Assembly: GCF_900048895.1 (NCBI RefSeq)
Contig: NZ_LT160640.1
Location: 1,132,758-1,196,757, forward strand
DNA from: Neglectibacter timonensis
GTDB taxonomy: Bacteria > Bacillota > Clostridia > Oscillospirales > Acutalibacteraceae
Reading direction: 5' to 3'
Length of the DNA stretch: 64,000 nt
The translations under genes were made by a program, and so were the position numbers. Shown piece after piece: positions 1 to 64,000 of the stretch. The notes under the pieces were generated by a model that did no database searches, had not been told where the DNA came from, and was given only the letters and a program-made list of their open reading frames with translations. Numbering within the stretch: position 1 is the first letter of the stretch; each line of letters begins with the position of its first letter.

Positions 1-1
1 G

Positions 2-706
2 GTGATGTTCCGCAATGGCGTCGCGGGCGTGGTTTCCTCCCGGGTTCGCCCTGAAAAGGTGGAAAACCAGATGGTCAACCTATTTGTGGATCTCGGCGTG
101 TCCACCAAGCAGGAGGCGGAGCAGCTGGTGGAGATCGGTGATGTGGCGGTGTTCCTGGGGGATTACCTGGAGCTTGCCGGCAGCTGTGTGACCGCCAAAG
201 CCATTGACGACCGGGTGGGCTGCTATATGCAGATGCAGGCGCTGATGGAACTGGAAGCCCCCAAAAATGACGTCTACCTGGCCTTTACAGTGCAGGAGGA
301 GGTGGGTACACGGGGCGGCGGCGTTGTGGCTCATCAGGTGAGGCCCGACGTGGGCGTTGCGGTGGATGTGACTCCGGCCCATGACCGTCCCGGGGACCTG
401 GAGGGCAGCAACGCCCTGGGGAAGGGCGTCGCCATTAAGATTTCCGACAACTACTCCATCAGCGATGAAGGGCTGGTGGGCACTGCGGCGGGCCTGTGCA
501 GGGAACGTGGAATCCCCTATCAGAAGGACTGCATCTATGTAGGCGGCACCGACGCCGCCCCCATCAACCTTTCCGGAGACGGTGTAAAAACCATCGGCTT
601 CTCCGTCCCCACCCGCTACACCCACGGCCCCCACTGCATCGCCAGCCTAGAGGATATTTCCAGTACCGTGCGCCTGCTGAAAGCTTTCATGGACGCGGAA
701 TTTTAA
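2..706 (+). CDS. M42 family metallopeptidase, 5'-truncated by window edge
   Basis: This is the C-terminal two thirds of an M42 (glutamyl aminopeptidase/endoglucanase-like) cytoplasmic aminopeptidase. The 234 visible residues fall short of the usual 340-360, and the frame is open at the window edge, so the true start lies outside. The dinuclear metal site is visible: Asp in AIDDRVG, the catalytic and ligand glutamates in QEEVGTRG, Asp in AVDVTPAH, and the C-terminal His in YTHGPH. Members trim N-terminal residues from peptides produced by other proteases and form large tetrahedral assemblies. It has no visible partner downstream, where a terminator hairpin follows. The family call is firm; the substrate is not known. 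Confidence 0.93.
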   Translation: MMFRNGVAGVVSSRVRPEKVENQMVNLFVDLGVSTKQEAEQLVEIGDVAVFLGDYLELAGSCVTAKAIDDRVGCYMQMQALMELEAPKNDVYLAFTVQEEVGTRGGGVVAHQVRPDVGVAVDVTPAHDRPGDLEGSNALGKGVAIKISDNYSISDEGLVGTAAGLCRERGIPYQKDCIYVGGTDAAPINLSGDGVKTIGFSVPTRYTHGPHCIASLEDISSTVRLLKAFMDAEF

Positions 707-762
707 ATGCCAGATATCGGAAAAAAACGATAGACCAGGAACGTACAGCGTCTGAAACAGCA

Positions 763-803
763 CTGCCGCAAGCGGAAAGTTCTCCGTTTGCGGCAGCCTT
801 TTT
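763..803 (+). terminator. Intrinsic terminator after the M42 peptidase
   Basis: A 14-bp stem (763-776 with 783-796, one G-U pair, six-base loop) is followed by a run of five T. It lies 57 bases past the peptidase stop codon. The small convergent gene ends at 814 just beyond it. Confidence 0.85.
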
Positions 804-813
804 ATTTGGAAGC

Positions 814-975
814 TCAGCAGTTCTTTCCTTTTTCCAGAAGATTCTGGTAGACACGCTCCAGGTCCTCTTTCGAGGTCACCTCCACGCCGCTTTGCATGAT
901 CTGCTCCTGAAACACAGTGGGAAGGGAATTAAAGTATGCCTGGGCGCTCTGGTCCAGCTTGCTGCAATCTGGCAT
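814..975 (-). CDS. Small conserved-looking hypothetical protein, 53 aa
   Basis: I do not recognise this protein. From the ATG at 975 it has 53 residues, is acidic and soluble, begins MPDCSKLDQSAQAYFNSLP and ends in a helix-rich Lys/Asn tail. It has no signal peptide or membrane segment. An AAAGGA sequence 12 bases upstream is a plausible ribosome binding site. A GTG four codons upstream sits closer to that site and could be the real start. The open frame extends to a TTG at 1020, but the extra residues add nothing recognisable. It lies in the gap between two convergent genes, which makes a real small gene plausible but unproven. Confidence 0.55.
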   Translation of the reverse strand: MPDCSKLDQSAQAYFNSLPTVFQEQIMQSGVEVTSKEDLERVYQNLLEKGKNC

Positions 976-1076
976 TGCATTCACCGATCCTTTCAAAGTT
1001 TTCAGAAACAGTATTTGCAATTAACCGCCGGATATTCCAGCCGCGCCCGAAAAATTCACCTGGAACTAAGCCGGGC

Positions 1077-2264
1077 TCACTTTCCCAAAACGGTCTTGGC
1101 AAATTCTATGCCGAAGGCGCGGCACTGCTCCTGCTCCGCCTCGCTGGGCTTGAAGCGCAGCCGCAGGCCTTCGGAGACCTTCATCTTCAGCTGCTGCAGG
1201 CGCTGGGTCAGATTGGGCACCGCCTCGCCCGTCCAGCCATAGGAACCGAAAGCAGCCGCTTTCTTCCCGCCGTGGATGGTGGGGAGCATGGTAGAAGCCA
1301 AATCATAGATGGGTTTCAGGGCGTCCCCCAAAATGGTGGGCGACCCCAACAGGATTCCGTCCGCGAAAAGCAGCTCCTGCGGCAGCTTTTCGCAGCCATC
1401 CTCCACCAGATTGTAGAGCCTTGCGTCCACACCCTCGCTGCGGATGCCCTCAGCGATTTTTTCCGCCATATCCTTCGTATAGCCGTAGGCGCTCACATAG
1501 GCCAGAATCACCGTTTTATTCTGGTTGGGGTTGTCGGTTCTGCTCCATTCCCGGTAAGTGCTGAAAAATTCTTTCAGGCCTGTGTCCAACACAGGGCCGT
1601 GGCCGGTGCAGATCATCTCCACATCCATCTTCTCCACCCTGTCCAGCGCCTTGTTCATAAAAGGCTTGAAGGGGCCGAGAATGTTGTCGAAATAGTATTT
1701 GGCCGCCCGCAGGTAGCCTGCTTCGTCCTCCACCCTGCTGCGGAAAATTCCCTCACAGCAATAGTGGGCGCCGAAGGAATCACAGGTGAAAAGGGTCTTG
1801 TCTTCGGGAATATAGGTATACATGGTATCCGGCCAGTGGAGGTTGGGCTGAATCAGGAACTGCAGGGTCTTGTCCCCCAGGGAGATGCTGTCCCCCTCCT
1901 TTACCGTGCGGGACTTAAACGGTTTGTTCATGATCTGCCCCAGGAAATTGACAGCGCTCACCGTGCCCACCACTTCGATCTCCGGGTTCAGCTCCAGCAG
2001 TTTGGCGGCGCTGCCCGCATGGTCCGGCTCAGTGTGATCCACCACAAGGTAGTCGATCTTCTGAACGTCTGTGACAGCCTGCACCTTCTGCAGGTATTCA
2101 TCGAAAAACTTTTCCTTTGCGGTTTCGATGAGGGCAGTCTTTTCACTCCCCTTTACCACATAGGAATTGTAGGTGGTACCAAATTCCGTCTCCATAATAA
2201 TATCGAACACGCGCAGATCGCGGTCTAAAATCCCACACCAGGTAATCCCTTTCTTCAGTTCCAT
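1077..2264 (-). CDS. fprA: A-type flavoprotein (flavodiiron protein)
   Basis: This 395-residue protein is a flavodiiron protein that reduces O2 to water, or NO to N2O, in the cytoplasm of anaerobes. The N-terminal metallo-beta-lactamase-like domain (about residues 1-245) holds the diiron ligand motif HTEPDHAG near residues 77-84 and a later GHGP histidine. The C-terminal flavodoxin domain (about 250-395) binds FMN and contains AYVSAYGYT and SPTILGDALKP. There is no rubredoxin extension, so electrons must come from a separate rubredoxin or reductase. It is transcribed divergently from a Crp/Fnr regulator, which suggests control by oxygen or nitrosative stress. An AAAGGA ribosome site lies 9-10 bases before the ATG. 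Confidence 0.96.
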   Translation of the reverse strand: MELKKGITWCGILDRDLRVFDIIMETEFGTTYNSYVVKGSEKTALIETAKEKFFDEYLQKVQAVTDVQKIDYLVVDHTEPDHAGSAAKLLELNPEIEVVGTVSAVNFLGQIMNKPFKSRTVKEGDSISLGDKTLQFLIQPNLHWPDTMYTYIPEDKTLFTCDSFGAHYCCEGIFRSRVEDEAGYLRAAKYYFDNILGPFKPFMNKALDRVEKMDVEMICTGHGPVLDTGLKEFFSTYREWSRTDNPNQNKTVILAYVSAYGYTKDMAEKIAEGIRSEGVDARLYNLVEDGCEKLPQELLFADGILLGSPTILGDALKPIYDLASTMLPTIHGGKKAAAFGSYGWTGEAVPNLTQRLQQLKMKVSEGLRLRFKPSEAEQEQCRAFGIEFAKTVLGK

Positions 2265-2346
2265 GGAAGCTCATCCTTTCACAATTTTTTGACTCATCCA
2301 TATGGACTTCTTACTTTACATTTTCTTTTTCTTATACTATCATACA

Positions 2347-2377
2347 ATTATACGGTAATCTTGTTGCAGCTGCAACA
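2347..2377 (-). promoter_or_regulatory. fprA promoter overlapped by a 16-bp palindromic operator
   Basis: A -10 box TATAAT (2347-2352) and a -35 box TTGCAG (2370-2375) are 17 bases apart and point toward fprA. The -35 lies inside a perfect 16-bp palindrome, TGTTGCAGCTGCAACA (2362-2377). The inverted-repeat form fits a dimeric Crp/Fnr-type protein, and such a gene starts 130 bases away on the other strand. Position over the -35 suggests repression of fprA, but binding is inferred. Confidence 0.7.
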
Positions 2378-2515
2378 GTTTTTCGATTTTTTTCATTTTT
2401 TCCATTCTGTACAAAACCCCGGGCGAATCACCTGCGGCTTTGTCCATTTCCATGCCCGCTGTTCTGAATCCCAAGCGCCATACCCAAATACTACGATGAG
2501 GAAAGGATGATCGAG

Positions 2516-3211
2516 ATGCAGGAATTCTCCAAGCTTCCCCTGTTCAGCGGCAATCCGGAGACAGAATGCCAGAGAATGATGGAATGCTTCCGCGCTCCCC
2601 TGAAAAGCTTTCGCCCTGGGGAAACAGCCTATACATACGGTGGAGGCGGCGAAACGGTGGGCATCCTCCTGACAGGGACTGCCGCCGTGGTAAAGATTGA
2701 CGCGGGGGGCGGACGCACTGTACTGGAACGGCTGTCGGAGGGCGGCGTTTTCGGGGAACTGATCGCCTTTGCCTCCCTGCCCTGCGACAGTGTCAGCGTG
2801 GTGTGCGAAACCGCCTGCGAGGTGCTGCTGCTCCCTCAGGAGAAGCTGACCTCCACCTGCGGGAAGGCCTGCGACTGCCACCGCATCCTCATCGAAAACA
2901 TGCTCTCCCTGATCTCTCGGAAGGCCTTCGCCCTCAGCGAGCGGGTGGAGGTGCTCTCCTGCCGCACCATTCGGGAAAAGCTGCTGTGCTGCTTCCGCAT
3001 CTTCGCGGCCAAGGAGCACAGCCTGAGCTTTACCCTGCCCTTCTCCCTCAGCGCCCTGGCGGATTACATCTGCTCCGACCGCAGCGCCATGATGCGGGAA
3101 CTGAAACGGCTGCGGGAGGAGGGATTCCTGGAGGTATCCGGGCGGAACGTCCGCTTCCTCTCCGAGCATCCCTTTGAAAAGGCGGACCTCTGCGCAGCCT
3201 CTCTTGTCTGA
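2516..3211 (+). CDS. Crp/Fnr family transcriptional regulator
   Basis: The protein of about 231 residues has an N-terminal cyclic-nucleotide-binding-like beta roll (about residues 25-120, with GGVFGELIAF) and a C-terminal winged helix (about 155-220, with SLSALADYICSDRSAMMRELKRL as recognition region). Several cysteines lie between the domains (CGKACDC near residue 115), so a redox or metal sensor is possible. An in-frame ATG at 2507 also exists, but the GAGGAAAGG ribosome site abuts it directly and is better spaced for the ATG at 2516. It is divergent from fprA, whose promoter carries a palindrome suited to this family. The ligand is unknown. Confidence 0.9.
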   Translation: MQEFSKLPLFSGNPETECQRMMECFRAPLKSFRPGETAYTYGGGGETVGILLTGTAAVVKIDAGGGRTVLERLSEGGVFGELIAFASLPCDSVSVVCETACEVLLLPQEKLTSTCGKACDCHRILIENMLSLISRKAFALSERVEVLSCRTIREKLLCCFRIFAAKEHSLSFTLPFSLSALADYICSDRSAMMRELKRLREEGFLEVSGRNVRFLSEHPFEKADLCAASLV

Positions 3212-3368
3212 ATATTTCCCCCAGGGGCACACAGGCCAAATCTGACATTTCTCTTAAGGATCAGGCCGGGAACTTGCGGATTTCTGTCCGGCAGGGTAGA
3301 ATTTTTCTATTCCCCCCAGCGCGGGGGAATCAGCTTGAAGAGTATTCAATTTTGAAGGGAGAACCAAC

Positions 3369-4085
3369 ATGCTTTCCATCAGTGGAGTGACTAAAAAATA
3401 CGGCAAGATGGTGGCCAACGACAACATCAGCTTTGCCGTGGGAGACGGGCAGATCGGCATCCTGCTGGGCCCCAACGGCGCGGGAAAATCCACCATTATC
3501 AAGTGCATTACCGGCCTGCTTCGCTTTACCGGCCGCATTGAGGTAAACGGCTTTGAAAACACCTCCCAGGAGGCCAAGCGCCAGCTGGGCTATATTCCGG
3601 AAATGCCAGCCGTGTACGACCTGCTGACCGTATCGGAGCATCTGGAGTTCATCCGCCGCGCCTACCGCATGGAGGACGAAGCCTACACCCGGGAGCTGCT
3701 GGAACGGATGGAGCTGTGGGATAAAAAAGACAAGCTGGGCAAGGAGCTTTCCAAGGGCATGCAGCAAAAGCTTTCCATCTGCTGCGCCCTGGCCCACAAA
3801 CCCCGGGTGATCATCTTCGATGAGCCCCTGGTGGGCCTGGACCCCCACGCCATCAAGGAGCTCAAGCAGATCTTCCGGGAGCTCAAGGCGGGCGGCGCCT
3901 CCGTGCTCATCAGCACCCATATGATCGACAGTGTGGAGGATTACTGGGATGTGGCCAACATCATGATGAACGGCCGGTTCGCCGCCACCAAGCTCAACGA
4001 CGGCAGCGAGGGCCAGAGCCTGGAGGACCTGTTTTTCGAAATCACAGAGGGAAAGGCCGACCCTCAGGAGGGCGGTAACTCATGA
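3369..4085 (+). CDS. ABC transporter ATP-binding protein
   Basis: This 238-residue nucleotide-binding subunit belongs to an ABC-2-type exporter. It carries Walker A GPNGAGKST (about residues 35-43), the signature LSKGMQQKLS (about 130), Walker B VIIFDEPLVGLD (about 150-160) and the switch His in STHMID. A GAAGGGAG ribosome site precedes the ATG. Its last codons overlap the next gene by four bases (ATGA), so the two are translationally coupled and form one transporter. The cargo cannot be read from sequence. Confidence 0.95.
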   Translation: MLSISGVTKKYGKMVANDNISFAVGDGQIGILLGPNGAGKSTIIKCITGLLRFTGRIEVNGFENTSQEAKRQLGYIPEMPAVYDLLTVSEHLEFIRRAYRMEDEAYTRELLERMELWDKKDKLGKELSKGMQQKLSICCALAHKPRVIIFDEPLVGLDPHAIKELKQIFRELKAGGASVLISTHMIDSVEDYWDVANIMMNGRFAATKLNDGSEGQSLEDLFFEITEGKADPQEGGNS

Positions 4086-5680
4086 AAAGCCCCCTTGTCT
4101 ACCTCACCGCCGTCAAGTTGAAAAACCAGCTGAAGGGCGTGCTGAAAAGTCCAGCCAAGCTGCTTTACGGCGTGTTCCTCATCGCCATGTTCGCCCTGGT
4201 GGCCTTTGCCAAAAACGAAACGGTGGGCGGCAATTTCCGCAGCATTTCAGAGCTGGGCGCCATCCTCACCATCTTTTACACCATCATGTTCCTGATGGTG
4301 TTCGTCACGGGAAGCTCCAGCAACACCCCCATGTTCACCCTGTCCGACGTGACGCTGCTGTTCCCCTCTCCCTTAAGCCCCAACAAGATTCTGTTCTACG
4401 GCCTGTTCCGTCAGCTGGGGGTCTCGCTGCTGCTGGGCTTCTTCCTGCTGTTTCAATACGGCTGGCTCAACTCCGTTTACGGGGTGGGCTACGGCCACCT
4501 GCTGCTCATCGTGGTGGGCTACGCCCTGACCCTGTTTTTCGCCCAGCTCTGCGCAATGGCGGTGTATGTGCGCACCAGCGGCAAGGACAACGCCGGACGC
4601 GCCATACGCCTCTGCGTTTACGGTGCAGCGGCTGTGTACATCGCCCTGGCGGCTTTCTCCTGCAGGGACGCCCTGCCCCTGCTCTCCCAGGGGGATTATG
4701 AACCCGCCCTGACTGCAGGCAGCGCCTTTTTCTCCACGCTGCCCGGCCTACTGTTTCCGGTTTCCGGGTGGATTTCCGGTATTGTGGGCGCCCTGTTCAC
4801 CGGGAACTGGCTTCAGCTGGCGCTGTGCGCCGTGCTGATCCTCGCCGCCTTTGCGGCCCTGCTCCTGCTGATCACCAAATCCAAAAACAATTATTATGAG
4901 GATGTGCTGCAGACTGCGGAGCTGGCCCAGTCCGCAATCACGGCCAAAAAGGAGGGACAGCTCGCCGAGGCCTCTCCGAAAAATGTGAAAGTAGGAAAAA
5001 TCGGTCTGGGCAAGGGGCTGGGCGCCAGCGCTATTTACTACAAGCACAAGGTAGAAAACCGCCGGTCCGGCGTGTTCTTTATCAGCAACATGTCCCTGCT
5101 GTTCGCCGTGATTATCATTGCCTTTTCCTTCTTCATGAAGATGGCGGAGGACGGCGCCATCATAGCCGTGTTCGCAATGGGCACCTACATGCAGCTCTTC
5201 TCCGTAGCCCTGGGGCGCTTTAACCGGGAGCTGATTAAGCCCTACATCTACCTGATCCCCGAACCTCCCCTGAAGAAGCTTCTGTACTCCCTGAAGGAAG
5301 GCCTTATCGCCGATTCCATCGAGGCGGTGCTCATCTTTGTGCCGGTGGCCTTTATCATCGGGGCCTCCCCCTTGGACACTGTATTCTGTATTCTGGCGCG
5401 CATTTCCTTCTCCCTGCTGTTCACCGCAGGAAACGTGCTGGTGGAGCGGGTGTTCGGAACCGTCAGCTCCAAGGTGCTGATTTTCTTCTTCTATTTCTTT
5501 TCCCTGCTGGTACTGGCGATTCCCGGCGTTGTCCTGGGCGTCGTCCTGATGACCTTCCTGCCGCTGCCCGGCTTTCTCGGTGTCTTTCTGGGAATGGCGC
5601 TGTGCAATGTCCTGCTTTCCCTCCTGGTGCTGTATCTCTGCCGCGGCCTGCTGCAGTACGCGGAGCTCAACAGCCGGTAA
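4082..5680 (+). CDS. ABC exporter membrane subunit
   Basis: This 532-residue polytopic membrane protein has about ten to twelve hydrophobic segments, with a cytoplasmic charged stretch around residues 265-320 that includes EDVLQTAELAQSAITAKKEGQLAEA. It resembles the Firmicute putative ABC exporter permeases that pair with a single ATPase gene. It overlaps the ATPase gene by four bases and is followed by a strong terminator, so the two-gene operon is complete. Substrate (peptide, lipid or drug) is unknown. Confidence 0.88.
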   Translation: MKSPLVYLTAVKLKNQLKGVLKSPAKLLYGVFLIAMFALVAFAKNETVGGNFRSISELGAILTIFYTIMFLMVFVTGSSSNTPMFTLSDVTLLFPSPLSPNKILFYGLFRQLGVSLLLGFFLLFQYGWLNSVYGVGYGHLLLIVVGYALTLFFAQLCAMAVYVRTSGKDNAGRAIRLCVYGAAAVYIALAAFSCRDALPLLSQGDYEPALTAGSAFFSTLPGLLFPVSGWISGIVGALFTGNWLQLALCAVLILAAFAALLLLITKSKNNYYEDVLQTAELAQSAITAKKEGQLAEASPKNVKVGKIGLGKGLGASAIYYKHKVENRRSGVFFISNMSLLFAVIIIAFSFFMKMAEDGAIIAVFAMGTYMQLFSVALGRFNRELIKPYIYLIPEPPLKKLLYSLKEGLIADSIEAVLIFVPVAFIIGASPLDTVFCILARISFSLLFTAGNVLVERVFGTVSSKVLIFFFYFFSLLVLAIPGVVLGVVLMTFLPLPGFLGVFLGMALCNVLLSLLVLYLCRGLLQYAELNSR

Positions 5681-5703
5681 GCAAATCCATAATACTATAA
5701 ATG

Positions 5704-5739
5704 ACAGCCTCCGGGATTCATCCGGAGGCTGTTTTCTTT
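5704..5739. terminator. Terminator between convergent exporter and sulfatase genes
   Basis: A perfect 11-bp stem (5704-5714 with 5722-5732) with a seven-base loop is followed by TTTTCTTTT on the plus strand. It ends the exporter operon. The convergent sulfatase gene stops about 60 bases beyond. Confidence 0.9.
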
Positions 5740-5801
5740 TCTCAGAGGCAGCCTTTCAGCTGGCCCGGAGAAATCGGGGACTTCTATTTTCCCAAAGGCT
5801 C

Positions 5802-7184
5802 TTAGTACCTGCTCCAGAAGGTTTGGGAAATTTCACTGGGGAGATCCTCCCATTGGTCCCGGTACCGCTCCAGCAGGGCGCGGAGCCGGGCAAGGTTTTC
5901 CTGCTGCTCCGGGCAGGCGGAAAGGTCCCGAAGCTCAGCCGGATCCTCCTTCAGGTCAAAGAGCTGTGTCCGCCTTACCGGCCCCCGGTATTCGATCAGC
6001 TTATAGCGGCTGTCCTTGACGCCCCGCATCAGGTCCCGGTAGGCCAGATACAGGGTCTCCCTGGTTTTGACGCTGCCGTCCCCGAACATAGCCGCAAAGC
6101 TCTTCCCTTCCACGGTATCGGGAACCTCATGCCCCGTCAGCTCACAAAGCGTGGGATAAATATCCATCAAGTAGACATAATTTTCCACCTTTTTGTTTTT
6201 GGGAATCCCCGCGCCCGCGAAGACCAGCGGCACGCGCACGCTATGGTCGTAGAGATTCTGCTTGCCCAGCATCCCATGGCATCCCACAGCCAGGCCGTTG
6301 TCGCCGGTGAACACCAAAACAGTATCCTCCAACAGATTTTTCTCCCGCAGGGATTGGAGCAGCCTGCCAATCTCATAATCCAGATGGGAGATCATGGCAC
6401 AATAGTCCGCAAGCTCCCTGCGCACCGCCTCTTCCGTCCGGGGCGTGGGCAGAAGGATTTCGTCCCGGATATCCTCCACGCCCACCTCAAAGGGATGCCG
6501 TTCCATGAAGTTTTCCGGCAGCGTAAGTTTTTCCGGGTCGTAAAGCTCCTTGAAGCGCTGGGGCATGGTGCGGGGATCATGGGGAGCCAGATAGGCAAGG
6601 TACAAATAAAAGGGCCTGTCCTGGGGCCGGTTTTCCAGATAGTCCAACGCCGTGTTGGTCAGCAGTTCAGTGGAATGCACCCCAGGATGGAATTCATCGC
6701 AGTGCACCTGGATGGTCTCCCCCGTATGAAAAAAGTCCGCCACGAAATTGATCACATTGTCGTACTCCCCGGTGGGGTCGTAGTGGCTGACCGGCACGTT
6801 CCAGTGGTCCCACATCCCGCCGAAAAATACGTTTTCCCCGCCTGTGAACCCACGGGTAAAAGCAGGGCATCCGTTGTGCCACTTGCCCGTGCCGTAGCAG
6901 TCGTATCCGTCCCGGCGGAAGACCTCTGCAAGGGTGACGTCGCCCTCCGGGATGTTTCCTCCCTCCGCTTCCAGATGAAACAGGGAACGGCCGGAATTGA
7001 GCATGGCCCGGCTGGGCATACAGATCGCTCCGTTGGTACCGCCGGGGATATGGGCCTGTTCAAACACAGTACCGTTTTCTGCCAGCCAATCCAGGTTCGG
7101 AGTATGAATCTCCGGATTTCCCAGGGCGTGAATCGTATTGTAGCGTTGGTCGTCCGTCAGGATAAAAATCACGTTCTTTTTCAC
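5802..7184 (-). CDS. Sulfatase (Cys-type, formylglycine-dependent)
   Basis: This 460-residue type I sulfatase hydrolyses a sulfate ester using a formylglycine made from Cys55 in the motif CMPSR. Metal ligands Asp11-Asp12 (ILTDDQ) and the later GDNGLAVG match the alkaline-phosphatase fold. No signal peptide is visible, which suggests a cytoplasmic enzyme acting on imported sulfated sugars. The start is a GTG at 7184, seven bases after GAAGGG. The gene upstream encodes the anaerobic maturase needed to form the formylglycine without oxygen. Candidates for substrate are sulfated mucin or glycosaminoglycan sugars; the sequence does not decide. Confidence 0.94.
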   Translation of the reverse strand: MKKNVIFILTDDQRYNTIHALGNPEIHTPNLDWLAENGTVFEQAHIPGGTNGAICMPSRAMLNSGRSLFHLEAEGGNIPEGDVTLAEVFRRDGYDCYGTGKWHNGCPAFTRGFTGGENVFFGGMWDHWNVPVSHYDPTGEYDNVINFVADFFHTGETIQVHCDEFHPGVHSTELLTNTALDYLENRPQDRPFYLYLAYLAPHDPRTMPQRFKELYDPEKLTLPENFMERHPFEVGVEDIRDEILLPTPRTEEAVRRELADYCAMISHLDYEIGRLLQSLREKNLLEDTVLVFTGDNGLAVGCHGMLGKQNLYDHSVRVPLVFAGAGIPKNKKVENYVYLMDIYPTLCELTGHEVPDTVEGKSFAAMFGDGSVKTRETLYLAYRDLMRGVKDSRYKLIEYRGPVRRTQLFDLKEDPAELRDLSACPEQQENLARLRALLERYRDQWEDLPSEISQTFWSRY

Positions 7185-7205
7185 AGGTTTCCCTTCCTTT
7201 CAAGG

Positions 7206-7258
7206 AACCGCTGAATCCATCCGGCGCCCTGCCTTCGGCTGTGATTGGTTCAGCGGTT
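7206..7258. repeat. Stem-loop between sulfatase and maturase genes
   Basis: The 10-bp arms AACCGCTGAA (7206-7215) and TTCAGCGGTT (7249-7258) form an inverted repeat in the 182-base gap. There is no T run, so it is not an obvious terminator. The word AACCGCTGAATC recurs in another intergenic inverted repeat at 20470, which suggests a dispersed palindromic repeat family. Confidence 0.6.
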
Positions 7259-7366
7259 ATGCAATATGCTGTTTTGACCGTTTCAAGGGGGGCCGGACGG
7301 AAACCGCAGCTTTTTCCACCGCATCCCCGCCCGGCCCACAAAATGAATTTGTCCTGTTTAAAACAT

Positions 7367-8479
7367 TCAGCCTCTTCCCAATAAGGCTGCCAGCTCCAGC
7401 AGCTGCGGTTCCTTTTGCCGCAGGAATTCCCGATAGCCGCAGAACCCGCCTGTCTCGTCCACATACATTTCCCGGTGCATCCGCCGGCATCCGCCGCCGC
7501 AGAGCCTGCGGTAGGGACAGTCCCTGCACAGCTCCTCTTCGGGACGGGGACGGTTCACAAAGACCTTTGCAAGCGGCTGCTGCTGCAGCTCCGTCAGCCG
7601 CTGCTCCCGCAGATTTCCCAGCCTCCAGCGATCCAGCACATAGAAGTCGCAGGGGTACACGCCGCCGTCCGCCTCCACCACACACTGCACGTTGCAGGAG
7701 CCGTTGAAACCGCAGGCCGTCACGCCCCGGCCGGTCAGCAGGTTGAAAAGGTCGTCGAAAAATTTAACGCTCACATAGTTGCCCCGGAGGAATTCCTCCC
7801 GCCACAGGGGGAACAGCTCTGAATAGAACCCGGCGAACCGGCGGGGCGTCAGGGCCGATTTTTCGCGCTGCTCCGCTTCCAGGTCGGAAAGGCAGGGAAC
7901 AAACTGCACAAACCGTATTTTCTTCTCCCGCAGGAATTTCCAGGCCGCACGGGCATGGCGCGCCATTTCCGCCGTCAGCACCGCCAGCACATTGTACTGT
8001 ACGCCCAGCTTATCCATCCGCTCCTTGGCGGCAAGCACCCGGGAATATGTGCCTTTCCCCTGGGAATCCAGCCGGTTGGCGTCATGAAGCTCTGCATACA
8101 GGTCCAGGGACAGGCCCACCAGGAAATCGTGCTGCTTGAGGAACCTGCAGAACGCCTCATCCAGCAGCAGCCCATTGGTCTGCAGGGCATAGTGAACAGC
8201 CACCCCGGCAGGCCTCAGCCGGGCCGCTTCTTCAGTAAAAAACTCAAAATAGGGCAGTCCTGCCAGTGTGGGCTCCCCGCCCTGAAAGGCAAAAGTCACT
8301 TCGTCTCCCCGGCTCATTCCCGCGTAGACATTGCCGAGCATCCTGGTCACGGTTTCCCGCTCCATCACGCCGAAGCTGCGTACCTGGCGCAGGCTGCTCA
8401 CATCTGCGTAAAAGCAGTAGCTGCAGCGCATATTGCACAGCGAGGACGCCGGCTTGATCAAAATCGATATCTGTTTCAT
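7367..8479 (-). CDS. Anaerobic sulfatase-maturating enzyme (radical SAM, SPASM)
   Basis: This 370-residue radical SAM enzyme oxidises the active-site Cys of sulfatases to formylglycine in anaerobes. The SAM-binding cluster motif is CNMRCSYC (Cys15, Cys19, Cys22), followed by the GGEPT motif near residue 87 (QGGEPTLAG). The C-terminal SPASM region carries the cysteines of two further Fe-S clusters (CGFNGSCNVQC, CDFYVLD, CRDCPYRRLCGGGC). Asp in LSLDLYAELHD is placed like the proposed catalytic base. It lies directly upstream of a Cys-type sulfatase on the same strand, which makes the assignment strong. Confidence 0.95.
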   Translation of the reverse strand: MKQISILIKPASSLCNMRCSYCFYADVSSLRQVRSFGVMERETVTRMLGNVYAGMSRGDEVTFAFQGGEPTLAGLPYFEFFTEEAARLRPAGVAVHYALQTNGLLLDEAFCRFLKQHDFLVGLSLDLYAELHDANRLDSQGKGTYSRVLAAKERMDKLGVQYNVLAVLTAEMARHARAAWKFLREKKIRFVQFVPCLSDLEAEQREKSALTPRRFAGFYSELFPLWREEFLRGNYVSVKFFDDLFNLLTGRGVTACGFNGSCNVQCVVEADGGVYPCDFYVLDRWRLGNLREQRLTELQQQPLAKVFVNRPRPEEELCRDCPYRRLCGGGCRRMHREMYVDETGGFCGYREFLRQKEPQLLELAALLGRG

Positions 8480-9026
8480 CTTTCCGCTTTACAACCCTTT
8501 CCCACATGGTTTGGGGGATTTCCCTTTCGCCGCCATGCAGCTGTTTTCATGGGCATAAAGCCCGTTTTGATTATAGGCCTCGTCCGGAGCAATGTCAAGG
8601 AACAGAGAGGGAGCCCCCCTCTCATCTCCAACGCGAAAGGTTCAGGCTGCAGGCAGGACATGCGGCCTGCCTGCAGAATTCCACCATCAAACGACGGGGT
8701 GTACTTGCGCTAATCCGGGTACGCCCTGTTTTCTCAGGCTGCGGCTGAGTTTTTGGGAAACATGTATTGTTCACAGCACTAATCCCAAAACCCAGGGCAG
8801 AAACTGCCGGAGCTGCTGTCGATACGAAGGGAATCTCCTTTGCATTGGACGCCGCATTTCAAACGAACCTGCCAATATCTTCTTTCACTCCATACACCTC
8901 TTGACTATCTTAAGTTTTATTGACACTTACAAACTAATTTGGGGACACCATTGGCACGGGACACTTTTAGCCAATTTTAGATAGGCGTAACAGGGAAACG
9001 GGACACCGGAAACGGCAGCCGGGAAA
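8480..9026. other. Intergenic stretch without a recognisable gene
   Basis: I see no coding region with a supported start in this 547-base gap. Near its end the heptamer GGGACAC occurs three times (8942, 8958, 9000), the last copy on the edge of the duplicated rubrerythrin-tail segment. This may be the worn end of a mobile element, but no transposase is present. Confidence 0.4.
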
Positions 9027-9138
9027 ACAAAAAGAGGAAGCAGTTTCCCGCTCCCTCTCAAAAATCCTACTGTTCCGCAGTTCTTACTTGCCGAAATACC
9101 GCTTCAGCAGACCAGCGAAGGCCTTGCCGTGACGGGCC
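9027..9138 (-). pseudogene. Duplicated rubrerythrin 3' end with its terminator
   Basis: About 110 bases here match the end of the intact rubrerythrin gene (10158-10270) with only a few differences. The copy keeps the last 17 codons (ending [12 protein letters not shown] and a stop at 9084) and a worn copy of the terminator hairpin. Homology stops abruptly at 9138. It is the leftover of a second rubrerythrin copy removed by recombination, or the product of unequal crossing over. Confidence 0.8.
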
Positions 9139-9260
9139 AGGTAATGGGATAATTCATGGCCACCATCTCCATGGTGTGCCAGAACGGCACAGCCGCGCCA
9201 CCCAGAGAATCCGCAGGCCGCACACGCCGAAACAGGTGATAAGCATGGGCTGGAGCACTT
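9137..9260 (-). pseudogene. MATE-family efflux pump C-terminal remnant, frameshifted
   Basis: Two overlapping minus-strand frames give pieces that resemble a late transmembrane region of MATE multidrug exporters. One reads PMLITCFGVCGLRILWV (about 9250-9199) and, after a frame change, the other reads FWHTMEMVAMNYPITW (about 9184-9137). In intact clostridial MATE proteins these two stretches are adjacent. The fragment ends exactly where the rubrerythrin-tail copy begins, so it marks a deletion or insertion junction. The identification is by eye and rests on about 33 residues. Confidence 0.55.
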
Positions 9261-9335
9261 GCCACGGAGAAGATTCTAGACCACCCAGTATTTCTCCATC
9301 CCGAATGACAATCCCCCAAAATTTATTTTTGTTGA

Positions 9336-9731
9336 TTAAATTGAAATCCACCAACTAATTCCATATTTGTCGATTACTGTAGCACATAATTGGCTCCATG
9401 GTTCTGAATGAAATGGTTCCTTTACAATTCCACCCTCACTTAATTGGTTAAATGCTTCTCGCAATTCAAACTCGTCATCAAAATAAACGCCAAAATTTAT
9501 GATTTGTTTTTCTGCATCAAAATCATATAATTCATGTTCTAAGCTCTGCACACAAAAAACCACTTTACCGTCTTTCACCAATTCTGCGTGTTGATATGCG
9601 CCATAATAAGGATGCCCTTCAGGAAACAAGTCAAGAATGCCTGTCTCCAAACCAAACACCTTTTTGTAAAACTCTACCGCTTCAACGTTACTTTTAACGG
9701 ATATACCCACTCCAAAACTTTTCATTCCCAT
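9336..9731 (-). CDS. VOC family (glyoxalase/bleomycin-resistance fold) protein
   Basis: This 131-residue protein has two beta-alpha-beta-beta-beta units typical of the vicinal-oxygen-chelate fold. Features include the opening GVGISVKSNVEAVEFYKKVFGLE, a central NFGVYFDDEFE and the closing IDKYGISWWISI, much like PhnB/YjdN-type proteins. The activity is unknown; relatives bind metals, antibiotics or small electrophiles. The gene is clearly more AT-rich than its neighbours and sits between two copies of a rubrerythrin-tail repeat, so it was probably acquired. The start at 9731 has only a weak upstream GAGGATAA-like site. Confidence 0.85.
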   Translation of the reverse strand: MGMKSFGVGISVKSNVEAVEFYKKVFGLETGILDLFPEGHPYYGAYQHAELVKDGKVVFCVQSLEHELYDFDAEKQIINFGVYFDDEFELREAFNQLSEGGIVKEPFHSEPWSQLCATVIDKYGISWWISI

Positions 9732-9837
9732 ATAATTTTATCCTCCATGTTCCATATAATTTTCCTTGAAGTTGAGTTCGGACGTTAAAAAAGCTTCAAA
9801 CAACATTTATTCTACTGTTTTTTAATTATAACAGAGA

Positions 9838-10150
9838 GGGAAAAGCGCCGTCAGGCGGGATAGAAGAATCCCACACTATTGCTTCGCAAAATGGTGTCCC
9901 CTCCGACGAGGCGCCGCTCGTGTTACTTCTCCGCTCTGCTCCGAAGTAACCGCGGGTTTGCTTCGCAAACATCGCCGCTTCGCTGGATGCAGCGCAGCAG
10001 CCACTTTCCCCGGGAATAATAGACAATGAACACGATTGCGGTGATGGGCCTCTGGTGTTACGGTCTCGTGGACGATAAATCGCGATGGGACAAAGAAGTG
10101 TAGTGTTTTCATAACACAAGGAGAATCAAAGGAGTACAAGGCCAAGCAAT
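9838..10150. other. Intergenic stretch with several small hairpins
   Basis: No gene is supported here. Short perfect inverted repeats occur at 9879-9889 (TTGC/GCAA), 9922-9950 (GTTACTTC/GAAGTAAC) and 9957-9969 (TTTGC/GCAAA). The word GCTTCGCAAA occurs twice. The composition returns to GC-rich after the AT-rich VOC gene. It may be a worn repeat or mobile-element remnant. Confidence 0.4.
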
Positions 10151-10160
10151 AAATTAACAC

Positions 10161-10190
10161 AAAAGGAGGAAGCGGTTTCCCGCTTCCTCT
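10161..10190 (-). terminator. Rubrerythrin terminator
   Basis: A stem of about 10 bp (10166-10175 with 10180-10189, tetraloop) lies 26 bases after the rubrerythrin stop codon and is followed on the minus strand by CTTTTG. A diverged copy exists near 9050. Confidence 0.8.
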
Positions 10191-10215
10191 CAAAAATCCT
10201 ACTGTTCCGCAGTTC

Positions 10216-10761
10216 TTACTTGCCGAAATACCGCTTCAGCAGACCGGCGAACGCCTTGCCGTGGCGGGCCTCGTCGCGGGCCATCTCGTGGACGGTGTCA
10301 TGGATGGCGTCCAGGTTCTGGGCCTTAGCCAGCTTGGCCAGCTCGAACTTACCTGCGGTAGCGCCGTTTTCGGCCTCCACGCGCATCTCCAGGTTCTTCT
10401 TGGTGCTGTCGGTGACAACCTCGCCCAGCAGCTCGGCAAACTTGGCTGCATGCTCAGCCTCTTCATAAGCGGCCTTCTCCCAGTACAGGCCGATTTCGGG
10501 ATAGCCTTCACGATGGGCCACACGAGCCATGGCCAGGTACATGCCAACCTCAGTGCACTCGCCGGCAAAGTTAGCCTGCAGGCCGTCGATGATCTCCTGG
10601 CTGCAGCCCTTGGCCACGCCTACAACATGCTCGGCAGCCCAGGACATGTCGCCGCTCTGCTCTGTAAACTTCTCAGCGGGAGCACCGCAGACAGGGCATT
10701 TTTCGGGGGCCTTTTCGCCTTCGTAGACATAGCCGCAAATCGTGCAAACAAATTTTTTCAT
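10216..10761 (-). CDS. Reverse-type rubrerythrin (rubredoxin domain first)
   Basis: The 181-residue protein scavenges hydrogen peroxide, and possibly O2, using NADH-derived electrons in the cytoplasm of anaerobes. The rubredoxin domain comes first (residues 1-35, [10 protein letters not shown] and CPVCGAP), followed by a ferritin-like four-helix diiron domain with glutamates in [27 protein letters not shown] and [12 protein letters not shown]. This inverted order is that of clostridial reverse rubrerythrins rather than the classical type. An upstream in-frame ATG at 10776 overlaps the GGAGG ribosome site that serves the ATG at 10761, so the latter is the start. A fur/perR gene lies just upstream. 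Confidence 0.96.
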
Positions 10762-10779
10762 GATAAATTCCTCCATTTT

Positions 10780-10794
10780 TTATAAATATTAAAT
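10780..10794 (-). promoter_or_regulatory. Candidate PerR box upstream of rubrerythrin
   Basis: The sequence TTATAAATATTAAAT matches the 15-base PerR consensus (TTATAATNATTATAA) at 11 of 14 fixed positions. It lies about 20 bases before the rubrerythrin start codon, where a bound repressor would block transcription. The adjacent upstream gene encodes a Fur/PerR-family protein. AT-rich leaders give chance matches, so confidence is moderate. Confidence 0.45.
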
Positions 10795-10870
10795 TTTTAA
10801 GCAAAAGGGTAACGGGAAAGCTGTCCGGCCCTCCGGGACTGCCTACTTTCGGCAGCCGCCAAGGAAATTC

Positions 10871-11275
10871 TCAGGCCGCCGAGCCTTTCTTATGGCACTG
10901 CCCGCATACACCGCGGAACATGACGCCTGCCTCCTCCACGGAAAGGCCAAATTTTTGCGAGATACGGGCAAGCTCGTTCTCTTCAAAAAAGGTTTCGTGA
11001 ACATCCAGCACCGCGCCGCATTCCCTGCACACAAAATGCGCATGGGGTTTGACGTTCCCGTCAAAATGCTCCTGCCCGTTGATCACGCCCACACTGACCG
11101 CCTTGCCGTTCTCACAGAATTTTTTTAAATTCCGGTAGACCGTCCCGAGACTCAGATTCGGATAACGGGGTTTGAGCTGAGCGTACACCCAATCAGCGGT
11201 GGGATGAACGTCGGTTTCCTGCAGGGCGTTAAGAATTGCCGTCCGCTTCCTGCTGAAATTTTCTCTTTTCTCCAT
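10871..11275 (-). CDS. Fur family regulator, probably PerR
   Basis: This 134-residue protein has the Fur winged helix (about residues 1-80, with HPTADWVYAQLKPRYPNLSLGTVYRNL) and a C-terminal dimerisation domain. It carries the two structural zinc Cys pairs CRECGAV (about 92-98) and CGQCHKK. The regulatory metal histidines are present in HFDGNVKPHAHFVC. Its position directly upstream of rubrerythrin on the same strand favours a peroxide sensor (PerR) over Fur or Zur, but the metal specificity cannot be read from sequence. AAAGGGGG precedes the ATG. Confidence 0.88.
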   Translation of the reverse strand: MEKRENFSRKRTAILNALQETDVHPTADWVYAQLKPRYPNLSLGTVYRNLKKFCENGKAVSVGVINGQEHFDGNVKPHAHFVCRECGAVLDVHETFFEENELARISQKFGLSVEEAGVMFRGVCGQCHKKGSAA

Positions 11276-11403
11276 TCCGGACCCCCTTTCGGATTAGGCG
11301 AACGGCCTCTGTGTGACTGGCCTTCAGCCTTCGTTCTTTCAGCCTTGTGGCCTTAGTATAGCACAAGTTTTTCCATTTGTAAATAGGAATAGTTACTGTT
11401 TTT

Positions 11404-12069
11404 TTATTTTTTTAATGCCGTAAGCACCTTCATCAGCGCCTTCTGGCTTCTCTCTTCGCTGACGGCCACCAGCTCGTCGCCCCGGCGGAGCACGGTAGTG
11501 CCGTTGGGGATGGTAAGAGTGCCGTTGCGGATCAGGGAAATCAGCAGCGTGCCGCCTGGAAACACAACATCCTTCACCGCCACACCGTCCAGGAGGGTGT
11601 CCTGAGGCAGCACCATTGAGCAGATGCCCGCCTTCCCCATATTCAGGGTGGCAATGAGGTGCATATGCGCCAGATCCGCCTCCTGCTCAATCAGCTTGCT
11701 GATGATATCGGTGCTGCTCACCGTGTTGCTGATGCCCAACACCCGGAAGGTTTCGATATTCCGTGGATCATTGGCCCTGGCAATCACCTTTTTCGCATGG
11801 AAATGCTCCTTTGCCAGCTGCGCAGCCACCAGATTGTCCTGGTCATGGCCTGTAACCGCCATAAACACATCACAGTTCTCTGTGCCTGCGGCCTCCAACA
11901 CGCTTACATTTGTCCCATCCCCGCGGATTACGGTGGCATCCAGATCGTCCGCCAGCCGCCGGCAGCGAATCCTGTCGGTTTCGATCAGGTTGACAAAGTG
12001 CTTGCGCTCCAGCATAATGCGGGCCAGGTTCCAGCCTACCTTTCCCCCGCCCATGATGACCATATTCAT
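11404..12069 (-). CDS. TrkA family potassium uptake regulatory protein
   Basis: The 221-residue cytoplasmic protein has an N-terminal RCK/TrkA-N Rossmann domain (about residues 1-120, with the nucleotide loop GGGKVG) and a TrkA-C domain (about 135-215). Such RCK proteins bind NAD(H) or ATP/ADP and gate TrkH/KtrB potassium channels. A second RCK gene ends 13 bases upstream on the same strand, so the two are likely co-transcribed and may form hetero-octamers. No TrkH/KtrB membrane gene is present in this window. Confidence 0.92.
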   Translation of the reverse strand: MNMVIMGGGKVGWNLARIMLERKHFVNLIETDRIRCRRLADDLDATVIRGDGTNVSVLEAAGTENCDVFMAVTGHDQDNLVAAQLAKEHFHAKKVIARANDPRNIETFRVLGISNTVSSTDIISKLIEQEADLAHMHLIATLNMGKAGICSMVLPQDTLLDGVAVKDVVFPGGTLLISLIRNGTLTIPNGTTVLRRGDELVAVSEERSQKALMKVLTALKK

Positions 12070-12082
12070 ATGCGTTGTCCTT

Positions 12083-12706
12083 TCAATCTATCTTTCTGCT
12101 GCTGACGATGGAATCCCCCGGGGAAAGCAGAATTTCCCGGTCCGGGGTCTTCAGCACAAACTGACCCTCCGCCTTGATGACGCCGAACAGGCCATCGCCT
12201 GGCCGGAGCAGCGCTTCCGCCGCTTCCCTGCCGAAAAACTTCTTTTCCACCGGCCTCACTTCCAACGCCACAGTGGTGGTGTCAAAGGTGACCTGCTGGC
12301 TCTGGATGGGGCTTGTAAGGGCAGATATCAGCTTTTCCCCAGCCATATTGGTGGGACATACGGTTTGAAGCCCAAAGCTCTCGAAAATATTTTCCCGGTA
12401 AGGATCAGAAATCCTGGCCACCACCTTGGGGACCTGGAAATAGTTTTTGGCGATCTGCCCCACCGTAATGTTCAGATTGTCGTCGGAGGTGGTGACGGCC
12501 ACCGCATCGCAGCTCTCTATCCCTGCGCTGCGCAGGTTCTTTAAATCCATGGGAAACCCCACGGAGGTCACCCCGCCGAAATCCGCGCCAAGCTGCGCAA
12601 TATTGTCTTCACTTTCATCGATCACCGCCACGTCATGTCCGGCGGCGTCCAGCATCTCGGCGACTCTGCGGCCCAAAAGGCCCCCGCCGATGACAAGAAT
12701 ATTCAT
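12083..12706 (-). CDS. TrkA family potassium uptake regulatory protein, second copy
   Basis: The 207-residue protein has the same two-domain RCK architecture as its downstream neighbour, starting MNILVIGGGLLGRRVAEML with an acidic residue at the end of strand 2 (VAVIDESEDN) that fits NAD(H) binding. A TrkA-C domain follows from about residue 135 and ends in SPGDSIVSS. It is only distantly similar to the other copy, so the pair is an old duplication. Adjacent TrkA pairs are common in clostridia. Confidence 0.92.
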   Translation of the reverse strand: MNILVIGGGLLGRRVAEMLDAAGHDVAVIDESEDNIAQLGADFGGVTSVGFPMDLKNLRSAGIESCDAVAVTTSDDNLNITVGQIAKNYFQVPKVVARISDPYRENIFESFGLQTVCPTNMAGEKLISALTSPIQSQQVTFDTTTVALEVRPVEKKFFGREAAEALLRPGDGLFGVIKAEGQFVLKTPDREILLSPGDSIVSSRKID

Positions 12707-12871
12707 TCACGTACCCGTTCCTTTCCTGCCCGGTTCTCTCCGGGCCTTGATTTCCCTGTGCAGGGGCAGAGAAACAGCCGGAAACGCATGCACCGCTCCG
12801 GCCGCCGATTTTCCTATTCTCAATCCGGACGGCGTACCTTTTCCCGCACAGAGCGCATTCCCTTGGGAAGC

Positions 12872-13390
12872 TCAGGCCTCTCCGTCCTCGGAATCCCGGG
12901 AGACGCCGGGAGCTGTGGTCGCGCTGCTCTCCGGAGCCTTGGAATCCGGAGCGTCGGAGCTTTCTTCTGAGGAACTCCCTTCAGAGGAGCTTTCAGAAGA
13001 ACCGCCTTCCCCCCTGAGCTTAGCGGCTTCCTCCACTGAAACCTCTTTCACCGTCACATAGTCTTCAGAGACGTAGGCCGTTTTTCCTTCATATTGAATC
13101 TGGTACCAACCGTCTTTCGCCTCTCCCACCAACAGCAGAAAGGTATCGCCGTTTTCCGCCAGCCCCAGAACATCGCTGTCCGTTGAGGCTGCTGAACGCA
13201 CGTTCAGCCCGTCGTCCACATCCTTCACCGTGACCACCTTCACCTTCTGAGGCACAGGGGACGCAGATGGGGACACGGTGGGGGCTGCAGCAGAAGAGCT
13301 GCCCTGCTGATCGGGATCTTTGTTCTTATCTCCACAGCCGCAAAGGCCGGCCAGGCATACTACCATCACCAGACAAATAATCTTTTTCAT
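12872..13390 (-). CDS. SH3-domain lipoprotein
   Basis: The 172-residue protein has a lipoprotein signal peptide (MKKIICLVMVVCLAGLCGC) with the probable lipidated Cys19. A Ser/Ala/Pro linker leads to one bacterial SH3 domain (about residues 50-115, with VKDVDDGLNVRSAASTDSDV and YQIQYEGKTAYVSEDYV). The tail is low-complexity and Ser/Glu-rich. Bacterial SH3 domains usually bind peptidoglycan, so it is probably a cell-wall-facing lipoprotein with no enzymatic part. GGAGAG precedes the ATG. Confidence 0.9.
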   Translation of the reverse strand: MKKIICLVMVVCLAGLCGCGDKNKDPDQQGSSSAAAPTVSPSASPVPQKVKVVTVKDVDDGLNVRSAASTDSDVLGLAENGDTFLLLVGEAKDGWYQIQYEGKTAYVSEDYVTVKEVSVEEAAKLRGEGGSSESSSEGSSSEESSDAPDSKAPESSATTAPGVSRDSEDGEA

Positions 13391-13657
13391 AAGCCGCCAC
13401 TCTCCTTTTCCGGCGAATCTTTCTAAAATTTATTGTAGCATAATCTGCAGAAAAGTCCACCTTATTTTTCGATATTTTATCTTTTCCCGCCAATGAATCA
13501 CAAATTCAGGCTTAAAAAACAAGAATTTTTCCATTATAAAAACTTTCCCCGGATTTCCGGCAATTCGGGAAACACAGCCTCCTTCAGTCTCAAAAGAATG
13601 TCCGGTTTCCCCGTGCAGGGGACGCCCGGCGGTTACCCCCGCCTCTGAATTCCCCGG

Positions 13658-14332
13658 TCATCCCGCTTGCCGCAGCTGGAAATGCCGCTCCAGCTTTTCC
13701 AAAACCTCAGGGATTGTACTGTCCTCCCTGCGCAGGCAGGTATAAAAGCCGCTCTCCTCATATTCCCGGTAATGCGCTGGACTGTTAATTTCCGCCAAGC
13801 AGTTTTTGTAGTTTTCCATGGCCTGAACAGGGTCCGGCGCCTGCTGAATCTGCCGGTAAAGAAACTGCTTTTCCGCATCCTCCCGGTCAAAAAAGCGTTC
13901 CACCGACATGCTCTGGGGGCTGAGAAGCACCGCTACGCGGTGATAATCCCCAATCTCCCTGAGGACAGAAAGGGGGATATTGGTATCCGCAAAAATCTTC
14001 TTCTCACCGGCGGAAAGACGGATCAACTGAAGAAGCTCCAGCCCGGCGGCCTCCTCCGAGCATCCTGTAATCCAGGCGTCATATTCCTCCGGCGTTCTGC
14101 CGATAAACTCCTGCCAGCCCGACATGGTCTCAAAATAGGAGAGATTCGGCTGGTGCTCCCTGTCGATGAGACCCATCAGCGCGTCATGGTAATTTTCCCC
14201 ACAGCAGATGCCGTCATACTTTTCCGCCAGCAGACGCACCATCGTGGATTTCCCAGCGTAGGCGGTGCCCGTTATGAAATACACATTTTTCAGCAGTGCG
14301 CGGATGAGATTGCTTTCCAGCCCGATTTTCAC
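13658..14332 (-). CDS. P-loop ATPase/kinase-like protein
   Basis: From the GTG at 14332 this is a 224-residue protein with a P-loop GTAYAGKST near residues 20-28 and an Asp-containing strand IFADTNIPL. It resembles shikimate/adenylate-kinase-like AAA proteins of unknown substrate (AAA_18/AAA_33 type). The open frame begins 111 bases earlier, but GGAAAAGC just before the GTG and the family-like start support the shorter form. No partner is evident. The function is not known. Confidence 0.75.
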   Translation of the reverse strand: MKIGLESNLIRALLKNVYFITGTAYAGKSTMVRLLAEKYDGICCGENYHDALMGLIDREHQPNLSYFETMSGWQEFIGRTPEEYDAWITGCSEEAAGLELLQLIRLSAGEKKIFADTNIPLSVLREIGDYHRVAVLLSPQSMSVERFFDREDAEKQFLYRQIQQAPDPVQAMENYKNCLAEINSPAHYREYEESGFYTCLRREDSTIPEVLEKLERHFQLRQAG

Positions 14333-14443
14333 AATGCTTTTCCTACCGTTCCATTGCTCCGGGCCAAGTACGCCGCTGCGGTTTTGAGGCGTCCTACCCT
14401 CCCGGATTCCTGACTCTACTATACCACAGACCCAGTGTAACAT

Positions 14444-14983
14444 TCCATCACATCTTAACCCGCTGAAGAAAAAGCTTTCCTTCCTCCCTCTCTTACCGGT
14501 TTCTCTCCTCTTCCGGACACAGAAGGAAGGATAGAACAGTTCTTGTTCCTTTGGGTCTTGTTAAGTTCTTCTAGTTCGGGTGCCAATTTGTCACCACGGT
14601 GGTGACAAATTGGCACCGCCGTGATGACATGAATGCACTACCGTGGTGACACTCCCGCGTCGGGGAACAGTTGGCACAGGCAACCCCTTTTCACAAAGCG
14701 CCTTCCAGTTCACGGGCTTTCCCCTGCCGCGGAAGACATTTTCCTCCAACCCGGTTTTACAGCCTCCGGCTGGCCAAAGCCTTTACGAACTTCCCATAGC
14801 GGCGGACCCGACAAGCCGTTGGCCTTTGCGCCCAAAAAGCAGCGGGATTTCTGATCTTTTTCCCTTTCAACAACCATCCTGCACCTCTTTTCAGAGATAT
14901 TTTTACTTCTTCCTTGCTTCCAATGTGAAGGAGCGGCTGTAAAGCGAATTTACAGCCGCCCCCCTTTTCTAGCGAGAGACGCA
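14444..14983. other. Intergenic stretch containing a long palindrome
   Basis: No gene is supported in these 540 bases. The stretch holds the 39-bp palindrome and related repeats listed separately, and a hairpin (14933-14943 with 14949-14959) just after the GH43 stop codon. That hairpin lacks a minus-strand T run, so its role as terminator is uncertain. Confidence 0.5.
14579..14656. repeat. 39-bp perfect inverted repeat plus two related direct repeats
   Basis: Positions 14579-14597 and 14599-14617 are perfect reverse complements around one central G. The core word CACCACGGTGGTGACA (14592-14607) recurs in diverged form as CACCGCCGTGATGACA (14614-14629) and CACTACCGTGGTGACA (14636-14651), a spacing of 22 bases each time. 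This looks like a multi-site operator or a repeat-element terminus rather than a terminator, since no T run follows. Confidence 0.8.
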
Positions 14984-16795
14984 TTACGAGAGCTTTTCTA
15001 CCATGCCCTCCGTAATGCCGTTTTCATTAAAGGAATCCACTCGGAAGTAATATTCCTGGTCCTCCACCAGGGCGCCGATGTTCTTTTCCGATACGCTGCT
15101 GCCCATCAGCAGATAGCTGTGGTAGAGCTTATCCGCCCGATGTCCCCACAGTACGTTGAATCCGGCGGCGCCGGGCGTTTGGGGAATAGAAACAGTGAAA
15201 TTCATGGGACCGACTCGTTTGGCAGCGGCCTTGGGGGCCTGAGGTTTCTCCCCGCTGCCCCTGCCAAAGACGCGCAGTCCGGAAACGCAGGGCGCTGCGC
15301 CGTAGGGCACCTGGAATATTGTCAGGCGGAGACGGCGGATTTTCAGGCCGTTCTCACGCACCACCAAATCGTGGCTTAAATCAGTTTCCGCATTGCGTTT
15401 ATCCTCCACCACTGTCCAGGCTTCGCCGTCCACGGAAGCCTCCAGCAGCCAGCGGGTGGCCTGCAGCGTCAAATCGATATAGCGCTCCCCGCTGTTTTGG
15501 GCCTGTTCCGGCCAGGCAATGCCGTTTTCCGTGTCATCCGCAAAGTTGATCTGGATAGCCCGGACGTCCATGACCTCTCCCAAATCCAGAGAGAGCCACT
15601 GGCCTTCCCCGGCGCTCCCGGCTTTCCACCAGGTCTGGGCGTTCTCGTCTACAGCACAGGAGGATTCCCTGCCAGGGGCGCAGGAGGACGCCGCCGTCTT
15701 TTTGCCGTAACTGAGCAGATACCACTCCGGATCCTTCCAGGGATCAGCCGCCAGACCCTCCACATTCATGGGCCAATCGCCGTAGCGCTGGTTGCAGAAC
15801 AGCTCCCCATCCTTGTCGAACCCGGCGCTCCACAGGCCGACACGGCGTTCGAAGCTGTGATTCATACTGATCTGCATGGTCGCCGTATGCCACCATGCCC
15901 CATCCCTGTCCTGCAAGGTCGAACCATGGCCCGCCCCGCGCATAAAGCCGCCGGGCTTCAACGAGAAAGGATTGTTCAAGGCGGGCGTGAAGGGCCCCAG
16001 GGGACGGTCTGAAACATAAACCCCGTCGGCGTATATGTTAAACTCCGTGCCGGGACAGGCATACTGCAGATAGTAACGGCCATTGTGTTTGGTCATCCAG
16101 GCGCCCTCAATAAAGGGCATCCCCGAAAACATTCCGCGCATTGTGGCCCGGTACTGGTCGGGCACTTCCTCCAGGGTCATCCTCTTTTCTTTCAAATAGT
16201 CTGTAAGAAGTTTTTCAACCTCATCCTCTGTTTTCGGCTGCTCAGAATTGTCTTCGCCAAACCGCTCATACCCCTTATGGAAGGGGTCTCCAAAAAGCAG
16301 CTCGACTCGTTCAGTCTTGGGCTTCATGGTTTCCCTGTCCAGTTCAACACCCCAAATGGGGGTAACATTGGAACAGCCCCAGTAGAAATACAGGCGGCCA
16401 TCGTCATCCAGGAACAAATCAGGATCCCAAAAATCAAAAGTCCCGGGGATTTCCTCATAAGGGCCGTTGACGGGGTCCTTGGTACGGTAAAAATTGCAGA
16501 TCTCCCCCCGCTTAGAAGCGGAAAAATACAGCCATTCACCAATTGCCCGGACGTCGGGGGCGTAGTCGTAAATGGGCAGGTTGGAAGGCAGCAGACGACT
16601 TTCCCAATGGGCCAGGTCTTCCGACACCCAGACAGAGCCGTTCATGGAAGCAAAAAGATAATATTTCCCCTGAAAAAGCACCAGGGATGGATCGGCAGCT
16701 TCACGATTTACCAATTTGGCATTGTCCGCCGAGCGGCGGTCCGTCAAAAATTGATAGTGGTAGGGAACATTTAACGGGTTGCAAAAGTATTTCAC
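14984..16795 (-). CDS. Glycoside hydrolase family 43 with F5/8C and FN3-like C-terminus
   Basis: This 603-residue enzyme is a five-bladed beta-propeller GH43 glycosidase, a family that acts mainly on arabinose-, xylose- or galactose-containing side chains. The catalytic trio is visible: Asp35 in EAADPS (base), Asp124 in FWDPDLF (pKa modulator) and Glu230 in FIEGAW (acid). A discoidin-like carbohydrate-binding domain spans about 380-500 and a fibronectin III-like domain about 515-603. No signal peptide is present, so it acts in the cytoplasm. The GTG start lies seven bases after GGAGG. It is the last gene of the first sugar transport locus. Confidence 0.93.
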   Translation of the reverse strand: MKYFCNPLNVPYHYQFLTDRRSADNAKLVNREAADPSLVLFQGKYYLFASMNGSVWVSEDLAHWESRLLPSNLPIYDYAPDVRAIGEWLYFSASKRGEICNFYRTKDPVNGPYEEIPGTFDFWDPDLFLDDDGRLYFYWGCSNVTPIWGVELDRETMKPKTERVELLFGDPFHKGYERFGEDNSEQPKTEDEVEKLLTDYLKEKRMTLEEVPDQYRATMRGMFSGMPFIEGAWMTKHNGRYYLQYACPGTEFNIYADGVYVSDRPLGPFTPALNNPFSLKPGGFMRGAGHGSTLQDRDGAWWHTATMQISMNHSFERRVGLWSAGFDKDGELFCNQRYGDWPMNVEGLAADPWKDPEWYLLSYGKKTAASSCAPGRESSCAVDENAQTWWKAGSAGEGQWLSLDLGEVMDVRAIQINFADDTENGIAWPEQAQNSGERYIDLTLQATRWLLEASVDGEAWTVVEDKRNAETDLSHDLVVRENGLKIRRLRLTIFQVPYGAAPCVSGLRVFGRGSGEKPQAPKAAAKRVGPMNFTVSIPQTPGAAGFNVLWGHRADKLYHSYLLMGSSVSEKNIGALVEDQEYYFRVDSFNENGITEGMVEKLS

Positions 16796-16986
16796 AGAAT
16801 CACCTCCAAAAAGTTGCGTACATGGCGCGGTTCAGCTTGTGGGACAAATCCAGACAGTACAGGAAGCCGATGCGCTTTTCCCAGTATCAGCAATCCCTTT
16901 TCAGCTTGGATAAAATCAGGCCGGGACTGCGCCAAAACAGGGCGGCCCCGGCTGATTCCTACTGGAGCAATTTTTTATGCGGGCCG

Positions 16987-18510
16987 TTACCGGCAGCGCA
17001 GAAAACGGCAGCGCAGAACGGACGGCTTTTCGCGGAACATAATGCGGAACTCGTCTCCGTTCAGCTGGCGTTCGGGAATCCACACATTGTTTTCATAGCG
17101 GCCCTCGGTGATGGAGACATACTCCACGTGGCTGGGGTCGTTGTTCTTGGGCAGGGGCGTCACATGGTAGTTCAGCCCGCAGAACAGGAATTCGTCGTCT
17201 GACAGTTCGATAATCAGCCCGCCTCCCTTGGGAGATTCCACGGAATTGGGCATATAATCGATACGAAAATCATACTTGCTGAATTTAACCAGGCCGCCCA
17301 CTTCATCTATCCCGCGGGTGAATCCCATCATATGGGAGGTGCAGCGGTATTTGCAGAGAAGCTCCGTCATGCCGCCTAAAAGCCGGTAGCTCAGCCCCAG
17401 ATACTCCCCGGAGCGATAGTGGTTAAACGCCTCTGCCATGATGTTGAGGCCGCCCAGAAGCGATTTGTCCGGAGACGGGCCTTCTTTCCCCACAGTCTCG
17501 ATGGCAAAGGGGGAGAAACCCAGAGCGCCGAATTTACCCACAGCTGAGAACACGTTGGAGGCTGAATCCTGAGAGGGGCGCGCCTCCGGAATGAACAGGG
17601 GGTTGCCCATGGCTGTATATTCCCGGCACACTGCCTCAAAGTCGGGCAGGTAAATGTCAGGGGACTGGAAGTCGACGGCGGGGGCGAACTGTTTCCACCA
17701 GTCCATATGGCGGGCAATGGGGCCGCCGGCGGGGTAAGTTCCCGGCGTCCAGGGATGCTGCTCCAACCAGGCGTTGACGTAAAGCGGAATGGGATAAACC
17801 GCCTTGCCCGCAGCGGCAATCTGCTGGGTGGCTTTGGCGTAGTGATAGGTCATAAAAAGCTCGGGCGCTTCCTCTCCAAAGGCTTCGTCCCAGGTTCCAT
17901 TTACCCCGCAGAAATCCGCCGCGTCCGTGGGCACCGCCTCAGCATAAGCCTTTTCTGCCGCAGGGCTGAAGTCGCGGCAATCGCCCAGAAGCCCCATTTC
18001 ATTTTCCACCTGCACCATCAGCACCGTGCGGTTCACATCAAATTCCTTCAAATGTGACATCAGCGCCGTGAACGCGGCCGCATCACGCTCTACGCCGGCC
18101 TGGCACAGGGGAGAAACAGCATTCACCGGCTTGCCCCAGCGGTCTCTCATAAAGAAATAAGTGCCGCGGTCTTGCTTGACCCAGTCGGGCACATAGGTGC
18201 TCATGCCGTTTTTCCACAGGCCGAACCACAGGAACACCAGTTTCACGCCCTCTTCCTCGGCCTGCTGAATGAGGCCGTCAGGCAGGGAAAAATCAAACTC
18301 ACCGGGGACGGGCTCCAACAGTTCCCAGGTGACGGTGACCACAAGAGTGTTCAGGTTTAAGGGGCGCAGATACGGCCACACGCTTTCTTTCATATACGTT
18401 AAGCTGGAACCGCTGGAATTGTGAGCTTCACCGGCAAGCATCAGGAAGGGCTTTCCGTCTGAAAGCAGGGTTGCTTTCTTCCCGGTAATCTCAAGGGTGG
18501 GGATTTGCAT
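16987..18510 (-). CDS. GH35-like beta-galactosidase family enzyme (DUF5597 type)
   Basis: The 507-residue protein has a TIM-barrel beta-galactosidase-like catalytic domain (about residues 10-340) followed by a beta domain like DUF5597. The acid/base Glu171 sits in VQVENEMG and the likely nucleophile Glu309 in FIPEARPS. It lacks a signal peptide, so the substrate is probably an imported galactoside oligosaccharide. AAGGAGGAG precedes the ATG. It follows the ABC permease genes by 108 bases and precedes GH43 on the same strand. Confidence 0.9.
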   Translation of the reverse strand: MQIPTLEITGKKATLLSDGKPFLMLAGEAHNSSGSSLTYMKESVWPYLRPLNLNTLVVTVTWELLEPVPGEFDFSLPDGLIQQAEEEGVKLVFLWFGLWKNGMSTYVPDWVKQDRGTYFFMRDRWGKPVNAVSPLCQAGVERDAAAFTALMSHLKEFDVNRTVLMVQVENEMGLLGDCRDFSPAAEKAYAEAVPTDAADFCGVNGTWDEAFGEEAPELFMTYHYAKATQQIAAAGKAVYPIPLYVNAWLEQHPWTPGTYPAGGPIARHMDWWKQFAPAVDFQSPDIYLPDFEAVCREYTAMGNPLFIPEARPSQDSASNVFSAVGKFGALGFSPFAIETVGKEGPSPDKSLLGGLNIMAEAFNHYRSGEYLGLSYRLLGGMTELLCKYRCTSHMMGFTRGIDEVGGLVKFSKYDFRIDYMPNSVESPKGGGLIIELSDDEFLFCGLNYHVTPLPKNNDPSHVEYVSITEGRYENNVWIPERQLNGDEFRIMFREKPSVLRCRFLRCR

Positions 18511-18618
18511 AAGAACTCCTCCTTAAAAGATAAGTTTGGCAGTAAGGAATCAGAGAGGGGCGGCATTACGCCGAAACGCACCGCCGCCCGTCATCTGGAG
18601 GAAAAACGCTTTCTGGCC

Positions 18619-19509
18619 TTACCCTTTTACAGCGCCGATGGCAATGCCCTTGACGAAAAAGCGCTGCAGGAAAGGATAGATGATCATAATCGGCAGTACG
18701 CCCATGACGGTAATCGCCATACGTACGGAGTTGGAAGGCAGGTCTGCAGTACTGACATTCACGCTGCCGCCCGCCTGAGCGCTTTGCTTCAGCGCATCCA
18801 GACTTCGCTGGATATTCTGCAGCAGTACCTGGATGCTGAACAGCTTGTTGTCCGTCAAATAGTACAATCCGTTCTGCCAGTCGTTCCAGTAGGCCAAACC
18901 GACCAGCAGGCAAAGGGTTGCCAGGATGGGGGTGGCCATGGGCAGCACAATGCCTACCAGAATGCGGAACTCACCGGCGCCGTCAATTCTCGCCGCCTCG
19001 ATTACGGCATCGGGAATATTGGAGGTAAAATAGGTGCGCATCATAATGACGTTGAAGGCGCTCATCAACAGGTTGGGAATCAGCAGGGCAAAGAGAGTGT
19101 TGCGGATATGGAAGGTCTGGGTCCACATGATGTAGGAGGGCACCAAGCCGCCGCTGAACAGCATGGTAAAAAACAGGAAGAACGCGAAGAAATACCGGCC
19201 GGGCAAATCTTTTCTGGAAAGCGGATAGGCATACAGGGTCGTCAGGGTCAGGTTGCAGATGGTTCCGCAGACCGTGACGATGGCGGAAATGCCGTAAGCG
19301 TTAAAGATGGCCGAAGAACTTGTGAACAGGTAATCGTACGCGTCCGTACTGAACTTGGGCGGAAAAAAGGAATACCCGTACACGGACAGCGCCGCGTCGT
19401 CCGTAAAGGATGAGGACAGCAGCAGGATGAAGGGAGCTACACTGCAGAAGGCAATGAAAATCATAATCACATGGGCGAAAATTTGGAATCCATGTTTTTT
19501 TTCTACCAT
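18619..19509 (-). CDS. Carbohydrate ABC transporter permease (MalG/YtcP type)
   Basis: The 296-residue inner-membrane protein has six hydrophobic segments and the coupling-helix motif EAARIDGAGEFRILVGIVLP (about residues 185-204) that contacts the ATPase. The C-terminus PFLQRFFVKGIAIGAVKG is typical of the YtcP/LplC branch. It pairs with the permease gene ending 15 bases upstream. No ATPase gene is present, so a shared MsmK-type ATPase elsewhere is expected. Confidence 0.95.
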   Translation of the reverse strand: MVEKKHGFQIFAHVIMIFIAFCSVAPFILLLSSSFTDDAALSVYGYSFFPPKFSTDAYDYLFTSSSAIFNAYGISAIVTVCGTICNLTLTTLYAYPLSRKDLPGRYFFAFFLFFTMLFSGGLVPSYIMWTQTFHIRNTLFALLIPNLLMSAFNVIMMRTYFTSNIPDAVIEAARIDGAGEFRILVGIVLPMATPILATLCLLVGLAYWNDWQNGLYYLTDNKLFSIQVLLQNIQRSLDALKQSAQAGGSVNVSTADLPSNSVRMAITVMGVLPIMIIYPFLQRFFVKGIAIGAVKG

Positions 19510-19523
19510 TTTTCTCCCTCCCC

Positions 19524-20441
19524 TTAAAATAATGCGCTGGATTCATCCACTTTGCGGACAACCAGGTTTGCGGAAATCACAAGGATAAAGCCAACGACGG
19601 ACTGATAGACTCCGGCGGCGGAGGACATCCCAATGTTATTGGTCTGCATCAGGCCGCGGTATACATAGGTATCAATGGTGCTGGTCACATTTTGCAGGGG
19701 GCCGGAATTCATGGGTACTTGGTAGAACAGGCCAAAATCGCTGCGGAAAATGTTTCCAAGGTTCATCAAAGTTAAAATGATGATGGTGGATTTCAGGCAG
19801 GGCAGGGTAATGTTCCACACCTGCTGCCAGCGGTTGGCGCCATCCACCACAGCCGCCTCGTACAGACTGTGGTCGATGCCGCAGATGGTTGCATAATACA
19901 AAATACAGCTATAGCCAATGCCTTTCCAAATGTTGATAAGAACCAGGATAAAGGGCCAGTACTGGGGCGCGTTATACCAGCTGATGGGATCTATGCCAAA
20001 CATGGGCAGAACAGTTTTGTTTAGGAAGCCGTTGCCGTCGCTCAAAAATGCAAAAGCCAAATAGCTTACCACCACCATGGAGATCAGGTGGGGAATCAAA
20101 ATAACCGTCTGATAAGCCTGCTTTGCGGCTTTGATGCGGATTTCATTTAGAATAATTGCAACGGTAATCGCCAACACAGCGCCAAGCACGATGAACACCA
20201 GGTTATACAAAATGGTATTGCGGGTGATAAGCCATGCGTCGTTGGTCCGAAACAGGAACTCAAAATTCTTGAGCCCGATATTGGGGCTGAAATACAAGCC
20301 GTCCCGCAAATTATACTGCTTGAACGCCACCACGATACCCGTCATTGGGATATAGTTGTTGATGATCAGGTAAATCGTGCCGGGGAGCAGCATCAGGTAC
20401 AAAGGCCAGAACCGGGCGACTTTTTTGATTTTTTTGGCCAT
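19524..20441 (-). CDS. Carbohydrate ABC transporter permease (LplB/YteP type)
   Basis: The protein of about 305 residues has six membrane segments and the EAA-like loop YEAAVVDGANRWQQVWNITLP. The start is placed at the ATG at 20441, nine bases after GAGGAGG. The longer frame from 20483 would run into the inverted repeat upstream. It is the second membrane subunit of the first sugar importer. Confidence 0.95.
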   Translation of the reverse strand: MAKKIKKVARFWPLYLMLLPGTIYLIINNYIPMTGIVVAFKQYNLRDGLYFSPNIGLKNFEFLFRTNDAWLITRNTILYNLVFIVLGAVLAITVAIILNEIRIKAAKQAYQTVILIPHLISMVVVSYLAFAFLSDGNGFLNKTVLPMFGIDPISWYNAPQYWPFILVLINIWKGIGYSCILYYATICGIDHSLYEAAVVDGANRWQQVWNITLPCLKSTIIILTLMNLGNIFRSDFGLFYQVPMNSGPLQNVTSTIDTYVYRGLMQTNNIGMSSAAGVYQSVVGFILVISANLVVRKVDESSALF

Positions 20442-20469
20442 TTGGCGATTCCTCCTCGTAAAGTAGTTA

Positions 20470-20580
20470 AACCGCTGAATCACTTACGCCTGACGGCTCG
20501 ATGCACATCCAGCGGACAGCTCTTGGGCATCCCTGCCTCAAATCCAGTCCCGCGGGCTGTGCATCGAAGTGAATCAGCGC
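20470..20580. repeat. Interrupted long inverted repeat between SBP and permease genes
   Basis: The arms CGCTGAATCACTT plus CGATGCACA (20473-20485 and 20499-20507) pair with TGTGCATCG plus AAGTGAATCAGCG (20558-20566 and 20567-20579), leaving an internal bulge on the left arm and one mismatch. It shares the 12-mer AACCGCTGAATC with the repeat at 7206. It may limit read-through or RNA decay between the genes. Confidence 0.65.
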
Positions 20581-20590
20581 TTACCTAGAA

Positions 20591-20625
20591 GGAAGCGGGC
20601 CGTGGGAACCCCTCGGCCCGCTTCC
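20591..20625 (-). terminator. Stable stem-loop after the solute-binding protein gene
   Basis: A perfect 12-bp GC-rich stem (20591-20602 with 20614-20625) begins 14 bases after the stop codon. No T run follows on the minus strand. It probably protects the binding-protein message and reduces, rather than ends, transcription into the permease genes. Confidence 0.6.
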
Positions 20626-20638
20626 TCTGAAAGGTCAG

Positions 20639-22192
20639 TTATTTCGACGCAAGGTAGGCGTCAAGCTGAGTCTGGCATTCTTCGATAATGGTATTGATAC
20701 CGGAGGCTTCCAGCTCTGCAATGAAAGTGGGAATGGTCTCGTCTGGATTCAGTTCGCCCCAGCGCAGGCCTACATTGTACTTGGTGACCACGTTGTTGCA
20801 GGCAGTGACCTCGTTCATAACGGAGGTTGTATTGAAAACAAAGCCGTTGGCAGGGCTGATGCGGGCATTGTCGCAGAATTCCTGCAGCTTATCCCACTGT
20901 TCGGGGTCGCCGCCGTCCCAAACCGCGGTGATGCGGCAGTTCGGCCATGCCCAGTCAAGGGATTCATAACCGGAGGAACCAGTCGTGTCGATGCCTTCGG
21001 GAGCGACGATGATATCTTTGTTCTCATCCTTCCACTCCCAGTGCGTGCCTTCCACACCGTTGATCAGGATGTTGGAAAGCTCTTCATTGGTCCACATCAG
21101 GTTCCAGAGCTGCATGGCAAGCTCTTTGTGCTGGCTGGACTCGGGAATGCACCAGCCGCCGCCGGCGTTCTGCATGTAAGGAGGAGTCAGCTCAACCAAA
21201 ACGGCATCGATACCCCAAGCCTTCTTAATCTCAATTTCCTTGCCGGGCTTGATGTTCTCATAATCTGCAAAACCGACTGTCTGCATCAGCATATTGTCGG
21301 TGGTGGTGGTGGAGTCGGGCATGATAAGGCCTTCCTTATTCCACTGATACATCCGCTCGCAGAACTCTCTGTAAGCGTCTGTTGCATACAGGTTCACCAC
21401 TTCAGTGCTGTCGGTAAATACATCCTCCAAAACGGCACCGCCTGCACCAAAGTTATGGTAGGGAATGACTTCCTGCATACCGCCGTTGGACCAGGAGGGT
21501 ACCAGGGGGTACAAGTCGGAACGGCCTTCCTTCACCTTGACCAGTACGTCGTGCACATCGTCCCAGGTCTTGATGCCTGCAGGGTCAATGCCCAGTTCGT
21601 CCAGAACGGCCTTGTTCATTGCAAATCCGGCTGCACGGGCGCTGTCTGCGTTGTTGGGAATGGCGTACAGCACGCCGTCGATGGTGGAACCGGCGCGGAC
21701 TGCCTCAGGCTGCCGCTCCAGGATGCCCTGGCCGTACTCAGCCAGCAGGTCGTCCAAAGGCGAAGCATAACCGTTGGTTACCAAAGCCTGGATGCCGCCG
21801 GGGAAGCTGTGGATGTTGAAAAGGTCCCATGCTTCGCCGGAAGCCATGGCCAGGTTCATTTTTTCAGGGTCGAAGTTACGCGTCATTTCGATTTCCACGC
21901 CAAGCTCTTTGCGGGTAATCTCGCTGGCCGCTTCTGCGACAGCGTTGATCTGGTCGGCGTTGGGAGCGGCGTTGGTGAAGCCCCACACCTTCAGGGTGAC
22001 GATTTCCCCGTCATTGCCCTTGCTTTCACTGTTGTTATCATCCCCGGTATTTGAGACGGGGGTGCTGGAGTTCCCTCCGGAGTTTGTACCGGAACTGGCC
22101 GGTTTGTCGTTTCCACCGCAGGCTCCCAATGTGAGCGCCAGCAGGGCGGCAACGAGCAGCAGCGCGCTCAGCCGTTTCATGGTTTGCTTCAT
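20639..22192 (-). CDS. Extracellular solute-binding lipoprotein, sugar ABC transporter
   Basis: The 517-residue lipoprotein has a signal peptide with lipobox LGAC (lipidated Cys25) and a Ser/Gly/Asn linker, then a two-lobed family 1 solute-binding fold of the LplA/YtcQ type. It captures oligosaccharides outside the membrane and feeds the two permeases encoded downstream. GAGGAG lies nine bases before the ATG. The promoter region upstream holds phased repeats and is divergent from a YesM/YesN pair. The sugar is unknown; the locus enzymes point to galactose- or arabinose-containing oligosaccharides. Confidence 0.95.
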   Translation of the reverse strand: MKQTMKRLSALLLVAALLALTLGACGGNDKPASSGTNSGGNSSTPVSNTGDDNNSESKGNDGEIVTLKVWGFTNAAPNADQINAVAEAASEITRKELGVEIEMTRNFDPEKMNLAMASGEAWDLFNIHSFPGGIQALVTNGYASPLDDLLAEYGQGILERQPEAVRAGSTIDGVLYAIPNNADSARAAGFAMNKAVLDELGIDPAGIKTWDDVHDVLVKVKEGRSDLYPLVPSWSNGGMQEVIPYHNFGAGGAVLEDVFTDSTEVVNLYATDAYREFCERMYQWNKEGLIMPDSTTTTDNMLMQTVGFADYENIKPGKEIEIKKAWGIDAVLVELTPPYMQNAGGGWCIPESSQHKELAMQLWNLMWTNEELSNILINGVEGTHWEWKDENKDIIVAPEGIDTTGSSGYESLDWAWPNCRITAVWDGGDPEQWDKLQEFCDNARISPANGFVFNTTSVMNEVTACNNVVTKYNVGLRWGELNPDETIPTFIAELEASGINTIIEECQTQLDAYLASK

Positions 22193-22241
22193 AAGAAATT
22201 TCTCCTCTCATATCTTCTTTTGTGCAAGATGCACTATTCGT

Positions 22242-22346
22242 ATTATAATATCTTTGTGGAAAAAATTTCTATCAATAATTCGAGTAAAAAATGTTAATAG
22301 TTCGGTTTTTTAGTGATAATGACGATAATAAATGTTAATAATCCGA
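22242..22346 (-). promoter_or_regulatory. Activator-type promoter with three phased repeats
   Basis: A TATAAT -10 box (22242-22247) has only a poor -35 (AGAAAT, 22265-22270). Upstream lie three related words read on the plus strand as ATCAATAATTCGAG (22271-22284), ATGTTAATAGTTCGG (22291-22305) and ATGTTAATAATCCGA (22332-22346). Their AATA cores are 22 and 41 bases apart, about two and four helical turns. The first abuts the -35. This is the layout expected for an AraC-type activator such as the YesN protein encoded next door. Confidence 0.65.
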
Positions 22347-22491
22347 CTTTATTGTGTCAACTTTCCTACATCGACTATCTTTTGCCCCCCGCGTTATGAT
22401 ATAGTGCCCTTATAACGGCTTTTTCCATTTAATTCCTTTTGAAGCTTCGCACAGAGCCATTTTCGGTATATCACAACAAGGGGTCTTAGCC

Positions 22492-24201
22492 GTGAAAAAT
22501 GTTGAAAACCCAAGGACGGTGTGGTCCATCCGACGTCTTGCCCTGCTCTCTTTATCCATCATCGTACTGCCATTGTTTTTGGCGGTGGTACTGTTTGACT
22601 GGTATGCGGTAAAGCAGCAGCTCGGCATCATGCAGACCGCCCGTGAGAATACGCTCTCCATTTATCAAAGCGCATTTGATGAGGCCATTCATCAGGCAGA
22701 GAATTTTACGGCAACCATCACCTCTGACCAAACCGATTTTGAAGCGGTGGTTTTTGCCAAAAACAAAACGGAAGTTTACCTGACGTCTCAGGTTATCGGC
22801 AATCAGTGCAAGGCGTTTTTGCAGACCCAGGAAATGTTAAGCGCCTTTTTTATTTACTCGCAGCAGTTCGATTATAACCGGCTCATTTACAGCGGCCACT
22901 ATCTGCAGGCTGACTTGGCCGTCCTGAGGGAAACGGTAAAATCCTCCGCGGAGATGGGAGACCGGCCCAGCCGATGGCAAGAAGTGACCCTGGGAGACAG
23001 GCGGGTACTTTTCTACCTTTATGTGCGGCGGGGAACGGTGTTTGCCGCTCTCATCGACCCGGCAAGGCAGAGCTATCCCGGCCTCTCCCCGGAAGAGCGG
23101 ATATTTTATACCACGCCCCAAAACGTGCCCTACCAGCCTCAGCCCTTTTCAGAGGAAGTCTTTGCCCAAGCACAGGGGATCGCCTTTTCTAACGAAGACA
23201 ACAGGGAATACCAGCTGCTCTCCCTTCCCCTCACTTCCATCGAGGGCCGGGTGTACCATGCCATTCCGGCAGAGCCGTTTTTCCAAATACTTACTCCCAT
23301 ACAAATGGCTCTGCTTTGCCTGACGGCGTGCCTCCTTTTTGCAATTCCCATGTGCTGGCTGGTGCTGCGCCGTCTGCTGTTGGATCCCCTGACCAAAATG
23401 ACCGGCGCCATGCAGGCCATTCAAGAGGGGCATACCGACGTGCGCATGCCGGAGAATTCCGATATTCTGGAAGTCCGCGAGATTTTCAAAACCGTCAACG
23501 CCATGCTGGACACCATTTCTCAACAGAAAATCAACTCATACGAGCAGGAATTGGAAATACAACGCACGCAAATGCAGTGCCTGCAATTGCAAATCAGGCC
23601 TCACTTCTTCTTAAACTGCCTGAGCAAGATCTATTCTCTGGCAGGGGAAAAGCAGTTTTCCCCCATACAGGAGCTAAGCCTGGACCTTTCCGCCTATTTC
23701 CGCAATATTTTTAAAGACGGCTCTCAGCTGATCCCGTTAGAGGTGGAATTAAACTCGGTGGGAAGCTACATCCGTCTGCAGCAGGTAGGCACCAAGCTGC
23801 CGCCCAGACTGCAGGTTGATGTGGACACCGTAGCTTCGAAAGCGCTTGTCCCTCCTCTGAGCATTTTAACTTTTGTGGAAAATTCCATCAAGCATTCGAA
23901 GCGCATCGATTCTCCCCTGGAAATCATCATCCAGTGCACCGCGCTGCAAAGCGATGACAGAGGATATTTAAACATCACCATCACCGACAACGGCGGCGGC
24001 TTCAGCGAGGAACAGCTGAAGCTGTTAAATGCTCCGGGTACAGGAAAAAATGACAGCGAGCACATCGGCATTGCCAATGTGCGCCGGCGGCTGCGCCTGT
24101 TGTACCAAGAGGAAGCGGCGCTGTGCTTTATGAATTTATCCGACAGGGCAAGCGTAGAGCTGTTCCTGCCCTTGAAAAACAAAACGACGGGAGGCGAATA
24201 A
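22492..24201 (+). CDS. YesM-type sensor histidine kinase
   Basis: The 569-residue membrane kinase has a first membrane segment (about 16-38), an extracellular sensor (about 40-270), a second membrane segment (about 272-292), HAMP, and a His_kinase domain with phosphorylated His371 in RPHFFLNCLSK. The ATP-binding domain carries ENSIKHSK and DNGGGFSEEQL. The GTG start follows AAGGGG. It is translated just ahead of its response regulator and divergently from the sugar importer it probably controls. Confidence 0.95.
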   Translation: MKNVENPRTVWSIRRLALLSLSIIVLPLFLAVVLFDWYAVKQQLGIMQTARENTLSIYQSAFDEAIHQAENFTATITSDQTDFEAVVFAKNKTEVYLTSQVIGNQCKAFLQTQEMLSAFFIYSQQFDYNRLIYSGHYLQADLAVLRETVKSSAEMGDRPSRWQEVTLGDRRVLFYLYVRRGTVFAALIDPARQSYPGLSPEERIFYTTPQNVPYQPQPFSEEVFAQAQGIAFSNEDNREYQLLSLPLTSIEGRVYHAIPAEPFFQILTPIQMALLCLTACLLFAIPMCWLVLRRLLLDPLTKMTGAMQAIQEGHTDVRMPENSDILEVREIFKTVNAMLDTISQQKINSYEQELEIQRTQMQCLQLQIRPHFFLNCLSKIYSLAGEKQFSPIQELSLDLSAYFRNIFKDGSQLIPLEVELNSVGSYIRLQQVGTKLPPRLQVDVDTVASKALVPPLSILTFVENSIKHSKRIDSPLEIIIQCTALQSDDRGYLNITITDNGGGFSEEQLKLLNAPGTGKNDSEHIGIANVRRRLRLLYQEEAALCFMNLSDRASVELFLPLKNKTTGGE

Positions 24202-24203
24202 AA

Positions 24204-25784
24204 GTGACCGTGCTTTTGGTAGACGACCAAATCAGCATTTTAAGCGGCCTGATCTCCGGCCTGGACTGGGACAATTTGGGAATCACCTCAATTAAAACGG
24301 CCGACAACGCCTCTCAGGCCAAAGAGATTTTGGAGCAGGAACCGGTGGATATCGTGCTGTGCGACATTGAGATGCCCGGTGAGAACGGGCTTTCCCTCCT
24401 TCGGTGGGCCAGAAACCGAGGAATGGATTTCATCTGTGTTTTTTTGACCTCGCATGCAGATTTCCTCTACGCCAAGGAAGCCATACAGCTAAACTGTTTT
24501 GATTATATTTTGCAGCCTGCCCGCTACGACGAGATCCAGGCTACCGTTTCCAAGGCTATCGCCCGGGCCAAGACCAGCGGCATAGAAAAGCAGTTGGAAC
24601 AATTTGGCGCCGTGGCAAAAAATCACGCTGCCGGGCTGTTTCAAAACCTGTTCAGCGACTGGATCAACGGAAAACCCTTGGCAATCCCCACGCTGCAGTC
24701 CGTCCTGCGCCAGCTGGGGCAAGAACTTTTCGAGGACAATGAGTGCTTCTTTATCTGGGGCCACCTTTTGCGCTGGCACGCTGAAATCTGGTCCACTCAC
24801 GACTGGGTCTATGCCCTGAACAACATGATGACGGAATTCTACGCGCCGCCGCAATACGGCGCTTTGAGCTTTTCCATCGACCATGCCTCCCTGGGCTGGT
24901 TTATCTACGCTCCGGGCGGGCGCTTTCAGCATCCCGGAGAAGTGCTGGCCCCCTTAAACGATGTGTATGGGGCCATCATCAACCATTTGAACTGCGACTT
25001 CGCCTTTTATACCACCCCGGTCACTCCGCTCAACAAAACAGAGGGCCTCTCTTCTCTGTTGCAGGACACCAAGCGCAACAATGTCCTGTTGGAAAGCGGA
25101 ATTTTCTGTCCTACCAGGCGCCTGGACAGGGTACATGTAGACAAATTCCTAGATATCATGCAGCTTCGCCGGTGGGAATCCCTTCTCTCAGAAGGCCAGG
25201 GACAGTCTGCAAGCGACGAGGTCTGCGGATATTTAGACCTTATCGCCAAGCGCGAAGCCGTTAATCAAGAAGTATTGCACAGCTTTTGGATTCAGTTTCA
25301 GCAGGCGGTGCTCAACGCCGCACGCTCCCTCAACTTAAATCCCCACGAAATCGTAAGCCTGCTGGAAGAAGGGGCGAAAGCCCAATCCCTGCAAGAGGTG
25401 AAAACCGCCATCAAAGCTTTGGTAAAATGCTTTCCCTCCACAGACATGCCAGTGGGCCATGCCAAACGCGTGGTGGAACAGGTGAGCAAATATGTGGAAG
25501 ACCACATGAACCAACCCCTAAGCATTGCCGACATTGCCACCCACTTTTTCTTAAACCCGGACTATCTCTCCCGTATGTTCAAAAACGAGACGGGGCTTCC
25601 CTTGAAGGAATATATTATCAGCCGGAAAATGGAATCTGCCCGGACGCTGCTGCGAACCACGCAGCTGCCGGTGAATGTAATCGCCTCGAAACTGGGGTAC
25701 GACAATTACTCGTACTTTTCCCAGGTGTACCGCAAAATGATGGGGATCTCCCCCAAAGACGAACGTAAGGAGGAGACGCCTTAA
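24204..25784 (+). CDS. YesN-type response regulator, AraC DNA-binding domain
   Basis: The protein of about 526 residues has an N-terminal receiver (phospho-acceptor Asp54 in VLCDIEMPG), a long middle region, and a C-terminal pair of AraC helix-turn-helix motifs (about residues 430-520, with SIADIATHFFLNPDYLSRMFK and NVIASKLGYDNYSYFSQVYRKM). The receiver has Gln where most have Lys (DYILQP), a known variation in this branch but one that may alter activation. The GTG start lies two bases after the kinase stop and eight to nine after GGGAGG. It likely activates the divergent importer. Confidence 0.94.
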   Translation: MTVLLVDDQISILSGLISGLDWDNLGITSIKTADNASQAKEILEQEPVDIVLCDIEMPGENGLSLLRWARNRGMDFICVFLTSHADFLYAKEAIQLNCFDYILQPARYDEIQATVSKAIARAKTSGIEKQLEQFGAVAKNHAAGLFQNLFSDWINGKPLAIPTLQSVLRQLGQELFEDNECFFIWGHLLRWHAEIWSTHDWVYALNNMMTEFYAPPQYGALSFSIDHASLGWFIYAPGGRFQHPGEVLAPLNDVYGAIINHLNCDFAFYTTPVTPLNKTEGLSSLLQDTKRNNVLLESGIFCPTRRLDRVHVDKFLDIMQLRRWESLLSEGQGQSASDEVCGYLDLIAKREAVNQEVLHSFWIQFQQAVLNAARSLNLNPHEIVSLLEEGAKAQSLQEVKTAIKALVKCFPSTDMPVGHAKRVVEQVSKYVEDHMNQPLSIADIATHFFLNPDYLSRMFKNETGLPLKEYIISRKMESARTLLRTTQLPVNVIASKLGYDNYSYFSQVYRKMMGISPKDERKEETP

Positions 25785-25860
25785 CCTCCCCCGCTCTTTG
25801 CCGGAACAACTCCAATGGTTCCCATTGTTAAAATTTATTTTTGAAAGGAGCAGTTTCCCC

Positions 25861-26826
25861 ATGAGAAACAAAATGGCCGTATCAACCTACAGTTTCTCCA
25901 ATATCCTCTACACCGAAAAAATGCCAACCCTGGAGGATTTATTCCGTACCATCCATGAATTGGGCATTGAGGGCGTGGAAATCGTCGCCTTCAACATCGT
26001 AGACCCGGACGTCATGCCCCGGATGTCCGGCGACCCCGACAAAAGCCCGGACCCGGTACTCCCGGATGGCTCTGCCCCCAACCAGGCAGAACGCCCCCAA
26101 ATGAAAATGGATCCGGAGTTGAGGAAGGCCATGCGGGATAAAATGTCCCAAGCGGGCCGGGTCAGGCCGGCGTCTATCGACCGGATAAAAGACTACCTGA
26201 AAAAGTACGGATTAACGGTCTGCAACATGCCGGTTGACTTCGGCGACATCGGAAATCCCGATGAGACTGCCCGCAAATCCGACATTGAGATGCTGAAGCT
26301 ATGGATCGACATCGCGGCAGAGCTGGGTTCCCCCAGCGTGCGGTTTAACTCCGGCCACATCAATTACGATGAAAACGGCAAGCTGGATCTGAGCATTTGT
26401 ATCGCCTCTTACAGGGAATTGGCAGAGTATGGGGTTGCAAAAAATGTAGCTGTCACCATGGAGAACCACGGCGGAGCTACGGAGCAGCCGGAAGCCTGCA
26501 TGGAAATTTTCCAAGGGGTAAACCATCCCAACTTCCAATTGACCCCCGACTTCGGCAACTTCCATCTGGGCGAGGACATGTACCGGGGCATCGACATGAT
26601 GTTTGCCTGCGGCAAGCCCCTGTGCTCCCACATGAAGACCTATGCCTTCTCCCCTGAATACGGCGAGGGCTGCGATTCCCACACCGACTTTAAACGGATG
26701 GCGGAGATTGCCCGCAGACACAATTTTGAGGGCTGGTACTCCATAGAATGCAACGGCGCCTGCGGCAGGGACTTTGCAAATGTGCGTAAAACCATGGAAC
26801 TCATTGAAAACTATTTCCAGCGGTAA
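25861..26826 (+). CDS. Sugar phosphate isomerase/epimerase family protein (TIM barrel)
   Basis: The 321-residue protein has the xylose-isomerase-like TIM barrel. Metal ligands are visible as Glu in TMENHGG, Asp in LTPDFGN, His in CSHMKTY and Glu in YSIECNG. An unusual Pro/Asp/Met-rich insertion occupies about residues 55-100. The ATG at 25861 follows GAAAGGAG; the open frame upstream is not needed. It sits in a row with a second TIM-barrel enzyme and a Gfo/Idh oxidoreductase, suggesting keto-sugar chemistry. The substrate is unknown. Confidence 0.88.
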   Translation: MRNKMAVSTYSFSNILYTEKMPTLEDLFRTIHELGIEGVEIVAFNIVDPDVMPRMSGDPDKSPDPVLPDGSAPNQAERPQMKMDPELRKAMRDKMSQAGRVRPASIDRIKDYLKKYGLTVCNMPVDFGDIGNPDETARKSDIEMLKLWIDIAAELGSPSVRFNSGHINYDENGKLDLSICIASYRELAEYGVAKNVAVTMENHGGATEQPEACMEIFQGVNHPNFQLTPDFGNFHLGEDMYRGIDMMFACGKPLCSHMKTYAFSPEYGEGCDSHTDFKRMAEIARRHNFEGWYSIECNGACGRDFANVRKTMELIENYFQR

Positions 26827-26863
26827 GCCGGAAAAATAGATAGGAAAGAAAGGAAAAAGAGCG

Positions 26864-27691
26864 ATGAACGAGTACACAAATTTTGCGGTGATGTCCTACT
26901 CCTTCCACGGCCTGAAAAATATCGGCGCCATGGATATTTTCGGGTATTTGGAGAGCGTCCGTTACCGCTACGGCCTGATGACGGCCGACATTTGGAATGG
27001 GATGCTGGACTCCACCGACGGCGATTACATTGAAAAGGTGAAAAATGCTGTCGAGGAGCGCGGCCTGGAAGTGGTAAACTTCTGCTGTGACCGCGCCCAT
27101 GTTTGGGACAACGACTTAAAGACCCGGGAAGAAAACGAACAGCGTGCTTGGGAGTATATCAAGATTGCCGAAAAGCTTGGAGCCAAGACCATCCGCATCG
27201 ATGTGGGCGTCCGCGAGGATTCCGCCAGCGAAGAGCAGATTGACTACGTTTCCAAGAAGTATAAGGAATATTGCCGGGCAGCAGCTGAATTCGGTGCGAA
27301 GCTGGGGCCGGAAAATCACTGGGGCGCTTCTTGGGATCCGGAGTTGATAGAAACTCTGTTTGAGCGGGTAGACGAGCCCAATTTCGGCCTGCTGCTGCAC
27401 CTGGGAAACTGGCTTGGCAGCGACGGGGAAAAAGACGCCTGTGACCGGCGCTTTGCCTCCAGAGCCATGCACATCCATATGAATTATGAACATTGCGAAG
27501 AGGCCGACCGGGTGCTGCCGCCTCTGAAGGAAGCCGGTTACTGCGGCTGCTGGAGCGTGGAAAGCCACAAGTCCACCAACGAGTACAACAACGTCGCCTT
27601 CCAGCTGGCCCAGGCGCGCCGCGTGCTGGCTCCTCTGAATTACGACGGCTCCTGGAAGAAAGCTCCTCCCTCTGTTTTGCCGGATACCTGA
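26864..27691 (+). CDS. Sugar phosphate isomerase/epimerase family protein, second
   Basis: The 275-residue protein is another AP-endonuclease-2/xylose-isomerase-fold TIM barrel. Candidate active-site residues are Glu in GPENHWGASW, His residues in MHIHMNYEH and Glu in CWSVESH. It is only distantly like its upstream neighbour, so it likely catalyses a different step. AAGGAAAAAGAGCG precedes the ATG. The function is inferred only from the fold and neighbours. Confidence 0.86.
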   Translation: MNEYTNFAVMSYSFHGLKNIGAMDIFGYLESVRYRYGLMTADIWNGMLDSTDGDYIEKVKNAVEERGLEVVNFCCDRAHVWDNDLKTREENEQRAWEYIKIAEKLGAKTIRIDVGVREDSASEEQIDYVSKKYKEYCRAAAEFGAKLGPENHWGASWDPELIETLFERVDEPNFGLLLHLGNWLGSDGEKDACDRRFASRAMHIHMNYEHCEEADRVLPPLKEAGYCGCWSVESHKSTNEYNNVAFQLAQARRVLAPLNYDGSWKKAPPSVLPDT

Positions 27692-27837
27692 TTGAAAAGG
27701 AATAGTCCTCCGCACGCACGCCGTACGGCGGCGCCGCATTTTGGGAGCGTCCAGGGGCGCGGCTTTCAGCCTGGCGGACTTCTCTGTTTTCAGCGCCTCT
27801 TCCTTTGTACTAAAAAACAAAAAAGGAGTAAATTCCC

Positions 27838-29019
27838 ATGAAAGAAATTCGCGTTGCAATCATCGGCACAGGCGTTATTTCCCACCAGCATATGGAGCGT
27901 TACGGAAAAATCCACAACGCCAAAGTGGTGGCGGCCTGCGACATCGACAAAAAGAAGCTGGAAACCTGGGGAGAAAAATACCAGATCAAAGATTTGTATA
28001 CCGATTATCGCCAGTTGTTAAAGCGGGACGATATCGACGCAGTGGACGTATGTCTGCACAACAACCTGCATGTCCCCATGTCCCTGGAGGTTCTGCGCGC
28101 AGGCAAGCACTGCTACTGCGAGAAACCCATGGCCGGTTCCTATGCAGACGCCAAGCATCTCTATGAGGAAGCCAGGAAGACCGGCAAGGAATTATCCATT
28201 CACCTGGATTTTCTCTTCCGTCCACAGAGCCGTATTGCCAGGAAAATGGTGGAAAACGGAGAACTGGGCCAGGTCTATCACGCCCGTTCCGTGGGTCTGC
28301 GCCGCTGTATGCGTCCCGGCCTGGATGTGCCCCCGCCGGCGTTTTCCCGCGACTTTTTGACCAAGCGCTGGGCAGGCCACGGCGCCCTGTACGACATGGG
28401 CGTATACCACATTTCCCAGCTGTTGTACATTCTGGGCACCCCCAAGCTGGAGCGAGTCACCGGCCACACCTATCAGAAAGTCCCCTATCTGGGTAAGCCC
28501 GCTGCCGAAGGCGGCATGGAGGTGGAAGAGTTAGGCATTGGACTTGCCACCTATGAAAACGGCCTGACCCTGGATGTGATCGAATCCTGGGCCATCCACA
28601 TGGATGAACTGGGGCCGGCCTTCCTGGTAGGCGACAAGGGCGGCCTGAAACTGACCGAGGACGATATGGTTTGGGGCAAGCCCGCTCCCGGCCTGAAATT
28701 CCTGACCACCAAAGATCTGGCCAACGTGGACATTAACCTGAAGGCAGCTGAAAACGGCATGAGCGAGGTTTTCCGCGACCCTGACGCCCGCTTCCTGGCG
28801 GATGACCAGGCCTGCTGGATCGCCTATCTGTCCGGCGAACTGAAGGAACGCTACGACACCGCCTGGCTGGCGCTGCAGACCATGCTGGTCAGCGAAGGCA
28901 TTTTCCTCTCCGGCGAGTTGAAGCGGGAAGTCACCGCAGACGAGATAGAATCTCTGTCCCAGTCCACTGCCGTCGTTGAACAGGAAACCGAGTGGGGAAC
29001 CTTCCACTATCAAGGATGA
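27838..29019 (+). CDS. Gfo/Idh/MocA family oxidoreductase
   Basis: The 393-residue NAD(P)-dependent dehydrogenase has an N-terminal Rossmann fold (VAIIGTGVISHQH), the EKPMAGS motif near residue 98 with the family's catalytic Lys, and a C-terminal alpha/beta substrate domain with YDMGVYHISQLLY. Members oxidise or reduce sugar and inositol ring hydroxyls. With two TIM-barrel isomerases upstream it may open a 3-keto-glycoside route. AAAAAAGGAG precedes the ATG. A terminator follows about 105 bases after the stop. Confidence 0.92.
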   Translation: MKEIRVAIIGTGVISHQHMERYGKIHNAKVVAACDIDKKKLETWGEKYQIKDLYTDYRQLLKRDDIDAVDVCLHNNLHVPMSLEVLRAGKHCYCEKPMAGSYADAKHLYEEARKTGKELSIHLDFLFRPQSRIARKMVENGELGQVYHARSVGLRRCMRPGLDVPPPAFSRDFLTKRWAGHGALYDMGVYHISQLLYILGTPKLERVTGHTYQKVPYLGKPAAEGGMEVEELGIGLATYENGLTLDVIESWAIHMDELGPAFLVGDKGGLKLTEDDMVWGKPAPGLKFLTTKDLANVDINLKAAENGMSEVFRDPDARFLADDQACWIAYLSGELKERYDTAWLALQTMLVSEGIFLSGELKREVTADEIESLSQSTAVVEQETEWGTFHYQG

Positions 29020-29124
29020 AAGAAAGCCCGAAGGCAGGAATCTTTCTAAAAAATCCAGTGTGAAGCCGCCCGCGTTCCATCAAAGAAAACAGATTTCGGA
29101 TTCACCTTCGGCGTTTATCCTGTC

Positions 29125-29175
29125 AAAGAGCCCCCTGCTGTAGTTTTATTTTCCTACAGCAGGGGGCTCTTTTCG
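29125..29175. terminator. Strong terminator after the oxidoreductase gene
   Basis: A perfect 19-bp stem (29125-29143 with 29154-29172) with a ten-base loop ends in TTTT on the plus strand. The convergent GGDEF/EAL gene stops at 29200, so it may insulate both. Confidence 0.92.
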
Positions 29176-29199
29176 ATTGTCCGTTTCTCATGGTTCGGT

Positions 29200-31437
29200 T
29201 CACTGCGTGGCGACCCAATTCTGAAAATCAGGAACGCTCATCGGCTTGGCATAGACATAACCCTGGATCAAGTCGCAGTCATACTGCCGGAGCTTTTCCA
29301 CCTGGCTTTTGTCTTCGATGCCCTCCGCCACTACGGTGATGCCCAGCTCATGAGCCAGCCGGATCAGCTGCCCCACCACAATCCATGATTTTTCGCTCTC
29401 GCCCACAAAGAACTGCCGGTCCAGCTTCACTGTGTCCACATTCAGATCCTTCAGCAGGGCAAGGGAAGAATATCCAAAACCGAAATCATCCATGGAGCAG
29501 AGGAATCCCATCGACCGGATGCAGTCGATCATCCCCGCCACAACGCCGACCTCCCGGCGCTCCAGCATCAACGATTCTGTCAATTCCAGCTCAATCAAGC
29601 CGTCCGGAATCTGATACGCCTCCTTGATGGATTTAAAGCGGTCCAAGCACGACATGTCTCCGGAAATCAGGTGCGCACGGAAAAGATTGACAGACAGGGG
29701 CATTGCCCTTCCCTCCGCAAGCCAAGCTTTCAAGAGCTTGCAGGTCTCCTCAAACATATAGAAATCCAGTTCCTGAATCTTGCCGTTTTGTTCAAACAGC
29801 GGGATAAATTCCCCCGGAAAGAGCAGGCCATACTCCGGATGCTGCCAGCGAACCAAAACCTCGCCGCCTTGGGTCCGGTTTTGGTTGGGACATACCTTTG
29901 GCTGTATATACAACTTAAATTCACGATTTCGGATGGCGCTTTTGAAGGAATCATCCAGCGACTGCTCTCGGTCCACCTGTTTGCCCAGGGAATCATCATA
30001 AAACCTGCAGGGCTCGTTTTCCAATTGATAGGTACTGGCCATCTTAGCCCGATCCTGCAGGATCAGGAAGTCTGTATCCCAGTTTGGAATCAAATAAGCC
30101 CCTTGGGAAACACGGGTACGGTCAATGGAAAACTGCTCGGGCAGCTGCTCTTCCAGCCGTCCCAGCCCCGTTTGCAGGCGGCTCCGCACGTCCTCTCCCC
30201 CGCCGCATTCCAACAGCAGATAGAAATGGTCCCCCGCCGCACGGGACATCAGCTCGCCCTTATGCAGGCAGTCCTGCAAGACGCCGTACATCTGCCTCAG
30301 AAGCGCATCGCCTGTCTTCACGCCAAACCTCTCATTGAGCCGCTTGAAGTTGCGGATGTTCAGACAGACGATGGCATATCTTTTCTGCGGATGTTCACGA
30401 AGCAGGCTTGTCCCCGCCATCTGAAACGCCAGGTTGTTTTTCCCGCCTGTGAGAGAGTCGGTAAGGGCGACAGCCTGTATCTTTTTTAGGGATTGACGAT
30501 AGCTCCATACAATATAGGCGAAAATAAGAGCCATCGTCAGCGCCATGATACCGATGATGACCACATTCTGGATCAAATACGCCCCTGTCCCCTCGCTGAA
30601 CAGATTGGACGGGAGCAGTGTCAGCAGCATCCAGTCGTTGATACCCAGAAAATCGTAGCCCAGCATCAGCGGCTCACCGCCGATGTCTTTAAACTGCGCC
30701 ACCCCGGAGCGGTGTTCGTTAATATCCTCAAGCACCCTCCGGGCTTCCGCAGCATCCCCGCTGTCCAAGCTCTTGTTGAAGACGGCGCTGAGTTCCTGAA
30801 AAGGAGCCTCGTCCGTGGCGGAAACAACCATAGTCCCATCCCTATCTACGATGCAGCACAGGCCCTGGTCCTTAAAATCCACCTCCTGGAGCATCTGCTG
30901 AAGAACAGTGTTGGTACGCACACCAATCAAAAGGCTGGCCTCACCTCCGTTATCCCAGAAGATCGGGGCGAAAAAAAACACCTCATCATGTTCGGTAAAG
31001 AAAATATACGGCGCTTCATACATCTCCGGATGCTCCGCCAGATACCCCTCCAGCTCCATATGCCCCGTATCCGCTGGGATCGTGGTTCCATCGGCCTTCA
31101 GCACGAATATCTCCTTCATCTCAAGATACTGCGCCTTGCGGTCCAGCAGTTCCTCTGTCAGCAGAATTTCCGGCATTTCGGAAAGGGTATCCGCCAAATT
31201 GTGCATACAGGTTTTCCGCAGTTCCATTCTGGCGGAGATATTGCTTGCCAGCTGAGCCGATATATCATCGGCATATTTTTCCGTATTCTCCTGCAGCCTC
31301 CTGTGAAGCCCCACGGTATTCATCAGGAGAGCTGTCAATACCCCCAGCATCAAAACCCCAATGAAGACGATTGGAACCGCATACTGCAAGCCCGGATTGT
31401 CCTGATGAAACAATAGATGCTTAATGCGCTTTCTCAT
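29200..31437 (-). CDS. Cache-GGDEF-EAL membrane protein, probable c-di-GMP phosphodiesterase
   Basis: The 745-residue membrane protein has an N-terminal membrane helix, an extracellular Cache-like sensor (about 40-285), a second helix (about 290-312), a GGDEF domain and an EAL domain. The GGDEF signature is degenerate (RAAGDHF in place of GGDEF), so cyclase activity is unlikely. The EAL motif reads EVL but keeps the catalytic Glu. The other phosphodiesterase residues look intact: SVNLFRAHL, ELTES, DDFGFGYSS, VKLDRQF, VAEGIED, IQGY. It therefore probably degrades c-di-GMP in response to an external ligand. The ATG at 31437 follows AGAAGG. Confidence 0.93.
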   Translation of the reverse strand: MRKRIKHLLFHQDNPGLQYAVPIVFIGVLMLGVLTALLMNTVGLHRRLQENTEKYADDISAQLASNISARMELRKTCMHNLADTLSEMPEILLTEELLDRKAQYLEMKEIFVLKADGTTIPADTGHMELEGYLAEHPEMYEAPYIFFTEHDEVFFFAPIFWDNGGEASLLIGVRTNTVLQQMLQEVDFKDQGLCCIVDRDGTMVVSATDEAPFQELSAVFNKSLDSGDAAEARRVLEDINEHRSGVAQFKDIGGEPLMLGYDFLGINDWMLLTLLPSNLFSEGTGAYLIQNVVIIGIMALTMALIFAYIVWSYRQSLKKIQAVALTDSLTGGKNNLAFQMAGTSLLREHPQKRYAIVCLNIRNFKRLNERFGVKTGDALLRQMYGVLQDCLHKGELMSRAAGDHFYLLLECGGGEDVRSRLQTGLGRLEEQLPEQFSIDRTRVSQGAYLIPNWDTDFLILQDRAKMASTYQLENEPCRFYDDSLGKQVDREQSLDDSFKSAIRNREFKLYIQPKVCPNQNRTQGGEVLVRWQHPEYGLLFPGEFIPLFEQNGKIQELDFYMFEETCKLLKAWLAEGRAMPLSVNLFRAHLISGDMSCLDRFKSIKEAYQIPDGLIELELTESLMLERREVGVVAGMIDCIRSMGFLCSMDDFGFGYSSLALLKDLNVDTVKLDRQFFVGESEKSWIVVGQLIRLAHELGITVVAEGIEDKSQVEKLRQYDCDLIQGYVYAKPMSVPDFQNWVATQ

Positions 31438-31747
31438 ATACTCGTGCCTTCTTTTTCGGAATTCCGCCAATCCGCAGCGGTAAAACAAAACTTCAAATGA
31501 AGAACACAGACTGATCTGTGAATAGTTAGATTCTATTACTATTAAATACTATACTTTATATTATCACATGCCATTCTTAAAAATGCAATTGCCTTTTCGC
31601 ACTAATCTGGAATATTTATGGGCAGTTTGGGCGTATGGGGTCAACGGTATGGCCGTTGACCGTTGAAGGCTTCTCAGAGAAAGCCTCCGTTCCTTTTCAG
31701 TGAGGTTCAAATTATCCGGATGCAGCCTGTCCTTTTTTTGAAAAAAG

Positions 31748-31782
31748 AAAAAACGGCAGTTTTTCTTCACTGCCGTTTTTTG
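31748..31782. terminator. Bidirectional terminator
   Basis: A 13-bp stem with A/T tails (31748-31760 with 31769-31781) has runs of A before and T after it, so it can act on both strands. Confidence 0.75.
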
Positions 31783-31847
31783 ATTGGAATAATACCGATA
31801 TATAAGAAAAGCCGCAATAAACATAATAATAAAAAGCAAGAATTATA

Positions 31848-31880
31848 AAAAACCGACATGTCAAAACATGTCGGTTTTGA
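31848..31880 (-). terminator. Terminator of the antiporter operon
   Basis: A 13-bp stem (31849-31861 with 31866-31878, four-base loop) is followed on the minus strand by a run of six T. It lies 80 bases past the antiporter stop codon. Confidence 0.85.
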
Positions 31881-31958
31881 TAGGGGTGGATACTTTAGAT
31901 GCGCATACACCGCGTCCATAAAATGTTGGCTACGGCAGTTTATCTATATACCTTTTCC

Positions 31959-33209
31959 TCAATTGGCAGATAAATCTTTTTCATTCTTTTCTTCCTCTTT
32001 ATTAAATTCTCCTGCCCACTCAAAGCCCTTTTTGGCCGCGATAACAGCGATAATTTCGTTGATAACGGCTGCAGCAGCAATCGTACCCTGCATAATTTTC
32101 GCACACTCCGGAGCCGGACCGGTCAGCATCGAAACGGCAATGCCGGTAAAAACCAGCGATACGCCTGAATGGGGCAGCAGAGTGAATCCCAGGAAATTGC
32201 GTACGATTTTGGGGGATTTGGTGATGGATGCGCCGAAAAAAGCTCCAAAGTATTTTCCCAGGGCGCGGGAAACAATATAAATCGCTGTAAACAGGCCCGC
32301 ACCCAGGATCAAATGGAAATCCAGCGGTGCGCCGAGATTTAGAATAACAATAACCATTGCTACACCCAGAATCGGGTTGAAGCCTTTCATGATTTGTTCC
32401 AGCCGTTTCTCTGATACCATATTGGAAAAAGTGGCGGAAAACGCCATGCCGATGAGCATGAAGTTGAGCACCGGACTGGGCAGCAGGCTATTACACAGGA
32501 ATCCCACGCCGGAGGCAATGAGAATGGCAGCACAGAGCAAAGCCAGAGTCAGCGGCGTACCGCGTTCCTTTTTCAATACGACTCCCGCCAACAGGCCGGT
32601 GACCACGCCTATTACCAACGGTAAAATGACGATCAAAGGAATCATATAGGCCGGCAAATCCCCGGCGGATAGGTTTCCCGCCACAATCGCCATCGTGCTG
32701 AAAAAGACAATGCAGCCAACGATGTCATCCAGAGCCGCCATTGGAATCAGGGTAGAGGTGACCGGGCCTTTGGTCTTAAATTCCCGCACGATGGACAGAG
32801 CCGGCGCCGGGGCGGTAGCCAGTGCGATACCACCGAAAAGAAAGGCCAGATATAACGGGATATGAGAAAAATAAAACACCAGGCCGAACACCAGCGACAC
32901 CAACAGAAACGTCCCTAAAGATTGGGTGAGAGTAGTAATGATGATAGAGCGTCCGGATTTTTTTATTTTTCTCCACACTAATTCGGTACCGATCATCAGA
33001 CCAACAGCGCATTCCAGAACATGCATGATGCTTTGGTACCAGACGGCATTCAGCAATTCATTGTTCACCAGAGACAGCGCATGAGGACCCAGAATCATAC
33101 CGGCAATCAGCCATCCCAGGATGGAGGGAAGCTTCCATTTTGAAATCATTTTTCCCGTTATAAATGCTAGGATAATCGCAACAAGCAATCGAAAAAGTAA
33201 TAAAATCAT
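31959..33209 (-). CDS. Cation:proton antiporter (CPA2/Kef type)
   Basis: The 416-residue membrane protein has 11-12 hydrophobic segments in the Na+/H+ exchanger fold, opening LLFRLLVAIILAFITGKMI. It lacks the cytoplasmic TrkA-N domain of classical KefB/C. Conserved acidic residues lie in AALDDIVGCIVFF, the usual ion-binding segment. It overlaps a TetR gene by four bases (ATGA), and the pair is preceded by two operator-like palindromes. So the exporter is probably induced by a ligand of the TetR protein, perhaps a salt, bile acid or toxic cation. Confidence 0.92.
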   Translation of the reverse strand: MILLLFRLLVAIILAFITGKMISKWKLPSILGWLIAGMILGPHALSLVNNELLNAVWYQSIMHVLECAVGLMIGTELVWRKIKKSGRSIIITTLTQSLGTFLLVSLVFGLVFYFSHIPLYLAFLFGGIALATAPAPALSIVREFKTKGPVTSTLIPMAALDDIVGCIVFFSTMAIVAGNLSAGDLPAYMIPLIVILPLVIGVVTGLLAGVVLKKERGTPLTLALLCAAILIASGVGFLCNSLLPSPVLNFMLIGMAFSATFSNMVSEKRLEQIMKGFNPILGVAMVIVILNLGAPLDFHLILGAGLFTAIYIVSRALGKYFGAFFGASITKSPKIVRNFLGFTLLPHSGVSLVFTGIAVSMLTGPAPECAKIMQGTIAAAAVINEIIAVIAAKKGFEWAGEFNKEEEKNEKDLSAN

Positions 33210-33820
33210 TGTTTCGCGCCTCTTTCTGCTATGCCATACAACATGAAATCCAAAATTTTTGAAAGGCGATTTTCATGTTCCGACCCAAGAGCTTGAAAGT
33301 CCTTGCCAGAATAGGCTGGACTGCTGAAATAGCCATTGAACATTTCTTGCATAATCTCGTAATATTCCAGCGCATCTTTTTCGGTAATATCTTTCCGCAG
33401 TGTCATCTCAGCGAGGGCATTGCGGTAAATACATCGATTATATCGGTCAAAATTTTCCTTTCGCTTTTTTATCTCTGCTTTCAGTCCTGTTGGCGGCTGA
33501 AGCATAGCCTCGAAAAAAATCCCGGCATAACGAGGGAACTTCAAAAAATACCGAAATCGGCATTCCATATAGCGTTGCAGGTCCGTGCCAAAATCCTGTC
33601 CCTGCAGATATGCCGTCACCCCGTCGAAACAGCGTGATACGCAGGCTAAATACAGGTCGTCCTTTCCCGCAAAATTGTGATACAGCAGCCCTTTCGCTAT
33701 GCCATATTCGCTGCAAATGGCTCCTATCGTGGCAGCCGAATATCCCTTTGTTCCAAATTCTGTTATCGCCGCTTGCAAAATGCGTTCTTTTGTACGGCAA
33801 GTTTTTTCTTCTTGTATCAT
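33206..33820 (-). CDS. TetR/AcrR family repressor of the antiporter operon
   Basis: The 204-residue regulator has an N-terminal helix-turn-helix (about residues 10-55, ILQAAITEFGTKGYSAATIG and GIAKGLLYHNFAGKD) and a helical ligand-binding domain. GAAGGTG lies seven bases before the ATG. It is the first gene of the operon and its promoter is flanked by two near-identical palindromes, which implies self-repression together with the antiporter. The ligand is not known. Confidence 0.94.
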   Translation of the reverse strand: MIQEEKTCRTKERILQAAITEFGTKGYSAATIGAICSEYGIAKGLLYHNFAGKDDLYLACVSRCFDGVTAYLQGQDFGTDLQRYMECRFRYFLKFPRYAGIFFEAMLQPPTGLKAEIKKRKENFDRYNRCIYRNALAEMTLRKDITEKDALEYYEIMQEMFNGYFSSPAYSGKDFQALGSEHENRLSKILDFMLYGIAERGAKQ

Positions 33821-33840
33821 GAATTCACCTTCAAATAAAA

Positions 33841-33890
33841 TTGACCATTCGGTCTATATCAATATAACAATTATAGACTGAACAGTCAAC
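33841..33890 (-). promoter_or_regulatory. TetR operon promoter with two inverted operators
   Basis: The promoter has TTGACT (33884-33889), a 17-base spacer and TATATT (33861-33866). Two palindromes flank it: GACCATTCGGTC (33843-33854) and GACTGAACAGTC (33876-33887). Read on opposite strands, both extend to TTGACY-RTTC-RGTCTAT. Their centres are 33 bases apart, about three helical turns. One covers the -35 and the other lies just after the -10, a layout for strong repression. Confidence 0.8.
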
Positions 33891-34080
33891 ATTTATTTTG
33901 TGATTTTTCTGACCGTACAGGATTATCCTTCCAATCAATGATGTACGCGCTTTTCGCATCCTCGCCACTCCCCTGCGCTTCAGGGATTTGAAATTAACCT
34001 GTTTTCAGGATTTGTCAATCCATCTATTTTTCTGCCGGAAACTTCCACACATCCGACAACGGGGAAAAGGGGTTAAAACG

Positions 34081-34126
34081 CAAAAAAGCGGGGCCTCCGA
34101 CCTGAATAATCAGGCGGAGGCCCCGC
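34081..34126 (-). terminator. Terminator of the tRNA gene pair
   Basis: A long GC-rich hairpin (12-bp outer stem 34088-34099 with 34115-34126, inner CCTG/CAGG) is followed on the minus strand by six T. It lies about 140 bases downstream of the tRNA-Tyr 3' end. Confidence 0.85.
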
Positions 34127-34265
34127 ATCTACTTGTGAAAGTCCTTTGTTTTGCCATTTTGTGAAAAAGGCATCTATGGAAAACTGTTTTTGGGCTCTAA
34201 AAAGCCCGCATACCCGCATGAAACCTAAGAAAAATAGGCCGGTCATCTATTATGACCGGCCCACT

Positions 34266-34350
34266 TGGTGGGGGAGAGTGGATTCGAACCACTGAAGTCG
34301 TCGACAACAGATTTACAGTCTGCCCCCTTTGGCCACTCGGGAACTCCCCC
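34266..34350 (-). tRNA. tRNA-Tyr (GTA anticodon)
   Basis: The 85-base gene includes an encoded CCA. The acceptor arms GGGGGAG and CTCCCCC pair fully, the anticodon loop reads ACTGTAAAT with GTA, and a long variable arm typical of tRNA-Tyr is present, along with GGTTCGAATCC in the T arm. Confidence 0.97.
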
Positions 34351-34414
34351 ATAAACAATATGAAATTTTACACAAGACGTATCCGGCCTCATCAGCGGGC
34401 CGGACCGCCCGGTT

Positions 34415-34490
34415 TGGAGCTGGTGAACGGACTTGAACCCCTGACCTGCTGATTACAAATCAGCTGCTCTACCAACTGAGCTACACCAGC
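34415..34490 (-). tRNA. tRNA-Thr (TGT anticodon)
   Basis: The 76-base gene has acceptor arms GCTGGTG/CACCAGC, a D arm TAGCTCAGTTGGTAGAGCA, an anticodon loop TTTGTAA with TGT, a T arm GGGGTTCAAGTCC and an encoded CCA. It lies 64 bases upstream of tRNA-Tyr and is probably co-transcribed. Confidence 0.97.
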
Positions 34491-34701
34491 AAGTTTTTGA
34501 CGCTTGATAATTATAGCCTGATCAATAAGAAAAGTCAACCCTTCTTTTCAAAATTTTCCGTCAAATTTCATTTTTCTTTTCAGTCCGTCGAAAAGCCTTC
34601 TCTTGCCCCGATACACTGCCTGACATATTGGGCCGGGCGGCGGCGCTCCGCTGTTTCGAAAGGGGGCGCCGTCTCCCCGGACAGAATACAGGCGTACCAT
34701 T

Positions 34702-35505
34702 TTACTGGTTCAGCCCGTCCCCTGCAGAACGCCCGCCACTGCTCAGCCTCCTGATTTCCTCATACACCTCCGGATTCCCGGCCACTATGGGCTGCTGTTC
34801 CCGGAAAGAGAAACGATACGGCTCCAGGGTCCCAATCCTTCCGCCTGCTTCCTCCAGTATTACGGAGGCTGCCGCGTAGTCCCAGGGAGAAAGCTGTCCC
34901 TCATAAAAGCCGTCGCACCGGCCTGCGGCCACATAGCACAGGTCCAGCGCCGCGGAACCGGAACGCCGGATATCCCCACAGGAGAGGAAAATTTTTTGAA
35001 CCACTGAAAAGGTTTCCGCCGCTTTTCCCCTGTCATAGGGCGAGGTGCCAAATACGATCAGCGCATCCTTCATCGCCGCCTGGGAGACCTGGATCGGCGC
35101 GCCGTTTAAGAACGCGCCTTCTCCCCGGACTGCGGCGAACAGCTCCTCCGTATAGGGGTTATACACCACACCCAGAACGCCTTCCCCATCCTTCACCAGG
35201 CCGATGGAGACGGCGGAATGGCGGTAGCCCCGCATGAAATTAGTGGTGCCGTCAATGGGGTCGATCACCCAGTTATACCCAGGCTCCAGCGCGTTCTGTT
35301 CCTGCTCCTCCGCAAAAAAATGAGCCTCCGGCAAAATTCCCGACAGTTTTCCGATGCAGTACTTCTGAGAGGCAAGATCCGCCTCTGTGACAAAATTTGA
35401 ATGCCCTTCCTTGGTAAATACCTCCGGCTTCTTGATCGCCAGCACCAGTCCGCCAGCCCCTCTCGCCACATCCGCCGTCCTCTGCAGCAGCTCCGTAAAC
35501 TCCAT
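34702..35505 (-). CDS. Inositol monophosphatase family protein
   Basis: This protein of about 267 residues belongs to the Mg2+-dependent inositol monophosphatase/3'-phosphoadenosine phosphatase superfamily. The metal site is visible as Glu in FAEEQE, Asp residues in WVIDPIDGTTNF and Asp in SPWDYAAASVILEEAGG. The open frame starts earlier, but a promoter ends at 35555, so translation must begin at the ATG at 35529 or 35505. The latter follows GGAGCAGGG and matches the family's usual start (MEFTELLQRT). The substrate may be inositol phosphate or another sugar phosphate. Confidence 0.92.
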   Translation of the reverse strand: MEFTELLQRTADVARGAGGLVLAIKKPEVFTKEGHSNFVTEADLASQKYCIGKLSGILPEAHFFAEEQEQNALEPGYNWVIDPIDGTTNFMRGYRHSAVSIGLVKDGEGVLGVVYNPYTEELFAAVRGEGAFLNGAPIQVSQAAMKDALIVFGTSPYDRGKAAETFSVVQKIFLSCGDIRRSGSAALDLCYVAAGRCDGFYEGQLSPWDYAAASVILEEAGGRIGTLEPYRFSFREQQPIVAGNPEVYEEIRRLSSGGRSAGDGLNQ

Positions 35506-35554
35506 GCCCTGCTCCACGTCCTTCCTCATAACTTCTAACCAGATGTTGTTTTTT

Positions 35555-35583
35555 ATCATACTCCAGAAATTCGCTTTCCGCAA
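35555..35583 (-). promoter_or_regulatory. Sigma-A promoter of the inositol-phosphatase-family gene
   Basis: TTGCGG (35578-35583) and TATGAT (35555-35560) are separated by 17 bases on the minus strand. The position rules out translation starts upstream of about 35550. Confidence 0.7.
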
Positions 35584-35613
35584 GTGAAATACCGGTTAAA
35601 TCAGTACCTGCAC

Positions 35614-35652
35614 AAAAAACGAAAGGACCGCCCTGGAGGGACAGCCCTTTCG
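35614..35652 (-). terminator. Terminator downstream of the GNAT gene
   Basis: The stem CGAAAGG/CCTTTCG (35620-35626 with 35646-35652) with an inner CCCT/AGGG pair is followed on the minus strand by six T. Confidence 0.75.
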
Positions 35653-35676
35653 AAAAAGAGGAGGTAAGAGGAAGTT

Positions 35677-35742
35677 ATGAAAAAGAAGTTTAGTCGTTTC
35701 CGACTGTCTACAGTCTACTCTGCCTCTGTGAAAATTTCCTGA
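35677..35742 (+). CDS. Possible 21-residue peptide with strong ribosome site
   Basis: A short plus-strand frame encodes MKKKFSRFRLSTVYSASVKIS, a basic peptide. It is preceded by GAGGAGG and again by GAGGAAG close to the ATG, which is unusually good for a chance frame. No clear promoter was found, and it lies opposite the leader of a terminator. It may be a real small protein or a chance ribosome-site-like stretch. Confidence 0.35.
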   Translation: MKKKFSRFRLSTVYSASVKIS

Positions 35743-35758
35743 ACAAGCTATGACATTT

Positions 35759-36043
35759 TCAAGAATTTTGAAAAGAGGAAAGCAAGTCGGAATATTCCGG
35801 ATGCTTTTCGAACCATTTCACCGCATAAGAACAGATGGGAACCGCCTTTTTCCCCTCTTTCCGCAGCCTTTGAGAAACCTCTTCCAGAAGCTTTCCCGCC
35901 ACACCCTGTCCCCGCAGGGATTCATCTACAAAGGTGTGGTTGATTTGAGCGATTCCGTCTTTCTCGGGAAACGTGACCTCGGCCAGTAATTTCCCATCCT
36001 CCCCTACCGCATAAATGCGGCCTGTCTCCTGAACCCATTCCAT
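35759..36043 (-). CDS. Small GNAT N-acetyltransferase (YjdJ/Gcn5-related type)
   Basis: The 94-residue single-domain protein matches the short GNAT-like family with the acetyl-CoA loop SLRGQGVAGKLLEEV and the C-terminal CSYAVKWFEKHPEYSDLL. The family acetylates unknown amines; human relatives are NATD1-like. The open frame reaches further upstream but only the 94-residue form fits the family, so the ATG at 36043 is chosen despite a weak ribosome site. Confidence 0.85.
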   Translation of the reverse strand: MEWVQETGRIYAVGEDGKLLAEVTFPEKDGIAQINHTFVDESLRGQGVAGKLLEEVSQRLRKEGKKAVPICSYAVKWFEKHPEYSDLLSSFQNS

Positions 36044-36104
36044 CTGCCTGCACCGCCTTTTTCTTTTTATTTTACCCGAAATCAAAGGAAAAAGGAAGAG
36101 GCCC

Positions 36105-37412
36105 TCAGGAAAGTTCTTCTGCTGCCTGTACGGAAATTTTTCCGCTCCGCTCCTCCGGACCTGCAGCCTGCTCCCGTTTGCGCAGCAGCGCCAAAACCAG
36201 CAGCAGGGCCACGTTGACCGCCCCAAGGACTGCGCAGCCGCCAATCGCAATTCCATATCCGCCGAAAAAGTCATAGAGATAGCCGATCACGCTCAGGCCC
36301 AGCGCACCTCCGCAGCTGGTGAACACCGCCACAACGCCGTATACCGCATCATAACGCTCCGGCCCGAAGACAAAGCGAACCACCAGAGGCACCCCCACTG
36401 CAGCCACGGAATAGATTGTCCCATAGAAAAACGCGCAGACAAGAGGCAGCAGTGAGCCCCTTACCGGAAGCAGAGAAAGCGCAAGAAGAGCCCCGCAGTT
36501 GATTAAGGTCATAAGAGAACAGGAGCGAAACGGCCCAATGGCGTCGCTGAGCACCCCCAAAATCAGTTTGGACACGATGTTTCCCACCATAGAGGCCGAC
36601 ACCATAAGCGCCCCCACCGCCGCGCCGATGCCTGCATGCTCCGCATACCCGGGAAAATGCTGGCCCAAACCAGTGATACATGCACACAGCAGGGCAAACA
36701 GGATGGAGATGGGAAAAGCAGGAGACAAAAATCCGCTTTTGCCGGCGTTTTTCTTTTCCGACAGTCCGCTTTCAACGGCTTCCTCCTGCACGGACGCCGC
36801 AACCGCGCCATAAGGCAGCAGCCCTTTCCGGGAGGGCTTCAGGCACAGCACAGACAGCGCCCCGGGAAGCGCCAATACGGCGATGAAGGCCGCCATGACC
36901 AGAAAGGCAGTCCTCCACCCAACAGTCAGGAGCAGCTGCTGAAAAATCGGGGTAAACACTGCTCCGCCCAGCCCGCTGCAGCACATGGCGATCCCCACCG
37001 CCATACCGTGCTTCTTCTGAAACCAGTTCCCCAGCACTACCATCAAAGGCGTCAGCCCGTACAGCGCGCAGCCAACGCCGCGCAGGGCACCCAGCACATA
37101 AAACCAGGCGATGTGGTCTGCCAGTGCCATCAGCCCGGTAGACAGGGAGGCCAGCACGATCCCTGCCGCCAAGACCAGCTTCAGGCTGCAGCGGCGCAGC
37201 AGCGCCACCGCCAGAGGGCAGCACAGCCCGGCCGCCAGCTGGGAAATCGTGGCGTGCAGGGCAAAATCCCCTCGCCCCACTCCCAGAGCTTCCGAGACCG
37301 GGGTGTAAAATACTCCCAGGGAATTACAGCAGATACCGATAGAACTGATCGCCAGGCCGCAGCAGGCAGCCAGCACCAGCCAGTGATACTTTTCCTTTAA
37401 GTTGACAGCCAT
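36105..37412 (-). CDS. MFS transporter
   Basis: The 435-residue protein has 12 membrane segments in two bundles with a basic central loop (about residues 195-225, KPSRKGLLPYG to SEKKNAGKSG). It resembles the oxalate:formate antiporter/monocarboxylate branch of the major facilitator superfamily (LGNWFQKKHGMAVGIAMCCSGLGGAVF). The substrate is not clear; small carboxylates are likely. GAAAGGAA lies upstream of the ATG. Confidence 0.9.
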   Translation of the reverse strand: MAVNLKEKYHWLVLAACCGLAISSIGICCNSLGVFYTPVSEALGVGRGDFALHATISQLAAGLCCPLAVALLRRCSLKLVLAAGIVLASLSTGLMALADHIAWFYVLGALRGVGCALYGLTPLMVVLGNWFQKKHGMAVGIAMCCSGLGGAVFTPIFQQLLLTVGWRTAFLVMAAFIAVLALPGALSVLCLKPSRKGLLPYGAVAASVQEEAVESGLSEKKNAGKSGFLSPAFPISILFALLCACITGLGQHFPGYAEHAGIGAAVGALMVSASMVGNIVSKLILGVLSDAIGPFRSCSLMTLINCGALLALSLLPVRGSLLPLVCAFFYGTIYSVAAVGVPLVVRFVFGPERYDAVYGVVAVFTSCGGALGLSVIGYLYDFFGGYGIAIGGCAVLGAVNVALLLVLALLRKREQAAGPEERSGKISVQAAEELS

Positions 37413-37583
37413 TCCGTTCTTTCCTTTCTCAGCCCATTTTTCTTTCTTCCAATTATTTCATTTCGGCCTTTCCCCTGTCAACGGCTCTCAGGGCTTTGAA
37501 CGGGATAGCGATAAAACAAATCCGGATTCCGGTATTGCAGGCATAAAAAACGCCCGGCACAAAGTACGGGCAGGATAAGGGTA

Positions 37584-38114
37584 TTAAAAGGATACGCGTC
37601 CTTGATATTCGGCACGGATTATTTCGTCCATTTCTTCCGGCGTCTCTTGACAGCCGCCCGCAAGCCACTTTTTCACAATTGCATTAAAGCCGCTTCTGAA
37701 AAATTCAATGTGGTATTCAATATGCCGATTATCAAAATCCCGCTTTGCCTGGTGAATGTCATAATACTTGAGCTGGAACTGATTATCATACCCAAGCTTA
37801 AAGTAGGTGCGGTAAAACAGTTGATTTTCCTTGATATGGCGAAACAGTTTTAAAAAGTTGTTGCTGTTAAACTTTTGCGTTGTTTCTGCTTCATAAAGTA
37901 AATCTACTTCTTTTTCCAAACCCTCTCTGACTTTGTCTGCAAGCTCATAAATATCTGCATAGTTCGCATAAAAGGTGCTGCGGTTCAATCCGCACTGTTT
38001 GCAGATATCCGAAACGGTTATCTCGTGAAGTTCCTTTTTTTGCAGCAATTCAATAAAAACCCTTTCTATCCGTTCCGTGGATTCCCGCCGCCGCCGATTG
38101 TTTTTGGTGTTCAT
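37584..38114 (-). CDS. TetR/AcrR family regulator
   Basis: The 176-residue protein has an N-terminal helix-turn-helix (about residues 15-60, ITVSDICKQCGLNRSTFYANYADIYEL) and a helical C-domain of the short TetR_C type. It is divergent from three small genes (38243-39598), two encoding membrane proteins, which it probably controls. The 128-base gap holds the promoters but I see no clear palindrome. Confidence 0.9.
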   Translation of the reverse strand: MNTKNNRRRRESTERIERVFIELLQKKELHEITVSDICKQCGLNRSTFYANYADIYELADKVREGLEKEVDLLYEAETTQKFNSNNFLKLFRHIKENQLFYRTYFKLGYDNQFQLKYYDIHQAKRDFDNRHIEYHIEFFRSGFNAIVKKWLAGGCQETPEEMDEIIRAEYQGRVSF

Positions 38115-38242
38115 ACTATCCCTCTTCTATTATTCCAACACATGTGTGCAGATTGATGATTGTTTCCGCTCTCTGCTTCCATTATACTGGATTTACAAAA
38201 AAACAACAACTGTTGCTTTAATAATTCAGGGAGGTATTTCAA

Positions 38243-38614
38243 ATGAAAAAAAGCAGTTTTGTCGCCATGGTATTGGGAACGGTCAGCGGAGTTTTCTTCG
38301 CGCTTGGGATGTGTATGGCGTTGATCGCTGAATGGGGAGCATTTCGGCCGGGAATCGTATTCGGATGTGTGGGGCTTCTCCTTGGGATTGTCACCCTGAT
38401 TGTATGGCGGAAAATGGAGCGTAAAGCGCCCATTCAGTTCTCGGGGAAAACCATCCTTATGGTTATCGTCGGGGTTGCCGGTGCTTTAGCTTTGGGCGTT
38501 GGAATGTGTTTCAGCATGGTTTGGGAAAATATGATTCTGGGAATTGTGATTGGAGTGATTGGTATTGCCGTCCTGCTCTGCTTGATACCCTTGGCAAAAG
38601 GTATTCGGGAATGA
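38243..38614 (+). CDS. Small four-helix membrane protein
   Basis: The 123-residue protein has four hydrophobic segments (about 6-28, 34-53, 70-90, 95-117) and basic loops. I do not recognise a named family. GGGAGG lies upstream of the ATG. It is the first of three genes divergent from a TetR regulator. The role is unknown, perhaps an envelope stress or permeability factor. Confidence 0.8.
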   Translation: MKKSSFVAMVLGTVSGVFFALGMCMALIAEWGAFRPGIVFGCVGLLLGIVTLIVWRKMERKAPIQFSGKTILMVIVGVAGALALGVGMCFSMVWENMILGIVIGVIGIAVLLCLIPLAKGIRE

Positions 38615-38723
38615 GTCATGATATCTTTTCTGTCTCTGGCACAGGGACCATTTCAGTTGAATTGTTCCGCATAAAAAACGGCGGCCGATCCATACCGCGC
38701 CCTTTCATAATCGGGTTTAACCA

Positions 38724-39401
38724 ATGGGAATAAAGCAAAGAGCTTTGGATAAATTGGAAACCTCAAAAATCGCAAAACGTTTTGTGCGGGAATCGCGATA
38801 CAGAATTGTAGCAACCGCGGCTTTGAGCTTCTCCGCCAATTTGCTGTATGCACTCTATCATGGTGCGCTCGGCATGGCCAATCAGTCGCTCTGGTTTATT
38901 TCTATGTGCGCCTACTATACCATTTTAAGCGCCATGCGCTTTTCAGCCGTTTTATGCGGACGGAAAAGTAACTCTGCCGCTCCTGTTGACACAGAATATT
39001 TCGTAATGAAGCTGTCCGGCATACTGCTTGCTGTGTTGAGTTTTGTTTTAACAGGCGCCATTTACCTGAGTTGGGCAGAAAATATCGTGACAGAACATGA
39101 TTCCGTGATGATGATTACCATTGCCGCCTACACGTTCTACAAAATCACAATGGCAATCATCCGGGCAGTGAAGCAGAGGAAAAATTCCTCGCCATTGCTT
39201 GCAACGATTCGCAGGATCGGCTATGCGGATGCAGCTGTGTCTGTTTTAATCCTGCAGCGCTCTATGCTTGCTTCTTTTGGAAACATAAATGATTTCAGCG
39301 CACGTACGATGAATATTTTAATCGGGGCTGCTGTCTGCCTATTTGTATGGATGCTTGGCGTGACAAGCACAAGGAAAGGAATAAAAAAGAAAGGTGTGTA
39401 A
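38724..39401 (+). CDS. Membrane protein of unknown function
   Basis: The 225-residue protein has about five or six hydrophobic segments and a basic N-terminus (MGIKQRALDKLETSKIAKRF). No enzyme motif is visible. The ATG lacks a good ribosome site, so the start is uncertain. Its stop codon overlaps the ATG of the next gene, which indicates translational coupling. Confidence 0.78.
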   Translation: MGIKQRALDKLETSKIAKRFVRESRYRIVATAALSFSANLLYALYHGALGMANQSLWFISMCAYYTILSAMRFSAVLCGRKSNSAAPVDTEYFVMKLSGILLAVLSFVLTGAIYLSWAENIVTEHDSVMMITIAAYTFYKITMAIIRAVKQRKNSSPLLATIRRIGYADAAVSVLILQRSMLASFGNINDFSARTMNILIGAAVCLFVWMLGVTSTRKGIKKKGV

Positions 39402-39598
39402 TGATGGCAAACTCTAAAATGGTAAGGGCAAATGAAAAGATTGCCGGGAAAATCGTCGGAACATTTGGAAAAATAGAGAAAAGCGTTGTTGGAGGTTATA
39501 CCAAAATAGAGGACGCTTTTGTTGACCGTTACCTTGCCAAAGACGGTGAAACCATTGAAGAAGCGAAGAAAAGACTGCGAAAGGACAAGGAACTATAA
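39401..39598 (+). CDS. Small Lys-rich cytoplasmic protein, 65 aa
   Basis: The 65-residue protein has internally similar short blocks (KIAGKIVGTFGKIEK, SVVGGYTKIEDAFVDRYL) and ends in a helix EEAKKRLRKDKEL. I recall similar proteins next to TetR genes in clostridia but know no function. AAGGTG precedes tandem ATGs at 39401 and 39404. It is coupled to the membrane protein gene upstream. Confidence 0.72.
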   Translation: MMANSKMVRANEKIAGKIVGTFGKIEKSVVGGYTKIEDAFVDRYLAKDGETIEEAKKRLRKDKEL

Positions 39599-39693
39599 AG
39601 GCCATTATGCTGTAAATCTGGTATACCGCCTTCGACATCCAGCACGAACAGCAACTTTGAAGATATCAGATAGAGATAACCCACAGCTAACGT

Positions 39694-39729
39694 AAACACG
39701 GCGCCCCTTTTGCAGGGGACTCCGTGTTT
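39694..39729 (+). terminator. Terminator after the small-gene cluster
   Basis: The outer stem AAACACGG/CCGTGTTT (39694-39701 with 39722-39729) encloses CCCC/GGGG. It lies about 95 bases past the 65-residue gene. The T run is short, so efficiency is uncertain. Confidence 0.6.
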
Positions 39730-39836
39730 GTATCTGTCTGCCAAAAATGCGTCCGACAACGAGGCTGGAAAGCCGGGTAGCCAGACCTTTTTTCACAGCC
39801 TTGTCATGCCTTCGCGAAACCGGAGGCCCTCCTTTG

Positions 39837-41801
39837 TCATAACCCTGTTCGTATCTCCGGAAAAAACACCCGCATTTCTCCCTCTTCCCGGTTGGCCCAG
39901 GTATAATAGGGGACCAGCTTCAGCTGCATCTTCTCCCAGGCGGGCGGCCCGGCACGGTATAGAGGGCCTTCCTGCAGCATTGCCCGCCTCGCCTCCGCCG
40001 TCACGGTGTAAACGCCGCCCAGCAGGTCTTCTTCCCAGTGCTCCTCCAGTACAGAGGAATCCGGCAGGAGGATCCTCGACAGCAGCTCCCCATTGTCCGC
40101 CTGCTCTGCACAGTACAGAAGCGGACCGCGCATAACGGCCGTCTGATGGGCAAGGTGGTAAGCCCGGGGATCCGCATAGACCCTGTGGCAGGGCATTTCC
40201 AGTTCCAGAACCGCGCAGTCTCCCGGCTGCCAGCTGCGTTCCAGCGCTGCGAAGCCCTTTTCTGCTGCGGCGGGCGTCCTTTCTCCGTTTAACAGGAGCC
40301 TCCATTCCCGGCACCAGGCTGGAATCCGCAGCCGCAGCGTGAACCGGGCGGAATCCAGCACAGTGATCCGAATCCTTCCCTCCCGGGGATATTCCGTTAC
40401 CATTTCCATGCGTACCGGCCCGGAATCCAGCGGCAGCGTACAGCGCAGGCCCGTATACAGATTCACCCAGGCTTCCTGCCTGCCGGAAAGGACGGCAAAT
40501 CGTCCCAGCTCTCCCAGAAGCCGCGCCACATTGGGCGGGCAGCAGGGGCAGTCGTCCCACTCATAGCGCCTAGCCTGAATGTGGATTTTATCGTAGCGGT
40601 AAAGGGAATGAGGCCAGACCTCCAACGGGTTGCAGTAAAAATAATGCCGGCCATCCAGAGAAGTTCCCGCCAGTACCGTGTTGTACAGCGACAGCTCCAT
40701 CTGGTCGCCGTAAGCGCCGTCCGGCTCCAGGCGCATCATCCTGTGGCCGAACAGGAAAAGGCCGATGGCGGCGCAGGTCTCATTGTAGGAGTAGTCCGGC
40801 GGCAGGTCGTAAGCCCTGCCGATGCCTTCCCAGAACCCATCCTGTCCGATAGAACCGTTGAGCGCTACATTTCCCTGTTCAAAGCCTTGCCACAGGCTGC
40901 GGCAGGCCTCCATAAGCTCCTCATCGCCCGTCTCCATTGCCAGGTCCGCCATGCCGCAGTAAAAATAGGTTGCCCGCACGGCGTGCCCGGTGGGCTTCCG
41001 AAGCTGCCTGGCGGGAAGATGGGCCTGAAAATACTCGTAATTTCCCCAATAGGGACGGTGTCGGTCTGCCCAGCGGGAAAGCTCCCCCAGCACGGGCTTT
41101 CCGAATTTTTCCCGGTTCCGCTGCTGCTCCCAATCGAAATAATGGGGATGCTCCGGTCCGGAGCGGCCCCGCTCTTCCACAAAGAAGCGCAGGCACTCCA
41201 GATACTTTTTCTCCCCTGTACAGCCATACAGCCGGTAAAGCGCCAGTTCCACCTCAGGGTGCCCGTCGTAGCCTCGGATTTTTCCCGGTTCCGTTCCGAA
41301 CCACTGGCACAGGCAGTCGCCGATCCCTCTGGCGCAGCGGAGGGCCTGTTCGTTCCCCAGCGCCTCATAGCAGGCAAGCAGCCCCTCCATGTAGTGGCCC
41401 AGAGTGTACATTTCATGGGACATGAGCAGGGAGAGGAACCTGTCCGAAGGGCGGGACGCCTGCATAATGGGATGCAGGTAACCATCCGCGTACTGGGCCT
41501 GTTCCAGCAGTCCGATCAGTTCTTCCAGCTTTCTTTTCAGCGCCGGGTCTTCCCGCAGAAGCAGGGCATAGGCCGTCGCTTCCAGCAGCTTGCCCACATC
41601 CGTGGGCCGTCCCGGCTCCGTGCGTTCCGGCACCCGGTAACCGGCAGCGCGCCGGATCATGTCCAGCGCGCCCCCTTGCTCCAGGATTTCTATCTGGTAA
41701 GGAAGCATTTCCTCCACCAGAAGCTGCTGATATTCCTGCAGCATCCCCCCTGTAAGCGCTGCGGCGCTCAGCGGAAGCTCTTTCAAAACCTCCCTTTTCA
41801 T
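39837..41801 (-). CDS. GH127 family glycosidase (beta-L-arabinofuranosidase-like)
   Basis: The protein of about 654 residues has the (alpha/alpha)6 barrel of the former DUF1680 followed by beta domains. The zinc-thiolate motif is visible as CPCCPPNVARL, in which the first Cys of CCPP corresponds to the catalytic nucleophile known from Bifidobacterium HypBA1. A Glu and further Cys in the barrel would complete the site. The founding enzyme removes beta-L-arabinofuranose from hydroxyproline-linked arabinans; other members act on different pentoses. No signal peptide is present. The ATG at 41801 is preferred over 41810 because AAAGG abuts the latter. Confidence 0.92.
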   Translation of the reverse strand: MKREVLKELPLSAAALTGGMLQEYQQLLVEEMLPYQIEILEQGGALDMIRRAAGYRVPERTEPGRPTDVGKLLEATAYALLLREDPALKRKLEELIGLLEQAQYADGYLHPIMQASRPSDRFLSLLMSHEMYTLGHYMEGLLACYEALGNEQALRCARGIGDCLCQWFGTEPGKIRGYDGHPEVELALYRLYGCTGEKKYLECLRFFVEERGRSGPEHPHYFDWEQQRNREKFGKPVLGELSRWADRHRPYWGNYEYFQAHLPARQLRKPTGHAVRATYFYCGMADLAMETGDEELMEACRSLWQGFEQGNVALNGSIGQDGFWEGIGRAYDLPPDYSYNETCAAIGLFLFGHRMMRLEPDGAYGDQMELSLYNTVLAGTSLDGRHYFYCNPLEVWPHSLYRYDKIHIQARRYEWDDCPCCPPNVARLLGELGRFAVLSGRQEAWVNLYTGLRCTLPLDSGPVRMEMVTEYPREGRIRITVLDSARFTLRLRIPAWCREWRLLLNGERTPAAAEKGFAALERSWQPGDCAVLELEMPCHRVYADPRAYHLAHQTAVMRGPLLYCAEQADNGELLSRILLPDSSVLEEHWEEDLLGGVYTVTAEARRAMLQEGPLYRAGPPAWEKMQLKLVPYYTWANREEGEMRVFFPEIRTGL

Positions 41802-41892
41802 GTTCCTCATCCTTTCCCGTGAAGATATGATATTTTATTGATGATACGGCCGTTCGGCATGCCTCCGGCCGGTCCTCCGCCGGCAGAACAAA

Positions 41893-43902
41893 TCAGATTT
41901 TCCCGATCCACTCGCTGTGGGCGCCGTCCCGCAAAAAGACGGGAATGCTCTCAAGAGGTGCGTTTACCTCCACAGTCTGCCCGCCCGAATAGGAATCCCC
42001 ATTATGAAGGGAGACCCAGCGGGCGCCCTCCGGCAGATACACCTTCCGGCTCACCGCCCCGGGAGAGGTCACCGGAGCCACCAGCAGATCCGGACCGAAG
42101 CAGTACTGATCCTCCGTTTCCCAGCATTTGAGATCCTCCGGGAATTCGTAGAACATGGCCCGCATGACGGGCGTGCCCTTTTCATGGGCTTCCCGCATCA
42201 CCTTGCGGAGATAAGGGCGCATGGTTTCCCGGAAGAAGACGTAACGCTTGAGGATTTCATAAACCGGTTCCCCGAAGCTCCAAATCTCATTGTCCGCGCC
42301 GGTGTGCATGGTGGGGGTCCCGTCCTTCCGGTAAATCATTCTGGCGGGCATCCTGTCGCCATGCAGGCGCATCACCGGACAGAAAGCGCCGAACTGAAAC
42401 CAGCGCACCAGCAATTCCCGGAAGCCTGGGTCCTGTGGGTCGCCGTCGGAAAAACCACCGATATCCGTGGTCCACCAGGGAATTCCAGCCAGGGAAATGT
42501 TAATTCCCGCGCAGATCTGCCGCCGGAAATCGGTCCAGGTGCTGTAAATGTCGCCCGACCAGACCAGAGCGCCATAGCGCTGACTGCCGGCCCAGGCACA
42601 GCGTACCAGGTTGACGATGTTCTCCTGCCCTTCCCGCTGCATGCCCTCGTAGAAGCCCCTGGAATACAGCTGGGGATAGAGGTTGCTCACACGCTGAGCA
42701 GGCCCCAGCTCATACCGGTAGTTGTCAAAATCGAACACCCCGTATTCCGGCTCAGCCTCGTCCAGCCAGAAGATGCGCACGCCTTTGTCATAATAGCTCT
42801 GCTTGCATTTTTGCCAGACATACTCTCTGGCCCGGGGATTTGTGGCGTCGAAAAAGACGCTGTCCTCCGGGAACTGCATGCATACCTGGGCCCCCCGTTC
42901 CACCCGGACCAGCAGGCCAAGCTGGCGCATCTCTTCATAGTTTTCACTGGTCAGGGCGATCTGCGGCCATACGGAAACCATCAGCCGTATCCCCATCTCC
43001 TGCAGTTCCTTCACCATGGCCCGGGGGTCGGGAAAGAACTCCTCCTCAAAGCGGAAATCCCCCATTTTGGGCCAGTGGAAAAAGTCCAGCACAATCACGT
43101 CCAGGGGGATGCCCCGGCGCTTGTACTCCCGGGCCACCTCCAGAAGCTGCTCCTGGTTCCAGTAGCGCAGGCGGCACTGCCAGAAACCCAGGCCGTATTC
43201 CGGCATCATGGGTGCGGTGCCCACCACCGAGGCATAGGCCTCTTCAATCTCCGCGGGGGTATCTCCCGCTGTGATCCAGTAATCCATCTGCTCTGAAGCC
43301 TCTGCCTGCCACTGGGTGAAATTCTTTCCGAACACCGCTTTCCCCACCGCCGGGTTGTGCCAGAGGAACCCATATCCCCGGCTGGAAAGCAGGAAGGGGA
43401 CGCTGGCCTGGGTGTTCCGCTGGGAAAGCTCGACAATGCTGTGCTTCAAATCCAGATATTCCTGCTGGTACTGCCCCATGCCGAACAGCTTCTCGTCGGC
43501 GGGAGCCTCAAAATTCACCTCCAGGCGGTGGTCCCCGCCTGGAAGCGGGGTAAAGCTTCGTACAAATTTCTTCAGCCCGCCGTAGTGATAGGCCTCCTCC
43601 AACAGAAGTTTCCCGGTGTGATTATAAAAATGGATTCTGCAATTGTGGAACCACTCGTCATAGTCCAGCTCCGCACGGAGTTTTCCATTGCTGATAAAGG
43701 CCTTCTGTTCTCCTGCCTCTATCTGCACTTCAGACGGCTCCGGCGGCTCCGGAAGCAGGGCGTAGTGGGAGGGGATCACCTCTCCCTTCATGCGGGACCT
43801 CACCCGCAGGCTGTTCCTCCCCCAGGGCTCCAACACCAGCACCTCGCCGTTGCCCCGCCAGACCAGCCTTCCCTCTTCTTCAAAAAAGCGTTTCTTGCCC
43901 AT
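41893..43902 (-). CDS. GH31 family alpha-glycosidase (alpha-xylosidase/glucosidase type)
   Basis: The 669-residue enzyme has the N-terminal beta sandwich and TIM barrel of GH31. The nucleophile Asp381 is in WLDEAEPEY and the acid/base Asp451 in WSGDIYSTW; WWTTDIGGF follows. The WLDEAEPEY wording is closer to alpha-xylosidases than to alpha-glucosidases, but specificity within the family is hard to call. No signal peptide is present. It lies between two GH127 genes on the same strand, so it probably removes an alpha-linked sugar from the same imported glycan. Confidence 0.93.
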   Translation of the reverse strand: MGKKRFFEEEGRLVWRGNGEVLVLEPWGRNSLRVRSRMKGEVIPSHYALLPEPPEPSEVQIEAGEQKAFISNGKLRAELDYDEWFHNCRIHFYNHTGKLLLEEAYHYGGLKKFVRSFTPLPGGDHRLEVNFEAPADEKLFGMGQYQQEYLDLKHSIVELSQRNTQASVPFLLSSRGYGFLWHNPAVGKAVFGKNFTQWQAEASEQMDYWITAGDTPAEIEEAYASVVGTAPMMPEYGLGFWQCRLRYWNQEQLLEVAREYKRRGIPLDVIVLDFFHWPKMGDFRFEEEFFPDPRAMVKELQEMGIRLMVSVWPQIALTSENYEEMRQLGLLVRVERGAQVCMQFPEDSVFFDATNPRAREYVWQKCKQSYYDKGVRIFWLDEAEPEYGVFDFDNYRYELGPAQRVSNLYPQLYSRGFYEGMQREGQENIVNLVRCAWAGSQRYGALVWSGDIYSTWTDFRRQICAGINISLAGIPWWTTDIGGFSDGDPQDPGFRELLVRWFQFGAFCPVMRLHGDRMPARMIYRKDGTPTMHTGADNEIWSFGEPVYEILKRYVFFRETMRPYLRKVMREAHEKGTPVMRAMFYEFPEDLKCWETEDQYCFGPDLLVAPVTSPGAVSRKVYLPEGARWVSLHNGDSYSGGQTVEVNAPLESIPVFLRDGAHSEWIGKI

Positions 43903-44001
43903 TTTACAGATCTTTCCTTTCCTGCGCCGGCTGTGCTTTGCCGCAGTCCGGCGCTGTGCTTCCTGCTCAGCCTGCGTGCGAAGAGCCAGAGGGAGCCTCC
44001 C

Positions 44002-45912
44002 TTACCGTGCGTTCATCCACACCAGCATCTCTCCAACCCCACGGTTGTTCCACAGGAAATAGGGAATCAGACGCAGGGAAGCCTGTTTTCTGGCGCTGCC
44101 CGCAGGGCGGTACAGAGTGTCTTCCGGCCATTCGCCGTAGTCGGAACGGCTGCCCTCCGCCGTCAGCGCCACGATGCCGCCGAAGGAATCCTCCCGTTCA
44201 GCCCTGGGCTGTTGGGAGAGGTCCGCAATAAAGTCGTTTAAGAGCGTTCCGTTGTCCGCCTCTTCTGCGCAGTAGACCAGCGGTCCCCGGCAGACCGCCG
44301 CACGTCCGCAGTCCTCGGTCACCCTGGGGTTTGCCTGCACGTACTGGGCGGGCATGTCAAAGCTCACCTGGAAACAGTCGCCCTCCGCCGGGGTGAGATG
44401 GGCATACCCCTTTTCCACAGAGAACTCCGCCTTTTCCCCGTTCCTGCGGATGCAGAAATTTTCCGCATAGGCGGGAATGCGCAGGAACAGGCTGACACCC
44501 GCAGGCCCCTGATAGGTGATCTCCGCCCTGCCCTCCCAGGGCATCTCGGAGACGCAGCACAGCGAGGCTTCCCCCTTCGACGTGCGCAAGCTCGCACTGT
44601 TGCCCAAATACAGATGCTGATAAACCGCATCCTCCCGCTGGGTATAGACGTAACCGCCCAGACCGCAGAGGGTACGGATCACATTGGGCGGGCAGCAGGC
44701 GCAGCCGAACCACTTCACCCGCTCCGGCTCCACAGACTCATGATCCCTGCGGTAGCGGGCCACGTCCGGCTTGAGCATCAGGGGGTTCACGTAGAAATAA
44801 TGCTCTCCGTCCTCCGAGATGCCGCTGAGCACATTGTTGTAAAGGGCGCGCTCCATCACATCTGCATAGCTGGAATCCGGATTCAGCTTCAGCATGCGCA
44901 GCGCCCACATGGCAAGGCCGATGGCGGCGCAGGTCTCCGTATAGCAGGTGTCGTTGGGCAGATCGTAATCCAGGGTGAAACGCTCCCCGTCCCCCTGAGA
45001 ACCCACGCCTCCCGTGAGGTACATCCGCCTTCCCGTCACATTGGTCCAAAGGGCCTCCAGCGCCTGCCGGAGGGTGGGATCCCCCTTCTCCAGAGCCACG
45101 TCGGCAGCTCCGGTGTAGAAGTACATAGCCCGCACCGCATGGCCCTCCGCCGCCTTCTGGTCCCGGATTTTCGCATGCGCCTGGTGGTAATCCGCCCCTA
45201 GCCATTTTTCCTTCCCACTGAGCTCCAGGAACCGTTCCTCTTCCAGGAATCCCGGGCGGGAACCGCGATTTTCCACAAAGTAATCGGCCAGCTCATAATA
45301 TTTCCTGTCGCCCGTAGCCCGGTAGGCCTTCATCAGCGCCAGCTCGATCTCCTCATGGCCTGGATAGGAGTTGAGCTTTCCCTCCTCCGTACCGAATACA
45401 GAGCGGATCAGCTCCACATTCTTCTCCATCACCTTGAGGAGCCTGCCGTCTCCAGTGACGGCATGGTACGCCACTGCGGCCTCCAGCATATGTCCTGCAC
45501 AGTAGAGCTCATGGCCATGGGCGATCTCCTGCCACTTTTTGTCCGGCTTTTTCAGCATATAATGGGTGTCCAGATAGCCGTCGGCCTCCTGGGCCTTTTC
45601 CAGAATGCCGATCACCTCGTCCAGGGCGGCCCGGATTTCAGGGCTGTCCTCATAGATCAGACTGTAGGAGGCAGCTTCAATCCACTTGGCTACGTCGCTG
45701 TCCTGGAACTGGTAGCCGTAAAACTCGCCCTCCTCCATGCCGGCTGCAATTTTAAAATTCTTCACCGCGTGGCTGGGAGCCGCGCCCGGCTCCCGGTCGT
45801 TGAGCACCCGCCACTGGTAAGGCACCACATTTTCCACCGCGTTCCGGATTCTCTTGTTCCAGAAGCCGTCGTCCACTTTGATCTGTTTGATATCAATTTC
45901 CACCGTTTTCAT
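44002..45912 (-). CDS. GH127 family glycosidase (beta-L-arabinofuranosidase-like), second
   Basis: The 636-residue enzyme shares the GH127 architecture with the gene at 39837 but is clearly diverged, so the two likely cleave different linkages. The metal and nucleophile motif reads CACCPPNVIRTL. GVGSQGDGERF and YTETCAAIGLAMW hold the barrel residues typical of the family. The ATG at 45912 is ten bases after GAGAGGA; a GTG two codons upstream is possible. No signal peptide is seen. It is in one run with GH31 and the second sugar importer. Confidence 0.93.
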   Translation of the reverse strand: MKTVEIDIKQIKVDDGFWNKRIRNAVENVVPYQWRVLNDREPGAAPSHAVKNFKIAAGMEEGEFYGYQFQDSDVAKWIEAASYSLIYEDSPEIRAALDEVIGILEKAQEADGYLDTHYMLKKPDKKWQEIAHGHELYCAGHMLEAAVAYHAVTGDGRLLKVMEKNVELIRSVFGTEEGKLNSYPGHEEIELALMKAYRATGDRKYYELADYFVENRGSRPGFLEEERFLELSGKEKWLGADYHQAHAKIRDQKAAEGHAVRAMYFYTGAADVALEKGDPTLRQALEALWTNVTGRRMYLTGGVGSQGDGERFTLDYDLPNDTCYTETCAAIGLAMWALRMLKLNPDSSYADVMERALYNNVLSGISEDGEHYFYVNPLMLKPDVARYRRDHESVEPERVKWFGCACCPPNVIRTLCGLGGYVYTQREDAVYQHLYLGNSASLRTSKGEASLCCVSEMPWEGRAEITYQGPAGVSLFLRIPAYAENFCIRRNGEKAEFSVEKGYAHLTPAEGDCFQVSFDMPAQYVQANPRVTEDCGRAAVCRGPLVYCAEEADNGTLLNDFIADLSQQPRAEREDSFGGIVALTAEGSRSDYGEWPEDTLYRPAGSARKQASLRLIPYFLWNNRGVGEMLVWMNAR

Positions 45913-45943
45913 TTTCACATTGTCCTCTCCGTATCATCCAAAT

Positions 45944-48628
45944 TTACACAACCGGAAAACGCAGCACCACACTGTGCGCTTCTCCGCAGGGAAGCCGCAG
46001 CTCCGCCTTCCCTCTCTCTTCCAAGGCTGACTGCCCCCCGCAGGAGAGAGACCAGCCGGAAAGCCCCGCTGCCTCCACCGACAGCCCGGCGCTCTCCCCC
46101 TTCAGGCCCCTCAGGTCCACTGTGCAGGCCAGCTCTTTCCTCTCCGGGTCGCAGAGTACCTCCGTCAGCCTTCCGGAGGCCAGCAGCAGGTGCAGCCTGC
46201 CCTCCGGCCCCACATAGTGGAATCGCCTGTTTACGCCGTCCTGCGGGAGGACGGAAATCCCCTCCCCTCTGCTGAGCGTCCCTCCGTAGCAGACCGTCCC
46301 GAACAGGGGATCCCGCGCCAGGATCGTCGCGGCCCCCCGCAGGTAGCCGCAGAAGCCCAGGTCGATTTCACAGGAATAGTACCAGGGCCCGCCGTGGTGA
46401 GGCTGATCCAGCCAGGTGCTGCCGAAGGGCTGGGGCTCGTACCCGCCGGACGCCGCGCCGTCGTGCTCCTTCCCCGGGAACCAATAGCCGTAGCCTGTCT
46501 CCTTCCGGCCCGCGTTGAGCAGGGACCAGGAGCTGAGCAGGGACCCGTAGCCCAGCCGCAGCAGAGAATAGGGATCCGGGGCGAACCGGAGGGCATAGTC
46601 CAAAATGGCCCAGCCCCCCATCTGGGACATATAACTCAGGGTGTATCGGGTGTTGGAGCCCCGGTAATCACTGCCGTACCAGTAATAGGCAGGCTCCAGC
46701 TCCCCACGACAGGCCAAATTGCAGCGCATCTGGGTCTCCAGAAAATCCTGAGCCTTGCTGAGGCTGAGCGGCGGGTCGAAATAGGCCTCCCGTTCCTCCT
46801 CCTCGGCCAGCTCCATGGCCCGGCGGGCCAGAGCCTCTGTGGATTCAAAACCCGTGGTGTCGAAGGGATACTCCGATCCGAACACGTCGGTGCATTCCAG
46901 GGCGAAATACCGCACCTTGCGGACCCAATGCCGCCAAAGCCGGCGCAGCTCCTCCTCCATTCCTTCTTCCTTCAGGGCCCGAAGCACGTCCTCGATCACC
47001 AGCTCATTGTAGAGCCCCGTACGATAGGCGGACCAGCCGTCCAGCTCCAGAGGAATGGTAAACATGGCGTCAGCCGTGCGCGCCGCCCGGTACAGATAGA
47101 CTCCGGCTTCTTGAGAGAGGGGCATATCCGGGTAATCCCTGGCAATGCGGTACAGGCTGTAATACAGAAGCACGATGTGGGGATAGTCGTAGATCCGCCA
47201 GATGTGCAGCTTTCCCTTCAGGTCCGGGTCTTCGCTCTCCCGGTTCTGCTTCCAGTCTGGAATCCCGTAGAGGGCGAAGGGGTATTCCTCCTTCTCCGTG
47301 CGCTGCAGGCCGCCCCAGACGAAGTGCTCCACATAGAGGTCCAGCGCCTTTACCTGCTCCTTTTCCGGCCGTTCCGCAAGCTTTGCAGCCAGGAAAGCAG
47401 GCTTGCCCAGCCCCGGATCGTCGCAGGAAACCTCGTAGATCCGCCAGCCGCCGATGCGGTCGTAATTGTCCGGGCCCAGCAGCACGCCGGTCTCATTGTT
47501 CCACTCCGAAATAAGCCCGTAATACCATTTTTCCGGATCCCGGTGCTGACATTTTGCCAGGAACGCGGCCCGCTTTTCCAACAGCTCCTCTGGCTGGAGG
47601 GTGGCAAAAAAGGTGACGGTCATATACCTGTCCCCCGCAAAGCGGACCGTCAGCGGAATTTCCCCAAGCCTTGTCAGCCGCAGCCGCACAATACGCCTTT
47701 CCCCCCGCTGCTCCTCGGAGAGCAACTGCATCCCTTCTGCCGGACAGAGCCGCAGATCCTCCCAACAGCTGGTAAGCGCCAGGGAAATCTCCTGTCCCTG
47801 GGGGACCGTCAGTCCGGGCAGCACCTCCACGTCCACCAGGCCCCGGCGGGCCAGCAGGCGGCGGGCATCCTGCCGGCTGTCCGTGAACTCCCAGCGAAAG
47901 CAGAACCGCTCCCCCTCCCCCGGATTCAGCTGTTTTTCCGTGCCGGGAAGCCGGGGCGTGTGACCTTTGGCCTCTGCCTCCCGCCGCACGCCTGTGGAAT
48001 GGGCATAGGCGGTAAAGGCAGTCTCCTTCTTTCTGTCGCCGCCGTCGCTTACCGCGTAGGCGGGTGTTTCCTGAAAATATTCCAGCTGCGTACCGTCTTG
48101 GGGCAGCACCGCCAAAAGCGGCCCCTTTCCGTCACAGCGTTCAAACAGCAGGTGAGAACCGTGGCCCGACACAAAATGATGCCCTATCACCTTGCCTCCC
48201 GCATTCTCTCCCCAGTGGAAATCCGAATTACAGGGAAACGAAAATCCCGCGTCTGTGAGAAGCAGCGGGCGGACGCCGCAGTTTTCCACAAGCAGCTCGT
48301 AGAGCAGGGCGTCCTCCTGCAAGGTATAGACCGCCTTCATCTTGAGCGCGGCGGCCTCCGCCGTCCATGCGGCCTCATACTTTACTGAGAGGGGCTCCCT
48401 GACATAGCGTTCCTCCTGCGGAACAGTTTCCGGGGTAAGGCTGAAGCCGCCCGGTTCCCCGTCCTGCACCCAGCCCAGCTGGAACCTGCCGAAAGCTTCC
48501 CCAGGCAATATGTATTGGGTGCCCGCTTCCCCCGGCGCAGACGGCCCTGGGAGCAGGGACTGCAGCAGGCCGTTTTTTGCCTTGATCCGAAAGGCACGGC
48601 TGCAAAGCTGGTATGTCTTTTGTTCCAT
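45944..48628 (-). CDS. Large putative carbohydrate-active enzyme (DUF5695-like)
   Basis: The 894-residue protein has a beta-rich N-terminal half (about 1-390) and an alpha-helical, probably six-hairpin toroid, second half (about 390-800, with YFALECTDVFGSEYPFDTTGF and a glycine-rich GYGYWFPGKEHDG), ending in a small beta domain. I do not recognise a characterised family; it reminds me of DUF5695 proteins. No signal peptide is present. GGGAGG precedes the ATG. Its place between a sugar importer and GH127/GH31 genes argues for a glycosidase or lyase acting on the same glycan. Catalytic residues cannot be named. Confidence 0.7.
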   Translation of the reverse strand: MEQKTYQLCSRAFRIKAKNGLLQSLLPGPSAPGEAGTQYILPGEAFGRFQLGWVQDGEPGGFSLTPETVPQEERYVREPLSVKYEAAWTAEAAALKMKAVYTLQEDALLYELLVENCGVRPLLLTDAGFSFPCNSDFHWGENAGGKVIGHHFVSGHGSHLLFERCDGKGPLLAVLPQDGTQLEYFQETPAYAVSDGGDRKKETAFTAYAHSTGVRREAEAKGHTPRLPGTEKQLNPGEGERFCFRWEFTDSRQDARRLLARRGLVDVEVLPGLTVPQGQEISLALTSCWEDLRLCPAEGMQLLSEEQRGERRIVRLRLTRLGEIPLTVRFAGDRYMTVTFFATLQPEELLEKRAAFLAKCQHRDPEKWYYGLISEWNNETGVLLGPDNYDRIGGWRIYEVSCDDPGLGKPAFLAAKLAERPEKEQVKALDLYVEHFVWGGLQRTEKEEYPFALYGIPDWKQNRESEDPDLKGKLHIWRIYDYPHIVLLYYSLYRIARDYPDMPLSQEAGVYLYRAARTADAMFTIPLELDGWSAYRTGLYNELVIEDVLRALKEEGMEEELRRLWRHWVRKVRYFALECTDVFGSEYPFDTTGFESTEALARRAMELAEEEEREAYFDPPLSLSKAQDFLETQMRCNLACRGELEPAYYWYGSDYRGSNTRYTLSYMSQMGGWAILDYALRFAPDPYSLLRLGYGSLLSSWSLLNAGRKETGYGYWFPGKEHDGAASGGYEPQPFGSTWLDQPHHGGPWYYSCEIDLGFCGYLRGAATILARDPLFGTVCYGGTLSRGEGISVLPQDGVNRRFHYVGPEGRLHLLLASGRLTEVLCDPERKELACTVDLRGLKGESAGLSVEAAGLSGWSLSCGGQSALEERGKAELRLPCGEAHSVVLRFPVV

Positions 48629-48701
48629 AAACTTATCCTCCCTTTTTCTGCGGGCAGAGTTCCTGCCCTCTCTTCCAATACGGACAGGGTCGAGCCGGCA
48701 A

Positions 48702-48746
48702 AAACAGGGGCCCGCGCCACACGGGGAAACCGGTGGCGCGGGCCCC
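48702..48746 (-). terminator. Terminator/attenuator between solute-binding protein and enzyme genes
   Basis: A perfect 14-bp GC-rich stem (48707-48720 with 48733-48746) is followed on the minus strand by TTTTT. It lies 50 bases after the binding-protein stop and 75 before the large enzyme gene, so enzyme expression needs read-through or its own promoter. Confidence 0.85.
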
Positions 48747-48795
48747 TGATCAAATCGGCGCCGAACCTATCAAATTTCGGCAGCGGGCCGCCCGA

Positions 48796-50634
48796 TTACT
48801 CGGCTGCGGCTGTGCCCTCAAACTTTGCCTTGTTCTTATTCAGAGACTCCTGCTGATAAGCTACCAGATCATCCAGGCCAATGGCATGGAGATCCTTGCC
48901 CATCTGCTCGAAGAGCTGTACGCACTCTTCCTCCGTATTCGCGGTGATCACTTTTACCCAGGCGCTGGCGAGATGATCCGCCACATCCTGATTGATGATC
49001 TTTTCCGGAGAATCCGCGGGGAAGGAAATGGTCCACAGAGTCTGATCCCAGAGGTACGCCTTGGAGGTCTCCGCATTCAGCTTGTTGACAATCTGTCCGG
49101 CCTCCAGCTTGGATTCATCCATCTCCTCATAATTGGGGATCAAGTCCCAGGCATTGACCTGCACCACAGGGGACGCCCAACCTTCGCCGGGATTGTCCTT
49201 GCGGTTCTCAGGGGTGTAGCCGGGCGCCATCATCCAGTAGTTGAAGTTGCCCATATCCTCTTCCCAGTTGCCCCACATAAAGGAGGTGTCGCCTTCCTTG
49301 CCGTACCAGTACCAGTCGTTCATCTTGCAGTTGTCATCCTCGTCGATGCTCCAGGGACGATCCTCTCCCTCGGGACCCATGGTGGTAAAGGCCACGCCCT
49401 TGGGGGTCTCCTCCCAGTTCCAGTAGAGCATGACGCCCTCAGGGTTCTGACATTTGTCGGTGATGATGCAGCGGGTGGTGCGGATGAAGTTGTCGGAGAT
49501 CAGCGCCGGGGTGGCGTCGCTCTCTTCAAAGGTGACGCACTGCATGCGCTTGTCAATGGTCCAGTCATCCTCGGTGGTCTGCCAAATCTGATGGCCGCCC
49601 ACGTAGCTGTGCCACCAGGTGCCGATGTTGCCCACCACGCGCTCGTTGGACATGAAGGCCAGCGCGGAGTCGTAGTCCTTGGTCTGGAAGTCGGGATCGA
49701 TCAGGCCGTCCCGCCAGAACTGGTTGATATATTTGGCCACCTTCAGGCCCTCTTCGGTATCCACCCAATAGGTGATGGTGCCATCGTCGTTTTCCTTATA
49801 ATAATGGGTGATGCTGCCGCCGCTGGTGTTGGTGCCGCCGCTGACGCCGTACAGGCCCAGGTAGGCAAGGGGCGTCTTGTAGAATTCCTCACCCTTCTCA
49901 CTGAAAGCGGTGATGCCGTAAGTTTTCTCACCCGCCTCGTTGGTGGGGTTGAGCTCCACCAGCTTTTTCACCGTCTGGTAATAGCTTTCAAAGCTGTCGT
50001 ACATGGGAAGCCCGGCTTCCTGCAGCATATCGTAACGGATGGCAAAATCCCTGCCCATCACGTCGGTGGTATGTCCCCAGGAGTGGGCCAGCTTGTAGAG
50101 CTTTCCCTCGTCGTCCTTCAGCAGGTTCAGGTAATCGCCGAAGCCGTCGATGATATTCTGGCCGTACTGCTCCAGATAAGGGGTCAGCTCCTGGGCGCGT
50201 CCCTGGTCGATGAAGGTCTCCGCCATCGCATCCGGCATGCCGGAGATTACGTCGGGATACTCGTCGCCCGCCAGCATCAGGTTCAGACGCTCTGTGGGGT
50301 CCTGCTTGTAAACTATGCGCTCGATCTCCACATTGAACTCGTCTTTCAGCACGGAGGCCACCTGCGCCATACGCTCGTTCTCTTCCTCCTGGCCCAGGGT
50401 GTCGTCATCCGCGTAGAAATAGGAGAACTTCAGGGTCTCCTTGGGAACGTCCCAGCCGTACTTGTTGATCTCCCCGGTCAGTTCCACGCCGGAGGAAACC
50501 GTTGAAGAGGTCCCGCTGGAATCCCCGCCCTGCGTCCCGCTCGCGGAAGAGCTTCCGGAATTGGTGCAGGCTGCCGCCGAGAGCGCCAAAGCCGCCGCCA
50601 TGGCCGCCGACAAAATTCGTTTCATCTTGCTCAC
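48796..50634 (-). CDS. Extracellular solute-binding lipoprotein, second sugar importer
   Basis: The 612-residue lipoprotein has a signal peptide with lipobox SAAAC (lipidated Cys23), a Ser/Gly/Thr linker and a large two-lobed family 1 binding fold. The length is that of LplA-type proteins, which bind longer or glycopeptide-like oligosaccharides. The GTG start at 50634 is about nine bases after AAAGGA. Unusually for such operons it is the last gene after the two permeases. The substrate is inferred from neighbours to be an arabinose-containing glycan. Confidence 0.94.
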   Translation of the reverse strand: MSKMKRILSAAMAAALALSAAACTNSGSSSASGTQGGDSSGTSSTVSSGVELTGEINKYGWDVPKETLKFSYFYADDDTLGQEEENERMAQVASVLKDEFNVEIERIVYKQDPTERLNLMLAGDEYPDVISGMPDAMAETFIDQGRAQELTPYLEQYGQNIIDGFGDYLNLLKDDEGKLYKLAHSWGHTTDVMGRDFAIRYDMLQEAGLPMYDSFESYYQTVKKLVELNPTNEAGEKTYGITAFSEKGEEFYKTPLAYLGLYGVSGGTNTSGGSITHYYKENDDGTITYWVDTEEGLKVAKYINQFWRDGLIDPDFQTKDYDSALAFMSNERVVGNIGTWWHSYVGGHQIWQTTEDDWTIDKRMQCVTFEESDATPALISDNFIRTTRCIITDKCQNPEGVMLYWNWEETPKGVAFTTMGPEGEDRPWSIDEDDNCKMNDWYWYGKEGDTSFMWGNWEEDMGNFNYWMMAPGYTPENRKDNPGEGWASPVVQVNAWDLIPNYEEMDESKLEAGQIVNKLNAETSKAYLWDQTLWTISFPADSPEKIINQDVADHLASAWVKVITANTEEECVQLFEQMGKDLHAIGLDDLVAYQQESLNKNKAKFEGTAAAE

Positions 50635-50740
50635 AATGATTCATCCTTTCTGTTTGTTTCAGTAATCGTCCGGGCCGAGGCCCGGAACAAAGAGCATCGC
50701 TGGTATATGGTACACATATAAAAGCCTTGAGAAAAAGTGG

Positions 50741-51658
50741 TCAGCCCTTTACCGCGCCGATGGAGATTCCCTTGACAAAATATTTCTGGAAGAAGGGATA
50801 TACGCAGACAATGGGAATGGTGACGATCATGGTAGTGGCAGCCCGCATGGATTGGGTGGAAATTCGGGACGCCTGGCTCTTCACGGCGTCCGCCCCCACC
50901 GTGGCGTCCTGCATCAGCTCCTTGATCTTGTTGGATTCAATGAGGATGTCCCGCAGCAGCATCTGCAGCGTGTCGTATTTACCGGAGGCGTTGTAGATCA
51001 TCACGTCGAACCAGGAGTTCCAGTGCCCCACCGCCACCATCACCGCCAGGGCGGCAAATACGGGAATACACAGAGGCGCCACCACTCGGAAGAAGATGGT
51101 CACCTCTCTGGCGCCGTCGATGCGGGCCGATTCGGTAACCGCCTCGGGCAGACCCTCGATGTAGGAAGCGATCAGCATCAGCTCATAAGCGCCGATCAGC
51201 CCGGGCAGCCAGTAGACGGTAAAGCTTTCCAGCAGGCCGATTTTCTGAAACCACAGGTAGACCGGGATCATGCCGCCGGAAATGTACATGGTGATCATAA
51301 ACATGGTGCGCAGCACCCGGTGGAACGAGAAAAATTTAACCGTGGTGATGTAGGCGACAAAACCGCTGCACACCAGATGCGTCACAGTGCCCACCACCAC
51401 GCGGAGCACGGACCACCCCAGCGCGCTCAAAAGGCCCTTTGACTTCAGTATGTAATCGTAGTTGCTCAGTGTAAAGACCCTGGGCCAGAAATAGAGGCCG
51501 CCCCGCTGGGCGTCGATGCCGTCGTTCAAGGAAATAACCAGCTGGTTCCAGAAGGGGTATACCATGACAAAGAGCAAGATCAGCATAAAGAGCACGTTGC
51601 ACACGTCAAAAATCCGGCTGCTGACCGTATTTTTGGCAAGCCTGGTTCTTGTATTCAC
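50741..51658 (-). CDS. Carbohydrate ABC transporter permease (MalG/YtcP type)
   Basis: The 305-residue membrane protein has six hydrophobic segments, the coupling motif ESARIDGAREVTIFFRVVAP and the branch-typical end KYFVKGISIGAVKG. It starts with GTG after GGGGGG. It forms the importer with the permease gene ending 15 bases upstream. An ATPase is again missing, so a shared one must serve. Confidence 0.94.
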   Translation of the reverse strand: MNTRTRLAKNTVSSRIFDVCNVLFMLILLFVMVYPFWNQLVISLNDGIDAQRGGLYFWPRVFTLSNYDYILKSKGLLSALGWSVLRVVVGTVTHLVCSGFVAYITTVKFFSFHRVLRTMFMITMYISGGMIPVYLWFQKIGLLESFTVYWLPGLIGAYELMLIASYIEGLPEAVTESARIDGAREVTIFFRVVAPLCIPVFAALAVMVAVGHWNSWFDVMIYNASGKYDTLQMLLRDILIESNKIKELMQDATVGADAVKSQASRISTQSMRAATTMIVTIPIVCVYPFFQKYFVKGISIGAVKG

Positions 51659-51672
51659 GTCGTTTTCCCCCC

Positions 51673-52605
51673 TCAGAATATGGACATGTCCATGGTTTTC
51701 TTGGCGATGAAGTTCGTGGTGAAAACCAGGATCAGGCCGATGATCGATTTCATAAGGCCAACTGCAATGGCAAAGGAATGACGGCCCATCTGGATGCCGT
51801 ACCGGTAGACATAGGTATCGATGATATCCCAGTATTCCCGGGTAGTGGGCTGGCCGATGAGCAGGTTCTGTTCATAGCCGATATTCAGAATGCCGCCGAT
51901 GCCCAGGATGAACAGCAGCACAATAGTGGGCAGGATGCTGGGCAGCGTGATGTGCTTGACCATGCCCCAGCGGCCCAGGCCGTCCACAGCGCCGGCTTCG
52001 TAGAGTTCCTGGTCGATGCCCGCGATGGCAGACATATAGAGAATCGTGTTCCAGCCAATATTCTTCCATATGTTGGCTATCGTGATGATCCCCCAGAAAA
52101 ACTTGCCTTCCGAGAGGAACAGCACCGGTTTTTCCAAGATCCCCGCAGACACCAGCACCTGGTTGACAACGCCTTCACTGCTCAGGCAGGTGGTGAGGAT
52201 ACTGGCCACCACAACCCAGGATACAAAATAGGGCAGGTAGGAGACCGTCTGTGTCACCCTTTTGAGCTTCGTGCCCTTCAGCTCGTCGAACAGAAGCGCC
52301 AGCGCAATCGGCGCCGCAAAGCCCACTGTGATGTTCAGGCCGCCGATAACCAGGGTGTTCCGGATAATCGTCCAGGCATCCTTGCCCTGAAAGAAGGAGG
52401 CGAAATTTTTCAGCCCCACAAAACGGTCCCAAGTGAGCTCCCGGCCGGGAACATAGTCGAAAAAGGCGTAGACAATTCCGTACAGCGGAATTAAAAAGAA
52501 AAAGACCCACCAGACAATGCTGAGAGAGCTCCAAAACCAAAGTTCCCTCTCTTTCTTGAATCTCCGGCGAAATTTACCCTTTTGGAGCGGCGAACTGATC
52601 TGCAC
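51673..52605 (-). CDS. Carbohydrate ABC transporter permease (LplB/YteP type)
   Basis: The 310-residue membrane protein has a basic N-terminal tail (KGKFRRRFKKER), six membrane segments and the EAA-like loop YEAGAVDGLGRWGMVKHITLP. It is the first gene of the operon, with a GTG start after AAGGGG. A consensus promoter lies about 250 bases upstream. Confidence 0.94.
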   Translation of the reverse strand: MQISSPLQKGKFRRRFKKERELWFWSSLSIVWWVFFFLIPLYGIVYAFFDYVPGRELTWDRFVGLKNFASFFQGKDAWTIIRNTLVIGGLNITVGFAAPIALALLFDELKGTKLKRVTQTVSYLPYFVSWVVVASILTTCLSSEGVVNQVLVSAGILEKPVLFLSEGKFFWGIITIANIWKNIGWNTILYMSAIAGIDQELYEAGAVDGLGRWGMVKHITLPSILPTIVLLFILGIGGILNIGYEQNLLIGQPTTREYWDIIDTYVYRYGIQMGRHSFAIAVGLMKSIIGLILVFTTNFIAKKTMDMSIF

Positions 52606-52714
52606 GACGCATTCCCCTTTCCTATGTATTTAATTGCTGTCATTTGCCCCGCTTTTTGGGCCGCAACCCCGGGCGTCCTTAAAGCCGTCAGGCTTCAAAG
52701 GGCAGTCAGAAAAC

Positions 52715-52769
52715 TTTGTTCCGTTCTTTTCTAAGAAGAACGGAACAAAAGAAGAGGTACCTCTTCTTT
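52715..52769. repeat. Two adjacent perfect hairpins in the importer leader
   Basis: A 14-bp stem (52715-52728 with 52736-52749) is followed directly by AAAGAAGAG/CTCTTCTTT around GTAC (52748-52769). Both lie in the 5' leader between promoter and first permease gene. They could be a repeat element or an RNA control structure. Confidence 0.65.
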
Positions 52770-52851
52770 GCCAAAAATCGCTCCGCAGTGAATTCTGCAG
52801 ACGTGATTTCATAACAGTAAATAAAACTTGTCTGTTTTTTAATTTTACTAA

Positions 52852-52893
52852 ATTATAAGACCTTTAAGTGAAGTTGTCAATATAATTGTTCGG
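52852..52893 (-). promoter_or_regulatory. Consensus promoter of the second importer operon
   Basis: TTGACA (52875-52880), 17 bases and TATAAT (52852-52857) form a perfect sigma-A promoter. Directly upstream, TAATTGTTCGG (52883-52893) resembles the word TAATAGTTCGG that lies upstream of the other importer promoter and, like its nearest repeat there, abuts the -35. Confidence 0.85.
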
Positions 52894-53142
52894 TTTTTTT
52901 TGATTTTTGGATGATTTGGAGGTGATTTTTCCTTATTTTTTCTGCTTAATTACGATTTTAAGAAGAAAATGTGAAGTTGTCCATACATTCGTTCGAACAG
53001 CGTCTCAAAGCGGATTCAGGTTTTCCGCCCCTTCAGAGAGAACACCAACGCTCCAGATTATTCATAAGAATGAATATTATTTTTATCCAGCAGAGTTCCC
53101 CTTCCCCGCCCGGGGCCCGGGAAGGGGTGAAGGTCCAGCGTC
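52894..53142. other. Intergenic stretch with a palindrome and a hairpin
   Basis: No gene is supported. TTCATAAGAATGAA (53061-53074) resembles the operator of the hydroxyproline genes. CCCCTTCCC/GGGAAGGGG (53098-53127) forms a GC-rich hairpin. Confidence 0.45.
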
Positions 53143-53188
53143 AAAAAAATGCCGCCGCCGAAGGAGAGGGGTCTCCCAAGGCGACGGC
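53143..53188 (-). terminator. Terminator of the hypE-hypD-proC operon
   Basis: A 9-bp GC stem with one G-U pair (53151-53159 with 53180-53188) is followed on the minus strand by a run of seven T. It lies about 80 bases past the proC stop. Confidence 0.8.
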
Positions 53189-53265
53189 AATTCATCAGTT
53201 TTTTAAGTGCTGGCGGCGGCAACTTTCCTGCCGCCACTCTCCAAAGCCGCGTTTCCCGGCCCGTG

Positions 53266-54069
53266 TTACGCTTTCCCCATCGACCGGGATTTCTCCGCGC
53301 AGATGCGCATGGCCGACATCACGCTGCTCCGGAAGCCGGATTCCTCCAATGCCTGCACTGCCTCAATGGTAGTGCCTGCAGGCGAACAGACCATATCTTT
53401 CAGCTCCCCGGGGTGCTTTCCTGTCTCAAGGACCATCTTTGCGCTGCCCATAACCGCTTGAGCAGCAAAGGTGTAGGCCTGGGCCCGGGGCATTCCCTCT
53501 GCAACAGCGGCATCTCCCATCGCTTCAATCAGCATGAAGATATAGGCAGGCGAGCTCCCGCTTACCGCCACCACCGCATCAATCAGACGCTCCGGTACCA
53601 CCTCCGCCTTTCCAAAGCTTTCCAACAGCTTCAGACCCAGGGCAAGCTGCTCCTCCGACACCCTGGCATTGGGACAAGCCGCGGTGATTCCCTCACCCAC
53701 CATAGCCGGGGTATTGGGCATGGTGCGAATTACGGCTGTCTCCTCTCCCAGCTGTTCCGCCAGCCAGGAAAGCGTCTTCCCGGGTGCGATGGTGATAATC
53801 AGCTGGTCCTGCCGCAGGCTGCCGCGCAAGCCTGCGATCACCTCTTCGTAGAACTGCGGCTTCACCGCCAGCACAAGCACATCCGCCTGTGCCGCCACCT
53901 CGCAGTTGTCCTCTGTCACAACAATCCCCAGCGTTTCCGCGGCAGCGCTGCGTGCCGGCGCAAAGGCGTCTGATGCAATAATATCCTCCCGGGGGCAGGC
54001 TCCACTTTTGATAATTCCCCCGATCATGGCCTTGGCCATGTTCCCACAGCCGATAAAACCCAATTTCAT
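53266..54069 (-). CDS. proC: Pyrroline-5-carboxylate reductase
   Basis: The 267-residue enzyme reduces 1-pyrroline-5-carboxylate to L-proline with NAD(P)H. The Rossmann motif GFIGCGNMAKAMIGG is at the N-terminus, and the C-terminal dimer helices hold SGSSPAYIFMLIEAM and CSPAGTTIEAVQALE with the substrate-binding Ser/Thr. Its stop lies upstream of a terminator and its start is 32 bases after hypD. In this setting it completes the two-step conversion of trans-4-hydroxyproline to proline, a pairing known for HypD. Confidence 0.96.
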   Translation of the reverse strand: MKLGFIGCGNMAKAMIGGIIKSGACPREDIIASDAFAPARSAAAETLGIVVTEDNCEVAAQADVLVLAVKPQFYEEVIAGLRGSLRQDQLIITIAPGKTLSWLAEQLGEETAVIRTMPNTPAMVGEGITAACPNARVSEEQLALGLKLLESFGKAEVVPERLIDAVVAVSGSSPAYIFMLIEAMGDAAVAEGMPRAQAYTFAAQAVMGSAKMVLETGKHPGELKDMVCSPAGTTIEAVQALEESGFRSSVMSAMRICAEKSRSMGKA

Positions 54070-54101
54070 GGCGTTCTTCCTCTCTTTCGTGTGCTCCCTT
54101 A

Positions 54102-56513
54102 TCAGGAGAAGCTCTGTTCTGTACGGGCGATGATCTCATCCTGCAGCGCTCTGCTCAGGTTCCGGAAATGGTCGCTGTAGCCCGCCACGCGCACAATCAG
54201 GTCCTTATATTCCTCCGGATGCGCCTGGGCGTCCAGAAGCGTCTGGCGGTCGATCACATTGAACTGGATGTGGTGGCCGTCCATATTGAAATAGGTGCGG
54301 ATCAGGTTGGCCATCTGTTTGAGGCCGTCCTCCCCTGCCACCACAGAGGGGGTAAATTTCTGGTTCAGCAGCGTGCCTCCCGTGCGGATGTGGTCCATCT
54401 TGGCGCAGGAACGCAGCACCGCCGTGGGGCCGTGGGTATCCGCCCCCTTGTCAGGGGAAATACCCTCGCTCACCGGCTTGTGGGCCCGCCGTCCGTTGGC
54501 GCTTGCCAGCATCACCTCGCCGAAATACACATGGCAGGTGGTGGGCAGCATGTTCACCCGGTAGGTCCCGCCCCTCTGGTTGGGCCGTCCGGTGACGGCC
54601 TTCTGGTAATAGCTGAAAACTTCCTGCATGATGCTGTCCGCAAAATCGTCGTCATTGCCGTATTTGGGGCTGAAATTCTGCACCAGGTTCAAAATCCGGG
54701 GATCGTTTTCAAAATCCTCCTGCAGGGCCTGAAGCAGTTCTCCCATTGTAACGTTCTTTTCCTGATATACCTGCCGGCGGATTGCCGCCAGACTGTCCGT
54801 CACGGTACCGATACCCACACCCTGGATATAGCTGGTGTTGTACCGTGCCCCTCCCGCATTGTAGTCCTTCCCCTTCCGGATACAGTCATTGGTGATGACC
54901 GAAAGGAAGGGCGCCGGCATATAGCTGGCATAGATGCTCTCGATCAGGTTGCTGCCCTGTACCTTGATGTCCAGGAAGTAATCGATCTGCCTGTGATAGG
55001 CCTCCAGCAATTCCTCATAGGAGTGAAAATCTTCCGCCTTCCCCAGGGGAAGCCCAAGTTGCCTGCCCGCCACATGGTCATACCCGTTGAATAGGGTCAG
55101 CTCCAGAATCTTGGGGAGGTTGAAATAGCCTGTGAGTATGTAAGCCTCGTTTCCGAAGGCGCCTGTCTCCACACAGCCGCTCGTACCGCCGCGGCGGGCA
55201 TCCTCAATGGATTTCCCGGCGGCCAGCAGCTCCTGTACAATAGCCTCCGTGTTGTAAAAAGCGGGCTGTCCCCATCCCTTCCGGCTGATCTCACAGGCGC
55301 GCAGCAGGAATTTCTGGGGGGTTTTCCGACTGATCTGCACGTTGGAGCTGGGCTGAAGCAGTTTCATATCATCCATACAGTCGAGAATCAGGTAACTGAC
55401 CTCATTGACGCCGTCCGTGCCGTCAGGCGCGATACCGCCGGTGTTGATGTTGGCAAAATCCGTATAGGTACCGCTCTCCTTCAGGGTGATCCCCACTTTG
55501 GGTGGCGCGGGCTGGTTGTTGAATTTCACCCACAGGCATTCCAGCAGCTCCAGCGCCTGGGGACGGCTGAGCCTGCCGGCTGCTACATCCTTCCGGTAGA
55601 AGGGGCACACATGCTGGTCCAGGCGGCCCGGGCTGTAGGAATCCCAGGGGTTGAGCTCGCTGGTAACCGCCAGATGGACAAACCAATACATCTGCAGCGC
55701 CTGATGGAAGGTCTGCGGCTTTTGGGCAGGTACCACCGCGCAGTTTTCGGCAATGGTGAACAGGTCCGCCCTCCACTGGGGGTCCGTCTCTTCCGCAGCC
55801 ATGCGTCTTGCCAGCTCACCATACCGCTTTCCCAGAATCATAATGGCATCACAGGCAATCATCATGGCGGAAAGCTCTTCCTTTTTCCGGAGCGCTTCCG
55901 GATCCCGCAGAAAATCCAGGTCCTTCATGGCCCTGCGGATGTCCTCCTGATAGTCCGCAAAGCCCTTTTGGTAGATTTTATCCGAACCCACCGTATGGCC
56001 GGGGCCGCGCTGCTCCATGAATTCTGTAAAAATGCCGCATTCGTAGGCGGCCTTCCATTCCTCGCTCATACTGCTGAGAATCCTGTGCCGGATGGAACGC
56101 TTCTCCCAGAAGGGGATGACTCGCTCCTGCTGAAGGCGCAAATCCTCCTCCGTTACGGCAAAACGGATAAGCTCCCGCTGGTCCATCACCTTCATATCCT
56201 CAACCGTATGGCAGCAAAGCTCAGGGAAGGTGGGGGCCGACTGGGGGCCGTCTCCCTTCTCCCCTACAATCAGCTCTCCTTTGTGGATAGAAATGCTTTT
56301 TTTCGAGAAATAGTGGCGCAGCGTCAATGCGCGCAGTTCCGGCACCGACACCGTCCCCTCGTACTGCTCATATGCCTCTGTTTCCAGCAGGGCGCGCTCC
56401 ATATAGATGCGCGGCTGGGTATTCAGGCTCTCCTCCCGCAGGCGGCGCACCCGTTCCGTCACGCCATGCGCCTCCTGTACCCTGGGCTCCTGCACTCTCT
56501 CCTGAACTGCCAT
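54102..56513 (-). CDS. hypD: trans-4-hydroxy-L-proline dehydratase (glycyl radical enzyme)
   Basis: This 803-residue cytoplasmic enzyme dehydrates trans-4-hydroxyproline to pyrroline-5-carboxylate by radical chemistry. The thiyl Cys447 and base Glu449 are in SGCVETG and the glycyl radical Gly778 in RVAGYS. Residues that I recall as important in Clostridioides difficile HypD (His160, Asp278, Ser334, Asp339, Phe340, Cys434, Glu436, Tyr450, Thr645, Gly765) all recur here at a constant offset of 13, which separates it from glycerol or choline enzymes. The ATG at 56513 follows GAGGAG; the longer frame is not needed. It lies between the activase and proC genes. Confidence 0.96.
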   Translation of the reverse strand: MAVQERVQEPRVQEAHGVTERVRRLREESLNTQPRIYMERALLETEAYEQYEGTVSVPELRALTLRHYFSKKSISIHKGELIVGEKGDGPQSAPTFPELCCHTVEDMKVMDQRELIRFAVTEEDLRLQQERVIPFWEKRSIRHRILSSMSEEWKAAYECGIFTEFMEQRGPGHTVGSDKIYQKGFADYQEDIRRAMKDLDFLRDPEALRKKEELSAMMIACDAIMILGKRYGELARRMAAEETDPQWRADLFTIAENCAVVPAQKPQTFHQALQMYWFVHLAVTSELNPWDSYSPGRLDQHVCPFYRKDVAAGRLSRPQALELLECLWVKFNNQPAPPKVGITLKESGTYTDFANINTGGIAPDGTDGVNEVSYLILDCMDDMKLLQPSSNVQISRKTPQKFLLRACEISRKGWGQPAFYNTEAIVQELLAAGKSIEDARRGGTSGCVETGAFGNEAYILTGYFNLPKILELTLFNGYDHVAGRQLGLPLGKAEDFHSYEELLEAYHRQIDYFLDIKVQGSNLIESIYASYMPAPFLSVITNDCIRKGKDYNAGGARYNTSYIQGVGIGTVTDSLAAIRRQVYQEKNVTMGELLQALQEDFENDPRILNLVQNFSPKYGNDDDFADSIMQEVFSYYQKAVTGRPNQRGGTYRVNMLPTTCHVYFGEVMLASANGRRAHKPVSEGISPDKGADTHGPTAVLRSCAKMDHIRTGGTLLNQKFTPSVVAGEDGLKQMANLIRTYFNMDGHHIQFNVIDRQTLLDAQAHPEEYKDLIVRVAGYSDHFRNLSRALQDEIIARTEQSFS

Positions 56514-56585
56514 TGCAATTCTCCTCTCCTTTTTCCGGATTCTATTGGTACTCTGTCTCAGTATCACAGCAGGCTGTCTCCTGCC

Positions 56586-57542
56586 TTATCCGCCGATCAC
56601 CACCTGGGGGAAACCAGCCCCGCGGAACAACTCCGCCAGCCCTTCCAGTTTTTCCCTGGACGGTGCCTGAAAGGACGGCTGAGAAACGTGCCCCAGCCTC
56701 TGGGCTTTGCTCCGCCCGAAATCATGGTAGGGCAGCAGATGGATTTTCTCTGCCCGCAGTCCTTTTTTGAGCAGGCCGATCACCGGCAGAATATCCTCCT
56801 CTTCCGCGTTGACCCCCTCCACCAGGGGCAGGCGCAGGCGGATTCTCGCCCCATTCAGATGCAGCTTCCAGAGGTTCTGAAGAATCAGCTCATTCCCCAC
56901 GCCGGTCCATTTTCTGTGCTTCTGGGAATCCATGGCCTTGATGTCGTAGAGAAAGCAGTCTGCAACCTCCAGCAGCTGCTCAAAACGCTCAAAAGGCGCC
57001 TGCCCGCAGGTGTCGATGAAAACGCTGATTCCTTCCTCCTTCAGCAGCCGGCAGAGTTCCAATACTGCCGGGAAGGGCTCAGCCGCCAGCACCTCCCCTC
57101 CGGAAAGGGTCGCCCCGCCGCCCGATTCCTCGTAGAACATCCTGTCCCTGCAGACCGCGGCAGCCAGCTCTTCCGGGCTGTAGCGGATTCCGGCCACCTG
57201 TCTTGCAGAGCCCAGACAGGCCTGCACGCAGGCGCCGCAGGCAATACAGCGGCTGCGGTCCGGTTCGGGGCATCCCCCCCAAACCGCTTTCTGAAGGCAC
57301 GCCGCCTCGCAGGCGCCGCACCCGGTACAGCGTTCCTCATTCCAGAGCAGTTCCGGCTTTCCCGCTTGGCTTTCCGGATTATGACACCAGGCGCACCGCA
57401 GAGGGCAGCCCTTAAAAAACACCGTCGTCCGGATACCCTCCCCGTCATGAATGCAGTACCTCTGGATGTCGAATACGGACAAGCCATCCCGCCCCGCTTC
57501 CCCCTGCGGCGCAGCCGCGGAAGGACAGTCAATTTTTTTCAT
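56586..57542 (-). CDS. hypE: Glycyl radical enzyme activase for HypD (radical SAM)
   Basis: The 318-residue radical SAM enzyme installs the glycyl radical on HypD. The SAM cluster motif is CPLRCAWC (Cys46, Cys50, Cys53). An inserted ferredoxin-like domain holds two further clusters, CTGCGACEAAC (72-82) and CIACGACVQAC (99-109). It precedes hypD by 72 bases on the same strand. The ATG at 57542 is the only plausible start, and one copy of the regulon palindrome covers it. Confidence 0.95.
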   Translation of the reverse strand: MKKIDCPSAAAPQGEAGRDGLSVFDIQRYCIHDGEGIRTTVFFKGCPLRCAWCHNPESQAGKPELLWNEERCTGCGACEAACLQKAVWGGCPEPDRSRCIACGACVQACLGSARQVAGIRYSPEELAAAVCRDRMFYEESGGGATLSGGEVLAAEPFPAVLELCRLLKEEGISVFIDTCGQAPFERFEQLLEVADCFLYDIKAMDSQKHRKWTGVGNELILQNLWKLHLNGARIRLRLPLVEGVNAEEEDILPVIGLLKKGLRAEKIHLLPYHDFGRSKAQRLGHVSQPSFQAPSREKLEGLAELFRGAGFPQVVIGG

Positions 57543-57551
57543 ATTTGTGAA
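57538..57551. promoter_or_regulatory. Regulon palindrome, site A (hypE start)
   Basis: TTCATATTTGTGAA covers the hypE start codon. The identical 14 bases recur at 57724. It matches TTCATANNTATGAA with one mismatch, and a protein bound here could block transcription or translation start. Confidence 0.7.
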
Positions 57552-57578
57552 TTATCCTTCCTGGTTTTTTCAAAAAGT

Positions 57579-57625
57579 TTTATATCTATGAATCTGATTA
57601 TAAGGACAGTTTTTCCGCTTGTCAA
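57579..57625 (-). promoter_or_regulatory. hypE-hypD-proC promoter with operator site C
   Basis: TTGACA (57620-57625), 17 bases and TATAAT (57597-57602) form a perfect promoter. The palindrome TTTATATCTATGAA (57579-57592) begins four bases after the -10, over the expected start point, which suggests repression. Its centre is 41 bases from site A, about four helical turns. Confidence 0.85.
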
Positions 57626-57723
57626 GCGTGCTTTTGGAAGATTTATCATTTTTTCAGGATGCATCATCTGGGATTTCCCGGTTTTCTCCAGAAAAAAGCC
57701 TTAGAAGACCCCGCAAAGAAATT

Positions 57724-57777
57724 TTCATATTTGTGAACTTTCTATTTCTTGACATTCCGCTGTCCAGCAGATATGAT
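57724..57777 (+). promoter_or_regulatory. XRE-cupin gene promoter with operator site B
   Basis: TTGACA (57749-57754), 17 bases and TATGAT (57772-57777) form a strong promoter for the regulator gene. TTCATATTTGTGAA (57724-57737), identical to site A, lies upstream of the -35. That position could allow autoregulation or DNA looping with sites A and C. Confidence 0.8.
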
Positions 57778-57813
57778 AGACCATGGAACATGACTGTTGG
57801 GAGGAATTTTAGA

Positions 57814-58407
57814 TTGGATACCAATATGGCCATCGGCGCCAAAGTAAAGGCCCTGCGCACAGAGAAAAAAATGACGTTGAAACAGCTCAGCGAGGGAAGC
57901 GGACTTTCCGTAGGCTTCCTCTCTCAATTTGAACGGGGACTTTCCTCCATCGCGCTGGATTCCCTGGAGAAGCTTTCCGAAATTCTGGATTCTCCCCTGT
58001 CCGAGCTGTTTGAAGAACACACCGGCCGCCGTTCCGCCGATCCTGTAGTGCATGGAATCGACCTGCAGTTTACGGAAATCAGCCCCCGGATTTACCAGAG
58101 CATCCTGCGGACCCCCGATGCTTCCTACGACATGCTGCCCCGCGTGTTCACGCTGTTTCCCTTTGACAGCGAGGAGGACGGCCTGGAGATGTACTCTCAT
58201 GAAGGAGAGGAGTTTGTCTATGTACTGGAGGGCGTGGTCACCTTTTTCCTGGAAGATGCCCAGTACCTGCTCTACCCCGGCGATTCCATACACATCGCTT
58301 CTACACGCCCTCACAACTGGGCCAACCGCACCGCACGCACCGCACGGATCCTGACCTTGAACACCCCTAACCCCCTGCATCACAAATCCGGGCAGACAGA
58401 GCATTGA
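57814..58407 (+). CDS. XRE-family regulator with cupin sensor domain
   Basis: The 197-residue protein has an N-terminal XRE helix-turn-helix (about residues 8-62, LKQLSEGSGLSVGFLSQFERGLSS) and a C-terminal cupin barrel (about 118-190, with MYSHEGEEFVYVLEG, YLLYPGDSIHI and RPHNW) that probably binds a small ligand. The TTG at 57814 is nine bases after GGGAGG and is preferred over ATGs at 57790 and 57826. It sits between the hydroxyproline operon and the Xaa-Pro peptidase gene. I infer it binds the shared palindrome and senses hydroxyproline, proline or a related metabolite. Confidence 0.88.
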   Translation: MDTNMAIGAKVKALRTEKKMTLKQLSEGSGLSVGFLSQFERGLSSIALDSLEKLSEILDSPLSELFEEHTGRRSADPVVHGIDLQFTEISPRIYQSILRTPDASYDMLPRVFTLFPFDSEEDGLEMYSHEGEEFVYVLEGVVTFFLEDAQYLLYPGDSIHIASTRPHNWANRTARTARILTLNTPNPLHHKSGQTEH

Positions 58408-58478
58408 ATCCGGCATTCCCCTGCCGGTGCCTGCCCTGCTTTGACCGGAAGCCGCGGCAGGCAAAGGAAAACAAAAAC

Positions 58479-58515
58479 GGGTTCTGCCTCAAGCCGGGGC
58501 AGAACCTGTTTTTTC
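58479..58515. terminator. Bidirectional terminator between regulator and peptidase genes
   Basis: A 9-bp stem (GGTTCTGCC 58480-58488 with GGCAGAACC 58498-58506) has TTTTTT after it on the plus strand and a T-rich tract on the minus strand. It ends both convergent genes. Confidence 0.88.
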
Positions 58516-58530
58516 TATTACAGGACGCTT

Positions 58531-59772
58531 TCAGTGCGCCATGGCGTCCTCAATATCTTCCAGCTTTCTCGGAATCGCCGCCGACAGGTTTTCGCAGCCG
58601 GTCTCCGTCACCAGGCAGTTATCCTCCAGACGGAAGCCAATACCGCTGTCCTCATCATAGATGCCGATATCCACACAGAATACCATGCCGGGAGCCACAG
58701 CGCGGGTCATATCCACCTCATCATGCACGTCGTACCCGATGTGATGCGCGCCGCCGTGCCACATGTATTTCCCAATTTCTTCATAAGAGTTGAGCTTTCC
58801 AATGGCCTTCAGCTGCTCATAGCAGTATTTCCGGGCGGTCAGATCCACAGAGGCCATGGGCATGCCCGGCTTGATGATGGAGAACATGTACTCCGAGGTG
58901 TTGTAGGCGCACTGATACAGCGCGGCCTGCTCCTTGGTAAACCTGCCGTTGCAGGGCCATCCGCGGGATACATCGTTGACCTCGTTGTCCCACCAGGCGC
59001 CCACGTCGTTCAAGATCATGTCGTCGTCCTGGGCCTGGCCGGTGTAGCTGTAATAGTGGATGCAAAAATTGTTCTTGCCCGCTGAGATAATGGAAGGGAA
59101 GGCCGAAGTGAGAACCCCGCGGCTTGTGAGCGCATGGTCAAATTCCGCCTTGTACTCGTATTCGTACATGCCTGGACGGGAAGCTTTCATCATGGCCAGG
59201 ATACCCGCACGCGTCACCGTCATGGCCTGGCGCATGGCGGCAATTTCACAGGGCCGCTTGATCGTGCGCTGGCTGCGCAGCTGAGGCAGCAAATTGCGGA
59301 TCAACAGGCCGGGATAGCGCTTGGCTGCGCTGTGGGCAAAGCGGTGCGCTTCACCTGGTTCCTCCTCAGGCGTATGGTTGAACAGGTCCAGCCAGAGGCT
59401 GTCGAACGCCCCGCCGGTAGCCGCCCTGCGGAAATCCTCCTCGAAGCTTTCCACATAACGGACGTCCTCTATGCCGGACTGTGCCGACGCCTCCTCTGCG
59501 GTGGGCCTGCGCCCGGTCCAGCGCTCCTTTAACAGGTCGTGGGGCAGAATATAAAGGACCTCCCTGGCTGTGCCCTTAGTCTTTTGCAAAAACAGGATAA
59601 AGCCGGCAAAATCCACGCCGGTCAGATACAGAAAATTCCGGCTGCAGAAAAAGGGATAGTAGGCGTCCGCCGACTGCCGGGGCGCATTTCCGGAAAAAAG
59701 AACAGCCGCGGAATTGTCCGGCATGGCCTCCAATAGGTTTTTCCGATTTTCCCTATGAAATGAAGCTTCCAT
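58531..59772 (-). CDS. Xaa-Pro aminopeptidase (M24B family)
   Basis: The 413-residue cytoplasmic enzyme removes the N-terminal residue from X-Pro, and probably X-hydroxyproline, peptides. The N-terminal creatinase-like domain (about 1-160) precedes the pita-bread domain with metal ligands Asp in LNDVGAWWDNEVNDVSR, His in HHIGYDVHDE, Glu in VDIGIYDEDSG and Glu in FRLEDN. The ATG at 59772 follows GAAAGGA; the frame upstream crosses the promoter and is not translated. The promoter carries the same palindromes as the hypE operon, tying it to hydroxyproline use. Confidence 0.94.
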   Translation of the reverse strand: MEASFHRENRKNLLEAMPDNSAAVLFSGNAPRQSADAYYPFFCSRNFLYLTGVDFAGFILFLQKTKGTAREVLYILPHDLLKERWTGRRPTAEEASAQSGIEDVRYVESFEEDFRRAATGGAFDSLWLDLFNHTPEEEPGEAHRFAHSAAKRYPGLLIRNLLPQLRSQRTIKRPCEIAAMRQAMTVTRAGILAMMKASRPGMYEYEYKAEFDHALTSRGVLTSAFPSIISAGKNNFCIHYYSYTGQAQDDDMILNDVGAWWDNEVNDVSRGWPCNGRFTKEQAALYQCAYNTSEYMFSIIKPGMPMASVDLTARKYCYEQLKAIGKLNSYEEIGKYMWHGGAHHIGYDVHDEVDMTRAVAPGMVFCVDIGIYDEDSGIGFRLEDNCLVTETGCENLSAAIPRKLEDIEDAMAH

Positions 59773-59809
59773 TTTTATCATCCTTTCCAAGTATGAAGAA
59801 CGCAGAACT

Positions 59810-59874
59810 TTCATAAACATGAAATCATTATAGAAATATCCGCTATTTTTGTCAATGTGTATCATAGCTATGAA
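59810..59874 (-). promoter_or_regulatory. Peptidase promoter with operator sites D and E
   Basis: TTGACA (59850-59855), 17 bases and TATAAT (59827-59832) form a perfect promoter. TTCATAAACATGAA (59810-59823) begins three bases after the -10, the same place as site C at hypE. ATCATAGCTATGAA (59861-59874) lies just upstream of the -35 and contains a perfect 12-bp palindrome. The layout implies repression by the XRE-cupin protein. Confidence 0.85.
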
Positions 59875-59970
59875 ACCGATGATCTTTCTGTGAAATTGGC
59901 AAGAACAGGTTCCGCCCTATAGGAACAAGTGACGGTCCGGCTTTTCAGTTTCCTGCATTGCTCCTTACGG

Positions 59971-60010
59971 AAAGAAAGAGGAGGCCGCTGCACATCATCC
60001 AGCGGCCTCC
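59971..60010 (-). terminator. Terminator of uppP
   Basis: A perfect 11-bp stem (59980-59990 with 60000-60010) lies 32 bases after the uppP stop and is followed on the minus strand by a C/T-rich tract with two TTT runs. Confidence 0.75.
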
Positions 60011-60041
60011 CGCCCGGTTTGCACGGCACGCCGCCCCGCGC

Positions 60042-60896
60042 TTATCTTCCGAGAATCAGGAAATAACCCAGCACCACTGCGCCCAGAGCGATCCGGTACC
60101 AGCCGAACGCCTTGAAATCGTGGCGGCGCACAAAATCCATCAGGAAACGGATCACCAGCAGCGACACCACAAAGGCGGTAACCATACCCAGGGCCAAAAT
60201 GATCCCCTCCTGGGCGGTGAACAGCGGAAGCCCTGCAGAAAGCTGTACCATAGCATACTTTCCAACCTTCAGAATACTGACGCCCACCATAGTGGGAATG
60301 GCCAGGAAGAAGGAAAACTCTGCAGCCAGCGACCGGGAACAGCCTAAAAAGATGCCCCCCAGAATGGTGGAGCCTGAACGCGAGGTGCCCGGCACGATGG
60401 AGAGCACCTGAAACAGGCCGATGAGCAGCGCCGTCCGGTAAGAGAGGTCCTCCTCCCGCTCGATCCGGCGGATGTGAGCGGAAGTCCCGCCGCGCTCCAC
60501 AAACAGGAACAGTACGCCGTATACGATCAGCGCGGCAGCCACCACCCAGTAATTCATCAGGTGCTCATCCATCCAGTCGTTAAGCAGCAGCCCGATCACT
60601 GCGGAGGGAATACAGGCCACGATCACCTTTCCCCAGAGGTTCCAGGTACCGCGCTTCTCCGTCCTGGTTTTTTTGGGAGAGAAGGGGTTCAGCTTGTGGA
60701 AGAATAAGACCACCACCGCCAAAATTGCTCCCAATTGAATTACATACCGGAACATGTTCATAAACTCTTCCGACACGTTGAGATGAAGGAATTCGTCCAC
60801 CAGAATCATATGCCCGGTGCTGCTGATGGGAAGCCATTCCGTAATGCCCTCCACAATGCCCAGAAAGACTGTTTTCAGCCATTCAAAAATTTCCAA
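60042..60896 (-). CDS. uppP: Undecaprenyl-diphosphate phosphatase
   Basis: The 284-residue membrane enzyme recycles the cell-wall lipid carrier by removing a phosphate from undecaprenyl diphosphate; extra copies give bacitracin resistance. The two family motifs are visible: [15 protein letters not shown] near residues 16-30 and [10 protein letters not shown] near 170. About eight membrane segments are present. The leader carries a small CCCCC/GGGGG hairpin (60925-60941). It is a single gene with its own terminator. Confidence 0.97.
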
Positions 60897-61020
60897 TGCC
60901 AGTTCTCCTTTACTCCTTTACTCTCCCCCGCAAGCAGGGGGCCTTTCCAGAAAACGCTGCCGCGCCGGCTTTTATGACGAATTTCCAAAATTTGCCGGAA
61001 CATATCTGCGCCGCCCGCAG

Positions 61021-61500
61021 TCAGTTCAGCGGAAAAAGAGCTGCTTCGTAATTTTCCACATAATAGCGCAGGTTTGTTCTTCCCCGCACCGCCACCCGAT
61101 GTCCTTCGGCTTCCAACAGCTTTTTCTGCGCTTCCACGCCCCCGGGATATTTGGGGTTCAGTTCGCCCCCTGCTTTCAGCGTGCGCCAGTAAGGGGTTTC
61201 ATCCCCCTCCCGTTGGCAGCTTGCCCAGGCGGCGATGGAGACAAAGATGCCGGCCGTGATGGGATCGGTAAAGTCCGCCCCGTTTTTCCGGGCAAAATAT
61301 TCCCGTATGCCGCCCACTGTGAGCAGCTTTCCAACGGGCACGGCCTTCATCACCCTGTCGTAGTCTGCCGGCGGCGCAAAATACATCCTTGTCCCGCCGT
61401 ATTTCTCAATGGTCTTCTGGTCGGTGACAATTTGGATTTTCGGCATGCCGTTGTCCCGGCGAAGCATCGCGTTAAAGTCCTTCTTTTCCTCATTGGCCAT
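61021..61500 (-). CDS. MGMT-family alkyltransferase-like protein without catalytic cysteine
   Basis: The 159-residue protein resembles the C-terminal DNA-binding domain of O6-methylguanine-DNA methyltransferase, with PVGKLLTVGGIREYFARK as recognition part and TPYWRTLKAGGELNPKYPGG. The PCHR catalytic motif is absent, so it cannot accept alkyl groups. Such proteins (ATL type) flag O6-alkylguanine for excision repair. The ATG at 61500 lies seven bases after AAGGAGG; the longer frame is not needed. An added N-terminal half (about 1-60) is of unknown role. Confidence 0.85.
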   Translation of the reverse strand: MANEEKKDFNAMLRRDNGMPKIQIVTDQKTIEKYGGTRMYFAPPADYDRVMKAVPVGKLLTVGGIREYFARKNGADFTDPITAGIFVSIAAWASCQREGDETPYWRTLKAGGELNPKYPGGVEAQKKLLEAEGHRVAVRGRTNLRYYVENYEAALFPLN

Positions 61501-61679
61501 AAAAGCGCCTCCTTTTTGACCAGCATACCCCATTTTTCCAGGCGGTGCAATGAGGCTGTTTTCTTTTTTTTCCAATCAGCAGAGGAACCGGAAAAATTCC
61601 CCGGGAAATGAAGCTTTTACTTCCCGCACAGTTTACCCTCCAGGCCTTGCAGACGCCGGAATTTTTTCTTACAATTTTC

Positions 61680-63242
61680 TTACGCTTCCGTCCGGCCTAA
61701 ACTGCTCCGGTATTCCTCGGGCGTCATCCCATAGACCTTGCGGAAAGACTGAATATAGTGGGAAACGTCGTTATATCCCACATGGGTGGCGATATCGCTC
61801 ACCTTGAGAATAGTCTGTTCCAAAAGTTCCCTGGATTTTTCCAGCCGGTACTCAATCAAATATTTGGAAAAGGTTTTTCCCACATTGGCCTTGAAAAGCC
61901 TGCTGAGGTAAGAGACGTTCATAAAGTATTTCTTTTCCGCCAAATCCTGAAGGGAGATGTCGTATTGATAGCTGCGGCTGATATATTCCGTGATCTCCCG
62001 GATGATATCGCTGCTGTTTTCCATTCCGCCCTGAGCCTGGCAGCAAATTTCCCTCACCATGCCCAGCAGGTAATTTTCCAGCTCCGACATGTGCTTGAAA
62101 TTATAGAGGTCGTAGCGCCTGGAAAACATCAGCAGCACCCGGTCGTCCGACGGGGAATCCGAACGGTGGTAATGCCGGTTTAAAATGCTCAGCACACTGA
62201 TGATTCTCCGGTAAAGTCCGTAGATATCCCCGTTCTGCAGCAGCTCAGGGTCTTCAAAAATCCGGCAGATTACCTGTTCCGCCCCGCGGCAGTCAGAATT
62301 CCCCAGCGCTTTCTGCAGCCCTATCTCATCCTGCTGGGACAGGGCGGGGACGGAATCCCGTTCGCCGTTGTAAACATAGACATGGTCCCAACCCTGCAGC
62401 AGCCGCTGGCTGATGGCGTAGACCGCTTCCTTATACGCATCGTACAGCTCTCCCATACCTTGGTGGCACCGGCTGAGCGAAATGCTGGCGCTGCACCCCG
62501 TTACCGCTTTGCTCCATGCCAAGGCCGAATTTGCACAGCTTTTCAAGCTGTGCAAGGACGCCGAGGCGTCCTCATAATAGGCCAGCAGTACGTACTCCCG
62601 GTTGTTCTTGAAATAGAATGCCTCGCAGGCCTGTGTCCCTGCTTCTTCCCGCAGCCTGCGCTTGATTTCTTCTTTTTGGGGGTAGGAGGTCTCCCCATCC
62701 ACCTGCATCAGCAGGACCCGGTAGCAAAGGGAAGCGGCGTATTCGGGGCAGCCGCCCATAAACTGTTCCTGCAGCTCGGGATTTTGGGCCAGCTCCTGAA
62801 TGGAAAGCTGCTCTTTGGAAATTTCGAAGACGCTTTCCTGGATTCTGTCCTTCACTTTTTTCTCTTCCCGCTGCCTGCTTTTCTCAATATTCAACAGGGC
62901 GCTTTTCAAATTCTCTTTGCCGATAGGCTTCGTGATGTAATCCCTCACACTGTACTGGATGGCCTGCCGGGCATACTTGAAATCCGCGTAGCCGGTTTCT
63001 ATGACCACGGCAATCTCCGGATACTCCCTGTGCACGTATTCCGCCAGCTTCAGGCCGTCCATCTCCGGCATTCGGATATCGGTCACCACTACGTCCACAT
63101 CCGGATTCCCAGCCAAAAACTCAACAGCCTCTTTTCCCGTTTCCACATCGGCAGCCACTTCCACCTCCAGGCCGATATCGTTCAGCATCTTGACCAAAGC
63201 CTTACGTGCGTAGAATTCATCGTCTGCCACCAACACTTTCAT
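61680..63242 (-). CDS. YesN-type response regulator, AraC DNA-binding domain
   Basis: The 520-residue protein has a receiver with phospho-acceptor Asp55 (VTDIRMPEMDG), Thr in VIETGYAD and Lys in DYITKPIG, so all switch residues are present. A long middle region of unknown function leads to two AraC helix-turn-helix motifs at the C-terminus (ISLQDLAEKKYFMNVSYLSRLFK and KVSDIATHVGYNDVSHYIQSF). The ATG at 63242 is preferred to the upstream frame. It is encoded 87 bases after a YesM-type kinase. Its target operon probably lies beyond the window. Confidence 0.93.
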   Translation of the reverse strand: MKVLVADDEFYARKALVKMLNDIGLEVEVAADVETGKEAVEFLAGNPDVDVVVTDIRMPEMDGLKLAEYVHREYPEIAVVIETGYADFKYARQAIQYSVRDYITKPIGKENLKSALLNIEKSRQREEKKVKDRIQESVFEISKEQLSIQELAQNPELQEQFMGGCPEYAASLCYRVLLMQVDGETSYPQKEEIKRRLREEAGTQACEAFYFKNNREYVLLAYYEDASASLHSLKSCANSALAWSKAVTGCSASISLSRCHQGMGELYDAYKEAVYAISQRLLQGWDHVYVYNGERDSVPALSQQDEIGLQKALGNSDCRGAEQVICRIFEDPELLQNGDIYGLYRRIISVLSILNRHYHRSDSPSDDRVLLMFSRRYDLYNFKHMSELENYLLGMVREICCQAQGGMENSSDIIREITEYISRSYQYDISLQDLAEKKYFMNVSYLSRLFKANVGKTFSKYLIEYRLEKSRELLEQTILKVSDIATHVGYNDVSHYIQSFRKVYGMTPEEYRSSLGRTEA

Positions 63243-63329
63243 AATTGACGTTCCTGCCTTTCTTCCCCATGCAATCATGATGCCCTTTCGGACATATTCC
63301 CATTCATTCCCACAGTTTCACGACCCGCT

Positions 63330-64000
63330 TCATTCTTCCGTTTCCTGTTCCCCGGTTTCCGTCTGTTCCGGAAACAGCCCGTCTTCCCTGTTCTCCGGGC
63401 GGTCTCCGGTACCGCTGAGCGTCTTCAGATGCAGCGTCACCTCTGTATAACCGCCCTTTTCACTGGAGATTTGGAGCCCATACCGGGGGCCGTAAAAATT
63501 CTTTATTCTGGCGTTCACATTGATCAGGCCGATCCCGTTGTCATCGTCCTCTTCAGACGATGCCTCGGCATTGCCCTCCGACAGCCGCCGGTTCCATCTC
63601 TCACAGACCTCCTCTTCCATTCCCACGCCATTGTCATAAATCGAGAGGTACAAATCCTCTCCGTCCTGTTTTGCCCTGATTTCAATACAGGCGTCTGTCC
63701 TCTTGTCGGAAAGACCGTGGGAGATGGAATTCTCCAGGATGGGCTGAATCAGGAATTTCAGCATATAGCAGTTCCCCACGTCCGCGGGCACCTCAATTTT
63801 GGTGTGGAACCGGCCCGGAAAGCGAATATCCTGAATCTGCAAATAGTTGCGCATGTATTCGATCTCATCCCGGAGCAGAACCACGTCCTTTCCCTTGACA
63901 TTGTAATAAAGGATTTTTGACAGACTGCCCGCCATCTGCACAATCCCGGGAACCCCTTCGATTTCGGCCAGGGCGCTGATGGTGTTCAGAGTATTGTACA
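63330..64000 (-). CDS. YesM-type sensor histidine kinase, truncated by window edge
   Basis: Only the C-terminal part of about 222 residues is visible; the frame stays open to the window end, where YNTLNTISALAEIEG belongs to the His_kinase helix just after the phosphorylated His. The ATP-binding domain has the N box ILENSISHGL, DNGVGMEEEV and GIGLINVNARI. An acidic insertion (EGNAEASSEEDDDN) lies in the ATP lid and a Glu-rich tail follows. It partners the response regulator downstream. Confidence 0.92.
   Translation of the reverse strand, partial: YNTLNTISALAEIEGVPGIVQMAGSLSKILYYNVKGKDVVLLRDEIEYMRNYLQIQDIRFPGRFHTKIEVPADVGNCYMLKFLIQPILENSISHGLSDKRTDACIEIRAKQDGEDLYLSIYDNGVGMEEEVCERWNRRLSEGNAEASSEEDDDNGIGLINVNARIKNFYGPRYGLQISSEKGGYTEVTLHLKTLSGTGDRPENREDGLFPEQTETGEQETEE

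Follow-up and report, generated by a model that had tools for sequence, protein, structure and literature searches.

Glycosidases of family GH127 beside a hydroxyproline cassette in Neglectibacter timonensis: a candidate unit for hydroxyproline-containing plant glycopeptides

Why do glycosidases of family GH127 lie directly beside genes that break down hydroxyproline (Hyp)? The window (the whole stretch of 64,000 nucleotides of the Neglectibacter timonensis genome that we analyzed) holds a cluster of genes that spans positions 39837–59865 and lies on the minus strand throughout, except for the gene of an XRE-cupin regulator. A sequence-only reading had proposed that the cluster strips the sugars from extensin-type glycoproteins and then uses the Hyp. 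Hyp also comes from a second source, the extensins and AGPs of plants, where it is capped by sugars. Gut Hyp is usually traced to collagen (PMC9044972). The two accounts of Hyp use in Clostridia (PMC9044972; PMC7077986) treat free Hyp and collagen, and the word “plant” occurs in neither main text as accessible. None of the papers found, as far as their accessible text goes, joins the stripping of plant wall glycoproteins by GH127 to HypD. A block of GH127, an X-Pro peptidase and HypD would make this link at the level of genes.

The gene set named in the sequence-only reading (two GH127 enzymes, a GH31 enzyme, a large unknown enzyme, an importer, proC-hypD-hypE, an XRE-cupin regulator and a peptidase) is indeed present, according to Pfam and NCBIfam. 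On the minus strand lie GH127a (39837–41810, 657 aa), the GH31 enzyme (41893–43902, 669 aa, three GH31 domains), GH127b (44002–45918, 638 aa) and the large enzyme (45944–48628, 894 aa), which is a DUF5695 protein (PF18951, E = 2e-44 in Pfam). The minus-strand importer genes are those of a substrate-binding lipoprotein of the family 1 extracellular solute-binding type (48796–50634) and of ABC permeases C (50741–51658) and B (51673–52605), both assigned by Pfam. The binding protein has no Pfam match but matches 6fth (E = 1.4e-6); judged by eye rather than by a predictor, its N-terminus is lipoprotein-type with a lipobox. The Pfam scan of cluster proteins brought up no ABC ATPase. The same kind of inspection by eye, again without a predictor, bore out the earlier claim that the glycosidases have no signal peptide, for the N-termini of all four enzymes. 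In Rfam, only two tRNAs in the window rise above the threshold, and no other family.

Both GH127 proteins have the catalytic, middle and C-terminal domains of the family, and in an alignment both keep all ten HypBA1 positions: H142, Y145, H194, R273, E322, E338, C340, C415, C417 and C418, where for the Glu and Cys positions we presume the exact numbering. The domains, the zinc-binding and catalytic Glu-Cys3 set and the substrate residues of HypBA1 make both proteins putative GH127 beta-L-arabinofuranosidases. R273, H194, H142 and Y145, together with a zinc set of Glu plus three Cys, have been described in PMC10850190. In the alignment, GH127a is short where HypBA1 has loop A. The closest solved relative of both proteins is 4qjy, a beta-L-arabinofuranosidase that we take to be from Geobacillus; GH127b matches it with 639.5 bits, against 496.5 bits for HypBA1. 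The best PDB match of the GH31 enzyme is the alpha-xylosidase MeXyl31 (5zn6, 818.7 bits), which makes it a close homolog of an alpha-xylosidase; on the NCBIfam alpha-xylosidase model NF007940 it scores 245.6, below the cut-off of 606.

The other half of the cluster consists of proC (53266–54069), hypD (54102–56567) and hypE (56586–57542), all on the minus strand, the XRE-cupin regulator on the plus strand (57688–58407, start codon uncertain, with HTH_3 and Cupin_2 domains) and the aminopeptidase on the minus strand (58531–59865). HypD scores 1489.6 bits on the trans-4-hydroxy-L-proline dehydratase model (curated cut-off 1100). In an alignment with HypD 6vxc, with the positions counted by eye (chain numbering offset 20), it keeps Asp339, Cys434, Glu436, Thr645 and Gly765, the catalytic residues listed in PMC7077986. 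ProC, the pyrroline-5-carboxylate reductase, exceeds the cut-off of TIGR00112 (283.4 bits against 196.75). HypE matches the HypD-activase model NF043069 over nearly its full length, yet with 353.9 it stays below the cut-off of 425; we name it hypE because of its position and its match to the glycyl-radical activase model TIGR02494 (305.6, cut-off 174.35). Of 50 sampled hypD loci, 16 have a homolog of the XRE-cupin regulator nearby. The peptidase has the AMP_N and M24 domains of an aminopeptidase P (M24B), and its nearest solved relative is the Xaa-Pro aminopeptidase 3ig4 (285.9 bits).

Is this neighborhood more than coincidence? The genome carries six GH127-family genes in 3.67 Mb. By rough arithmetic, the probability that a GH127 gene falls within 10 kb of hypD by chance is then a few per cent, which makes the window alone weak evidence. 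The argument for non-chance linkage is carried by the recurring block borders in one other genus, g444, to which genomes G1054 and G1017 both belong. Conserved co-occurrence of hypD and GH127 in relatives was a test set beforehand, and both genomes supply it. The block of G1054 runs from aminopeptidase P, XRE-cupin, hypE, hypD and proC through permease B, permease C, the binding protein and DUF5695 to GH127b, and is read across two contigs (C81 and C337) whose ends have 141 identical bases in common. In G1017, GH127b lies 66–75 bases behind proC (depending on the start codon), preceded by what by eye is a ribosome-binding-like sequence, and is a relic with residues 2–518 of 638 left. The similarity between the window and the g444 block stops at the aminopeptidase (85–86% identical, beyond XRE and hypE in both genomes) and at GH127b, and the flanks differ. 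The same block between different flanks makes the linkage more than chance, even though the three linked loci are related and not three independent events. Across 52 hypD loci (the 50 sampled, 13 of them truncated by contig ends, plus the window and G1054), an aminopeptidase of >50% identity and the GH127 side occur together in the window, G1054 and G1017 and in no others. Horizontal movement of the block is likely, going by sequence identity: the permeases, HypD and aminopeptidase are 85–91% identical to those of G1054 or G1017, against 83% for RpoB. We say only likely because the other block proteins (64–83% between genera) are at or under RpoB.

From this gene set we infer a shared unit that would import and dismantle short Hyp-containing plant glycopeptides, of extensin type, AGP type or both, and to us the case for it is evenly balanced. 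The lipoprotein and the two permeases would import a Hyp-glycoside or a peptide that carries sugars. Its glycan would be trimmed by DUF5695 and the pentosidases, with GH127b and GH127a taking off beta-L-arabinofuranose, and aminopeptidase P would open X-Pro or X-Hyp bonds. HypD, activated by HypE, would then turn free Hyp into pyrroline-5-carboxylate, and ProC would turn this into proline. Against this explanation we count the GH31 enzyme and a GH120 that follows GH127b in G1054, which point to xylose; Hyp-Ara3 and Hyp-Ara4 are without xylose (PMC7263609). Among Hyp-rich glycopeptides, extensin is not necessarily the target. The earlier proposal of it as the specific substrate stays tentative, since GH127b is nearer to 4qjy than to HypBA1, the GH31 enzyme is nearest to an alpha-xylosidase and DUF5695 resembles a gum arabic lyase.

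Parts of such a unit are familiar from other systems. Like our cluster, the HypAA-HypBA2-HypBA1 system of B. longum combines an ABC importer with an intracellular GH127 tied to Hyp-rich glycoproteins (PMC7263609). In B. longum, however, GH121 frees beta-Ara2 outside the cell and the sugar is imported (PMC7263609), whereas here the Pfam scan of cluster proteins shows neither a GH121 nor a GH43 domain; our cluster in turn adds Hyp catabolism, the aminopeptidase and a PL27-like protein. The hypD-hypE-proC cassette of Clostridia (PMC9044972; PMC7077986) has the same three genes and the same HypD catalytic residues, but here it is flanked by the aminopeptidase and the glycan unit. A further account is the in silico proposal of extensin use by Latescibacteria, with GH127 for the arabinose on extensin Hyp and uptake of peptides and Pro; the accessible part of that account gives neither a gene linkage to hypD nor a role for HypD (PMC4454575).

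One could also argue, more tentatively, that the block is a mobile glycopeptide-to-proline unit. Intact Hyp-glycopeptides would be imported, and GH127 together with DUF5695, as a new group of PL27-like enzymes, would remove the sugars inside the cell, mainly to reach the Hyp. No member of the L-arabinose isomerase family AraA was found in the genome at E 0.001, while 5 of 14 control genomes gave matches. Arabinose use is thus unexplained, and the amino acid, not arabinose, as the main prize would fit.

It is possible, if rather doubtful, that two independent units merely travel together. One would be a standard Hyp cassette, which serves free Hyp or else peptides from collagen or the diet and is accompanied by a generic aminopeptidase. 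The other would combine the importer with glycosidases that degrade a pentose oligosaccharide lacking Hyp, for instance arabinan or xyloglucan side chains. In the window, the two halves do seem to be transcribed separately. There is a promoter-like site (12/12, spacer 17, minus strand) upstream of the permease/glycosidase operon (52852–52880) and another (12/12, spacer 17, minus strand) upstream of hypE (57597–57625). Between the halves, after proC, lie two strong hairpins with a T run behind the second (53145–53240, minus strand, z −5.2), a terminator-like structure, and G1054 has a terminator-like hairpin at the same place. A search by eye for an operator shared by the two promoters gave no convincing motif. 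The linkage is also rare. A GH127 gene lies near hypD in one of the 50 sampled loci and is missing from 49, 13 of the 50 being shorter than 20 kb since contigs end. Six of the seven Acutalibacter genomes with a GH127b of at least 69% identity have no true hypD (one of the six is only 63% complete), G994 has hypD and GH127b on different contigs, and G952 has hypD without a close GH127b or aminopeptidase. The nearest relatives of GH127b and the GH31 enzyme and the GH120 of G1054 likewise favor independent units. Finally, an aminopeptidase homolog adjoins EutH in G002 and G016, and in G012, the nearest Acutalibacter relative of the window aminopeptidase, neither hypD nor GH127 adjoins it in the 20 kb seen (only 1.9 kb on one side).

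The idea of a sugar-stripping and Hyp-using unit is hence upheld in part: the rarity of the linkage, the separate halves and the lack of an AraA match speak against it, and three observations speak for it and against independent units. First, the block borders recur in another genus. Second, GH127b directly succeeds proC in G1017. Third, the aminopeptidase recurs downstream of a GH127 operon without hypD: homologs (52–56%) do so in 5 of 80 GH127b loci, the best 80 of at least 550 confirmed, in three gene arrangements. In the surveys of GH127b and hypD loci, tblastn rows covering <30% of the query were dropped, and in the GH127b survey regulator, kinase, hypE and XRE rows below 35% were left out. 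Once unlinked rows are counted, the aminopeptidases that accompany GH127 are not one clade in the tree of this family, and the branch of window, G1017 and G1054 has a support of 94/91, just below the starred level. The copies of G002 and G014 group with the genus's usual ones and EutH follows in G002, so that the GH127 neighborhood of G002 may be incidental.

That the target is an AGP (gum arabic glycopeptides) rather than extensin is unlikely; it is a variant of the shared unit, and its probability overlaps with that of the shared unit. In that case the GH127 enzymes would attack terminal beta-Araf, and the substrate of DUF5695 would be a side chain that contains glucuronate. Gum arabic is an AGP. 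Its rhamnose is released by PL27 enzymes (PMC8377490). DUF5695 has a profile match to the PL27 L-rhamnose-alpha-1,4-D-glucuronate lyases (E = 5.9e-8), and its top two Foldseek hits are PL27 (E = 1.4e-21 and 1.8e-19; the next is 6e-7). In its model it seems to share with the PL27 lyase BACCELL_00875 an N-terminal beta-sandwich followed by a helical domain, but the fold match (target TM 0.55) has 15% identity and comes from a low-confidence model (pLDDT 60.5), and by eye DUF5695 has no signal peptide. Profile and modeled fold make DUF5695 a distant relative of the PL27 lyases with a putative lyase activity, a point that counts for the shared unit in general as well. The literature mention found, in the accessible text, concerns fungal regulators, and the cluster offers a testable function. 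Further points against an AGP are that no galactanase or beta-galactosidase domain was found among the cluster proteins scanned and that DUF5695 is absent from the operons of G002 and G014. The figure of 4 in 394 for DUF5695 comes from a draw, which is a sample, with the carriers G994 and G1054 outside it; among viral contigs no relative of DUF5695 was found.

A pectin RG-II (aceric acid) system is highly improbable: the aceric acid hydrolase family NF049879 is the only NCBIfam family matched by both GH127 proteins, but the cut-off of this model is 950 bits, and they reach 330.7 and 444 (three GH127b orthologs 414–432), and their good PDB matches are beta-L-arabinofuranosidases.

Glycyl-radical enzymes (36% identity) beside GH127b in G008, G024 and G026 were first taken as linkage to hypD. 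The G026 and G008 copies and similar enzymes in G010 and in the genome of the window itself (G000) are not hypD, as the HypD model gives them 539–581 bits with a cut-off of 1100; a more distant glycyl-radical enzyme of G002 scores 240.7. On the PFL2-3 model the G026, G008, G010 and G000 enzymes reach 917–935, the G024 copy being outside this scoring.

Our results show that the hydroxyproline genes and one of the two GH127 genes of the window belong to a block that is shared with another genus. The gene calls of the sequence-only reading are confirmed by gene, domain and family assignments. From position 59865 downward, the minus strand encodes a Xaa-Pro aminopeptidase, hypE, hypD, proC, permeases B and C, a binding lipoprotein, the large DUF5695 protein, GH127b, GH31 and GH127a; hypE and the aminopeptidase are separated by the gene of an XRE-cupin regulator (XRE), which is encoded on the plus strand. 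HypD scores 1489.6 bits, above the curated cut-off of 1100, and in an alignment it retains all active-site residues of the solved HypD (named in an excerpt of PMC7077986). HypE scores 353.9 bits, below its family cut-off of 425.

The sequence-only reading proposed surveying genomes for conserved adjacency of hypD and GH127. Such linkage is present in two genomes of one other genus (g444), G1054 and G1017, and is otherwise rare: G1017 is the only one of 50 other hypD loci fetched with a GH127 nearby. In G1054, one contig carries the aminopeptidase (85% identical to the window), XRE (72%), hypE (66%), hypD (87%) and proC (79%), followed by permeases B (86%) and C (89%), and then ends. The next contig starts within permease C (91%) and continues with the binding protein (76%), DUF5695 (69%), GH127b (78%) and a GH120-type protein. 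The two ends have exactly 141 bases in common, and our join is this overlap, with no read spanning the junction. In G1017, hypE, hypD, proC and GH127b follow one another, the last matching through residue 518 and diverging beyond; past that residue, the gene (L187:6347) runs into sequence that looks amylase-like by eye. Similarity between the window and its relatives is bounded by the aminopeptidase on one side and GH127b on the other. Because it ends at GH127b, GH31 and GH127a are outside the shared core.

Among 29 genomes of the window's own genus, read as Acutalibacter, only the window's genome (3.67 Mb, 14 contigs) carries a true hypD, and seven, including it, carry GH127b at 69% identity or more (G014, which belongs to the seven, has a completeness of 63%). 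In the other genus, three of five genomes searched have hypD and two (G1017 and G1054) a close GH127b, linked to hypD in both. Of 391 genomes from the class, 43 gave HypD matches with E of 1e-230 or better, as did 10 of 300 from the family; the window's genome and G132 are among the matching genomes in both sets.

The block has likely moved horizontally, to judge from sequence comparison. RpoB of the window's genome is 83% identical to that of G1054, G1017 or G952 (another relative outside the genus) and 89–92% to that of three congeners. Cross-genus identity is 85–91% for both permeases, HypD and the aminopeptidase, but 64–83%, at or below RpoB, for proC, the binding protein, DUF5695, GH127b, hypE and XRE. 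For the aminopeptidase, the window's copy resembles those of the other genus more than it does its best match within its own genus (G012, 77%).

The GH127 genes also occur as an operon without hypD. Among the best 80 GH127b loci from named genomes, permease B (at least 50% identity) is found in six, GH31 (at least 60%) in five, DUF5695 in four and the aminopeptidase (52–56%) in five, all with permeases; none has hypD above 50%. The order is GH127b-GH31-aminopeptidase in L056 and L064 and DUF5695-GH127b-aminopeptidase in L063 and, within Lachnospiraceae, L089 and L116; L074 has aminopeptidase matches at 27–28% only. The operon at L089 is adjoined by a GH127 protein that carries laminin-G and Ig-like domains and is therefore probably secreted.

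The hypD gene is associated with GH127b and with aminopeptidase P, which in turn is associated with the GH127 operon. Together, these three links point towards a Pro/Hyp-containing peptide backbone beneath a beta-arabinosylated glycan. Hydroxyproline-rich plant glycoproteins have this make-up (PMC7263609, in part). The proposed extensin-type substrate fits, but extensin itself is not singled out: arabinogalactan-type or mixed substrates fit as well, given the PL27-like protein and xylosidase-like partners. DUF5695 is rare: sampling 394 genomes from the order turned up four that have it, two of these by weak matches. The protein was modelled from a five-sequence alignment (pLDDT 60.5). The first two Foldseek hits of this model are the PL27 L-rhamnose-alpha-1,4-D-glucuronate lyase BACCELL_00875, with the remainder far behind, and a profile search returned the same protein (E 5.9e-8). 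Enzymes of the PL27 family liberate rhamnose from gum arabic via beta-elimination (excerpt of PMC8377490).

Alternatively, two neighbouring units could merely be travelling together, a reading that we weight at one third. Transcription in the window probably proceeds as two units, since perfect promoter-like sites precede both hypE (57625–57597) and permease B (52880–52852; 13 such sites in the window versus 7.6 expected from shuffles) and the 660 bases between proC and permease B contain a strong terminator-like structure (folding z −5.2). The equivalent gap in G1054 has a strong hairpin too (stretch z −3.1). In G1017, 66–75 bases, depending on the start codon, separate proC from GH127b, and no terminator-like structure was seen there by eye.

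Both GH127 enzymes of the window retain the residue set of HypBA1, the Bifidobacterium longum reference, and both score higher against the solved beta-L-arabinofuranosidase 4qjy (GH127b 639.5 versus 496.5 bits, GH127a 475.7 versus 373.5). The set is kept in one (L001) of the genome's four other GH127-family genes and missing in L004, L005 and L006. Despite six such genes, no AraA family member was found in the whole genome, so that either arabinose takes another route or the cell feeds mainly on something else.

The hydroxyproline half and the GH127 half are each already known; in the literature searched we did not find them joined as one shared unit. The nearest case in that literature is extensin use via GH127, inferred for Latescibacteria (PMC4454575, in part).

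Several minor observations concern the surroundings. A 41-base direct repeat (73%; 52852–52892 and 52955–52995) covers two promoter-like sites 5' of permease B. Between promoter and start, the permease-operon leader (52750–52714, minus strand) forms a 13–15 bp hairpin followed by TTTTC (stretch z −4.8), possibly an attenuation signal or a small repeat; the G1054 leader has a similar GTTCC...GGAAC hairpin (stretch z −0.6). Past uppP, at 61680–63941, lie an AraC-type response regulator and a partial sensor kinase; no homologues were seen at the G1054 block, and those flanking the G1017 block match at 29–36% only. A tandem pair of DUF5695 genes adjoins permeases and a binding protein at L181:6695–12956, a stretch without a relative of the window's GH127 enzymes. 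In Acutalibacter, a gene for an EutH-family protein comes directly after the aminopeptidase homologue in G002 (L052:16649–18998, GH127b present) and in G016 (L178:9369–11754, no GH127 in the stretch). GH127b stands without permeases near a PFL2-type glycyl-radical enzyme in G026, G024 and G008 (L048, L049, L050; type checked in G026 and G008), and in G008 a fructose-6-phosphate-type aldolase comes next.
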